DNA of 64,000 nt from Bugula neritina. Taxonomy: Eukaryota > Bryozoa > Gymnolaemata > Cheilostomatida > Bugulidae. The notes beneath the pieces are model-generated. The model saw nothing but the letters and a program-made list of their open reading frames with translations, searched no databases and had not been told where the DNA came from. Numbering within the stretch: position 1 is the stretch's first letter; each line of letters starts with the position of its first letter. The DNA lies in contig OZ037769.1 of assembly GCA_964035545.1 (NCBI GenBank), positions 8,776,929-8,840,928 of the forward strand, given 5' to 3'. A program made the position numbers and the translations under genes. Of this stretch, positions 1-64,000 are shown in pieces.

Positions 1-542
1 CGACCATGTTCTGACAGGTGTCTTGTCCAGTCTCATAGTTTGGGTAAACCAAATATGCATCCGAGTCTCTTGTACATGTCCTCTCATTGAAGTCTATGCG
101 GAAAATGAACATATACTTTCTCTCTCCATTTATGTACTGGTTAAATAGTTTCGTTTTATTCGCATTCGATAAGTTAAATGTTCTTTTCAAATGACATCCT
201 TGCAAGGCTACATTATAGCAACTTGCACAGTAACTATTACGGAATTTTCTATTGGCCGAGAAGACTGTGATGTTTAGGGCCTTTTCGGTTTTGTTATTTA
301 GAGTGGTCAGTTGAGCAGAAATCTCCAATTTATTTTGATATAAAGTATTGTTGATTACCTTGTTATAATAGCTATCTTCATAAACAAATGATGCAGGTTT
401 TGTCTCACACAATTTGGCATTTCTATGAGCTTTTAAGTGGTCAGGGCAAGAGGCAATATACTGTTTGCTATCTAAGCGACACTTTCTGTAGTCATCTTGA
501 TCTTTGGGTGGAACAAACCTTTTGATTTTGCACAATCCTGTC
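1..542 (-). CDS. GPCR copy A exon 5, partial (start of the 7TM exon)
   Basis: The acceptor TATAATTCAG is followed by a frame reading TGLCKIKRFVPPKDQDDYRK, which matches the start of copy B exon 5 at 53924. The fourth CA-x-C module (KFRNSYCASC) is present. A block reading INGERKYMFIFRIDFNERTC and continuing to the window edge is almost identical to copy B. The seven-helix region would lie beyond position 1. Confidence 0.82.
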
Positions 543-1184
543 CTGAATTATAAAAAAATATAACAAAAATAAAACATTGATTTGCCATGTATATTTAGGT
601 CTAAAATCAAAGTTGCTTCCAAAGTAATCCATCCATGTATAATATTTATATATAAAACAACAATGCAGTTTTTGAAAACGCAATGATTAATAGCAATTAA
701 AGTATATATACACCCCTCACCCTTTGTTTTGAGTCAATTAGAAGGTTTTTAAGTAGCATGTTTGGAGACTTCCCAGGCAGTCTCTTGAGACATTTAAAAG
801 ATACTCTGCTAAGTAACATATTTTTATTGATTCTTTGGTAGTGATAATAATTGGCTCTTTTAGTTTATTCATAACTACTAGTTAATTAAACCAGCAGTTC
901 TTCTAATAAGTGTACATCTAGTTGTTGTTGCTGAATGACTGTTTCTCGACGTATTGCGGTTACCATGTATCACCCGCAATGCTCTGGCATACTATGACTA
1001 GAAATATTTTTATTTACTATTTATAGAACTTGAAGTGTGGATGATTGTGTATCCCTACCTAATTTCACTATTTATATTACACAGCAATACTTCATATATT
1101 ATATATAAGTTATGCTTAATGTAGGATATCAGTTTTGTTTTGTATAGGCTGTTTTATACTAATCACGTATATCATAATATGCAC

Positions 1185-1373
1185 CTCATAAGCAGATTGA
1201 TATCTGGGTCCAATCGCAGGCGATATATTGTTTCTCTGAACTTCTCTGTAGTTGGATCAACTCCCATAGGCTGAGGATACGTGTCATTTCCCACTTCAAC
1301 ACACCCAATTTCTAGCCTTCAGAACACAAAATCTTTTACTCCATGACAAGCCGCACAGTATTGGTTCTTGTAG
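1185..1373 (-). pseudogene. GPCR copy A exon 4 with premature TGA
   Basis: The acceptor TTTCAACAG joins in phase to exon 3 (TGLR-YKNQYCAAC). The exon is exactly 189 nt, as in copy B, and ends AG|GTGCAT. After 17 complete codons, ending DFVF, the next codon is TGA (1319-1321). Copy B reads TGG there in the context FLFWRLEVGC. The frame downstream of the stop stays open and homologous (RLEIGCVEVGNDT), so this is a single nonsense change and not general decay. Confidence 0.8.
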
Positions 1374-1470
1374 CTGTTGAAATAATTAAGTTTTCAAAAT
1401 ATTCTGTAGAATAAGATTTTAATTATCACAACTTTATTTTATGAACTATTAGCAATGACTATACCCTTAC

Positions 1471-2532
1471 CGCAAGCCTGTTTTCATATCTGTAACTGGG
1501 ATGTTCCAGATACTCCAAACATCATTCTCAAAGTTAAAGACTTTTGGCACCAGGCAATGCACACACAGTTGATCCAAGCAACATTTTGGACATCGGTCAA
1601 TTTCCATAACGCCCATTTTATAGCCGTTAACAATATTCAAACCTCCAATTACTTCATGGACGCAAGAGAACGTACCATGTCCTAATGCAGACTCACTGGT
1701 AGCCTGGTAGTCAGAATCTTCACAGCAGTCATTAAAGTAAACACAAAACTTATCACAATAACAATTCAACTCATCCTCCCTCATTAGTCCCTGCTTGACA
1801 GCTTCGCATCTGCTAAGATATTGACACATTATATCAGAGTGCCATGTTAGATTGTTCAACTGAGTATTTGGAAGAATGGTAAACTTATTTACTTCAGTGC
1901 AGGACAGTGTCTCTGGATCCAACAAATATCCTTCACCACAACCTGGCTCTGTGCAACTCAATGAAGAATTCGCATTGCTTACTATAAACTGGTCACAGAC
2001 CTTAGCATGAGGACTATGGCAGCTAAAAGAGCCCAAGTTCCAGATAGAAACTAAACTATCTGTTGAGTTTTCTGTAATGTTTACTCTACTTTTGGAACAA
2101 AAATTGTAATACAAATAAGAATTATATGGAAAGTAGGAACAGGTTATCTCCACTCTGCTGCTGAAAGCATTTAATTTGATTGTGGTGTTAAAAGAGTGCA
2201 GCTCGGGCCTGGCTATCATTAATAGCACAACTTCTTTCATATTGTCGCCTTGTTGACTTAGTCTATTGTTCTTCCATCTAATATTCAGTTCATTTAGCTC
2301 TGACAGCTTGGTGCTCAACTTTGCTGGCTGGGTAGTTGTCAAATCTTGGTCATGACATATTGCACAAAACTGATTTCTAAAGGTTATATTAGTGTGAATG
2401 CCAGTTAGATAGTTTGCTGGTCCTTCAGCACACAACCTCGAAATTTCATTGCTTGAGTCTTTGGGACAGGTTCTTATTGCATTGAAGCATAAATGTGGAG
2501 TGATCGGTGGATGAAAAATAGTATCGCATGTT
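1471..2532 (-). CDS. GPCR copy A exon 3 (somatomedin-B-type module)
   Basis: The long ectodomain exon (1,062 nt) is open throughout. It begins TCDTIFHPPITPHLCFNAIR, carries the second CA-x-C module (RNQFCAICH) and contains the somatomedin-B-like cysteine cluster CYCDKFCVYFNDCCEDSD. Many Asn-X-Ser/Thr sequons fit an extracellular location. The central 340 bp is nearly identical to copy B while both ends have diverged. The C-terminal part differs from copy B by a Cys-rich replacement (CPKCCLDQLCVHC) and is five codons longer. The donor is CG|GTAAGG, phase 2. Confidence 0.85.
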
Positions 2533-2699
2533 CTACAATGGCAAAAATTGCATACAAAGTTTCGTTTTATATATAAGTAATTCACTTTTGATTGGGATTC
2601 ACCTTCACTAAAAGGCATCCAGACTTCACAGCTAAAATTTCTTTTTCTGTAAAATGCATTCTACGCCAAAAGTTTAGATGGCTACACTAACTTATCCCC

Positions 2700-3240
2700 T
2701 ATACCTATTACCTACATCGCTTCTCATGTGACCCATGAAAGCTGAAATTTAACCTAAAAGAAAAAAACTGCTAATAATAAAAACTGAGGAAATTATATAT
2801 TTTTAGCTACCCCTTTATTATTAATAGCAGACATATTAGTCAGATAGCTTTCAAAAAAAATTATATCGATTACCTGGCATTTTTTTCAAATTATAAACCT
2901 GGAATTTTTCGAATATGTTGAATATATTATTTTGGAAGTCCTAACTTGCACTAATCTATCAAACGTGAAGGCCATAACTCGATATTTTTAAATTAAGTAA
3001 ACATTCTTAACTGTTAGAGTTCAGTCATACCTTCTCATGATACATTTCAGATCCCTATAGACTAAACATTTTTATTCCAAGCCAATAGTTTATAACCAGT
3101 AAAATAACTAGCATATAATGTAGAACAACAGTTTTAGTGTTTTTAATTAATATACTTTTCACTACTATTGACAACGCATATAAATATACAGTTCTTGATT
3201 TTTTTATATTAACTTTCATTGTAGAAGCAGTTGGCATTTT
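2700..3240. other. Copy A intron 2, AT-rich, nothing recognised
   Basis: Within the intron between exons 2 and 3, this stretch is AT-rich with only short chance reading frames. I see no conserved motif, RNA gene or repeat here. Confidence 0.4.
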
Positions 3241-3721
3241 AGAAAAGGAGGACTAGGCAGCTTAGTGATTAAAGTGGTTCTAAGCCAACAATTTAACCTG
3301 TAGACAAACTAATTACCAATATATGCAGGCACAAAACCTATTTAGTAATATTGCTAGGAAAGCCCACACATATGTAGCTGATAAAATTGGTTTACGCATG
3401 CTGTATTTTATGATAATACTATAAAGTATAACTAATCTAATATATTAGCAGTCTAATACTGGCAGTCAATGCAAATAACAACCATGGCTCTGATACTTAT
3501 TTTTGCCTTATTTTTTGTTTGAATTTTTTAAGCCCAAATATGCAAAAGTTCATAATATTTTGTAATTCTTTCTCAACTACAATTTTGTAATAAGTTTAAA
3601 ATTGAAATAGGTGTCAAAGTATTAGGTACTGGAGAACCAATCTAACAAAAGAAATAATTGCTCTCTACTACATACTCTAAAGTCTGAACCAAAAATAAGA
3701 ATACCACATGTAGTGCAACAT

Positions 3722-3920
3722 AGGAGGCAGTGTAGTGTAGTGGTTAGTGGTTAGAGTGCTGGTCTAGTAAACAAGAGGTCAGTGTTTTGAGTCCAAACAT
3801 GGGCAGTGATGTTAAGAAGAGCATTCAGTTATAATTGCCACAAATGAATAACTAATCCTTATAGTCCTTTAGCCTGCTTTAAAAAAAACCCTTTCCACCA
3901 GAGGCTCTCACTGAGATTGC
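3722..3920 (+). repeat. tRNA-derived SINE, copy 1
   Basis: A tRNA-like head carries an A-box-like TGGTTAGAGTGCTGG and, about 45 bp on, a B-box-like TTTTGAGTCC. A non-tRNA body containing AAGAGCATTCAGTTATAATTG follows, and then a tail with AAAACCCTTTCCACCAGAGG. The same head, body and tail order occurs at 30907-31111, so this is a dispersed element. It lies in copy A intron 2. The end points are approximate. Confidence 0.6.
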
Positions 3921-4691
3921 AACTATTAACTCATTTGAGTGAGATTTAGTTCAACAAAAATAGCATGTTTGCAAATAAGAGTATAAATCAAACTAGTATG
4001 TTTTTGAAATTTTACTGAATCGATTTGGTTGGACAGGTTTGAGAAACTGCCAAGGAAAAGAATTCGATTGACAAAATGATGCAGTTAAATACAGCAGCAA
4101 ACATTTTGCTGTGTTTGAGAACATCCCTAGCATTTGTTGATCATGTAAGTACATACTATATAGATGGTACCTTTCACTCCAAGTTTGGTCTATAAGTGTA
4201 TATTAACTGAATTTCAAGCTGTTTCTAGAAGGCCTTTAGACTGTCAATAGACTTATAAACTGAATAATATACAAGAGAATGAGAACGTATAGTAAATAGT
4301 AACAGTTTAAAAAATGTTGCAGTGGTAAAAAGCCTAATTGAAGGAGCTATTAGGAAATGCTTTTTCAGGACTGCATGCTACTGAGATATTACAAAAAACT
4401 AAGTCTAATTAACATCTATTTTCCCAATTGGAAGCATCTAGGCTTTGTCAACATGTAATGTAAGTCATATAATACCAGAAACTTTTTACAATACTTGTCA
4501 CTACTCTAATACTACACATTACACCCCAACGTTCTGTGACAGTTGTAAAACTATTGCTTTTGACCTAATATTAACAAACAGCCTTTATATTATTTCAATA
4601 TACTATTTGTGAAAAAATGTTTGCTGTACACATCTCCACCTACTTATATAACAATGAAACATTATGGGCACCTTTTATACATAGCACTTAC

Positions 4692-4971
4692 TGTGAAATC
4701 AATTCGATAAGTTCTTCTCTGGTAGGTTGATTCTCAGTGTACTCCTTGAGGTACTTTTCAGCACACTTAATGGTTGCTGGGAGCCATTCAACCCTGTTTA
4801 GGGTTTCGCTGTAGTTAAGCTGCATGCCTCGTTTAGTCTCCAAGTACAATGGTTGATCAGCCAGGTTGATCTTCTGATAAGGATCCACTCCATTGCACAT
4901 GGCACAGTATATATTCTTGTATAACAGATGGCTAACAACTCCTCTAACAGGCCAATGTCTTATAGAAATAT
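4692..4971 (-). CDS. GPCR copy A exon 2
   Basis: The acceptor TTTTAG precedes ATATTTCTATAAGAC, which joins in phase to exon 1 (LT-D-ISIRHWPVRGVV). The exon carries one YKNIYCAMCNG motif, the first of four [YF]-x-N-x-[YF]-C-A-x-C modules in the ectodomain. The donor is CA|GTAAGT in phase 2. The exon is 280 nt against 271 nt in copy B and is fully open. Confidence 0.8.
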
Positions 4972-5267
4972 CTAAAATACGCCAGGTCTCCACCCATATA
5001 AACTGTCAGCACCTCATAAAAATGCTTAAAACAAGTAATATTATTTGTTGTAGAAAAGCTGAAAAAAACATATAAAATGAGTGCAGTGGCATCAAAAAAA
5101 AAAATAGTTTGAGTTTAAAAAAGTCAAGCTTACAATAATTGATAATGTTAATCTGCTTATATCTTAGTATAAAAACTTTGAAAATTTGAAACAAGAATGA
5201 TTACAGTACACTTTTCATATATTAAATGATACCTAATAGTTTGCCATACCGATTATATATTTTGTAT

Positions 5268-5335
5268 AGTAGTGGTAGTACTGGTGGCAATAGTGTTGGT
5301 AGTAGTAGCAGCAGCATCAGTAGTAGTAGTAAAAT
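5268..5335. repeat. Degenerate (GTA/GCA)n trinucleotide tract
   Basis: Repeated AGTAGTGGTAGTACTGG and GTAGCAGCAGCATCAGTAG triplets form a short imperfect microsatellite in copy A intron 1. A similar short stretch sits at 6426-6470, just before the 8-bp minisatellite. Confidence 0.6.
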
Positions 5336-6492
5336 TTAGATGACTTTTAGTAGGAACATCAATAGAATAATATAGATCAACAGTGTGAATATATATGGCT
5401 CAACGGAATTAATAAATTAATCATAGGCCTATTCATTTTTAAAAAGTTCTATAGGATATGTATATTACATACTTATATTAAAATATTGCCTAAGTCATAG
5501 ACTATATTATAATATAATATTTCTTTTTCACTGTTGTGTGGGTATTGTATTTATAAGTCTCAATACAGCATTGTAAATAAGAAATGATTAATTAATCAAA
5601 TGAATCAACTGTAGAAATTAAACCGTCGAAAATTAATATTTCAGATCTAACATAAATATTGGCTTTATTCTTTAGTAATCAGTTTAAAATAGTTTTTTCA
5701 AGATTTTAAAGCTCAGCATGAGTAATTAAAACTGATGTACTAGCAATAATATACACTTTATCATATATAAACATATAAACAAATATGCATATACTGAGCT
5801 GCTACTTACAAGAAAGGAAGTAACAATTCTTACTTAAAATATTTAAGTATTATTAGAATTACTTTTGCATAATGCACTAACGTGCAAATTCCATCAGTTT
5901 GTAATTTAAAAAGTATCCATACCCAGCAAAGCAAAATTAGTAGCGAAGCTGTCAAAAAAAAATTGCCAAAGGCACAACTGTAGTCATTGTAGAGTTACTC
6001 ACAGTAGAGATATTAACAGTAGAGTTAGTCCCAGTAAATGTAGTTACAGTTAGAGATAGTTTATCGCAGTACAATTGAGAATTTGCAAAGCAGGAAGGAT
6101 ATGATTTTAACATGCCAGTTCTTGGTTAAAAATCATTTGCTGAAAATAACCTCATTGTTTTTCAGCACTTGCAAATTTTTAAATAGTTGATTCATTTTTC
6201 TTTCATAGGTTTACCAGCCATGCATACCTGCTGAGAGTTAGCCAGCAGCCATGTTTGTTTTTAGCCCATGCACTGTCTAATGAGCAAAGGTAGGAATTTA
6301 ATATAATATTCTGTATACATGGACATATTATGTATTTGTTGAAAGTGAGTAGCTATATACAATATTCAATTTTCGTCCACCATTTTACATAACAGATAGG
6401 ATATTTAAGATGTTGAAATTAAAGCAGTAGTAGCAGTGGCAGCACTGGCAGCATCAGTAAAGTAAAGATAGTCAACCTTGTGAATTGCTGAA

Positions 6493-7264
6493 TGTGACTA
6501 TGTGACTAAGTGACTAGGTGACTATGTGACTATGTGACTAGGTGACTATGTGTCTATGTGACTAGGTGACTATGTGACTATGTGGCTAGGTGACTATGTG
6601 TCTATGTGACTATGTGGCTAGGTGACTATGTGACTAGGTGACTATGTGACTATGTGACTAGGTGACTATGTGACTATGCGGCCAGGTGACTATGTGACTA
6701 AGTGACTATGTGACTATGTGACTATGTGACTATGTGTCTATGTGGCTATGTGACTATGTGACTATGTGACTATGTGACTATGTGACTATGTGACTATGTG
6801 ACTATGTGACTAGGTGACTATGTGACTATGTGACTATGTGGCTAGGTGACTATGTGACTAGGTGACTATGTGACTATGTGACTAGGTGACTATGTGACTA
6901 TGCGGCCAGGTGACTATGTGACTAAGTGACTATGTGACTATGTGACTATGTGACTATGTGGCTATGTGGCTAGGTGACTATGTGACTAGGTGACTATGTG
7001 ACTATGTGACTAGGTGACTATGTGACTATGTGACTAGGTGACTATGTGTCTATGTGACTAAGTGACTATGTGGCTAGGTGACTATGTGACTAGGTGACTA
7101 TGTGACTATGTGGCTATGTGACTATGTGGCTAGGTGACTAGGTGACTATGTGACTAGGTGACTATGTGACTAAGTGACTAGGTGACTATGTGACTAGGTG
7201 ACTATGTGACTATGTGACTATGTGGCTATGTGACTATGTGGCTATGTGACTAGGTGGCTAGGTG
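6493..7264. repeat. 8-bp minisatellite GTGACTAT/GTGACTAG, about 96 units
   Basis: About 770 bp of uninterrupted 8-mers alternate between GTGACTAT, GTGACTAG, GTGGCTAG and rarer GTGTCTAT and GCGGCCAG variants. Blocks of the same variant order recur (for example TATGCGGCCAGGTGACTATG at 6674 and again near 6899), which shows higher-order duplication. It lies in intron 1 of GPCR copy A and has no coding signal. Confidence 0.95.
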
Positions 7265-8686
7265 TAAAGTTTTTGCAAACAAAGCAGAAAATAATAAAAT
7301 CAAATAATTTAATAGAATAAACTTTATATTTTGTGAAAATAAATAGCTAATGCTTGTAAAGATGCAATTCAAACTAAAGCTGATTTATTAAGGATAATGA
7401 AATAGAATTTTTGCTAATGCAAAATAAAATTTCCTCACTCCAATTTTTCAGTTGTATATAGTTAAAAAAGCACAGTAACCTGTCCAAGCTCTTGTCATAG
7501 TTGTTTTGCTAGTGGTAGGGTGTATTTCTCTTAAGGATAAATGCTTCTCAACGTTACATGTTTATTTATTTTTCCTTTTCTCTTTAGTCAGATTCACTTT
7601 TGAAGATATAAGAAAAGTCATGCTTGATGCTATCACCACTTTGCACGTTTACACTTTCTATGCTGCAAAATTTTGCCTTCCGAACACAAATATAACAAGC
7701 AACTCAAAATTAAGTACATTAAATCATATTACCATGTGATCAGTATCATCATAGGTCATTCAAGTTAGTATATTCAGTAGAGATTTCTTCAACAAATGCA
7801 AAACTTCTCTAGGTAATATTATAATAAGGGTTTTCAAAGTGCTAGCTGTAATAACAACCAGGTGCTACTGATCGAAGACATCTTGCACTTTTTATACAAT
7901 ACCAACTGGTTTTCTTGTAAATATGTTTTCAAATGAAAATAAATTGAAATCTGATGAAACTATTGCCAAAAGCAAACAAACCAATTGGATATTGATTTTC
8001 TGCAGGTAATTTTAGTCCTATTAATCCTTATCCATTAAATTGAAAATTATAAAAATGATAACAGGAAGTAAGATTGTATCTTCCACCCATCTTACTTTAA
8101 TCATCACTTGCTTCTTTAGAAACAAATTAGAATGAAAAATTACCTTTGAAAAAATACTGTTATTTGTTTAATTATTTGCTGTAGATCATACAGTTTCGAA
8201 CAAAGTATTTAAACTGTAAAAAACTTTATGCAGCAAGGTGGCACAACTCTCTATAGCTTTGAGTTTTTAAGAACAACAAATAGATAGGCACTTTTGTTTT
8301 GTAGCGACTGTTCTTGAGTGCTAGACTCAAAGGAAAGATGTACTATTTTATGCAATATACATTGTGTAAGTCATATTCAAAGAAAATCCCCTGTAAAAAT
8401 GAAATGTTTCGCAATGTTTGCCCTCAAGATCTTACATGGCTATGGCAAAACTATGAGCAAAGTAGTACCGATCCAAGCTTTATATTTTGAAAATAAAAAC
8501 ACTAGGAAAAAACTTGAACAAAAACCGTTGCTCAAACTGCAACACACTGAAAGAGTTGAAAGTCCATACCTATGGTGACAGCACTGAAAAGGGAACAGCT
8601 TATGCCTTTTAGAGTAGCTATAACTAGCAGGACCAAAAAATAAAATAGTAACTAGTAATTATAACACTTAATCACTATAAACAAAC

Positions 8687-9056
8687 CTGTCAGCTGTCCA
8701 TCATCTTGCTCACAGAGTTCTTCTAGTTTCTTATCTGTAGTGGTGACTGGACACTTGTCTATAACATAGTATCCATTGTGGCAGGAGAACGTACCAGCTG
8801 GTAGCTGCTCTTCCACCCTCACTGGAGTCATGGCGCTGTAGTACTTACAAAATGTTTCTCCCAGACTATCATAGGCAATGCAAGAGCTATTCACCAATAC
8901 TAAGTTTGTAATGTTTACTTTAGATAAAAGTCCATATGGAAGTTGCGAAGGAACATCGATATATCCCGTATAAAAATTGGGTTGTACTTTTGGTTTGTAC
9001 CCAAAAGTAGTCAACAAAAATAACATGAAGACATTGAATACTAAACTCAATGCCAT
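8687..9056 (-). CDS. GPCR copy A exon 1 (signal peptide and first Cys-rich segment)
   Basis: ATG at 9056 opens a hydrophobic leader (MALSLVFNVFMLFLLTTFG) followed by an ectodomain segment. The exon ends in phase 1 at a donor GTTTGT, identical to copy B. The last 40 or so residues (from EQLPAGTFSCHNGYY to DDGQLT) are the same in both copies, and the few DNA differences there fall at third codon positions. Upstream of that the copies differ strongly. The FCKYYSDCC signature of copy B is reduced to FCKYYSA here by a 9-nt in-frame loss. The exon is 370 nt against 379 nt in copy B. Confidence 0.82.
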
Positions 9057-11400
9057 GTTGCGAATCTACTGCTTTGTGCTTTGCCAAGCAGTTAAAGCCT
9101 GTATGAAACAGCAGTGTGGTGGAAATATGTATTTATATGTAGGTAAATAAAAAGGAGTATTATATGAAATACAACAGACATGAGTCATCACAAATGTGTA
9201 TGATGCTCCCGTTTGATGTTTGGTTATCACTCTATATAGTTAAAGCCAATCAACATAATGGGCATTAGAAATTGTCATACTAAGCAACTTTGGTCAAATG
9301 TTCAATATGCATGATTGTTATTAAAACTGGTTAGCAGATAGTATTATAGTTTAGATTATAATATATGTATATACTACTCCAAAATTAAATATTAGCTGAT
9401 ACTCTAATCCACAAAAATTCACATCTACTTCCTAGCTCTATCTATTTAACAATACTTAAAAATTAAATTTCAACTTTAAGGAATGATTACATGTCTCAAA
9501 TTATGCAGCAGAAAGAAAGAAGGTAAAGTCAGTTAGTGAAGTCTAGGTTGTATTAAATAATTGTAGCATGACAATTTCCTTGCCTCTAATTCCAACATTT
9601 TCACCTCAAATATCATGCAAGCCGATACATAGAAGCTATTGAATTTTTTTACCAGTCACATAAGCCAACTCTCGACACATTCCGTCTCCTAATTCACCAA
9701 TTTGACAAACTGCTATCCTGACACATTTGAATATAACTTCTACAACACTTAGCAATTATGGTACTCTGGCTATATTACTTAACTTTCTAACTCTTCCTGC
9801 ATACTACAATAAAGTTTTGTAATGTATTGCAGTATTATATATGATGTTCTATCATAGTATTTTAAGATGTATTATAGTATAATATTGCAAATTTATATTG
9901 CTATACTGGACATTGTAATGAAATGTGATGAATTATAACAAATTGATAATCTTCTAGGCTTATATAATGTATATAAAACAGCACCATGATCATAATATTA
10001 TAAAGTATAACAGATGGGTCTATAAGTTTATAGTATACAAAATTGGCAGCATCAACCTAAATATTTTCAACAATTTGCAATATAGTAATGGTGACTGGAG
10101 AGAAATATCTCAATATTTCAAATAACCATCTTGAATAGAATATTAGAATAACTTTTGGAGATTATTAGCTTTTAATCATGTAGGTGTTTTACATTAAGCC
10201 TGGGTGAATATGAAGATGTATCACAGGAGACCAGACCATAATTGAATATTTATGTATATGCTAAAATAAAATATAATATAACAATCGATAATATTAGTAT
10301 AATGATAGACAATTACAGTATATTCTATACCTGCATCCATGAGATAAAATATGATGTAACATTATATACAGCTATATAGCCTGCTGCAAGAAATAATTTA
10401 GTAAAAGCCAAGAATTTACATTACTTAGTTTTTAAGTTTCACAGAAGCAGCTGAGCATGAATAGATTGTTATTGGCTGAGCAAAGGAGTTGGAAAATTCG
10501 AGCTGTCTGGTGAATGTCGGCTTCTTAAAGAGCAGAGTTTATTCGCGCCTCTTTGACGGCATGACTACAGTAGTTTTCAGTTTTCACTTATAAACAAATT
10601 TATTTTAATAAGTTTTAGTTGCATTCTATTATAACTAAAAATAATATTTAATGCTTGTAGCTGGCAATATAACTATAGTTTATGTATTAAGTTTGATGAA
10701 AACAAAATGGAGACTAGCTTGAGCATCTTTTCGCAATTTTTGAGCAAATTATATACAACACTCAAGAAGTTAGTAAGCTAATAATATATTGATTCATTAA
10801 CTAAACTCTTTTCATGCCTATAGTACCGCAGTTCCCGACAGCAGAAATGTTTTACTGTCTAGTCAATAAACACCAATTAAAAATGTCAGCCAGAATTGAG
10901 AGGAGGCAATTCCCATTATTCAGTATTTATTCCTAATATAATTATATATTTTAGTGACTCTCTCAAATTAAAACTGTTGTGTGTCAAGTTACTTGAAGTT
11001 GTTTAAACAATTAAAGTACAGAAATGTTACCAAGGCTCATGTTATTTTAATATATTCTCGTTTCCATAAATTTTGCAATCATATATATTAAGTTTAAGTT
11101 ACTGATTATAGCTCCCTATACCAGGAGCAGTTTAAACTTTATCATTATTTAAAAAATGTTAAACTATTTTTAACACTGCAGAGATTTAATCATTGTTCAT
11201 ATCATCTAAAACAGACATAAATTGACACACTTGGGTTTGTGGTATATACTATAACAGAATTGCAGCACCTTTTCAACTCTCCACTATACTGTACAGCCAG
11301 TCAAACCTTTGAAAGCAGACTACAAAGTAGTATAAATGTACAAACAGTTCACTCTACACTACACAGGGTACCTCTATAACAACGTAGAGGTGCAGATAGT
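9057..11400. other. Region upstream of GPCR copy A, no gene recognised
   Basis: AT-rich intergenic sequence upstream of the copy A start codon on the minus strand. It must hold the copy A promoter, but I cannot point to a convincing TATA or initiator element. No open frame with coding character was found on either strand. Confidence 0.4.
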
Positions 11401-11420
11401 CTTGCTTGCTGCTGTAATAC

Positions 11421-12060
11421 CTACTACTGCTACTGCATACTGCATACTGCTACTGATACTGATACTGCTACTGATACTGATACTGCTACTGCTACTGCTA
11501 CTGCTACTGCTACTGCTACTGCTACTGCTACTGCTACTGCTACTGCTACTGCTACTGCTACTGCTACTGCTACTGCTACTGCTACTGCTACTGCTACTGC
11601 TACTGCTACTGCTACTGCTACTGCTACTGCTACTGCTACTGCTACTGCTACTGCTACTGATACTGCTACTGATACTGCTACTGATACTGCTACTGCATAC
11701 TGCTACTGCTACTGCTACTGATACTGATACTGCTACTGCATACTGCTACTGATACTGCTACTGATACTGCTACTGATACTGCTACTGCATACTGCTACTG
11801 ATACTGCATACTGCTACTGCTACTGCTACTGCTACTGATACTGCTACTGATACTGCTACTGCATACTGCTACTGATACTGCTACTGCTACTGATACTGCT
11901 ACTGATACTGCTACTGATACTGCTACTGATACTGCTACTGCTACTGCTACTGATACTGATACTGCTACTGCATACTGCTACTGATACTGATACTGCTACT
12001 GCATACTGCATACTGCATACTGCTACTGATACTGCTACTGCTACTGCTACTGCTACTGCC
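11421..12060. repeat. Hexamer microsatellite (GCTACT)n with GATACT and GCATACT variants
   Basis: About 640 bp of CTACTG hexamers. A pure central block runs from about 11480 to 11655, flanked by blocks mixing GATACT and seven-base GCATACT units. Because the unit is six bases the array is open as poly-Leu on the plus strand and Ser/Ile- or Ala/Val-rich on the minus strand. Those frames are artefacts of the repeat. Confidence 0.95.
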
Positions 12061-14419
12061 ACTTCTTTCTGTTATAACTAAAAATCAAACAGTTTAGCTA
12101 ATATTATCATAATTAAATATGAAACTTTAAAAGCAGTATATTTGTATAGATTTTCACAATTTTTCGCTATTTTCCTTATTATGAAAGTTTATCTGAAACC
12201 AAGCTCTGAAAACAATATTTAAAATACATGCTTATAGTTAAATTGTTGTTAAAGTTATTATTATGTAGTGATGATTGCCCCTCCAGCATAGGCCTGGGCA
12301 GTCACAGTAATGCTGCTCAGGAAAAAGGAGTCTTGCTCTCCAGGTCATAAATGATTGATGAACGTCTGATAGTAATTTAATTAAGGTGATTCCATTCATG
12401 TCCAAGTGTTTGAAAAACTGCAGTAAGCGAAATTACTCAATTTTTAGAGACCAAGTACATCTGCTTTATTTACATTTTGCGATTTTGTAGTAATGTTTTC
12501 AATACAATCAGATGAAATGTTCAAATCAAACCTGTTATTTACAAACTATATGTTGCTTTCATATTATTGTAAAAAAGTTAAAAAATATTTTTTAAAAGTT
12601 GCTTTCATTATATGCGTTGACAACTCCAATTTGAAATTTCCACACACCTCTGATCTCATATATTATAATACAGGCTGTTGTGTTTGGCTAGGCCATAGAA
12701 ACAGTCTTTCATAGAATGTTAATTCATTAGTTAGCCTACTGTTGTATTTACTCATTTTAGTTTCCAGTTGCTAGTTTTCTAGAAATTGACAACTAAAAAC
12801 GAAAATAAATGATCGTATATGGTAATGAAAGTTTCCAGTACAGGTGTACCGGGATTACATATACAAGGATATATGCAACTATGTGGGCATGCTCCACAGC
12901 TACAAATAGTTACGAATGTTGGCTGGCAAGTTTACCAGCTACCATTTTGTAATTCAAATTCTAGTTGATATCATGGAATTAACATCTAGAGTAATTTATA
13001 TAATATACCCAGCATGTTCAATAGTTCTGACACGGTATAAGGCTCTTAGTCCGTGTGATGTCAGCAACATTAGTGTACACATAGAATTCTCTTGCAATTT
13101 ATGAATAGGTTTGACAGTTCCATTATATGCTAATCTGGATTGGAAAATGCATGAAATTTTACCAGCACATTGCAAGATATAGTAGGCATCCCGGGTATAC
13201 TCTGTAAAAGTACCAAATTATGTTATAGGTTGTTTTTTTCAAAATCTTAGGAAAAAGTCCTTTTATATTTGATTCCTTTTATTAACTCTGAGAAGAAATG
13301 TGCTAAGTGAGTCATAACTATTATCACGCAGCCTGTTATTACAGTCTACTTGCCATTATAAAACCGTTTTGGAGAACAAAATAAAGTTTTAATATAATTG
13401 TTCTAATCATAAGTTAATCATCATTTCAACAGCTCCCTCCATATCTCACTAAGCTATGGGTCCTGAAACCTCAATTAAAGACATAGTAGAATAACAGGTT
13501 TAACTCACGGATTTGTTCAATTTGGCCATTTTGTTTCTATACATTCCTCCGAAAGCTACAAAACATGGGTCCAAGCCCTTCTCGTGACATGGAACATGTG
13601 AGAAAGGTATCCATAAGATATGGAGAGAGAGTACTTATAATATCCAACTGCTAATCCTTCAATGGCAGCATATAATTCGAATGTTTGTGTGGCAACTACT
13701 TCGCTACTTGTAGTTGCTTATAAGCTAACACAGCTGCCAACTAACAACTGCAAATTAGTGAAAATATTATTTTCTAAATTTTTACCAAAAACTATTTTAA
13801 CTACCTGCCTAAAAATACTAGATTTATTTAGTTACTAACTTTTATTCTGCAGGCACAGCTAATGACATTTCATAAAGGTGGCTAAAACTGAATGTTTGCC
13901 TTGTATTGTGCTGCTAAGTTTAGTAAGCTTACTCTTACTTAGCAGTAGATGTCTTCCTCCAGGTGTTGAAACGGTGCAACAGATCAAAGCCTATAGGCTA
14001 TAACTCCACCCCAACATTCTACAGTGTGCAGCTGTATGTGTCAATAATTCACTTGCAGTTAAAGGTGATAAGCTGCTATCTGACATATAAGAACCTAAAG
14101 CAAACCTTCTATCATATGACTTCAGAAAAAACAACTTTTTTTTAGAATATTTAGTAAAAAATTGATTTCGTTATTATAAAAGCATGCTGTCTTTTATTAG
14201 ATATCATGATTCATATTTTGCATCTAGTTTTATTTATGCATTAATTTATTTGCATTGAAGATGGCACAAGGCTCTGTCAAACGTCAGTAAATTCATTAAT
14301 TGTTGTACCAGGGCAATGTGAACTATTTGCTCTCATCTAGACATAATTAAACCATTTGGACACACACATGACTTATCACACACAGTGCTTCCATACTACC
14401 ACGTCAGCACTTCAATATA
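12061..14419. other. Intergenic, no gene recognised
   Basis: Only short chance frames are present. A slightly GC-richer patch at 12270-12360 (CCCCTCCAGCATAGGCCTGG and following) could be the edge of an old mobile element, but I see no terminal structure or second copy in this window. Confidence 0.35.
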
Positions 14420-14920
14420 CCATCAATATATCCCTCACAGCACTACAATATATCCCCCACAGCACTACAATCTATCCCCCACAGCACTATAATATATCCC
14501 CCACAGCACTACAATCTATCCCCCACAGCACTATAATATATCACCCACAGTACCACAATATATCACCCACAGTACTACAGTATATCACCCCCACAGTACT
14601 ACAATATATCCCCCACAGCACCACAGTATATCCCCCACAGCACTACAATATATCTCCCACAGTACTACAATATATCCCCCACAGCACCACAATATATCTC
14701 CCACAGTACTACAATATATCCCCCACAGTACTACAATATATCCCCCACAGTACTACAATATATCCCCCACAGCACTACAATATATCTCCCACAGTACTAC
14801 AATATATCCCCCACAGTACTACAATATATTTCCCACAGCACTACAATATATCACCCACAGTACTACAATATATATCACCCACAGCACCATAATATATCAC
14901 CCTCAGCACTACAATATTAT
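14420..14920. repeat. 22-bp minisatellite, unit CTACAATATATCCCCCACAGCA
   Basis: About 22 imperfect units with CAC/TAC and TCTC/TCAC/TCCC substitutions. The 22-bp period makes a frame that repeats every 66 bases, so a spurious 178-codon reading frame crosses the array. There is no coding evidence. Confidence 0.93.
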
Positions 14921-15309
14921 ATTGCTACTGCACCACAATATAGGCTACCATCCAAAGCATGTCATAATTCACTGTCTCCACTGCAAATCTATATCGCTGC
15001 AAAACCAACCATCTATTGGTTTTATCATAGAAAGACACGGTGAATCCTTTTGGAGTCATGACTTCAAAGTGACCCTTCAATGCGTAGAAAGACAGTAACA
15101 AATAAGATAGTTAATAATAAATATGTCATGGCTATCATATACGTAGATGTTATAAGCATATAGAAACTGTGCTCTTAGAGATATAATTCAAAACTCCTTC
15201 CTTTCAATAGCTGCTAGAAATGTCTTTGATATCTAATACTCTACAATCATATGAGGAACTAGTCAGTTAGTCTAGAAGTAACCTCCAATTATCTTTCACT
15301 CATTACACT

Positions 15310-16380
15310 TCGAGGGGTGGCCACGCAATTTTTTTAGAAATAGAAAGTTTGAAGGGTCCTAATTAATCTGTGAAAACTCTAGACTGTTCTATGCACCAAA
15401 GGCCACAAAAGCGCTTCAAACTTTTAAAATTGATCAGGAGTTGTTTTCTCTTAACATTTTTGTGAATCAGCTAAATATCTTGGAATTATTCAAGCTAATT
15501 TATTTTATATAAGCAAAATAAATTTGCTAATAATTATAGATACTTTTTTCGCTTTTTTTTATAAAAACTCTAAGTTTTTCTGTTCACCCGGTTAGTCACA
15601 AAAACTCTTTTAAATGTTACAGGAGTTGTTTCCCCACAACTTTGTCCAAATCTATTAAATATTTACTTGAAATTATTGAAGCTAGTTTATTATATATACA
15701 AGCAAAAACTTTTGCAGATAATCATAGATGTGTTTTTCACTTCTCTGAGTTTATTTCTAGTGATTTTCTTGTGAAAAAAATCTGAAAAAAGTGGATTATT
15801 TGGACGGAAACAAGCAAAGGAATGGGTTTATTAGTTATAAGGCAAACATTATTATTGATCGGCTATAAAAAAGGCGAATTATAAGTAAAGCTGTGTCTGA
15901 TAATGATTTTCTTCACCATTTTTATTATATATTAACTACTTTTACAAAAAAGTAATGAGAAGCATGAGCTGGTTGATCTGGACTCCAGAAGATAATATTT
16001 TAAATGTGTACAATTGAGCTTTGCTAATAAATTTAGGCTGAACTATATATACAATATACATAAGCAATCTGGTTTTTAAAACAATGCTATTGGTTAAAAT
16101 GCATATTTTTATACTATCTTGATATAATGACTATAGAGCCAATTTATTTCAGAAGAAATACCCTAAAGCTTTCCTATAATGTTTAATATATATGGTTATA
16201 TTTAGACCACCCATTATAGAAAAATGATCTTGGGCTGCCTCATTCAAAGATCATAGGCATGTACTTTTTTCATGTGTGCCATTTGTTACAAAAATAATAA
16301 TTTCTTATCAGCAAATAAAATAAGCTGAGTTTGAGACTGGTGCATTTTTGTGTGAAACATGAAGTAAAAATATTTTAGAG
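15310..16380. repeat. Diverged tandem duplication upstream of the transposon relic
   Basis: A segment beginning CAGGAGTTGTTTTCTCTTAA (about 15434) and running through AAATATCTTGGAATTATTCA recurs in diverged form at about 15620 (CAGGAGTTGTTTCCCCACAA, then AAATATTTACTTGAAATTAT). The two copies are about 190 bp apart and AT-rich. Their position just before the decayed frame at 16387 suggests they belong to the same old element, which is inference. Confidence 0.4.
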
Positions 16381-16386
16381 AACAAT

Positions 16387-17740
16387 ATGGTTATTATAGT
16401 TGATGCATACCAAAAAAAATTGCGTTCGCTACAATTTTTCAAACATGGTGGAATTCCTAAGAAAGCAGAACTCAAATGCTTACAATTAGATCATGAGGAA
16501 GCAGATACACAAACTTTGTTACATGCAAAATATCTTATGAACATCATAAGCCCACGTGTAATAATCAAATCTCAAGACACTGATGTCTCGCTATTTGCAA
16601 AACATTACCTTCTTACCAATTTTTTTTTCACTGGTGTGGTAATCATGGTGTCATGCCAGATAGAGGCTAGACTAAATTTCCTACTTAGACGCTAGTTATT
16701 TATTTTGGTAAAATGTATTTTCATGTGCAACTTATTTTAATATTATTGAAATATATGTATATTTAAATAAACTTGGATCAATTGCTTGTTATTTAGCACA
16801 TAAATAAATTCTTTTGATTTGCATTAACTTATTAATTTTGTATATTATTTTATACATCTTGTCTGTTGTTTGAAAATATATTTTGCTAATAAGTATCCAT
16901 TAAAGATAGTGTCTATTATTAATGTATTACTATATTAGTATTAGTATTAGTATTAGTATATGTATTAGCTACATATAGCTATTAGCATATTAGCAATCAA
17001 TTCATCAGTTATATAGGTAATATTAATATATATGGTAACAAAATAAAAATAGCGTCTATCTGGGAGAAAACCATAATCATATTAGATATTTGGATGTCAA
17101 CATTGCAGCAAATAAATCTAAACCGCAGTTGTGTGCAGCACTTGGTAGAATTCATGCTTCAACAGGTTTTTATTCGACTATAGTGCTTTTTATGGAAAAG
17201 GATAGCGCACAGCCTACTCTTTTTTGAGAAAATATCCATAATGTATGGGAAACTTTGAACACCTTGGGAAGTATTTTAAGCTGTAAGCCATTACAGCGGC
17301 TGAAGTAGAACAATTTGTCTATAAGCTTTATGGAGCAGGAAATTCATATATATAGATAATGTCTGATACACTGTATTCCTCCAACAAAATATGAATTAAA
17401 TTTGCATGTAAAAAGAGCAAATTATCAGGCAGCCATTTGGAGAAGAGTGACAACAGCCTATATTGATGCACTACCCCCAGAACATTATGAAAAGATTCAA
17501 TTGCTTCCGTACCTGAACATGTATATTGCAAAGTTTAAACTGCTCCTGTAAGACCAGCTCCAACATATCAAGATTTGGATGTCAGAAGTCTCAAATGCAG
17601 TGCATGCACTGATGTTTGTCAATGTAAGGATTGTCTGAGAAAAAGCTTTATATTGGGGAAAAAGCTGATGAGACTGATGGCGGTGACAATGGTGACGAGA
17701 ATACTTTTTCGTAATAAAGCACTATTTTTAAACATTTGTT
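16387..17740 (+). pseudogene. Decayed transposon-associated protein (EEADT / RANYQAAIW+R type)
   Basis: The plus-strand frame from 16387 reads LDHEEADTQTLLHAKYLM and then VIIKSQDTDVSLFAKHYL. Further on, broken by stops (for example TGA near 17226) and frame changes, come ALGRIHASTG, LHVKRANYQAAIWRRVTTAY (about 17400-17470) and a Cys-rich end LKCSACTDVCQCKDC (about 17590-17635). This order (EEADTR-like acidic block, DTDV, RANYQAAIWRR, C-x2-C-x3-C-x-C-x2-C) is one I associate with uncharacterised, highly repeated transposon-linked proteins of invertebrate genomes; the superfamily is not certain. Several stops show that it is dead. It has no link to the neighbouring genes. Confidence 0.6.
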
Positions 17741-18059
17741 ATATATTTTGCTGCAACCAATTTGATTTTGATAATCTCTCATGCTTCTGTTCCTCTGAAT
17801 AATTTTACAAAATTTTGTTGATTTTTGCAGACGTTTAACGGCTACCCACAGACTATAGCAAATGGTTCACTTGGGCTGAGCTCAAAAGATTTCAATATTT
17901 ATTCATTTTAACATTTATTTTGTACTATAATTTTATAAATATAGTTTTTTCACACATCAGCATGACTTTGTTTTTATTTTTGTATAAATCGCTTGGTCAT
18001 ACATGATTATTCTGCATGCTTATGCCTCATGCAATATATGTCGATTCATAACAAACACA

Positions 18060-18785
18060 TATGTTTATATAAACAACTTGGTTTTAATTTGAGATAGCGT
18101 CTTGCAGTCTTTAAATTCAATATCAGCATAAAATTCTAAGTAAGAGGCAATTACTTTTGGTATTTCAGCAAATATTTTTTCTTCAAGATAGCTTGATAAA
18201 ATTGGATACTATTTTGCACAATCCACATTTCTTTTAATCACCCATCTAAAATGTCGATTTGTTTTTTGCAATAACTTGAGTTTGGGTAGAGATAGAATTC
18301 TAAAGTTTGTAGATTTAGAATCAGCACAAAATTCTGATCTAAAAACAACTTTTTTTGAGTGGCCATTTAGTAAAGTGTAATAAGCCAATTTTTTGAGCAC
18401 TTTTTGGGAGGTTACTTCTAGACTATATATGTTTATATAAACAACTTGGTTATAATTTGAGATAGCCTCTTGCAGTCTTTAAATCCAGTATCAGCATAGA
18501 ATTCTAAGTAAGAGGCAATTATTTTTGGTATTTCAACAAATATTTTTTCTTCAAGATAGCTTGTTAAATTGGATACTATTTTGCACAATTCACAAATGCC
18601 GATTTGTTTTTTGCAATATCTTGAGTTTGGGTAGAGATAGAATTCTAGAGTTTGTAGACTCAGAATCAGCACAAAATTCTGATCTAAAAACAACATATTT
18701 TTTTGAGTGGCCACCTAGTAAAGTGTAATAAGCCAATTTTTTGAGCACTTTTTGGGAGGTTACTTCTAGACTAAGTAGTATGAGG
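18060..18785. repeat. 367-bp direct tandem duplication (two copies)
   Basis: Copy 1 starts ATATGTTTATATAAACAACT near 18060 and copy 2 starts with the same words near 18427. Both end with GAGCACTTTTTGGGAGGTTA followed by CTTCTAGACTA. Copy 1 carries about 15 extra bases in the middle (CCACATTTCTTTTAATCACC region). Short open frames on both strands arise from the duplication and have no recognisable domain. Confidence 0.9.
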
Positions 18786-18789
18786 AAAT

Positions 18790-19410
18790 CATGGTACAAC
18801 ATACCAATTCTTACTCACAAACACATACTTGGCAAACAAACAGTTATAACAGCACAGAAATATTGTGAGCATCTAGGTTCCTTATAGTGCAGACTTCCTC
18901 TTACTGTAAGGTTTCATTATGCCACCATATCTTCTTACAAGTAACACAGGCATTCTCTTTATATAGTATCGTATACCGTAGCTTTTATTGTATTCAGGTG
19001 CAATTAACACCAGAAGTGAAAACATGTAGGATATATCATCATGTAGTTAGAATAAGTAATTTTTAAGGATATAAGCTACAAGTGCAAGATAGCAACTTTC
19101 AGTAAAATACTTTTTATAAATGCTGAAAATAATAATAAATTCAAATTTGTAAGACCTCCACACCTTGCAGCACCTAATCATTTTGTAGGTTTGAAACAAG
19201 ACCTGTTCACTGTGTTCAATGTGTAGTCTAGCTCGATATTTCATCCTCAAATTTATTAATGCTCAACATGCCAAAAGAATAGCTGCTTATCTTAAAACTA
19301 ATTTTTAATGCACTGAGTTAATTGAAAAGATTTTTTTAGATTTGCCTAGAGTTAGCCGTGCCCATTTAATTACAGTTATGTTGCATGTTCTACCCATTTA
19401 TTCTAATCAG
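18790..19410. other. Intergenic, nothing recognised
   Basis: No coding frame of recognisable type, no RNA gene and no repeat structure were seen. Confidence 0.35.
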
Positions 19411-19416
19411 GCACAC

Positions 19417-19435
19417 GGGGGGGGGGGGGGGGGGG
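19417..19435 (+). repeat. Poly-G run of 19
   Basis: Nineteen consecutive G residues follow GCACAC. The run could form a G-quadruplex, and its length is unreliable in any sequencing read. It may be a slippage-expanded spot. Confidence 0.95.
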
Positions 19436-20045
19436 CTTAAAAATGTGCTAAATATTCCTATTGTATGCTCAGGACTCACGCAGTAGATTATTATGAGTAT
19501 AGTGATTTTGTTGCCAATGTTATGCATGTTTTGGTGTTTAGGAATTTAATGCTGCCTATTAACTAAGAGTGGTGAGCCAGCCATGAACTTGGAATGATCA
19601 AGTTTTATCTTAATCAGTTGTCTTTTTATTTTGCCTGTAAGGTAAATAGCAATATATAAAAGTCATTTACTTGTCAGTTTTGAGTCCATCACTTCTGCTA
19701 TGAAGTTTTGTTACCTCTACAATAAAAGACACAAAGGAAGTTTGGTCTTTATTAGTTTTGCATAAATTTACCTGTTTTACTCACATTTTAGCTGATTTGA
19801 TTCATAATATTAGCAGGGCAACCTTTTTTTATAGTGAAGTTAATAATCCAATGCCTGGCCACAATGTAACTCACCATCTTTTGAGAACAGAATAAACCCT
19901 CAACTACTCTCAGATCAACTAAATACTCTCTGTTGAGCCACAAAGTGTTGAGACACGGTTTCTTACTTTGTGAGTATTTTCAAATTATTTTGATTAGAAA
20001 TTCATTTCATTATCATATTAGCATGAATTTTTTATCTTGAGGTTT

Positions 20046-20290
20046 CATAGTCTAGTGCAGTAGAGTATAATATTATAGTGCAGTGTAGTATAATATAGTG
20101 CAGTATAATATAATGTAGTGTAGTATAATATAGTGTAGTGTAGTATAATATAGTGTAGTGTAGTATAATATAGTGTAGTGTAGTATAATATAGTGCAGTG
20201 TAGTATAATATAGTGCAGTATAATATAATGTAGTGTGGTATAGTGTACTGTGGTATAGTGCAGTGTGGTGTAGTGTAGTATAGCATAGTT
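20046..20290. repeat. AT/GT-rich tandem repeat (TAGTGTAGTGTAGTATAATA)n
   Basis: About twelve imperfect units of roughly 20 bp built from TAGTG and TATAATA words. Minus-strand frames of Tyr/Thr/Leu/Ile composition are repeat artefacts. Confidence 0.9.
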
Positions 20291-20998
20291 ATAGTACAGC
20301 AAGGCATATTATTATATTATAAAATAGTACACTATAACGCGCAGCGAAGCACAGCCCAGAAGAAAACAGCACAGCATATTAGTATTGTATAGTGTGAGGT
20401 AAATATAGTATATAAGGTTATAAGATACATATAGTATAAGGTATGAAGTACAATATAAAATAGTGAACTAATAAATCACATTAGACCAATATTCTATTCA
20501 AGTTATTAGCACATAGCATGACTATTGAATATGACGGGATAGCTTTCTATAGACTCCAAGGAATGTTCTCAACTAACTGCAAATTACAAAAAAGTGGAAC
20601 TTTCCTTCGGAGTTGTACTCCCTAAAAATGTTTGGTGCTTTTTCTACATTATTCTAGACCGTTGTGAGCCCTTCAGTCTACTAGTTACATACGAAAGTGT
20701 GCTGACTAATGCCTTATGACTTGTACTCTTGGCTACCTGTAGGTTTGCCAGTTAGCTTAGAGATATGTGTGTAACTCTCATATGCTATCAACCGTTCCAC
20801 CATTTTACTCCTCTTTGTTTTCAATGATGCTATTGATAACTAGTTTCCTGCTACTGTCTGCTTTTAGTTTGTGTTGAGTCTGATATTTGGTTGGCACTAA
20901 AGGCATTCATTTAGTAAAATTTTGGTGTTGTCTTCTCACTAGTCGCTTGTGTCTCAACATTTAATAGTTTAAATCAATTATTAAAATGAACTGCTAGT

Positions 20999-21004
20999 TT
21001 TATT
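20999..21004 (-). terminator. Candidate poly(A) signal of the adenylyl cyclase gene
   Basis: AATAAA on the minus strand lies about 207 bp beyond the cyclase stop codon at 21211. It is the nearest canonical hexamer I noticed downstream of the last exon, so it is a plausible 3' end signal. Confidence 0.45.
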
Positions 21005-21210
21005 TATACATGTTTTAAATGCAATATATTGTTTCATCATAAAGTAATAATATCAAAAAATCATCATAGTATTATTATGGTCTCAAAGGCTAGAGTTTGG
21101 TGACTAGCTCATTACAATAAGAGCTATACATGTACAACATAGTATAATATGTGCACAGTATGTTTCACACTGCTTTAGAGAGAGAAAGCAACTCCTTTTC
21201 ATCTGCTGGA

Positions 21211-24200
21211 TCAATGCTTGTAGACACTAGCAATGTGTATGAAGTCTTTGAGAATTATCCCCTCTTTCTGCCAACTAGCCAGAGCTCTCTGAAGTTTCTT
21301 GTATACAGTCAGGAAGACAGGGACAGACTTACATGAGGAGTTTAAGTTGTTCAACATCTAGAACAGTGTTATAAAATAAAATGTTGACAAATTTTGTACA
21401 ATGATATGTATTTATGTGTAAACTGCTTTTCCTTTACCATTATTGGCCGATAAACTGACAAAAACAATATCAAAGTTTGATTTTTTGTGAAGAAAGTCAT
21501 TATAGCAAGAAATTTATCATTTTTAAGAAAAGGCTATTGGCTTCCACACCTAATTTCACATAGAAATTAAAAGATCTTTGGTAAAATGGCTATTTTTATG
21601 CGGATGTAACACCATTGACAGACTATATAATATTATATAGAGTATATATTATATACTCTATAAGTATATACATACTTTGACAGAATATATATACTCTATA
21701 TAATATACAGACCTTGATAGACTATATATATACTCTATATAATATACATACCTTGATAGACTATATATATACTCTATATAATATACAGACCTTGATAGAC
21801 TATATATACTCTATATAATATACATACCTTGATAGACTATATATACTCTATATAATATACAGACTTTGATAGACTATATATACTTTATATAATATATAGA
21901 GCATATAATATACACTCTATATAATATACAGACCTTGATAGACTATATATACTCTATATAATATACATACCTTGATAGACTATATATACTCTATATAATA
22001 TACAGACCTTGATAGACTATATATACTCTATATAATATACATACCTTGATAGACTATATATATACTCTATATAATATACATACCTTGATAGACTATATAT
22101 ACTCTATATAATATACATACCTTGATAGACTATATATACTCTATATAATATACATACCTTGATAGACTATATATATACTCTATATAATATACAGACCTTG
22201 ATAGACTATATATACTCTATATAATATACATACCTTGATAGACTATATATACTCTATATAATATACAGACTTTGATAGACTATATATACTTTATATAATA
22301 TGTAGAGCATATAATATACACTCTATATAATATACAGACCTTGAGAGACTATATATACTCTATATAATATACATACCTTGATAGACTATATATATACTCT
22401 ATATAATATACAGACTTTGATAGACTATATATACTCTATATAATATACAGACCTTGATAGACTATATACACTCTATATAATATACATACCTTGATAGACT
22501 ATATACACTCTATATAATATACAGACCTTGATAGACTATATATACTCTATATAATATACAGACCTTGATAGACTATATATACTCTATATAATATACAGAC
22601 CCTGATAGACTATATATACTCTATATAATATACAGACTTTGATAGACTATATATACTTTATATAATATATAGAGCATATAATATACACTCTATATAATAT
22701 ACAGACCTTGATAGACTATATATATACTCTATATAATATTCATACCTTGATAGACTATATATACTCTATATAATATACAGACCTTGATAGACTATATATA
22801 CTCTATATAATATACAGACCTTGATAGACTATATATATACTCTATATAATATACAGACCCTGATAGACTATATATACTCTATATAATATACAGACCTTGA
22901 TAGACTATATATATACTTTATATAATATACAGACCTTGATAGACTATATATACTCTATATAATATACAGACCTTGATAGACTATATATACTCTATATAAT
23001 ATACAGACCTTGATAGACTATATATATACTCTATATAATATACAGACCCCGATAGACTATATATACTCTTTATAATATACAGACCTTGATAGACTATATA
23101 TATACTCTATATAATATACATACCTTGATAGACTATATATACTTTATATAATATACAGACCTTGATAGACTATATATACTCTATATAATATACAGACCTT
23201 GATAGACTATATATACTCTATATAATATACATACCTTGATAGACTATATATACTCTATATAATATACATACCTTGATAGACTATATATACTCTATATAAT
23301 ATACAGACCTTGATAGACTATATATATACTCTATATAATATACAGACCTTGATAGACTATATATACTCTATATAATATACATACCTTGATAGACTATATA
23401 TACTCTATATAATATACAGACTTTGATAGACTATATATACTTTATATAATATATAGAGCATATAATATACACTCTATATAATATACAGACCTTGATAGAC
23501 TATATATACTCTATATAATATACATACCTTGATAGACTATATATATACTCTATATAATATACAGACTTTGATAGACTATATATACTCTATATAATATACA
23601 GACCTTGATAGACTATATACACTCTATATAATATACAGACCTTGATAGACTATATACACTCTATATAATATACAGACCTTGATAGACTATATATACACTC
23701 TATATAATATACATACCTTGATAGACTATATATACTCTATATAATATACAGACCTTGATAGACTATATATACTCTATATAATATACAGACCTTGATAGAC
23801 TATATATATACTCTATATAATATACAGACCCTGATAGACTATATATACTCTATATAATATACAGACTTTGATAGACTATATATACTTTATATAATATATA
23901 GAGCATATAATATATACTCTATATAATATACAGACCCCGATAGACTATATATACTCTTTATAATATACAGACCTTGATAGACTATATATATACTCTATAT
24001 AATATACAGACCTTGATAGACTATATATACTCTATATAATATACAGACCCTGATAGACTATATATACTCTATATAATATACAGACCTTGATAGACTATAT
24101 ATATACTTTATATAATATACAGACCTTGATAGACTATATATACTCTATATAATATACAGACCTTGATAGACTATATATACTCTATATAATATACAGACCT

Positions 24201-26776
24201 TGATAGACTATATATACTCTATATAATATACAGACCTTGATAGACTATATATACTCTATATAATATACAGACCTTGATAGACTATATATACTCTATATAA
24301 TATACAGACCTTGATAGACTATATATACTCTATATAATATACAGACCCTGATAGACTATATATACTCTATATAATATACAGACCCTGATAGACTATATAT
24401 ACTCTATATAATATATAGAGCATATAATATATACTTTATATAATATACAGACCTTGGCAGCAAGAACTCGAAGAGAATCAGCATTCTTCGTCTGCTCCAG
24501 AGCAAGCACAGCTGCCATAGCAACTTTAGCATAAACATGAACCTTCCAGTAGGTGTTCAGCTCTTTGGGTTGCAATGCTTCCATCAACACAATAGAGTTT
24601 TGCATCTCCAAAGGAGAAGAAAATTCCTTCTTTACTAGCATACTGCAAGTTAAATCACTGCATATCAATCCATTCTGCAGGTAAACTATTGTAATAAAAT
24701 GATTCCCTGTTGGTCATGTAATTGCTTCAACACAACAGCATATGCAGAAATATTTCAAAAAGGGCACATCTAGACATATAAGCTCCAAGGGTAGATGTTA
24801 ATGCTAGTAGTAGATTACAAACTGCGTACTAGAGAACATAACTAGCTAATATATTGTGCTCGTAGACGTCTGTATCCAAAGGGGTAACCTCATGATCTGG
24901 AATGTTCTCTAATCTGTAGTCTAAGGTTTCTTGCGTATATGACATCATTTCCTCCTTCAAATCAGCTGTAACTAGCTCATTCCCCACAAAACCTAAACAC
25001 GTGAACATTGCTTGATGTCTAATGATGATTATATATATTGCTTAAAGAGCTGTTTTGGAAAAATTATGCATTCATATCAGAATAATGTTAGCATATGATA
25101 GCCTTTCCAAGTTTTATGTAACAGTAGTATTTATTTTTGATTAAATTACATAACTAATTAAATTGAGTGTTTTTGATAAGGTGCAAATGTTACATCCAAT
25201 AAAAATTTATGTAAGTGCTTTATTATTATCTTGAAACAATCTGGTTTTCTCTTAGAACAACAAAGTTTTCAAACAGTAATATACGTACATCTACTAAATA
25301 GAACGTTATTTAGAGCAGCACTATTTAAGAGCTTTGTTATGCTACATGTTAACTGATTTGAGTGAGTTAAACAAATTTATTACTTTATAATGTTTAATTA
25401 GAGTTAGCAAAGTATTAATGCTTTGATGTGCATAGTTGTATTAATAAATGAAAGTACAATTAAGAGCACCGTAGCAATATACGCTAAGAGTTCAAGTTAT
25501 ATATCCATGCAGCAACAACGTTACAATGTTGTGCATAGACCATTTTTATAAATGATAGCATTATTATGATGCAGATTTTGTTTTGAAACTTCAGCTATAT
25601 GAAAAAGCATTTTAATTTCAATCTTGATGAGTTAGGTCAACATATGATTTACAATCATCTCCAATGCTTTAGAACCTGACTGCTCTCAAACTTATAGCAT
25701 ATAGCTCAATACACCATGATATAATCAATCTAACAACCAGCTCACCGGCAGCAATAAACTCTTCCCACAAACAGGTGAAATATGTGGCATCATCTACAGT
25801 CTGCAAGGAAAGAATTGCTGCTCCAAGGTCTTCGGGTCTGTAACTATAAAAATATTTATAATCATAATCATGCAGTTGTAATACTGTGACAGCATATGCT
25901 TCATCAATGTAATGCTATAGTAGTTGATCCAGCAGACAACGTAAAACATTTGGCCAAAAACTTACTGAATCTAAACATTGAGCATATGACATGTAATGTG
26001 TTGAACACATTACAGCAATAAGAAAAAGAACACAATATTATAAACAATAGACAGAATTATGAGCTGACAACAAAAAGTAGACAACTACTACGAATCATGG
26101 AATAGTTTGAATTACCATAATTCCCTCAGTGCAGCTTGGTGCAGTGTCGGCACAAAATACAGGTTATTCAGGCCATCTTTGTCTGGTACTTCTTTTACTA
26201 TACCATCAATCTTTTTCACTGGCATAACAGAGTGGCATAATTTTCCATAAACGTTGATTACAATTCATGTTAAACCAATACTCAATAAAATATATAGCTG
26301 CAAGAATGAAATTACAATTACGATGCATTCACATAATATATTTGTGTTAATTAAATAGTAAAACTATTAAATTGCACTAAAATTCTTAAAAGTAACATCA
26401 CAAAAGCTCTGTTTTTCTATACTGATATAGCATAGTTTGCTGGTTATCAAAGTTAGTGTTGGCAAGCATTACAGACATGAGGTGCTGGTTTTCAACGATT
26501 ACATTTGATAGAGTTATCTTTTCTATGTTGCAAATTCGTGAAATTCTTTAAAACCAGTGACACTTGACAGGGTTGCAATATAGCCGACTCTAGAGTCTAG
26601 AGTGTTACTTATACTAGTCAATGTCACTTAAAGGTCACTCACCTGACTCAGATACGCCACTAGAATCTCCTTCACAAAGACTACTGTGTAACTTCACCAG
26701 ATTCAGATAAAGCTGGGCTAGTCTTATCAGCCCCTTCTTTGCTTTGTCTACTTCATTTAAGTTCAACTCTCTTTCA
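21211..26776 (-). CDS. ADCY10: Cyclase exons 28-33: C-terminal helical repeats and stop
   Basis: Exons are 26643-26776, 26116-26218, 25746-25843, about 24889-24992, 24453-24674 and 21211-21297. They read NEVDKAKKGLIRLAQLYLNL, YFVPTLHQAALRELW, DDATYFTCLWEEFIAA, NELVTADLKEEMMSYTQETL, HVYAKVAMAAVLALEQTKNA and finally KLQRALASWQKEGIILKDFI, ending HIASVYKH and TGA. The last two exons join in phase 0 across the 3.1-kb satellite-filled intron. The donor of the exon starting at 24992 could be further downstream than 24889, because the frame stays open to a stop near 24832. Confidence 0.72.
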
Positions 26777-29700
26777 CTGAGAAAAACAAGCAGCAAATAA
26801 ATTATTGTTAAATATTTAGGCAGCAGCTACTTGTTTACTTAAATAACCACTAGGACAAACATATTTTACATATAACAAAACGTAAAGGTAAAATCCAACT
26901 TTTCTTTTTTGGTAAACTTTAGTTACATTTACAGAAAAGCTGAAATTTAACAAGAACTGCAATTCAAACTTTTCAACATTTATCAACATAATAGTAAACA
27001 AGAAGAACTGGCATTTTACAACTGGAGTATAAAACACTGAAGCACTTACAATACATTTGTTTTGTTCACTATTCTGTGAAGAGCAGAGAACTTGGCCTCC
27101 TGTTGATAGTGGTGTATAATATTGCCGTAACAGATGAGCACCTCAAACTCATCCTGAGTGTGCTGACTGATGCCTAGACTGGTATCTAGCAGAAGCTGTA
27201 CTACGGCTGACCCCTTGCTCGTGCCCTGACTGTGGTACAAAGAGGAAAGAATTCTACTAACCTCCAGCTGGGCACTGGCGTCTGTTGGTCTGTCCAAACA
27301 CAGTACTAGTGTTAGCATATGCGACAAACTGGCTAGCAAATGTAGCAGCATATTCTGTTGATTGAATCTTACTGAATGTCACTCAATCTCAGAGCATCTT
27401 ACAGTAAGCCTAGGGCCACGGCGCGTATTTTCGCATGCGAAAATTGAAATCACAAGTAGCAAAGGTGTCCACTGTAGCGTCAGTGATGCGTGATAAATAA
27501 AGCATTCATTTTTAAATCGCACTCGCTTTCAATAAAACGCAATTTACTGGAATGTAGCACTAAAATAAAGAAATTGGGCTCGCTGAATAACTACCAGCCA
27601 ATTAGGTGACGACGACAGAGACGATTCGCACTTGCGTTGAAAATGCAGAGCGACAAGTGCGAATGTTTTCTCAACGCGCACAGTGGACACCTTTGCTACT
27701 TGTGATTTCAATTTTCGCATGCGAAAAAACGCACCGTGTGGCCCTAGGCTAACTGAAGCCAACGTAACACAAACAGGATAGAAGAGTAACCTGATTTGTT
27801 TCTTTAAGGTTTCTGGAAGACAACGTCTAGAAAAGTCTAGCAGTTTGCCAATGCCTTTCTTTAACCTTTTAGCTGAGATACCAAACAGCCCATCTGGAAT
27901 ATTTACTTGCAATTCTTCTAGACTAGCTGAATACAATGCAGAGGCTTCTGCATACTCTCCAACACAACAATGTACCTACAAGAGAACTCTGGTTACGTTA
28001 TTCAAGCTTTATAGTCTGAGAAATTTAGGTGTAGGGTTATAATGTTAAAATCAGCTGAAGAAAAACTTGCAATGTTATTTATTGATACATTAGCAGCTAT
28101 ATACTGTATGAGCATTCAAGCTTTTTCATATTTTATTTTAAACAGTGGGTAATGCAGTACTTGTATATGAATTTTAACAATGGTATGTACACATTAGACA
28201 AAAACAGGTTATTAAGCTCGGGTATTTTACTATTTTGTAAATTTATAAATTTCATAGTTTAATTTTATGTTTTTGTACTTCATTTTAATGCAAGTTTACG
28301 TATGCCACGCTGAGCAACACTTTTGACTAAGGTGTTGGAATTATAGGTTTGTTACTAAAACCTAGCAGCTATATGCTGTACATGCTGGCAGTACTATATG
28401 CTAATAAAGAAAATGGAGTGGCCTTTGCACATACTTCATTTACTTTTAGATTAGGTAGTTTGTATATCATGCTGCATAAGTCAGCATGATATACAAAATG
28501 AATTAATATTAAGTTAGTGCAAGCCATAACATAAGCTTTAACAGCAGGCATTTGTATTGAAAGTTAATGCTTTCAGTTAAACTCAACATTCCAGGCTATT
28601 CAACTCCAATAAAACAAATAATTTAGAAAAACATGGAGAAGTAAATAGTTTCATTGCTCATTTACAATAATTTTAGTTTTATAGTTTGAAATAAAAAAAT
28701 TAAAAATTCTTAAAATAATATATAATATTGTGAATGCTGAACGTAAGAGCAAGGTTACAGCATACTTTTACATTCAAATATTAATAGACTCACAAGTGCT
28801 ATTAAGGTGACGAGTTTAGTAGAGTGGGACACCCAAAACCCCTCCAGTAATTCTGTCTGGTCTGTAAGAGGCTCCCCAGTCAGAGGGTTTATCTTCTGCT
28901 TTATTTTAGTCGCGATAAGATGAGCAAACTTGAGGTAGATGTAGGCCTAACACACAAAACCACACATTGGCTCAATAGATAACTATAACTAAAACAAATG
29001 ACTTCAAAACATACTTGAAAGCCTAAAACTTAACAGTGGTATGGTAGGAAAGGGTATACCACACACCGCTAACCATGTTTATATAGCGATAAAGATGTGA
29101 GCCTAAATATTGATATCTAGCAAATAATATTATTTTTATTATTTTTTATAGCCAATATCTTATCCTAATATTACATATATTCTTTAAATCATTATAAAAG
29201 CATATTTAATTAATATTCAAACAAATATTTATAATTGGTGTTCTTATTGGAATCAGTTGCCAGCATAGCTCTACAGTACTAAATAATTATTGTCACACTG
29301 TTATTTAATGATTATAGATTTTTAAAAACCAGTAGTAATAAAATTGACACTATTATTTTTGAAATAATAATATAAATGAATTTATTCTATCTTTGATTAC
29401 AAAACTCATAATTTATAACCACCTTTAATGACTTTATGAACGAGTTACAGTGTTAGCTAGGTAGCTCATGTCTATGTCATGTCTATTGCTAAACATTCTA
29501 ACCTGTTGAAGGAATCGGTGTTGCAAGGCCACACAGCCAGCTTCTACTAAAGTAAACAGGGTGTTCTTGAGATGCAATGATGACCTCCAGTGCCAAAGTG
29601 TTTGTCTGAACAAATTAAACTTGCTTTCAGTGTCTACATCAGCTTTTCTGAAAAATATGAAATGAACTTTATTTAGCAAAATAAAATACAATATTATAGT

Positions 29701-32700
29701 AATAGTTGTTTATAATAGACTGCAGTGTACATGGTTACAAGTGACAATATTAACTGTAACTGGTTTGTATCTAGTGATAAATTGCCCAATTGATTCCATT
29801 CAAATTAGTTTTACAAAATAAATAAATCTAATAACAATGCATGTTGTTTCATACATTTCACTACTAAACAGTATTGCAGCTGTGGTCTAAAGATGTATAC
29901 TCAACAGGTAAAATGTTTCTTTGCGAAAATGTAATAAAAGTTATACTACATCAGTAAGTTTAGATTTGCATATTGTAAGCAAAAATAATCTAGAAATTGC
30001 AAACTATATAGCATAGTATTATTTTGTACAAAGCAAGGAGTTACCAACATTATTAAATTCTAAACTTTTTTTACCTTACCACTACTATGTATATACCTCA
30101 AGTATGTTGAATACTGTAAAGTGTGTTTGTTTAATATGGAGTATGCATTATATATGAAATAATAGTATGTGTATATTCTATGCATATAGCATATAATATT
30201 AAGTAAATATTGTAATAGATATGATGGGCACATATACTTTATATAGCAATATTATATGTACACACGATGTATTTAATGTACACCTATAACATAGGTCTAA
30301 TACAACAGATTAAGTATTAAAAATAAATCAAACCCTATTATAGGTCGTTTAACTGAATCAACAGCTGTTAGACTTTCTCTTCTGGAGGCGAGGAGATCCA
30401 TTTTCTGCTCTTGTTCTCCGAGAGCTTGTGTGAGTGCTATAGAGAACTTACCACTGGATCTGTTGCCTTCAGAGAAACTGCTGTCCACTGATGCATTGCG
30501 TCTTCTACCACCTAGTATAATCATGCGTGGAATAAGAAAGTAGCCGATAGCAATCTTAAGGCACCTGCCTTGCATGTCTTTCAACAGAGACTATACATTA
30601 CAATAAACTTCTGAATACAAAATAATGGCACAATACAAAATTCCTTTGTTACAAAATGTAGGAAATATAAAAAATGAATTTTTTCAAGTAATGAACTTAT
30701 ACTAATGCACGATATTTAGAGTTTAGACAGTTTAGGCACTACTGAGCTCTTCTCAGCGCCAATGGTAACCATAATAAGCTGCAATGACATACATGTTATA
30801 TGTACTTCTTTCTATAATGGAAAGTGAGCTGAACAAATGGTGTGTAGCTAGAGCAAATGGTATTGCATCATTGTAACACTATAACATCTTAGTATTACAT
30901 TATTCAGCAGGGAGCAGCCATGGTCTAGGGGTTAGAGCGTCTGCCCAGTAAACACGAAGTCTTGGGTGAAGTTATGGGTTAGAGCCCGACAAAGGCCATT
31001 GGTGATGTTGGAAAGAGCATTCAGTCATAATTGTTCCTGTATCCCATTTGAATATAAGTCCATACATTAGCCCGATTTAACAAAAAACCCTTTCATCAGG
31101 GGTGAGATTACCTGGTATTGTTGTAGACATGCTCTGTGTTTTTGTCTTTTTCCTCCCTTGTCTGATACTTCCAGCTCTGGATCGCCTTGAACTTGACCCA
31201 AGATGTACATTTCCAATAGAAGCCGTGGAATTATTTCTCTCTTAAAATTAATGCAAGGAATGTTACGTAAAGTGTGTAAACCTCCCGAGCAGACATATAG
31301 CTGGTGACTATTTATTGAGAAGTTAAAAAATGTTTAGTTTTGTCGGCAGTATTTATCTAGAAAAGATCATTTTTACTGCTTCAGCTTGAAAAAAAAAACT
31401 TGATGTAATAAAATATTTTTATTAACTGTAAAAATTTTAGTTTGTATGATAATGATCTATATTGGGTGATTTGGTAATGCTGACAACAAAGCAATAATAG
31501 ACAATAGTATATTGTGTCAACTAAACTCTCTAATCAAATAGTTGAAATAAAACTATAATTAACCTGTAAATACTTTAGTTTACTACTACTAGTTACTATG
31601 ATGTATGTGATTTATCTATGTTTATACCATATTTTTCAAAATTATTTCAAGTAAATTATATTTTGTTATTATGCAAATTTGATAGCACTAAGTTACTGTA
31701 TACAACAGATATCATATTTAGTTGTTTTTGTGGTAACAGAGTTATAAACATGTCGACGCTTACCATCAGAGACTCTTTTTTGTTTTGTTAGCATGTTTTT
31801 CAATTTCAAAGCTCTGGATCTTACTGAGCGACTGAACGATCGACTTCTAAAACCATAAGTCAGTGAAATTGAAGAATTCTATTATTAAGCTTATTTTAAA
31901 CTAGTGAAGTTTATTTATTGCAAATTAGACAGCTCTAAACAAATCTACAGTATAATATATTATGTACCTGCTACATTTACTTTCACATAATGCTAGTTGA
32001 TTGTTGAAAAGTCAGGCTTTAGCCTTTAAAACTGAATTTTTTAACTATATAGATATTTACAAGTATTTAGTTTTTTCTTAATATATTGTTTAACAAATAT
32101 TCATATTTATGACTTTCAGACTAAAGAGTTTTGAATATGGGCCGAACTTGAACGGTATGAAACGCACCTTTTCTTCTTCCCTTTATTATGATATAGTTCT
32201 CCATTAGCTTTGTTTAAAATATCATCAGTGCCTCCAGACTTACTTGAAGATCTGTGCTTCATGCTCTGATTGGCTGTCTCTTGCTCCATCAACCAATCAA
32301 GTAGTTTTTGAGAACAGAACCCACCTTCTTGAGACGACACATAGTACTACAATAAAACCTGCTCCTTTTGCTTTTTTGTGTTTGTTTCTAAAATCAGGCT
32401 TTTCTCATCAAATATATACTGTTGTGAAGACTGTGAATAATGTTGATTTAGCAATGTATTTCATTGCATGTGTCAATACAAAGAATAATAAAATTACCTT
32501 TTTGCACCTAGAGTGTTTATTGCAATGTATATAATATTCTTATTTTGATTATAAATAATCACAGAGGCCTACAGTTACTGCACAAAGCACTTTAGCAGTT
32601 TTGTAGTTCCAGTTTATATATAAATAATATTTCCGCTATTGCACATACATACATAGCATTTATTAAAACGAAGCTGCGTGTTAAAATACTCACAGAAACA

Positions 32701-35700
32701 CAGCTGCTCAGTCTAACGTATGTGTATAGGTTTGGTTTGTTTGCTGGCAGCGCCAGATCTGTTCGTTCTTCTGGAAGCTTTAGAGATTTGCAGTCAGCAA
32801 ATATGTATGAAATGTCGTCTGCAAGGAAAGGCAACTCCTGGCATGTCAGTTCTTCAACCGTCTCGTTACTCAAGTGGCTAACCTGGTGGACGTTTATAAA
32901 TAATTCCAAGATTAGAACATGACTAATGAAATATGTATGGTTTTAAAACATATGACTAATGAAATACATTTAATTATCACCTTATTACTCATCTCATTAA
33001 TAATTTCATTCAGAGAAACCTTTTGAGTTAAAAAACGTGTATTCAAGACTTAAAAATTACAGTATCTAATTTTGCTAAAAGCCAATAATTGGCAGATAAA
33101 GGAAATACACTTGGTGAGATTGTCACTCAGTGGATTGCATTGTAAACTTAGTAAACTAAGTATTGTCATAATATTATATAGAAAACTTCTCTGATAATAG
33201 ATAAAAATATGGTTTATTTACACAATTTAATCTTTAGGGCCATTCTGATAGTTATACAAATCATTATGTAACTCTTTTGAAAAGGTATTTCATGCAAGAA
33301 TGCTGCTTTAAGCTCATCAGTGTATTATTATTGATTAATTGTCGAATGTGCAATTAAAAAACCTATAAACTTCTCTTAAACTCAATCCTTCAAACACTTC
33401 TACTTCAAATGTATACCCACACTGCATTAAGACTATAAAACATCAGCTAGCTGCTTTATTCTACATGCTGAAAGCTTACATTAACTACTCACAGAATTCT
33501 CCAAGTATTTGGCCACTTTGTAATGCATCTCACATCTCAAGTCTTCTACTAGTATAGAATACACAGTGTCCCTCATTAGATGGTTTCTAGCAATCAGAAG
33601 AAACTAGTTACTTGTTTACTACACAATATTATAGATTTACTACATAAAATAGTGAATTTACTATGACAAGCCATGAATTATTTCAAAATATCTCATAATA
33701 TAGTAACTACATGCAATACTTACAGAATAATAACACGTTAACTAAGAATGCTATTTTTATATATACATCTTTTAGGTTACTCATGCAACTAAAACAATAT
33801 TAAAATCAAATTTATTTTCAGCTGCGCTACTTAGTGTTGCTAATAATATTAAATCTGTTATAATATGCTTATATGAGTGCTATACATTATAATAAGCAAA
33901 GTCGCAATGTGCAAGTTCAACAAATTAATATTATACTGTGGTCATTAGTAGGGTGTGGAGAAGTTGGAAAATAGACATAGGAGCCTTTTTATAGCTCTTC
34001 CAATGACATTTTATTAAAATATTGCAACAGCTAGCTGACCTACTCAAAATTTTAAAAATATATTTCAACATGTGAATGGGAGCACTGACAGGAAGTATAA
34101 CCTGATTGGTTAACATTGACCTGTATTATTTAAAGTGGTCTGTTTTAACATCTACTTTGTACATTTATATGATCAGTATATTTAGTTTATCATGTTGAAA
34201 TAACTTCTACTTACGTAAAGGTTATTATTCTACACATGGATACGCAGATGCTATCATCACATATACAGTTGTTGTGCATCTCCCGGCCACTCAACTACAA
34301 GGTTACACATTATGAATACAGGCAGCATGTATAACTTCACTAACTGGTAGTGAGCTAGAAAGGCTAATATACACTTTGTTATTATACATAAAATGGATTC
34401 ATGCATTAGTTGGCATTTTCATTTACTTATGATATGCGTTTCATCCGATTGACAATATACTGTCCCCATGCATTGAATGAAAAGTCCATAATGTATGATA
34501 GAGTATTCTATCTCTAAATAACCTCTTTATAACATTTCCTTTCACGAATAATTAAACTACATCAGCTATACTCGCTCCTAGACTGCTATTTATCTGAAGG
34601 TTTTATTTATAGTTTAAGACATAACCTGTAGTAATAATCCATTTTAAAGTAAAATAAAAACAAGTTATTTAAAAAAAATTGTTGGCAGTTATAGGAAACA
34701 CATGGATACAAAATGATGGCATACTTGAATATAGCATGTTGCATGTACATTATAGAGATGACATAACACAATAGATAGGAAGCATATGTATATTATAAGA
34801 AAAATATGTACAACTCGGTTATATCATACATACATCAGGGGATTACTAAAGTTTCCATGAAAATAGGTACTTGTTGCTATGCAAACTACGTAAATGCTTT
34901 TCTAGTATAACATGTATTTAGAGAACAGTTTTGTATATTTACATTATTGGGCAAAAGCTATATATAACATTCATAACACAGATAATGTAAAGCACGTATT
35001 ACCTTTTTTGTGGCAGCATAGCAGCGGAGGAAGTCCTTACTGAACAAGGTTTCCAATGCAGTGTTGAGAGTGGCTGTAGGAAAGGGCCAGAGTATATGGA
35101 GTATCTGAATGGAGCACACAACTCCGATGACAGAAGCACATTTCAGCACCAATTGTTCTGATGGGGTCAGTTGGTCTATCTCAATCAACAGCTGCCCTAA
35201 ATTGTCGGAATCACGTTGACTAGTTTAATCTTAATTAGTATACATTTACACAAAGTTTTGTTTTTATCATCACTTTTCCAAAATATGTATCTGTTCGACA
35301 GAGGAGGTGGCAATGTAAAGTGTTGGGCCTTTAGTTTTGGTGCAACATGTTGCAAAAATAATAGCATTTTATAAAATTTGGATAACTATTAAACTAGAGA
35401 TTTGTTTACATAAAAAATATTTAGGAATTTTATAGCATATAAACAACTTGTACACACGAATTCCACTTTAGGTACAACTCAAAACTTTTCAAAACACTGA
35501 TTAGTCTATAAAAACTGCATTAGAGATAAAGTTAATTTAAGCAGCTGACATTCCTTATAAAGCTGACTAATTGTAGAAGCAGGTGAGGTGCTGACTTACC
35601 TTTAAGGCTACTCGGAGTTTTATAAGTAGCTGCCGAGAACTGTGACCTCGGAGAAATGATACAGATCCTGTCTTCTGCAGGGTCTCTAGTCTCTGGTAAC

Positions 35701-38700
35701 TAAATTGTTTTACAAAATAGCAAACAGAAACTTATTTTACCTTTTGATTTTACATTTTTACCTTTTTACAGAATATGAAAATATATCGTGAGTGTAAAAA
35801 CAGCTTTACATTGCTTGTTTTATTACAATATATTCAAACACTAGATTGTACATAAGACTTGCAGTAAATATATAGTTTAAACTGTATATTAAACATAGTA
35901 GAGTGATATTGCATATAATATTATTATAAAAACTGAAGTCAATGATACATGGTCTGCCCAATCGCATGTGTTGAAAAAAGTTATTAGCATATATATAAGA
36001 TAAGCATATAATGTAATATATATAATTATAATATAATTATATAATATAACATAGATGATAATATTATATAGCATATATAATTAATAATATTGTAGGCCTA
36101 TATGCTATAGAAAATATTTCTAAATTTTGGTACTCAACTTGTCGACTATTGACTATATGTATGGTATATACTCTACTTCTTGTGCTTGTTTTTGTTTTGA
36201 TTTAAAAGGCTTTGTAAATCTCAAAGTTACCAACTATGAGCATAAAAAGCTTTACCTGTGAGTGAAATGCCCACTTATTCTTTGTGCGCAACATGCTCCT
36301 TTTTCTAGTCACTACGGTGGGGTGTCCAGCTATGAGCTCGAAGTCTGGCCAGACATAGTCGTCGTAGTCTGTCTGGTACTGCAACAGGCTGACTATTTGG
36401 AGCTGGTGTGATGCCAACAGATCAGTGATGATGTGGCGAATGTATCCCGGGTTGCCTTGGGTTTTTTCCATTAGTAATCTAAAGAGAAATAAGTTGACAA
36501 CTCTTAAATTAATAATGAGAATTATCATAATACTGTGGTGGTAGTGCATTGACCTATGTGTAATCTTCTAAAATACTACAAATTAATCAAATTTAAGCAT
36601 TTATTCTTTAAATTTCTTATAAAATTTTTAATGAAAGTACTAAAATAAAATTAGCTTACTGTTCCAATTCAACAGGTATTGCAGAGACATTGATCATTTG
36701 ACAAGCAACAATCGCAAGAACGTCGGGTGGCAAAGACTCCACTCGGCATCTGTGTAAAGTAGGCAACTCTAGAAATTCGTCGATGTAGTCCACAGGAGTT
36801 GATTTCTCATAGTTCATCATAGCTAAAATAGTTGAGCTAACAGTAGATGTATGTGAGATCACGGTAGCTTATATATAACAGTAAATGTACCATAGCAGTT
36901 GCTAGACAAGCAGCTAATAATTTATATGCTTAAACTTTGCTTTGATAAAATAGAAAACCATTGATTTTTATAGAATACTATGTATTGCACGTTTTTAATT
37001 TCAATTAGCTTTTTTATTCATTTTGTTACTCGCAGCACAGCCAGCAAGTCGGGCTTTGTACAGCTATATTCAACTGTGCAGATGTAAAGTTATCAGAAAA
37101 TAACAGAATACAAAATGACAATTGCTCATTTACACTGCCATGTGCAAGAATATGTTTGTCACTAAAAGCAAAATAATTTTTAAAGAGCATGAATGCTTTC
37201 AAAGTTATTGAATGAGAGGAGTTGAAGTCTTACACATGACCACTAAGACATCGGATCTTCCACCGAGCAGCTGTATAAACTTCCAGGACATGCCGTCCAT
37301 ATGTTCAGCTTCATCAATTATGAGCACATAGAACTTCTTCTGTTGCTCCATCACCTAAAATATAAAATTTTCACTGAGCTCTAAAGAAGTCGTATCTACC
37401 GGTATTGGAGACCTCAGGTGAACTTAGAAGAGCTGTATCACTTAGTCGCATTAGAGATTAGGAAAACTAAATTCAGCAAGGGTGATCCACAAGGCAGTGA
37501 AGCTTGATGCTTATTGGGCAGAGCACTATAAATTTAAAGTAAATGGCTGGACCAAAGCTCAAGATTGAAAAAATTATCGACAGCTTGTTAAATGCCATCT
37601 TTTATCTTTGGTTATGAAATGATAACTGTAAATCATTCATTGCTCTTACATTTTAAACACATATTATAGGCCTACTATATTTTTCATCTTTTATTTGTAC
37701 CTATACTACTAACTTCAATAACAATTAAAGCTGAAAACTTTGAGTGGCACCATTTGCCATACAGTCTTTTTAAAAAGGTAATATTTGATAACAATTGTTT
37801 TTAATAAATTAATGATAAAACTACTCTGAAAGCTTTTGAAACGCTTTCTCTTAATTTTATGAATAAAGATAAATATATACAAGATCACAATTTACTTTGA
37901 AAATGAACTGTGTTTTTGAGGCAGAAAATAAATCACATGTTACCAGATTGAAGACACTCTCCAGGACTTGTAGGACTACTTCACTATCTTCATCATCTAC
38001 AGAGGTGAGGGGCTCAGCCCGTGATTCCTCTATATGATTTGCCAGGATCAGCATATCTTCCAGACATTTGATGATCCCATTAACCTCTTCTCTGTCGTAC
38101 TCCTACACAGTGTTACAATCAACTACAGAACCTGGTACACTCAACTGTAGAACATGTTACAATCAGTGGTCATAGTTGGAGGGTATGCATGGGTATATCC
38201 TAATAACTATCTTACACAGTGTCGCACTCAACTACAGAATATGTCACATTATATTACATGACGTGATGACGGCTAAAATATTATAAACAAAATACTGTCT
38301 GTGTTCGCTGAATTAAGTACTATTATTAGAAACTTTGAACCCGTGATCAGTTTAATCATATCTCTAGTTTTTAAACTTTCTTACCAGAAGCAAAAGACTT
38401 CTAAGCACTTTTAGTCTTTCCTTAGCTTTACCGTCTTCATATGGTAGTTTAAGTAGACTCGCTAATATAGTCCTGATTCCTAAGCAGGACCTACAACCAT
38501 TTGCTATATCAATTGTTATCGTATCATTAGCTATCTTGTATATATGACAAGTGATGCTTGGAATAATGTGTGTTATAAATATATATACTAGCCACTAGTT
38601 GAAATAAAAATCTCTCATACATTAAGTGAATTAAGATATACAAAAATATTTTTTATAAAGTTGAATTTCTAGCAAACAATTGTGGTCTAAAAATGGTTGG

Positions 38701-41700
38701 CTCTTATATTTAACCAAATTCTTTTTAATCCTCAGTTTTGCTAAAAATCATGAACCTAAGATCTATAATCAACATGTAGCACATTTGCATTTAATTGTAT
38801 TTATATGAGCTGAGTCAGAATAAGAAAACAATATATTTAAGGCTGATGAATAATGCTTAATAGAATGCTATTTAGAGCCAACAAGAAAGTAGCCCTTTTC
38901 TTCAACACTTTTTAATCTAATAAAAAGATGCATGTAGGCCTTGTATTCATTCATATCACCTGTATAGATCATTGCTGGTCATAGTAAAGTCCGTAGCCAT
39001 GAGATCTTTTGTTTTCCCTGCTATAGTTGCAATCTCAGACAGCAGTCGAGTGGTTCCAGAGTCCAGAGCTCCTTCATACAGCAACAAGTTCTTCTTTGGA
39101 GCCGAGTCTAGATCTGTGGCAATGTTAGATGTTGTTGATGTTGTGCCTTCTATTGCTTGAGAATCATCTTTGGCTATTTCCTTCAAACTGCTAGCTGTCT
39201 TCTCAACATTGTGTTTGGCAGTGATTAAAGAATGCACAGTTTCGTTGTAGAGTTCAATTTCTCTATACAAGTATTATGCAGCATATACATTTCAAATTGT
39301 AAATTAGTATACATACTAATTTACAATTTATAATTTGTATAATTTAAGTTCTAGCAGTTACTTTACCAAATGAGAAAGAGCAAAGGGGTTTAAATTCATT
39401 GAATGCAAATTATTTATGCTACCACTATATTATTTTGTTATAGGTACTAAGACTATAAACAAGAAAATATTATACTCAAAAGTAGATTATGCAAGAGTGT
39501 TTGAATTGTGTTTTAATCCAATATATATCAACAAGGAAACTGCAAATTACCTAGCTGTACAATGAGTCTAACAACACCATTGTGTCATGCATTGTACAAA
39601 ATGTTCTCTCATATTATTTAATACTAACTTCTCCCTGGCTACCATTGGTTTCTTAGACCTGGACAGAGGCGTAGCTAAAAAGCTAATGTGGGTAGAGTCT
39701 TCTGTATACTCTCTGATGACACCAACATCAGTGAGACCTTTGAGCTCTTTAACCGGCACATCTCTGAAATGGTGCTGCCGCAGCCTTGAGTGTGAGTATG
39801 TCTCATTGTCGCATGAAACCATTCCTTTTCAAAATATGTGAGAAGTAGTTTATTTAATACTATTTAAAGTTTACAACTATTGCTGTATTTTAATAGTGTG
39901 AATTCTAGACACAGTTCGCTAAGTAATTTAGTAAAAGTGTAAGTATTAACTGGTATTTGCATATTGGTTGTGGCTGACTAAACAATTTAAGATCAAAAAG
40001 TCTCAAAAGTGTCTAAATAGCCAGATGGCAAAATGCAAAACCCTAATTTTTACCAAGTATGATTTTAAAAGCATAACTGCTGACAATGATAGGAAAGAAA
40101 TTCAGTAGCTATTAGCAAATTTGAAGTGCATATGGCAGTCACTTACTAACTAAGATAGAAAGATGCTTCAACTTTATTATAATTTACTTATAAGATATGC
40201 AGAAGAATCTGTTCTCTATAATATAAGGCAAGTTGCCAGGCCCAGGGTAGTGACATGGCAAGTAACATATTGTGCACGCATGTAGTTTATTAAGCGTTAT
40301 GTATATTAATAGAGAGTTGGCATATTGCAAGCAGCATCTCTAACTTAGTTAAAACTTTAATTATAAATTGGTGCAAACTTTATCAATTAATTGATCAACC
40401 AACATTAGCAAAATGATTAAAATAATTAAAATATAACAAAAAAAATAAATAGTTCCTATTTGTGCATATATCAAACTTTACACACATTACAAAAGCCAAC
40501 TGTGGTAAATGCTATACGTTATATGTACCAGGGTAGTAACTCTACACACACTCTAACTGTAGTAAATGCTATGCTTTATACTAATTACCAGGATAGTAAG
40601 TCATGAGACGAGCAGCCATGTTCACCATTTTGCCGATTACGGTGTACTCGTGTCTGTATTCATGCCCCACAACCCCGCAGAAGGTGTGGCCAGTTGTGAC
40701 ACCCGCAGATGAGACCTTGACCTCATGCAGCTCGGCCAGTTTCTCTCTGATCTTGTAGGCACACTGCACGGCATGCTTGCAGTCGTACGAGTCTTTCTTG
40801 CCTGGCAGGCCAAATATTATTAGGAAAGAGCAGCCCTAGAAAACATAATTGACCTGCATATGCTGTGGTTTCAACTGTTAATATCTATGCAACCAGAGTA
40901 TATATATTAGATGAAGTAACATCAAATATCAGTTTATTTTAGATTAGTAGGCCTCATGATACAGTAGAAGCCACTATATCATGAAACCTGGTAAAGGTCA
41001 GCAGGCATACATGCAAATGACAACTTATTCTAATTAGGTTCCACTGTGACTCCTATAATACAGCCAAAAGATGATATTATGTTTTGATTATACAAAATAC
41101 ACCCAGCAACTTTACACAGTAAAACCCTTATCATATTTCTTAGAAAAACTATTATTTGCTTGGCAATATTAACATTTATCATTATATGAGTTTATTCTAA
41201 ATAATGACTGCTTACTCTACATCTCATTATCTCTTAGATGGAACTGGAAACTTACATGTTTGATATATCATAGAGTTGTTTCCTCTACTTATATCTATTG
41301 GTATTTTATTGTTAGGTCAAGAAAAATAAGCTATTAACATCAACCAATGTAAATCCAACAAGACTAGATGTAAAATGAGTTTAATTGTATCTATAGCATA
41401 TAAGGAAAGAAATCACCTGTAGTATTATAAGCACATCTATAATATGCCAAAATATTGTTGAACCTTTAATAATTATTCTATGTTGTATATGCACTTGGCA
41501 AAGTTTCAATACTTTCAATACAAGCCAGCCTACCTTATCAAACATGACTACTTTGTTTAAACTGGCTTTATATATTTCTAGTTCAACATCGATCACTTCA
41601 TATGCCTTCTGTAAGATGTCACATTGCATGCTAGCCTTGAGATCATCACTGACTAGCAGGAGATTTATGAAAGCTATGGTACACGGTCTAATTTCTGAGT

Positions 41701-44700
41701 GGTATTCTACTCCTTGACCAGCCTCTAGCTGTGTTGAAAATTAAAAATGCAGCAGATTATTGAAATATAAAAGTAACGGCAGTTAGTGATTAGTAGACAT
41801 CTTTAATTTAGAATAATATATTTGCATGTATGATTTCTATATATATATCAGTTTACATTTAATCTAAATAATATAAAATAATTTGTAATATTTTCTTAGG
41901 ATTGACTAGTAAAAATTTTTCAACAAATAAAATGCTGAAGACTGGCAAACTAAAAATATGATTAAAATAAAGATGGAGTTGTCTCCTCTAAGAAAGTGTA
42001 CCAGCTAGATTGTGTTGAACTTTTTTTTAAATATTTTAGTGTTTTTAGCATTATTTGTCGATTTGCAAAAAAAATTCAAAAAAAGAAAGCAGGTTTTCAA
42101 TAGACTATAGACTTAAACTAAAAAAATTCTATTTGCAGCCTTGTTTTTACAGTTTGTAAAGATTGATGACTATCTCAACCAGGGTATCATTGGTTATATT
42201 CACAGTTTTCAATAATGGCGAATACCAATTTCGTTACTTTCCTTACCTTATCTAACACTATGTCTGTAACATATTTACTAAGTGTCTCATTCAGATGTAT
42301 GCCAGTTTCAAAGGCTGCCTTTCGATACACTTCCCCTAAATTACATTGTGAGTTTAGACAAGCATAACAGTATATCACTTCCCCTAAATTACATTGTGAG
42401 TTTAGACAAGCACAACAGTATATCACTTCCCCTAAATTACGTTGTGAGTTTAGACTAGCAGAACAGTATATCACTTCCCCTAAATTACATTGTGAGTTTA
42501 GACTAGCATAATAGTATATTACTTCCCCTAAATTACATTGTGAGTTTAGACAAGCATAACAGTATATCACTTCCCCTAAATTACATTGTGAGTTTAGACT
42601 AGCATAACAGTATATCACTTCCCCTAAATTACATTGTGAATTTAGACTTGCATAACAGTACATCACTTCCCCTAAATTACATTGCAAATTCAAACACACA
42701 GTATTTCAGTAACTGTAGCAGTATGCAACTCTGCAGTGTAATTATACTACAATGAAGATTCTGAAAGCCCCAAATAATATATTTAAGTATAGAAAATGTT
42801 TATTCACCTTTTCTCTAATACATAGTGGAGGTACACAAGTTTGATTATACATTTTAGATAAGCAAAGCCACAATTTATTATCAAATGCCAAATGGTCCAT
42901 TAACAGAAACTTGTATCTTAACATTCACAATTATGCAGATATTTTCAGCCTGATATCAATTATTGAGTTGAAAGTCACCTTTAGATGTCACTGCTGCTTC
43001 TTCTCCCGTGTAATCATACCCACGGGGCATGTCCCCAGAGCCCCCTAGTTGTAAGCTTGTTTTGTCGAGTTGCTCTTGCTTGACTATGCCTGTTATCTAC
43101 ACCAAAATTATGGAGATTGCTATTCAAACAATATGAATTTATTCTTTTGATAAACGAGTTTCTTATAACTAAACTGAAATCGTTAAAATATGCTGTAAAA
43201 ATACTACTTCAAATTGTAATGAATGTTGCATATAAGAATATTGTTTACAGTTAATTCTCATGCAGGTGTTACTGCTATAAACAGCTCACCTTTGCGTGTT
43301 TGCCATCTTCCAGCATAGTATATGAATAGTCTTTTTCTACGCAGTAACTCCACATATAAGGAGACACAATGATGTCCCCAGACTTGCTAAGGGCCTCAGC
43401 GTCTTTAGCGTCCTTTACCGCTGCTCCACTTTCACAGAAAAAGTAGCGGTTGTGGTTTCCAAAAACAAAGAAGTACATTTTACCCAAAGACAGAGCTAAA
43501 AAATACAGAATAATAATTTGGATAACTAAAGGTTTTTTATTGTGTCTTGCAAGAATACAATTTTCAGTGGCAAAGCTATACAAGTTATATCTGTGCTTCT
43601 ATAGCATATTCAATGCATGAAAGCCCTGTTGTGTAAATAATACTATTGCATGCATATGTTACAGAAACATGCCTTTATATTTTCAAGTAATAACCAGAAT
43701 TTTTCTTATGGATTACAACATTTGCAAATTATTTCATGCCATTATGCTCAGATGTTATTGGTTAATTTGCGCTGGTGTTGCACTAGCCGCTATGCTAGAA
43801 AATTCTGTCTATTCATTTTATTTCATAGATCTTTTTTATATGAATTATTAATTTAAAAATTAGATTTCTTTAATAATGCATTACAGTTAGAAAATAAAAC
43901 CAAAATTAAAATATTTGGATATTAATTTCTCAGGTTATGTAATAACTCGAGTATAGTACTTTATACAAGAATGATTGTGCTGCGTGCAAGCTATATCAGT
44001 ACTAGACAGCAATCGTGATGTCACTTGCAGTTTAGTACCTACACTTTGCTGATTGAATAATTTTAATTGACAACTGACTTCTTCAAGTACAAATTTTACC
44101 GAGTAAAACATTGTACACTACATATCATATACACTGCATCTTTTTAACTTTCTATCAGCTTTTTTTGAAGATTCTACTGAAATTTAGCATATATAATACT
44201 AATCAGTTTGCCACTCAGCGTGCTAATTTTGGGTTCATCACACTCAGTACCTCAACTTTGCAGCTCTATATATGTTGTACCTAGCATATGTTGGTTAAGA
44301 CTACAATTTGAGCTACAGCTAAACTTAAGTGTGTTAATTTTAATTTTAATCAAGTAATACGAGTATAAACCAATAAGTAATAAGTTCAATAAGCAAATGC
44401 TACATTCAATGAACAATATATAATGAAGAGATATAGGTCTTCTACAATACAGATTTGGTTCTGATTGAGTCATAACTTTCAGCCATGAAATATTCTATTT
44501 TGTTTCAAACATAAAAAATTTGGTGCTGGAAGACAATACACAACAACCCCAAGCTTTAATAATCAAGATTGCTTGTCTGGCACTGCTTGACAAATCAAAA
44601 ATTAAATTGTAACTGTAACTCAACTTGTATGTACGGATCAAAGACTAAATAGAACATGACTATATAATTTGCAACACCTGGCCTATGATTTGGCTACCTA

Positions 44701-45899
44701 TTTTCACTCTGAGGGTAGTAAGGCCTTCTGCATTGTATGTGCCATATTTGGACTGGATGTTACAGCTGCATTCTATCACCGACTTGACAAGTCTCAGCAA
44801 GTGGTCATAATCGTTTATCTTCCAAAATGCCAATATGGCGTCTCCTGCAAACTTCAGCACATCTCCTTTTATTCTTAGCACCTCTTCAATCATGGCTCCC
44901 ATGTAATCATTCAAAATGGCTGTCAGCTGATCTGATCCAGCAACCCCATTGGCACTGCATTTCTCACTCAGGTCAGTAAAGCCTGAGATACAGACATGAA
45001 GAAAGACAAGGTTACTAGGAAGTACCAGGCTGTATGTTTATGTTGCTTGTATACACAAATCAAATCTTAAGACTAATGCTGTTCATTACATGGTGAATAA
45101 TTATAGCTATATATTAATATTATTATACTTAAAATAACAATAATAATACTATTATAACGTAAAAAAATAAAATAATCACTATTATAATTTGAATACTATT
45201 AGAATAAATAAACCAAATTAATAAATTATCGTTATGAATTAAATAAGCTTTCAATAATATAATAGCGGTCTTGTTATTAAAAATTACACTTGATTGTTTA
45301 AAAAATAAACTCAGGTTTTCTGTAGCAAGCTGTTGCATATCTGAAATTGGCTGACGCTCCAAACTTTATATAAGAAATTCGTTTTTACTGCTAATGAAAG
45401 GGCTGTGTTTTTTAGTCAAATCAATTCCAAGATTAACAAATTAAACATTTCAATCTAATTCACATTTAGCGTGAATATGTTTAAATGTATTATTACATGC
45501 TATACATTGTGACTGAGTCTGTACCAACCAGAAATATCTAGGAACATGATAACTCCGGAGAGTTGTCTGACAAAAGGGGGCGTGGCAGAGAGATTTTGGT
45601 TCAGAATGAGGTCAGGCAAATGAGCGGCCAGCTGGTTCAACTCTTTGTCGTCCAACTCACCACCGCCATCTGTGGATCGGCGGTGGTGCTTTCTATGTCT
45701 GGCTGAGTGAACCAGATCATCAGTTGTAGAAGTTACCAGTAGATCAACTGTGAGCACAGATTACACTTGTTTTTTATAATGCCAGATATTAAAATACAAT
45801 ATATCATTCTCTTTAATTTCAAATTTGATCAATCAACAATTTATCATTTTTGATTAAAAGTTTGAAATTATGTTGGCACTTCTTACCTGGAATATCCAT
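21211..45899 (-). CDS. ADCY10: Soluble (bicarbonate-type) adenylyl cyclase, complete, 33 coding exons
   Basis: This enzyme class makes cAMP from ATP in cytosol, cilia and organelles and is stimulated by bicarbonate and calcium. The rebuilt CDS is 5,316 nt (about 1,771 residues; human protein about 1,610). Order: catalytic domain C1 (residues about 50-240), C2 (about 285-520), an NTPase-like region with degenerate Walker A (about 586) and intact Walker B (about 722-727), a helical-repeat region, a Ser/Arg-rich linker (about 1,080-1,270) and a helical-repeat C-terminus ending IASVYKH. Diagnostic strings are GVIMFLDISG, GDVLKFAGDAILAFWK, NKVVMFDKGCSFL and VGHEYRHEYTVIG. There is no membrane segment, as expected for the soluble class. 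Every exon join keeps phase. Less certain are the first 13-nt coding exon, the acceptors of the exons at 33493-33603 and 27050-27328, and the donor near 24889. The locus is divergent from GPCR copy B, with start codons 1.65 kb apart. Confidence 0.88.
21615..24452. repeat. 37-bp satellite array in the last cyclase intron
   Basis: About 74 units of GATAGACTATATATACTCTA followed by TATAATATACAGACCTT (37 bp, or 39 bp with an extra TA) run without interruption up to the exon at 24453. A variant with an ACTTTATATAATATATAGAG core recurs near 21882, 22290, 22660, 23440, 23886 and 24400, which shows higher-order structure. Read on the minus strand every unit has the form CAAG|GT[CA]TGTATATTATA, copying the authentic exon-intron border GCCAAG|GTCTGT. 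About 90 percent of this intron is array. Confidence 0.97.
27050..29647 (-). CDS. ADCY10: Cyclase exons 24-27: helical-repeat region
   Basis: Exons are 29503-29647, 28794-28946, 27791-27975 and 27050-27328. They read SLHLKNTLFTLVEAGCVALQ, AYIYLKFAHLIATKIKQKIN, CCVGEYAEASALYSASLEEL and LSHMLTLVLCLDRPTDASAQ, an alpha-helical TPR-like pattern. The start of exon 27 is inferred from phase: acceptor GCTAGCCAG at 27329 joins AG|T with exon 26. A MITE occupies most of the intron between exons 26 and 27. Confidence 0.72.
27408..27749. mobile_element. MITE with 65-70 bp terminal inverted repeats, TAA target duplication (PIF/Harbinger-like)
   Basis: The left end GCCTAGGGCCACGGCGCGTA and the right end (read inward) GCCTAGGGCCACACGGTGCG both continue into TTTTCGCATGCGAAAATTG and AAATCACAAGTAGCAAAGGT, then GTCCACTGT. 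They form near-identical inverted repeats with about 200 bp between. TAA flanks both sides (27405-27407 and 27750-27752), matching the TWA duplication of PIF/Harbinger elements. There is no transposase inside. The element sits in a cyclase intron. Confidence 0.85.
30334..32346 (-). CDS. ADCY10: Cyclase exons 20-23: Ser/Arg-rich linker
   Basis: Exons are 32168-32346, 31764-31846, 31112-31240 and 30334-30511. The sequence is low-complexity and basic, with stretches such as KHRSSSKSGG, RSRSFSRSVRSRALKLK, GSSSRRSRAGSIRQGRKKTK and GGRRRNASVDSSFSEGNRSS. It contains ASRRESLTAV, which fits the PKA consensus R-R-x-S. I take it for a disordered insert. The donor of exon 23 is uncertain: AGTG|GTAAGT at 30453-30454 is the stronger site but breaks phase with exon 24, whereas ATAGG|GTTTGA at 30334 keeps it. 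Confidence 0.65.
30907..31111 (+). repeat. tRNA-derived SINE, copy 2
   Basis: The copy carries A-box-like GGGGTTAGAGCGTCTGCCCA, B-box-like GGGTTAGAGCCC, the shared body GGAAAGAGCATTCAGTCATA and the shared tail AACCCTTTCATCAGGGGTGA. Its tail ends at the splice donor of cyclase exon 22 (31112), so it lies at the very start of that intron in antisense orientation to the gene. Confidence 0.65.
32694..35699 (-). CDS. ADCY10: Cyclase exons 16-19: region after the NTPase
   Basis: Exons are 35600-35699, 35003-35196, 33493-33603 and 32694-32882. Exon 17 reads EIDQLTPSEQLVLKCASVIG, a string typical of the winged-helix part after the NTPase in this family. For exon 18 the acceptor AAGTAACTAG at 33604 keeps phase and gives FLLIARNHLMRDTVYSILVE. 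A nearer AG at 33587 would break phase, so I chose the former. Exon 19 reads VSHLSNETVEELTCQELPFL and ends at GTGAGT. Confidence 0.78.
36256..39262 (-). CDS. ADCY10: Cyclase exons 10-15: NTPase-like (signal-transduction ATPase) region
   Basis: Exons are 38960-39262, 38385-38490, 37944-38102, 37234-37354, 36660-36822 and 36256-36478. Exon 10 encodes the region of the P-loop, NLLLYEGALDSGTTRLLSEI: the Gly spacing is kept but the GK[ST] lysine is replaced (SGTT), so ATP binding at this site may be lost. Exon 13 encodes an intact Walker B, FYVLIIDEAEHMDGMSWKF. Exon 15 carries the conserved block EKTQGNPGYIRHIITDLL. All exon phases agree. This region follows C2 in all ADCY10 proteins and is thought to be regulatory. 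Confidence 0.85.
39294..39329. repeat. 36-bp near-perfect palindrome
   Basis: Arms AAATTGTAAATTAGTAT and ATACTAATTTACAATTT are perfectly complementary around a 2-base spacer. The palindrome lies about 30 bp upstream (in transcript sense) of the acceptor for cyclase exon 10, so the hairpin would cover the expected branch-point region. Confidence 0.85.
39629..42335 (-). CDS. ADCY10: Cyclase exons 6-9: catalytic domain C2
   Basis: Exons are 42247-42335, 41534-41728, 40589-40835 and 39629-39824. The order is GEVYRKAAFETGIHLNETLS, then SEIRPCTIAFINLLL, NKVVMFDK|GCSFLIIFGLPG (ATP-binding lysine), TTGHTFCGVVG, HEYTVIGKMVNMAARLMTYY (transition-state Asn and Arg, and the Thr that selects adenine) and HFRDVPVKELKGLTDVG. 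All C2 residues I know to be needed in human ADCY10 appear conserved, so the domain looks catalytically competent. Exon 6 has seven extra acceptor-like sequences just upstream. Confidence 0.88.
42336..42690. repeat. 48-bp minisatellite abutting the acceptor of cyclase exon 6
   Basis: Seven units of about 48 bp follow the authentic junction. Each carries, on the minus strand, TGTAATTTAG|GGGAAGTG, the same acceptor and first exon bases as the true exon 6 start at 42335. Because 48 is a multiple of 3 the array is open in the exon frame and reads GEVIYCYACLNSQCNL per unit. Confidence 0.95.
42979..43096 (-). CDS. ADCY10: Cyclase exon 5: C1-C2 linker
   Basis: The exon reads ITGIVKQEQLDKTSLQLGGS and then GDMPRGYDYTGEEAAVTSK, with acceptor GGTGTAG and donor AAAG|GTGACT. 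It is a Gly/Glu-rich connector between the two catalytic domains, with no motif of its own. It joins in phase 1 to exon 6 across an intron that contains the 48-bp tandem array. Confidence 0.75.
43290..45899 (-). CDS. ADCY10: Cyclase exons 1-4: N-terminus and catalytic domain C1
   Basis: Exons are 45887-45899, 45529-45747, 44698-44982 and 43290-43495. The first encodes only ATG-GAT-ATT-CCA-G before a consensus donor GTAAGA and joins in phase to VDLLVTSTTDDL; a basic HRKHHRR stretch precedes C1. The C1 metal-binding aspartates are present in GVIMFLDISGF and in FAGDAILAFW, with the lysine of VLKFAGD that helps bind bicarbonate in the human enzyme. The segment NRYFFCESGAAVKDAKDAEA aligns with human residues around Arg176, the other bicarbonate ligand, and has Lys there in my hand alignment. 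Exon 4 ends at GKHAK in phase 0. Confidence 0.85.
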
Positions 45900-47554
45900 A
45901 TCTATCACTAGTATAAATATCAATAGTATAGTATGTTACATGATACTGCATATATCTTTGAACGTACAGCCTTAGATGTGGTGGTATTGTTGAACTCAAC
46001 TCCTTTGTACAGTTATATCAAGTATTATATTGCTATTGTTGTTAGGATGCATGAGAGCCAAAACACAAGTCTGATACTTATAGAATTTTCATCAATCTAG
46101 TAGATACATGCAGCCCATATCTTTCCATAATAACTTACCTAAGTGCAACAAACAGAGTGAATGTTTGTTGTTCTCATGTTCTGACTTCAACCTGTATAAA
46201 ACATGTGTGTGCATGTGTGTGCGCGTGTGTGTTTTAGCCTACACAACATTAACACCAGAATTGAAATACTATATTACTATGCACACACACAAGCATGCAA
46301 ACATACACACATGCATACACATATACACACAATTTCTACAAGTTGCCCTTTTGTATTGTTCTACACTTTGCTCATTTTAGAATATACTCAGTTAACTCTT
46401 AGTTTTGTACTTTTCTTTGTAGTACACATAGAAGTTATTAAATGTTCACTAATTAAAATACAACATATTTTTATACCATTTAATTAAGCAGCAGGAAATC
46501 TTTGCACTTCCTTGGACATGCACTACGATTTATCTTATAAATTTATTCATGAATATCCATTCTTCTGCTGTCTGAATCCAACTGACCCGCTGAACTGTTG
46601 GCCATGGACTGCTTACTTTAATAGAAATAGCTACTGGCTCCTGATAGCTATTTGAAATAGCTTTTTCTCCATTAGCCAAGGCAGAGGTAGTCCAGGCATG
46701 CTCAATCCCGTTTATGATAGCTACTGCGAGCTAAACTCCACATGCTATTTAAATAGAATTTAATTACACTCTTAGATAGTTGCAGCAAATACATCAGAAT
46801 TAACTGTAACAAACAATCATACATACCTTTATATTGTGTTTATAGAAGTGTGTTGTAATCTAGTCAGTGGAGACTTATTCATTTAGTAAGTACCTCTATA
46901 AGCATAGTGTAGGTATACACTACAGTATATAGTCTACATGTACACTGAAGGATTGGCTAAAATTCTGTCTGAGAGATAGGAAACTAGCAACATAATTTTG
47001 CAACTGAATTCCAATCTCATCAAATAGGCTACTATTTATAAATGGCTCAATAACAGCAGTTATTTGAGGTGGTTTATGCTGATTTGCTTAGCTAGAATGT
47101 GTAGTCTGAGAACCCGCTGTGAAGGTCCAAAGCTTTTGTCCCATGAACCCTAAGCTGTGCTTCAGTTTTCACACCGGATATATGCATAGAAACAATCACT
47201 GTATTAAGAGCTATATTTCAAAGCTATTAATATCATAGAGTAGTACCTGAAAAATCTATCACATGGTGCCTGCATCTATTTTGTCCTAGTAAACTATGTA
47301 TGACGTCAGATTCCTCAACCCTGTGACATACGTGTTTGTTATTAGCAATGATTGTCTTGTTATTGCAGAGTGAATCGTTTGACAAGACACGCTTGAATAG
47401 AAACACTAATTTATTTGTCAGGAGCCACGGGCTGTAATCCAGTGAATTTATTAGCAAGTAAATGATTAACACTTTTACTAGTTGCAGATATGTACTGTGA
47501 GACAAATGATGAAAGTAAATGGTATTGAATTCTATGGCTTACTAGTGCTACACT
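45900..47554. promoter_or_regulatory. Divergent upstream region between ADCY10 and GPCR copy B
   Basis: The cyclase start codon (minus, 45899) and the copy B start codon (plus, 47555) point away from each other across 1.65 kb, so both promoters are expected here unless upstream non-coding exons lie further off. I see no convincing TATA box, CpG-rich core or conserved element. The only clear structure is the GT/CA pair at 46204-46332. Confidence 0.4.
46204..46332. repeat. Inverted GT/CA microsatellite pair
   Basis: A (TGTG)-rich tract (TGTGTGCATGTGTGTGCGCG, from about 46204) is followed about 50 bp later by a (CA)-rich tract with CACACATGCATACACATATA. The two are complementary, so the single strand could fold into a long hairpin. 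Chance frames here have no coding character. Confidence 0.8.
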
Positions 47555-47933
47555 ATGGTTGTTATCGAGTTAAGCATCGTGCTAATGTTTTGGGGTAGAG
47601 CTGACGGGTTTGTACCACAACAGCATCTAGATTCCTTTCTAGAGTTTGTTGATGTACCCACAGAGATACACGTTGGGCTTCTCTCCAAACAGTCAGAAGT
47701 TGTTAACACCACATTAGCAAAGGGGTACTGCATAGGATACGATGTGTTAGACAAGAATTTCTGTAAGTACTACAGTGACTGTTGTGCCTTGTCACCTTCT
47801 AGACCCGTGGAGCAGCTACCAGCTGGTACGTTCTCCTGTCACAATGGATACTATGTTATAGACAAGTGTCCAGTCACTACTACAGATAAGAAACTAGAAG
47901 AACTCTGTGAGCAAGATGACGGGCAGCTGACAG
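47555..47933 (+). CDS. GPCR copy B exon 1
   Basis: The ATG at 47555 starts a short hydrophobic leader. The ectodomain then shows NFCKYYSDCCALS, the C-terminal half of a somatomedin-B-like cysteine cluster, and PVEQLPAGTFSCHNGYYVID. It ends LT-G at donor GTTTGT (phase 1). No earlier in-frame start is needed, and the corresponding position starts copy A. Confidence 0.82.
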
Positions 47934-50900
47934 GTTTGTTTATATTAATTAGGTCACTGTAATGCTAATGGTGATAAGTAATATTATTACTAGCACAATT
48001 CTTGGCTGACAAAAATGTCTAAACTTTGGTAGGAAAGTTTTTGCTGACAGTCTGGCAGAGAGACGCAAAATGTTATAACAGTCTCGTAGTTATTCAAGTT
48101 TTTTAGTTTATGGCGAGCAAATATTATAGTGTTTGCGTCTTGTAGTTTATGACTAGAGATTTATTGAATATTGTATATAATGTAGTGAATTTTGCCAGTT
48201 CACTATTATTATGTGTGGGTCAACTTAAACAAAGCCACTGCACCAGGTTGTTTACGCTAAGATAACTTTATTATTTACACAAATACAAGAAGGTTATTTA
48301 CTGCTAGCATGAATAGAAAACGATTACATAATTAGTGAGCTTTAATACACAACTACTCTAAATGAAGTCCCAAGCTGCTCTGCCGGCTAGCTACTCAGCG
48401 CACTGCAACTACGAGTAGCTAGCTCCACCTGCTATCAATTAGTGTGCCTGTCCTGATTGGCTAGCGTTAGTGGTGCCACTGTCGACTGTAAGATATTGTC
48501 GGATAACAGTCTACGCCGAGTCCGTCTCGTCGATACTAATTAACTCCATCACCATAAGCATAACACTAGCATCTGCTACTAAGCAGCTAACTGCCAGTGC
48601 ATTAGTAGCTAGCAATACTTGTCCAGCCAAGTACAAGAGAGATTGTACGCATTCCAATTGTCAGCTATTATGATAATTGATCTTTAATACTTATAGCCAT
48701 TATGCCAAGCGTATAGAGAGCAAGCCATGAAGAGTTATCCTTTCGATAATAACATAATCTAAAATCCATTACACTAACAACTCTGGTTAGTATTGCTACA
48801 AATAAGGTGCAGTGCCTGCATTAAAAATTTTTATAATATTTTGTTCTTCCATAAAGTTTGATAGATTTGGTTCCGAGATATTTGCTGACAGTGCTTGAAA
48901 CTCATTGACTCAAGTCCCTTGCTTTAATCTTTGACTTGACTTGACTTGACATGCTCCACTAGTTGGCCTGACTTAAATATTTTTATTGACCAGTTGCAAA
49001 TCTTTCAAGCAACTCAAAACTTCGGGACTGATAGATTTATATTTTAGTATAACTTACATATGGCTATTATAAAAATAATTTTAACTATAATGATTAATAG
49101 CATTTTAATGAAGGCTGTGTAATCAAGCATGACTTCATGTTATATTGTCAGAATACTATAATCACTACAGCTATAGTAATTTGATGGTATTTAACGCTAT
49201 TACAGCAATTTACTTTTAATTTTATTTTCATTTATTAAATATAAGCAACTGCCTACCAATTTGTATATTTACGCTTATTTTTTTAAATAGACATATCATT
49301 ATAGGCCTACATATTAGCTTGTTCATGCACTTGTCAGTCATTTTGATTTTTTTAAATAACTTGACTTGACTTAATTAGCTATTGGTTTGGCTTTCTGTGG
49401 TTTTGAATCAGCTTTGCCTATTTATAAAATTAGAAAGTTAAAATTAAAAGTATCTACAAATTATCTTTAAGCACAAAATTTTTAACAAGAATTGACAAGG
49501 TGATATACATTATTGTCCATATAACAATTGAATTTCGGTGCTGTACAAGTAGCAGCGCAGAAATGAGAGAGTTTCTGTTGGTTGATTAGTTTGGAAACCT
49601 GAACTATACCTTTTATATATATACATGAATCCCTCAATGTTATACAATAATAATGTGTTTCAATACTTACCGCAATATACTGTTTAATCATCATTATTTC
49701 TATCCTCAACAACTTGCACGCGCTCAATTAAATCTGATATTATAATTATACTTACTGTAGCTTGGATTGTATCATACGCTGTAAAATTACATCATGATTT
49801 ATAGCGGTTTCAACTTTCTTAAAATCACAGTAAATTTGTAAGTTTTGACAATTTGCTATTTTATCAAGTTTCAAACAGATAGCTTGTGCATATGGCTTCA
49901 AGTTCAGGGTATATTGTCATGTTTATTAAAATAAATGTTAATAATGAACTAAAAATAGACATTTTCATTGGTGTAAAGAACATAGATTTTTGCATAAAAT
50001 ATGTGCTAAAAGTTTATACACTTAGTAGAGCAATCAAATGTTTAATAAAAGCAAATATATATTTTAGATATTTCGATAAGACTTTGGCCTGTTAGAGGAG
50101 TTGTTAGCCATCTGTTATACAAGAATGTATACTGTGCCATGTGCAATGGAGTGGATCCTTACCAGAAGATCAACCTGGCTGACCAACCTCTTCACACTGG
50201 ATCCAATAACATTGAGACCTCTAATGAGACGTTAGACAGCGTTGAGTGGCTCCCGGCAAATGTTGAATGTGAAACTGATAAAATTAGAGACTATGTGGAG
50301 AACCAGCCAACCAGAGACAAGCTGCTAGCTTTAGTCAAGTCAGTATGAATACATAGACTCCTATACAGCCACATTTTTCTTTACCTAGCAGTAATTTATT
50401 TTTGAGTTCGATGGCAACTTTTTCAAATATTTCCTTAGTGAAACTTGTTTTAAACTTTTGCTTGTTGTTGAAAAAAAGTTGCACTTGTTAGGCTTTGTAC
50501 TAAAGCTTTTACAGAACTTGGCACTTTCAACAGCACAATCATCATTTCTCATTGAGTCACTGTCAATACTTATTTTCATTTTATGTTTATAATCTAAGCC
50601 CAACTTTCTGCTTGCTCTCGTCAAAATGTGAGTTTACTTGTAGCATATAAACTGACACTCATTCTGGGCATTATTATCCTGTTGGTGTTAAACCAAAAAA
50701 ATTGGCATGTGTTGCCCTACAAAATAATCTATAACACAGTCAAACTTTTTGTAGGCCGGAATTTATGCTATAAAAATACTAAATTGTTGTAAGCTATTGG
50801 AATATTCTATTAAGTAGTAAGTCATCTCTTGTACCAGTGTTATGTCACTCTATATTCTACGTTATAGTTTTACTGGACAGGCAGATTTATTACTCTAACA

Positions 50901-53900
50901 TTTTGCAGAGATTGCGAGATTTTCTACCATCCACCAGTTTCACCACACTTGTGTGTAAATGCCATCAGAACTTGTCCAGATCTCTCGAACTTTGAACTCT
51001 CAGAATTGTGTGCGAAAGGACCTGCTAACTATATAAAAGTGATAACTACAAATCAAATCTACAGAAATCAGTTTTGCGCAGAGTGCCATCAGCAAAATTT
51101 AATGAACATTGAGCCAGCAAAGCTTAATGTAGAAGAATTACAACCAGAAAATCTGCAGCTTACTTGGATTAACACAAAACTTTCTCAAAGAGCAAATTCC
51201 ATTGCTAGCAATTATGAAGTGTTGATGAGTGCTAGGTTATCATTGTATCATAATGCAACTGAGTTGAAGTCTTCACGCTTCAGTAGCAGAATAAATGTGA
51301 CCTGCTCCTACTTTGCAGATGATGCATACAGCTTCTGTAAGCAAGATATGACTAATATTACAGGAAACTCAACAGATAGTTCAGCTTCTCTCTGGAACTT
51401 AGGCTCTTTTAGCTGCCATAGTCCTCATGCTAAGGTCTGTGACCAGTTTATAGTAAGCAATGCGAATTCTTCATTGAGTTGCACAGAGCCAGGTTGTGGT
51501 GAAGGATATTTGTTAGATCCAGAGACACTGTCCTGCACTGAAGTAAATGAATTTACCATTCTTCCAAATACTCAGTTGAACAACCTAACATGGCACTCTG
51601 ATATAATGTGTCAATATCTTAGCAGATGTGAAGCTGTCAAGCAGGGACTAATGAAGGAGGATGAGTTGAATTGTTATTGTGATAAGTTTTGTGTTTATTT
51701 TAATGACTGCTGTGAAGATTCTGACCACCAGGCTACTAACCAGACTGCGTTGGAACACGGTACGTTCTCTTGCATCCCTGAACTAAATTGGAATTTCAAT
51801 GTTGTTGATGGCTATGAAATGGGTGTTATGGAAATTGATAAATGCCCCGCCAATTTTGAAAATCTCACCGTCATTGAACTTTGTGATTCGCCTTCTGCAA
51901 GTCTCACATGGAGTTCTCCAAACCTGCCAGTGACAGACATTGCAACTGGGTTGAGGTAATGTTCTAAATACATTACATCAGTATGTCTGTCTCACACTGT
52001 ATGCTGTCGCCTTGGCTCAACTTACTCCTTGTTTGAGTTAGATCATGCCTGCTTTTCTTCAGTCTATTTGTACAAGTTTTGCATCTCTCAATAAGACAAC
52101 TCCAAATTATTTACTCTTCAACTCATCAAACCAATTCCAACTGTATGAGCTCATGTTTCATTAGCAAAACATTCTTTTTATTGGTTAAAAGATTATAAAA
52201 TTGCCCAATACATAGGATGGAAACTTAGCAGACATGGTGTTTATTGTATCTGCTGAGCTGTAAACTCATTGAGGAATTTACATTGTAGTTGTCCGATTTT
52301 AGTCTTTGAACACTTTGAACCCTCTTGTGTAGGGATCAGAGCTCGAATACACACAGGAGTATGCAATACCTTCCTCAGTTTTTAAAACCTGACCTCAGCA
52401 GCACTGCCCCCATAACAACCCTTTGTAAGCACTCGACAACAGCGCATGTAGTTGAGGGGGAATGCTGATAGAAAGTAATTGCACTAGGATAATTTAACAT
52501 AGCTCATAATAATGTTCAAAATATAAGCCTAATCATCCTAATCACAAACTTTTTATATGTTATTTTACTCTGAAAAGGCTCTAAATTCGTCTCAACTTTT
52601 AAGTTTAAACTCTGCTGTCCTTTTCTGGCATTCCTGTTGAAAAGACTGAAAAACGTTAAGGCTCATGACATTTTAGATGCTAATATTTGCATACTTTAGG
52701 GTACCCTCATCATTTTTTTCAAACTTTCACCGCATCTGTGATTCAATTTTATTAAAACTACTATCTGAGCTTTTATTAACCGAGTTGCTTCACTTGTTCC
52801 AGTGCTACTACCTAGTGTTATCCTATTCATCATAAATATAATTCTAATAATTATATTTGTAAGGCACATTAGTAAATTTGGCTAAATTATGCTAACCAAA
52901 TTCACTAAAATAATTAGGCAAACTGTATCACTGCCGGTATAGCGGAAATGCTGAACTGAATTCTTATTTGTTAAGAGGTGAGATTCTGGCTAGCTAATGA
53001 TTAGATGTTCATGGCTATGTGTTGGCATGTTACAGTGTGACTAGTAGCATAGAATGGATGACCTATTGAAAATCCCTTAAAGCAGCACTGAGCCGATGGT
53101 CACTGAGTGCAACTTTTTGGAGGAGGGGTTGGGAGAGTGAGGGTCTTGAGTTTGGGGTTAGGAATTTAGGCAACGACAACTCAGTCACCCAAACTCAGTG
53201 TTGCTAGCTACATTTCAGTACTTCTGAAATGATGGAGCTGCAGTTAAATGCCATATTTTATGATGAAGAAACATTTTATTTGCTGTTTCTTTATGAATTG
53301 TCTATAATAAGAGCTTTTATGGTATAGTCTATCATTTATATTTGATTTTACTTTGTAGGTATTCTAATATGTACTGTGCCATGTGTCACAAGGTAGAGAA
53401 TTTTCTCTTCTGGAGGTTAGAAGTTGGGTGTATTGAAGTAGCTAATGACACATGCACTCAACCAATCAGAACAGATGTAACAAGTGATGAATTTAAAGAT
53501 AACGTTCAGATGTTCCAAATGGACCCTGGTATTATTCAGCTGAAAAGGTATAAATCTAATTCATCATGTATTTCGTAGTTATACAATCTAAACAAATTAT
53601 TATATTTCGATTAAAGTGATAGTAGGTAAAAATGACAAATAGAAACGTCCTTTGCTGTTGACACATTGCGCTAATAGGAAAGAAATGTCAGATATTTTTT
53701 AACTTAGCTGCTGTGATAAAAGTTGTAGATGTTACTATAATCAACACAAACATGTAAACTAGCCCTGCGTTGTGTTTAAAATGACTTAGACATATATCCT
53801 ACATTCTACAATATTAAATACAAGGTGTTACTTCTAATCTAGTCCTATGATATTTAGCACATAAGTAAGCAATGCATAACGATTGTTTTTTATTCAAGTT

Positions 53901-56051
53901 GAATTGCAAAACTATGCTTTCAGATCAGGATTGTGTAAAACCAAAAGATTCACTCCACCTGATAACAACACCATTTACCGAAAGTGCCGTTTAGATGCTA
54001 ATGAATATGTCTCTACATGTTCAGGAAGTTCAAAAGATTGGAAAATTTCTAGTCTATGTGAATCGGAACCAACATCTTTTGTGTATGAGGGCAGTTCGCT
54101 AGCAAACCTTCAAAATTCTATAGGTTCTGTTGGTACTAAGTTTCATTTTTGGGATAGTAATGCTGGGCATTCCGTGGAGTACCAAACTTTCATAGCTAAC
54201 AGAAAGTTTCGTAACAGTTACTGTGCCAGCTGCAACAGTGTGGCCTGGCAGGGTTGTCAGATTAGAGAAACATTCAAGGCTGATATAAACAGTTCTAGAC
54301 TCTTTGATCAGTACATAAATGGTGAAACAAAATATATGTTTATTTTCCGCATAGACTTCAATGAGAGGACATGTACAAGAGATTCGGATGCATATTTGGT
54401 TTACCCAAACTATGAGACTGGACAAGACACCTGCCAGAACATAACAGCTCTTCTCAGACAATGTGACTGTAACGATGTCATGGATTTAAACACCCTAGCA
54501 TGTGTAACATATAAGAATGGGACTACTGAAGAAATCTGTAATGAAATGCTTCCAAATATAACAATTTTCAACCTACCTGCATATGCCACTAATCAGTGTG
54601 AAGATAATTTCACCTATAAGGCACTACCACCAGCAGATGCTCAGCGTGAATGTAACAAATGTTCACAACAACCAAGAAGCTCATCAAACACTACAGGATG
54701 TTTGGAAGTTTACAGTTTTGATTTGTTTGAAACAAATGCATTTAGTGTATTTCCAACCATTCATTGTTACAGTAGAGAGCTACTCCATTGTAATTTGATA
54801 TTCCCTGATCAGAAATTTGGGTGTGTTAATGATTTCATGGGTAGGGTCACCGCTCATGGAGTATATCACACTACTGTAGAAACAGAGGCTACCATTCTAA
54901 ATGCACTTGTTATAATATATAGCCCTTCCACCTATGTATTTACTGTGTTACCAACAACAGTGCATGGTGGCTTTGACTTAGTATTTTCAACGTATATAGC
55001 AGAAACATCAAGTTATTGTTCAAAATTTGACATTGATGAAGCTATCTCTTCTAGATTCACTGTGTGCCCAGATAAAAGCATCCAGAGTGTATCTCCACCC
55101 CAGCTCATTCACACTGATTATTACTTGGAGGGAGATGTCGTTAAAGTGTGTACTGAATATGAATTACCTGGTTTTGATTTACAATTACAAGACTACATAC
55201 TGTCAGGATTATCAATTACTGTTTCCACTATCTACATAATTTACTATTTGGTCAGAAGACAATGGACTTTAACAGGAAATCTCATTGTAAGTGCAATAGC
55301 CACCCTCGTAGGAGCTTTGCTCTTCTACAGCCTCATTAAGGAAGTTCGAAACTCAAGAGTGCCGTGTCGGGTGGTTGGGTCGCTTGCCCAGTATTTTCTA
55401 ATGTGTACACACACATGGACAAACTCCCTGGCTATTTGGATGATACGTGGAATTGCTAAAGTTCAAATTGCCGCCACCAGTGGAAAGAAAACTTACATTA
55501 AATTTGCCTTGTATTCTTGGCTCACACCAGGAGTGTTCATTGCATTAACTTATGTACTAGACAGATTTCAAGTTGCAGGCCTCTACCCAGTCTTTTCCCC
55601 ATACCTGTGTTTTGTGGAGGGAGGCTGGATAAGAGTATTGACATTCACAGGGTTTATATACGCATTGATTTTAATCAACTCAATTCTGTGCGTTATTGCT
55701 GTGTACAAAATTGTCAAATCAGATCAGAATCTTCATACTGCAGATAAAAAACGAACTAAAAAGAAGATTTTGACTGTAGTAAAACTTCAGATAATATTTG
55801 GATTTCACTGGATATTGCTGTTTTTTACTGAAATTGGTGGATCTGGACCAGCTAAAAGGCAGCTGTGGATTGTTTTAAGTGTTTTCATTACACTGCAAGG
55901 TATTTCTGTCGTTCTGTCACAAGTGATTCAGCTGGAGAGCTTCTCAAAGTTATCTAGAATGTTCTCGCGAATGAAAGAGAGTAAAGGTGATAAAAGTCAC
56001 AATGCGCATACAGCAGAAGCTCATGGGAATTCTCAAAGTAGTCAGCTCTGA
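47555..56051 (+). CDS. GPCR copy B: class B/methuselah-like receptor with somatomedin-B-type ectodomain, complete
   Basis: Five exons (47555-47933, 50068-50338, 50909-51955, 53359-53547, 53924-56051) splice with phases 1,2,2,2 into 4,014 nt (about 1,337 residues). Order: short signal-like leader MVVIELSIVLMFWG; a Cys-rich ectodomain of about 1,050 residues with many N-glycosylation sequons, four [YF]-x-N-x-[YF]-C-A-x-C modules and a somatomedin-B-like CYCDKFCVYFNDCCEDSD; then seven hydrophobic helices (residues about 1,052-1,300) and a Ser/His-rich tail ending SQSSQL. Helix 3 starts with Cys (CRVVGSLAQYF) and loop 2 has Cys (YLCFVEGGW), the usual disulphide pair. Helix order and wording resemble class B-type (secretin/methuselah) receptors. 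I see no GPS autoproteolysis motif. The ligand is unknown. The inverted paralogue lies at 1-9056. Confidence 0.85.
48210..48664. mobile_element. Candidate insertion (GC- and CpG-richer island) in copy B intron 1
   Basis: A segment of about 455 bp differs in base composition from its AT-rich surroundings and contains several GCTAGC words and CpG-rich strings such as TACGCCGAGTCCGTCTCGTC. It is flanked by CTATTAT on both sides (48203-48209 and 48665-48671), a possible 7-bp target duplication. On the minus strand it has an AATAAA-like signal and could be a solo LTR, but clear TG...CA ends are lacking. No second copy is in the window. Confidence 0.35.
50068..50338 (+). CDS. GPCR copy B exon 2
   Basis: The acceptor ATATATTTTAG joins in phase to exon 1 (D-ISIRLWPVRGVV). 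The exon holds the first CA-x-C module, YKNVYCAMCNG, and ends VENQPTRDKLLALV-AA at donor GTCAGT (phase 2). Copy A exon 2 is clearly homologous. Confidence 0.8.
50909..51955 (+). CDS. GPCR copy B exon 3 (somatomedin-B-type module)
   Basis: The acceptor ACATTTTGCAG is followed in phase by DCEIFYHPPVSPHLC. The exon contains the second module YRNQFCAECH, several sequons, CTEPGCGEGYLLDPETLSC and the somatomedin-B-like cluster. It ends DIATGLR at donor AG|GTAATG. The longer open frame of the DNA begins inside this exon at an internal Met, so the true start of coding is the splice acceptor. Confidence 0.85.
51956..53358. other. Copy B intron 3, no further feature recognised
   Basis: A 1.4-kb intron of mixed composition. 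I see no exon, RNA gene or tandem repeat in it. Confidence 0.45.
53359..53547 (+). CDS. GPCR copy B exon 4
   Basis: A small exon of 189 nt between TTTGTAG and AG|GTATAA. It reads YSNMYCAMCHKVENFLFWRL and so carries the third CA-x-C module. Its tryptophan codon TGG corresponds to the TGA of copy A. Confidence 0.82.
53924..56051 (+). CDS. GPCR copy B exon 5 (stalk, seven helices, tail)
   Basis: The acceptor ATGCTTTCAG at 53923 joins in phase to exon 4 (KR-SGLCKTKRF), so the upstream Met at 53883 is intronic. The exon holds the fourth module KFRNSYCASC, a Cys-rich stalk, seven helices (from LSGLSITVSTIYIIYYLV to LWIVLSVFITLQGISVVLS) and the cytoplasmic tail, all in one exon of 2,128 nt. The TGA stop is at 56049-56051. 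Confidence 0.88.
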
Positions 56052-56198
56052 GTCACAACTTGATACAGGATTCCTACTAGTCAGTGTGTGACTATGTTTT
56101 ACTCTCAGATACAAGTTACTATAACTAAATTGTTTATTTGTAAACTATTTATATTCTTTTATCTGTTGCTCATATTATTTTGTTAATAACATTGAATC

Positions 56199-56204
56199 AA
56201 TAAA
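56199..56204 (+). terminator. Poly(A) signal AATAAA of GPCR copy B
   Basis: A canonical hexamer lies about 150 bp after the copy B stop codon in AT-rich DNA, at the expected distance for the 3' end of this transcript. Confidence 0.6.
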
Positions 56205-56870
56205 ATGTTTAAAACCTTGAAAATCTAATGCATGTATAAATATTTGACTTCTATTACTGATAAAACCTTCATGCATTAATCATGTAAAACTTATATACAA
56301 CTAAACTTTGTACATACTTTATTTTGAGCTTAGGGATCAGTAGGATTTTTCAGTTTGCATATATTTTATTGTGCGTGCGCTGTTAGTTATAATTGATGGG
56401 GTATAAATAATTTATAATAATACATTATTAAGCGTAGCACTAGAGTGGTTTTAGCAACCCTATAATACTGTTGATAATCCATTCAGTTCACCCCACTACT
56501 CGCTAGTGCTATATATACAATATATAAATACACCAAGTATAAACTAGCATATATAACCTGCATTAGTTCCATAACTCTCATGGTCTATTTATCTCAATAA
56601 ATGATGGCAAAGCAAAACACTTGTTTTGTATAATAGCCACAAAATATTTTCATGCAGGTTCTAGAATCTAGAGCTAACTCTACAAAGCCAAAGGTGATAA
56701 AATCAATGTTAACCATTTTCTTCATGAGAAAATTACTTTGCTTTTATATATCTATTAAAATTGTAGAATATTTCATTAAAGAGCAAAATATAGATTTTGT
56801 CTATTAGAACAATTTTCTTAGCAGGCTGTAAAATTACTCTTCAAGACACATCTGGCAGCTTGATTCTCTG
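56205..56870. other. Intergenic after GPCR copy B, nothing recognised
   Basis: AT-rich sequence with no open frame, RNA gene or repeat of note between the copy B 3' end and the CA-rich repeat. Confidence 0.4.
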
Positions 56871-56879
56871 AACCGTTAT

Positions 56880-57298
56880 GCAACACGCTCACACACATGC
56901 ACCTATACACACACATGCTCACACACATGCGCACACACACACATGCACACACGCACCTATACACACACGCTCACACACATGCACCTATACACATGCATGC
57001 ACCTATACACACACATGCTCACACACATGCGCACACACACACATGCACACACGCACCTATACACACACGCTCACACACATGCACCTATACACATGCATGC
57101 ACACACGCACACATGCATGCATGCATGCACACAGACACGCACATGCATGCACACAGACACGCACACACATGCACACACTATGCACACACACATACACAGG
57201 CACACACACACATGCACACACACATGCGCACACACCATGCACACACACATGCACGCATATGCATACACACACGAACACGCACACGCGCACACACGTGA
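56880..57298. repeat. Compound (CA)/(ACACATGC) microsatellite with 120-bp higher-order repeat
   Basis: Units such as ACACACATGCACACACGCAC and CTATACACACACGCTCACAC recur. A block of about 120 bp starting GCACCTATACACACACATGC appears twice (near 56899 and 57000). His/Thr-rich plus-strand frames and Cys/Val-rich minus-strand frames are open on both strands because the repeat lacks stops. Confidence 0.93.
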
Positions 57299-57309
57299 TA
57301 TTTATAGAT

Positions 57310-58850
57310 TTTGAGACATGAGTTTACTTGTTTATATGCATTTAGTAAGACAATGTAACATAGATCACTCTGCAAACATATAACTGCATGTTAGAAATTG
57401 CAAGTAATTTCTGTGAGAGCTGCTTGATAACTGTAACCAACCAGCTTTATTATACAGGAAACACTTATATAACAATATAATAATAAAATTAGCAACAAGT
57501 CCTGACTCTCCAGTCTCACTGTTTTACATCAGCTTAGGGATGCTATTACAAAAAAGGTGCTAAAATTCTCTTTGTAAAATGTGAAATATTTTTTATTATT
57601 CTGAATTTATAGTAATTATTAGTTCGACAGTAAAGCAAATCCAAATCAATATTCAGCTATATAAAGATTTAGGTTATATTAGAAAACCAGGGTTTGAGAT
57701 ATATTTGATTCTTTCTTGCTGTTGCTTTATAAAGTGTGTACTTTTGTTTTTGACAATGATTGAGAAATTGTCTTCCTTTGGTTCTAAGTTTGGAAGATTT
57801 ATTAATACTAATTCCCTTTGGTTAAACTTATACATAAGGGGTAAAAATAAAGTTTCTATTTTCATAATTGTTATAAATTAAAATCAGATCCGGCCTAATG
57901 GAATACATCTTAATTTTATATTACAATTGCAATTATATTAGGTAACAATCTACAAATGTATTAAAATAAGGCTTTCAATTAAATATGTGTTCAATATTGG
58001 TACAATTAGCAAAACATTCTAAAAAAATAGCATTCAGTCAGTTTTGTATCATAACTTCGTAACTTTCATAATTTGAAGCTCAATCACAGCTATTGGTTTT
58101 AATTAGAATGGAAGAAGATTTAATTTCAATATTTTCATAAACTAGTTAAATGCTTACTTTTAAATTTGTTTATAATGCTGCTTTAATAAGCTCTATCTAC
58201 TCAGTATGCGTTATCATTAAAGAGGGTTGGCTGAAAAATCTTTGCTTGCAGATATCATTATACTTGAAAAAATACAAAGAAATTAGAAAACTGAGAGGGT
58301 AACTCTTCATTCTATTCACCTAATACTTTGGTCAAGGCTTAAAGTATATCTATCTAAAAATAAACATTTTTGGCCAAGTCTTTGCAATTGCATTATAATT
58401 ATAATTTTAAACCTATTTATATGCTATACACATATATTTGAAATTTTGCTTGATATAAAATGCTAAACATTTTGTTAACACATATAATTCTGGTATTTTA
58501 AAATACACAGAGAAACTTCTGCACAAGGTGGGTACACATGTGCCCACCCTTCTCCTGTGCTCCAGTGAAGGAAGACAAGCAGCTAAAATTGTAGCTTTAA
58601 ATTGGCATCTCTACTCTTCAGCTCTGAGCAGTAGTAGGCATTGTTTGCTAATGGCATATAAATATCATCGATTCTTTCATTTCAATTGAAATATCTTCAA
58701 TTCTAAATTATAAGTGTCTATTGATTAAGTAATGCAATAGGCCATGGCAGGTTACAACACAGCTGAAGATCTGAAAGCAACTAATACATGCAGTTTAGTG
58801 TAGATCGGGCGCTCATTAGCTCCTTTTGCTATTATTTTGCCAACTTTACT
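57310..58850. other. Intergenic before the TRPV gene, no gene recognised
   Basis: Long AT-rich stretch with only chance frames. It probably includes the TRPV promoter near its right end, but no promoter motif is convincing. Confidence 0.4.
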
Positions 58851-58893
58851 CGGCACACAAATTTCCGTGGAAATTACAAAACACGTAATTATT

Positions 58894-58905
58894 ATGAATA
58901 AAATG
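58894..58905 (+). CDS. Candidate first coding exon of the TRPV gene
   Basis: ATG-AAT-AAA-ATG is followed directly by a consensus donor GTAAGA. It is in phase 0 with the acceptor at 59776, giving [13 protein letters not shown]. The spacing and phase fit, but the evidence is only the donor and the ATG. Translation could equally start at 59780. Confidence 0.35.
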
Positions 58906-59779
58906 GTAAGATAACGAATATTTATTTTTAACTTTTTTTAAATAGTAATTTTTTGCTGGTTTCTTTGCGCTTGCTTCAAAGTATTTTTTTTAAGTTCCAG
59001 CAGTTGCTTTCAAAATTGTTATATAAAAATAAGACAATTAGTTATTTTTTGATCATATATAGTATATACTTTTGCTTTCACAAAATCGTAGAGTAAAGCT
59101 GCAGGCTTTGGGATTCTATTCTTTAGTACAATTTGACACTTTATAAATACGAGAACAGCGACACCATGCAAAAGAGAAATATTTGAGTAAACTGTTTTAT
59201 GTATAACACAGCTATGACTGCCTGTCAAACAGCCTAAGGATGATCTGCTGGGCAGAAACTGAAGGTGATTCTGATTTAGGATGGCAAGCAAAGAAAGAGG
59301 TGGGCTTCTACACTTGAGTCAACACCCATCAAGTTTATTAGTGGATCATAGATCAGATATTATAATTATCAAAATGCAAACAATACAGTTCCGTATGAGT
59401 GCACCATCACTATGTCTATTAATATGTTGTGCAAAGCTATGAGATTAAAAGTTACAAGCAGTGATAAAAAAGGAACTCTGATCTCTATCTAAATTAATTT
59501 AGTGTCATTTTCACCAATCACAAACTATATATATTTTGGTTTATACAGTTATAAAAGTATTACTATATTATTATACTTGTTGCTAAATATTTGATTTATT
59601 TTGTATGCAATTATTTTTGTTGTTGTAGTTTATACGCACTTCACCACACATATTAATTAAATATGTAGTTTATATGCTGCTATATTATACAAATCATGCA
59701 ACCAATCTCAGCATAAAATTTGCTAAAACATTTTCAGCTATAATATCCATTGATAGATTTATATTATTGGCTGTAGGAA

Positions 59780-62700
59780 ATGAAGAGCAACCCAATGTAC
59801 TCTCTTATGGATGTACAAATGGGCGGGTTGATGGTTGAAACTTATGAGAAAGAAGGAGTCCCTGGCATAGAGCGACTGTGTAAAGTAGAAATAGCCAAAC
59901 ACTACCTCTACAGCCATGGCAAGGGTCAGGTTATTAGTCATTCAGATTATGCTGATTGGATGAGCACATCAGCTGCCCAAAAGGTATAGTGTTTACATTC
60001 TTTAGAATGCTGGATAAATCCTTGATGAAGAATAAAATAGAATAAACCCTGTGAATACAGCATCTCAGTCAGTAATTTCTTGCAATAGTTTATTAGTTGG
60101 TCGACCTTGTCCAGTCGTTTAATAACATATTTTATGGTATATATAGTATTATATGTTATGAACATGTCATAGTGTCATAACATAGATACATATATCATCC
60201 TGCCAATGCATTGCGATATATAATAGCATGATTTACTCAAGTAAAATAAGCTTTTAACAACTAAAATTGCACCATTATTACAGTATACACAGCACTAATT
60301 ATCTCAGTCCAAAGAATATTTATCAGAGACTATAAATGCATAACTTCAGTCATTATTAAACTAGAAAGTACAGAAAAGTTGCAAATAATATGCATAATAA
60401 GCAATGGTATTCCGTAAAAGTTAAGGCCCTGCTTAAAACTTATTAAATGATAAAAGAGCTTCTCTTTAACAATATCTTGCATACTGCTGTCAGTTGAACT
60501 TTAAAGTGTTGAGAAGTATGCTGCCCGTGCTTCCAGCTGTTGAAGAGCAAACAAATGCCTATAGCACAGTTGATTACTGAAACTAAAATCCTTAGCAATA
60601 ATCAATATGAAATACAAAGTAGTTGAAAGAAACAAATATAATCTAATTTAAATTATCATAGTACCTAAAAGTAAATGTCCACAATATTTTTATTTTAGGC
60701 TTATGCATAATATATGTACTATGAGTGCTAAAACTTGAATTAAAATTAGGTATTTAGAACCTGCCATATATTTTGTTAGATGCATATTGTAAGCTAACAT
60801 ATTTTGTGTAGAAATAGTAATAGTGTCTTGGCAACTTGTTTAAATATTCTCGATTGTTAGAACACTAATAGTATTTTGGTAAAGAACCCGTGCATCAAGG
60901 GGGTCTATAAATAAAAGTTACAGGGGTGTATGGGGGTAGAAGAAACCACTTTACACATGTATGATATATGAGGTCACACACATCCTTGCTGTAGTTATAT
61001 GCATGGTGCTAGTTTTACATAATTCATAAGCTGCAGCTTTATTCAGAATTCCTGAATTTCTTGATATGTCAATATAGGGATAAACTTATGCAATGGCTAC
61101 CTACAGATTTTATATATACTAGTTCTAATTTGTACAAGGAGTATTATAGACTGAGAACAAATTATGAAGTTATTATGCTGAGAGTTTAGGGGAACAGAAA
61201 GCTTTTCATACTTTCGCTGACCTGCTTTAGAATTGATAGTCAGCATTAGATAATATCAATGAATGAATTGCTCCCTATGGTATAAATATTTACAATTTAA
61301 TTTTATCTTCATTGTTCTACTCTAATTGCTCTACATGAAAGTTTCTACTGATAGTAGATCCTTTATTCTTAGCCATTTGTCTGATATAATAGGCCAACTA
61401 TTATGCTCTATTTTCAGTATTGGAAATATGTAATGATAGACCAGTTTCCTTTTGATCATTAAAATAAATGACAAAATCAATAATGAAAACTGGCAATTGC
61501 ATCATCTGTAACCAACACTTTTACTCTGTAAATACTAAGTTTGTTTTTTTTTTTGGTAGTCTCAGCCTGGCTATATAATATGCTCAGTGACTTTAGTTGC
61601 CTAAGATAAACATTAGGTGTCCCAAACAAACTTGTCTCCTTACATCATAGGGTGACAGCTCTGATCTTCATCAAGGCAACTGGCAATAGCTAGTAGTTTG
61701 ATTATCTAAACGGCCGTTTTATTTTTGCAAACTAAAATCACATTTAATGGTTTTGATTGCAATGGTTTTGCAAGAGTAAATCTATACATTAATCAGATAT
61801 TTTATCATATATTTAAAATGATAAATATGCAGAAAGATGAGGTAATTTTATTGTATATTAAACAGATTGAAAAACTTCTGAACTTTTGACAATTTGGCAA
61901 ATGCCCATTACTCATTCATTTAAAGAGCATGAAAGAAACTTGAGTTAAAGCCATTTACAGGATTAACTAGTTCAATTCATACGATTATTATTATGTCTCG
62001 TAAAACTGCCAGTTCCATGCACTCTTTATCTATACTGTCAGTTAATTAAAACAGAATTACAAAAAAAGACTTTAAATTTAGGATGACTGTTCAAACCATA
62101 GTAACACGGACTACACTAAGAACAGATTTGTGAGATTTACAAACCACAAAGCATGTTGGAAATTACATAAAAGAGGTGTACTTGGCGAGACCATACTGCA
62201 TCTCTGCTATCATAATAATACTCCAATACACATAGAGATTGCAAAGGTGCTGCTGCAGTTATACCCACGCCTAGCCTTGGATATCACAGAAGGAGAAGAG
62301 AAGTATGGTAGGTCTAAACTTTGGTAAAGTAGACATCTAGCCATACAAAAACAATTAGGATGTATGCTACAGAGTTTAAAATATATATTTTGGTCTTCAT
62401 CAATTTATAAAAAGAGGATACTGACCCAAGATATTCCGTACCAAACCGCTTTAGACAACTAATAAATTCTCAATTATATTTGCATTCAACCAACATTTTT
62501 TACATCCTATTCACTAAAACTTTGAGGAATATTTATCAATGCAACAAGATTATTTTTACTTCATAATTGTGATTTATTGTTTTTGGGCTAAGGTACCAGT
62601 TTTAAAACAGCTTAAGATATACTACTGCTAAATTACTGCTGCTTTGTGTGCCATCTTTCCAATTAGTAACTAGAAACTCATGTTTCAAAGTATGTTGCTA

Positions 62701-64000
62701 AACTACATTGCATGGTGTTCAATTAACATGTTGAAATATTATACACCAAGTTATTCGTATGAACTCAACCTGTACTTTAATAAATAGGTCAGAGTGCCCT
62801 CCATCTGGCTATTGTAAATGGAGACTTGGAGTCTGTAAAACTATTGGTTGAAAGTGGTGCTGACGTCAACCAACCTGCTACTGGTAGATTCTTTCTTCCC
62901 GAGGACCAGAAAGAGAAGAAGACAAACAATAGCAATTTTGTTGGTTAGATAATTTAACACAACATTGAATCTTTGGTTAGATAATTTAACACAACATTGA
63001 ATCTTGTTAGATAATTTAACACAACATTGAATCATTGGTTAGATAATTTAAACACAACATTGAATCATTGGTTAGATAATTTAACACAACATTGAACTGT
63101 TAGTAGAAAGCATGAAAGCATGAAATATCATTCTATTGCATACATACAAAAGTAAAGTATTTAGTTGTATTCTTTTAAAAATCACACTTCAAATTATGGA
63201 ATTATTTCTGCAAAAAAGTTTCATAGTTGTGTTTTTCTAACAAATGGCTGTATTTGTGTTATGAACATAAGATAGGCAATCGTTGCTATAGACTAAAAAG
63301 AAAGATATTTTATATTATTGATGAAATTATTCTGAGTGAAAATAAGCACTTAATATGTATTATATTGATTGTTAAGTAATAATTAAGCCATTGAAATGAT
63401 AGCTATTGTTGTAAAACAGTACTTGAAGAACCACTGCTTCTGGAAATAATGTTCTATGACTATTTAAGTAAAGGCTCCGTATAAAGCTCTTAGGGCTGAA
63501 GCTGGGATTTATTATTCAACTTGAGTTTCATTGTTGAGAAATTCAAGTAACTTTTCATCTGTCTGTAGTTTTCAAATATTGACCAAAGCTTTGACCAGTT
63601 TCTAAGTTTGTGTATTAAATGCAAGCACTGCCATCCAAATGTAGCAGCACTTTTTCACTATCACTCATGATAGCAAATATCTCGCTCATGATAAAAATTA
63701 AGCAAACCACCAGCTCACAATCATATCTCAATTGCTGAGAACAAAGTTTATTTTGGATAGTAAATATGCCTCTTGGAGGTAATGACATTAGTTTATTTGA
63801 AGCTCAAAGTAATTCAACTATCAACTGAGCAGTGTTTATACCTGGCTAGCTTTATCATGCAAACCATTTTTAATTTTTGAGTGCATCAAGTTAACAAGCA
63901 CAAGTATAACATACTGCAAGTTGTCTATGAAGTCTAGACTCATTCACACCCATTTATTTACCCTGGCTTTTTAGGTTACGCTTATTATGGGGAGTTCCCT
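59780..64000 (+). CDS. TRPV-type cation channel (Nanchung/OCR-like), 5' part; runs off right edge
   Basis: Exons are 59777-59983 (in-frame ATG at 59780), 62082-62307, 62788-62943 and 63975-64000 onward; phases 0,1,1 all agree. The product reads [44 protein letters not shown], an ankyrin repeat [20 protein letters not shown] followed by [20 protein letters not shown], and GYAYYGEFP. These strings match the N-terminal ankyrin region of invertebrate TRPV subunits, which act in ciliated mechanosensory and chemosensory neurons in model animals. The pore lies off the edge. I place it nearer the Nanchung/OCR branch than Inactive/OSM-9 by wording only. Confidence 0.82.
60000..62081. other. TRPV intron 1, nothing further recognised
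   Basis: A 2.1-kb AT-rich intron. No exon in phase, RNA gene or tandem repeat was seen. Confidence 0.45.
62941..63094. repeat. 31-bp tandem array starting at the TRPV exon 3 splice donor
   Basis: Five units of TTGGTTAGATAATTTAACAC plus AACATTGAATC (31-33 bp). The first overlaps the last bases of exon 3, and the true donor is TTG|GTTAGAT at 62943-62944. Three of the four further units repeat TTG|GTTAGAT exactly; one has TTGTTAGAT. Confidence 0.93.

Follow-up and report, generated by a model that had tools for sequence, protein, structure and literature searches.

Minisatellites at exon-intron borders of the bryozoan Bugula neritina: probable mirage-type arrays, mostly at 5′ splice sites

Three arrays in an ADCY10-like and a TRPV-like gene

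The window analyzed here is a 64-kb stretch of the Bugula neritina genome (C5:8776929-8840928, within an assembly of 215.8 Mb and 295 contigs) that holds a minus-strand ADCY10-like gene, the N-terminal part of which matches named ADCY10 proteins, and a plus-strand TRPV-like gene recognized by alignment with Drosophila Inactive. Arrays 1 and 2 are hosted by the ADCY10-like gene and array 3 by the TRPV-like gene (table 1); a first-pass annotation had described all three, and all three were recovered by TRF. The ADCY10-like gene sits between two long open reading frames on opposite strands (1467-2660, minus; 50868-51959, plus) that have long identical protein stretches in common and are, on this basis, probably paralogous receptor-like genes. 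One open reading frame in the window matches a Bugula neritina protein at 76% identity over 98% of its length. Exons were predicted with a gene finder trained on the genome's own sequence (the window and the additionally fetched DNA) with arrays masked, yielding 265 predicted introns.

Table 1. Arrays and adjoining exons (window positions unless a contig is given; a slash marks the exon-intron border)
Feature	Position	Strand	Basis
Array 1, 37-bp minisatellite, 75.8 copies	21630-24456	-	TRF (row 21650-24456; left edge 21630 once overlapping rows are merged)
Predicted penultimate exon, ADCY10-like gene, end GCCAAG/gtctgt	24453-24642	-	Gene finder only
Predicted last exon, ADCY10-like gene	21211-21357	-	Gene finder
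Array 2, 48-bp minisatellite, 7.4 copies, unit with TTTAG/GGGAAGTG	42328-42684	-	TRF
Exon adjoining array 2, if the acceptor is TTTAG/GGGAAGTG	42247-42335	-	Copies scored; ambiguous start
Array 3, ~32-bp minisatellite, ~5 copies, unit with TTG/GTTAGA	62941-63096	+	TRF
Exon of TRPV-like gene, end TTGTTG/gttaga	62788-62943	+	Gene finder and homologue alignment
Junction array, 36 bp, 23 exon bases	C2:437-914 of fetched block		Exon from gene finder
Junction array L038, 20 bp	C1:48548-48945 (= C1:10048548-10048945)		Exon by eye on -; program gives + strand exon

The final 4 bases of the penultimate ADCY10-like exon lie inside array 1, as judged from the masked gene prediction and TRF, and the array occupies most of the last intron (21358-24452; 3.1 kb), leaving a gap of ~270 bp to the next exon. 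Its unit carries CAAG/GTCTGT or CAAG/GTATGT, such that many AAG/GTCTGT and AAG/GTATGT sites are found across the array; 17 of the 297 GT positions in this stretch score above the authentic donor, and scoring of the copies and of the divergence per copy indicates that many, but not all, retain splice signals. In the TRPV-like gene, the final 3 bases of the exon fall inside array 3, which stops ~880 bp short of the next exon; when this exon and the one starting at 63975 are joined by hand they remain in frame and give a gapless alignment with Drosophila Inactive over the join.

Array 2 is the sole 3′ case in the window and, among the three arrays, the least certain junction case, as it may be exonic. 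Its final copy reads TTTAG/GGGAAGTG with the first exon base at 42335, which would place 8 exon bases in the unit; the masked gene finder instead sets the acceptor at 42314 (exon 42247-42314, minus strand), and homologues favor coding sequence upstream of 42314 (RKA aligned). Tentatively, array 2 could be coding, that is, part of an exon with up to seven additional 16-residue repeats within a variable cyclase loop rather than an intronic 3′ array. A 48-bp unit corresponds to 16 codons, the adjoining exon's frame runs open through the entire array and loop length differs among homologues; against this, several differences between copies alter residues, AG acceptors in every unit would compete and, given three frames, so long an open frame is not rare. 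The array and the following exon together form a single open frame (42187-42705, minus strand) with 16-residue repeats of the type NSQCNLGEVIYCYACL, possibly a coding VNTR or a set of nested in-frame alternative acceptors.

The first-pass claim that the arrays abut exons and copy a splice site hence stands for arrays 1 and 3, both at 5′ sites, and is in doubt for array 2, the 3′ case, which may be coding. The 3 to 8 exon bases per unit that it gave agree with those found here (4 in array 1, 3 in array 3 and, if the acceptor is right, 8 in array 2).

Introners are typically bordered by AG/GT, and the AG/GT borders seen here would suit repeats delivered by introner-like or transposon insertions, but the units contain each host gene's own exon bases. 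In genome searches that pass over simple repeats, no second copy of array 2 was found elsewhere, 60 bases of array 3 used as query matched array 3 only, and matches to array 1 reached just 71-81%, in arrays of similar composition; near-identical copies at many unrelated loci were thus not seen for arrays 1-3, and we rejected an insertional origin as extremely improbable.

Junction arrays in the local sample and across the genome

The local sample comprised the window and 116 kb from elsewhere (179,766 non-N bases, with 150 kb fetched beyond the window), of which the block C2:20000001-20050000 (L039-L043) has N at 34,234 of its 50,000 bases, from either a gap in the assembly or a stretch that was withheld. 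It contains 12 large arrays (TRF score ≥200, period ≥10). Chance placement had been judged unlikely in the first-pass annotation, and this is supported by the assignment of five of the 12 to junctions (P = 0.0025 at an expectation of 8.8% per array), a figure that takes in the three discovery arrays; it is less secure outside the window, where the proportion is two of five (P = 0.065) and one of the two exons was read by eye. This last exon, at C1:48548-48945, has no Pfam match. A scan of exon borders with small arrays included gave a weak excess, with three or four array edges within -5 to +2 bp of predicted junctions against 1.1 expected; among these is C1:48548, for which the program's strand is opposite to the reading by eye.

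In an edge-score test, arrays 1 and 3 stood out along with one small array; array 2, C1:48548 and C2:437 did not, and neither did the large window arrays at 6493, 11421 and 14420, the latter in keeping with their earlier description as lying off exons. At base level the trend was reversed: repeats (score ≥12) contain 3 of 262 donors and 0 of 261 acceptors versus 25 of 376 random intron positions, in counts that are dominated by long arrays, exclude exon-covering arrays and miss the array 1 donor. Because of the P value of 0.065 outside the window, the misses of the edge test and the opposite sign at base level, the local sample by itself is only suggestive of junction seeding, and the stronger evidence lies in genome-wide motif counts.

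We counted tandem triples, defined as three copies of a motif 12-42 bases apart. Across the whole genome, the 5′ splice-site motif AGGTAAGT forms 1,689 triples versus 9 for the reversed motif, with only a 1.5-fold difference in single occurrences (10,267 vs. 6,689), and AGGTGAGT forms 1,579 triples versus 75. The control motif GATGAGTA, of the same make-up as AGGTAAGT, gives 359 triples and its reversal 263 (singles 6,337 and 8,247, respectively). Raw matches overstate the excess, since one long array can supply most of them (a single array accounts for 88 of the first 100 GATGAGTA matches listed), and distinct arrays are therefore the fair unit. When these were counted by hand from the matches listed for contig C1 only, we found at least 23 AGGTAAGT arrays (a lower bound, as the matches listed reach 33.96 of 35.64 Mb), at least 18 AGGTGAGT arrays, one GATGAGTA array and none for the 3′ splice-site motif TTTTNCAGG; two GATGAGTA arrays lie on C2 among the matches listed. 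Relative to single occurrences, AGGTAAGT yields 14-fold more arrays than GATGAGTA (P = 2e-4; C1 arrays over genome-wide singles), and extrapolation from C1 at 4.3 matches per array gives an estimate of ~390 AGGTAAGT arrays genome-wide.

The 3′ motif behaves differently. TTTTNCAGG is as common as AGGTAAGT (10,429 singles; reversal 4,595) yet has nine triple matches in three arrays genome-wide, of which the one on C2 also contains CAG/GTGAG and could belong to the 5′ class. That 5′ motifs exceed both control and 3′ motifs in arrays is observed directly. Junction arrays recur across the genome far above control motifs, in support of the first-pass view, and the portrayal of 5′ and 3′ junctions as alike is not supported.

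The same counts weigh on an account without seeding, by which minisatellites are born at arbitrary places in a genome rich in repeats, those that invade exons are purged and the shared splice consensus mimics anchoring. Minisatellites are indeed common in this genome, only a weak excess is seen when all arrays are counted, few arrays were sampled outside the window and random border-straddling births would likewise scatter the lengths of exon sequence copied; however, array numbers should then follow single-motif counts, at odds with the 14-fold difference on C1 and with the three arrays that TTTTNCAGG yields in all, and the copied exon segments (up to 33 bases) are longer than any consensus. 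We regard this account as unlikely.

Sequence upstream of all 23 AGGTAAGT arrays on C1 was taken, and the best exon ending at the first array donor was scored against 6,320 random positions. This exon test gave P < 0.05 in nine of the 23 arrays (binomial P = 8e-7; L049 at 0.0500) and P < 0.1 in 12; a further four exon ends were read by eye (L051, with a test P of 0.14; L052, with 0.16; and L064 and L065, unscored because the repeat finder begins the array beyond the exon end). A probable exon end is hence found at the start of 16 of the 23 arrays, and the start of arrays in probable coding-exon ends is likewise a direct observation; at the other seven (L055, L056, L058, L059, L060, L062 and L071), no exon was seen at the array edge. 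Ten exon translations compared with Pfam gave matches to caspase (L053) and OATP (L066, and L057 exactly at the cut-off), matches below the cut-off to Ig (L049) and phosphofructokinase (L068), and none for the remaining five, one of which (L054) matches monocarboxylate transporters (MCT). An earlier measure, since superseded by the exon test, had found coding potential above threshold in the 60 bases before the array in six of 20 cases versus a background of 7.8%. By eye, none of three GATGAGTA arrays, inspected on one flank each, starts at an exon end, a number too small to carry much weight. Two arrays (L059 and L074) end ~45-60 bp from the 3′ splice site of a neighboring exon on the opposite strand, as read by eye; these exons appear vinculin-like and RhoGAP-like.

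The arrays on C1 are crowded toward the ends of the contig, which may not be telomeres: the outer 5 Mb of the span covered by the matches listed hold 16 of the 23 AGGTAAGT arrays (6.8 expected, P = 8e-5) and 16 of the 18 AGGTGAGT arrays lie within 5 Mb of an end (5.1 expected, P = 1e-7). This crowding, on a single contig, suggests that array growth may be linked to recombination.

Unit composition and conservation of the splice motif

Exon sequence within the units was compared in 18 five-prime cases (14 C1 arrays, window arrays 1 and 3, C1:48548 and C2:437), in which 1 to 33 exon bases are repeated per unit, with 42 in the ambiguous L063. The first-pass annotation had the arrays hitting the junction to the base; instead, breakpoints scatter around it, which implies duplications that straddle the border rather than begin exactly on it. 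At L066 the repeated exon bases encode SLYV, of which SLY aligns to human OATP1B3, and the position of this repeat within a stretch aligned to the human protein indicates that copying proceeded from exon to array. At L063 (C1:26999055-27000455), two in-frame 24-bp units (VIIPTSKSVIIPT) possibly lie inside the predicted exon, and array units may there have become coding sequence unless a weaker first donor is used. The 25-bp unit GTAAGTATATATACTAACAGTAGAG at L049 (C1:54916-56316) resembles an intron in miniature: it has a 5′ splice site, an AG and, like a branch site, the motif TACTAAC.

Another explanation would be that selection retains numerous 5′ splice sites, if extra U1-binding sites where the intron begins aid splicing or shield long AT-rich introns from early polyadenylation. 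It would fit the favoring of 5′ over 3′ motifs and the finding that, in 10 of 14 arrays, the splice motif has diverged less than the remaining unit sequence (Wilcoxon P = 0.09), but 10 of these 14 were themselves selected for exact AGGTAAGT copies. Among the four arrays not so selected, the motif is better kept at C1:48548 (P = 5e-6) and weakly so at C2:437 (P = 0.055), equally kept in array 3 and worse kept in array 1 (P = 7e-10). Better conservation of the motif across copies is hence not general, and we consider selection of this kind quite improbable. In L038 itself (the C1:48548 array), GTAAGT is nearly invariant across 20 copies and the rest of the unit varies, a constancy that could hint at upkeep of copied 5′ splice sites.

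Origin of the arrays and relation to known systems

We think it likely that these arrays are junction minisatellites of the type termed mirages, arising by a duplication that straddles the border and subsequently growing into the intron, mostly at 5′ splice sites. A short tandem duplication across the exon-intron border would copy the splice site together with the adjoining bases of exon and intron, and later slippage or unequal recombination would add copies that reach further into the intron; we infer this mutational route, as well as the contribution of recombination to growth. At a 5′ site the copy nearest the exon presumably remains in use, and the protein would be unchanged because the remaining copies are removed with the intron. 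Conversely, 3′ arrays should be rarer, since an extra 3′ site ahead of the true one would be met first by the spliceosome. Junction arrays appear to be spread over the bryozoan genome, with the 5′ kind at an estimated hundreds of places, and often put a series of copied splice sites at the start of the intron.

Tolerance alone would bring 5′ sites only to the level of neutral intron sequence, and the excess over controls therefore requires that arrays be born or maintained preferentially at 5′ splice sites. One possibility, which we advance with reservation, is a mutational process that prefers strong 5′ splice sites, such as transcription- or U1-coupled breaks or template switching, combined with recombination toward chromosome ends. 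If so, the 5′ splice site would itself be a hotspot of structural change at which exon ends are repeatedly made into minisatellites.

Mirages are reportedly present in amphioxus Adh, in work attributed to Canestro in 2002. In a study of amphioxus globin genes, minisatellite-like duplications of intron-exon boundaries are described under this name, taken from the Adh work, with units of 10 to 160 bp that contain exon bases and a splice signal, in both 5′ and 3′ cases; splicing was regular by RT-PCR and a link to intron gain was proposed (PMC3087553). PGBD5 and TnC are further amphioxus mirage genes in another paper (PMC3902484), and what is described in three others (PMC12783039, PMC4039745, PMC3045353) was judged a different thing. 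The bryozoan repeats resemble mirages in that they span the exon-intron boundary and include exon bases (arrays 1 and 3 and the 16 other five-prime cases) and in that many, though not all, copies of array 1 keep splice signals. They differ in that amphioxus mirages are known from single genes of a cephalochordate, whereas the bryozoan arrays, read from genomic DNA, occur at hundreds of places by estimate, are strongly biased to 5′ sites and are crowded at contig ends.

The arrays are also related to two other phenomena. In a model of intron gain attributed to Rogers, introns reportedly arise via tandem duplication of AGGT segments, with an RdRp gene of potato given as a case. Here, too, a tandem duplication copies an AG/GT border, but that border belongs to an existing intron, and neither array 1 nor array 3 lies in an intron with the duplicated segment at both of its ends; their other intron end is outside the array, and hence they are not introns newly made by duplication. 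Ordinary intronic minisatellites likewise have periods of tens of bases and many copies within introns, but occur anywhere in the intron and contain no copy of an exon end, as in the other large arrays of the window.

A literature search of partial coverage found no report of junction minisatellites outside cephalochordates or at genome scale. The feature is real and recurrent; it belongs to a type that is known but has received little study, and occurs here on a much larger scale. What is new relative to the amphioxus mirages is another phylum, a genome-wide scale, the strong 5′/3′ asymmetry and the contig-end crowding, and the surprise lies in the preference for 5′ sites over both 3′ sites and the control motif. 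In the literature found, junction minisatellites have so far been an oddity seen in a handful of amphioxus genes. If, as estimated, this protostome genome holds hundreds, it can be tested on many cases at once how such arrays originate, how they are spliced and whether they play any role in moving or generating introns. With 3′ cases nearly absent, the genome also offers a natural experiment on spliceosomal choice between repeated sites, and the crowding at contig ends connects the question of these arrays with recombination.
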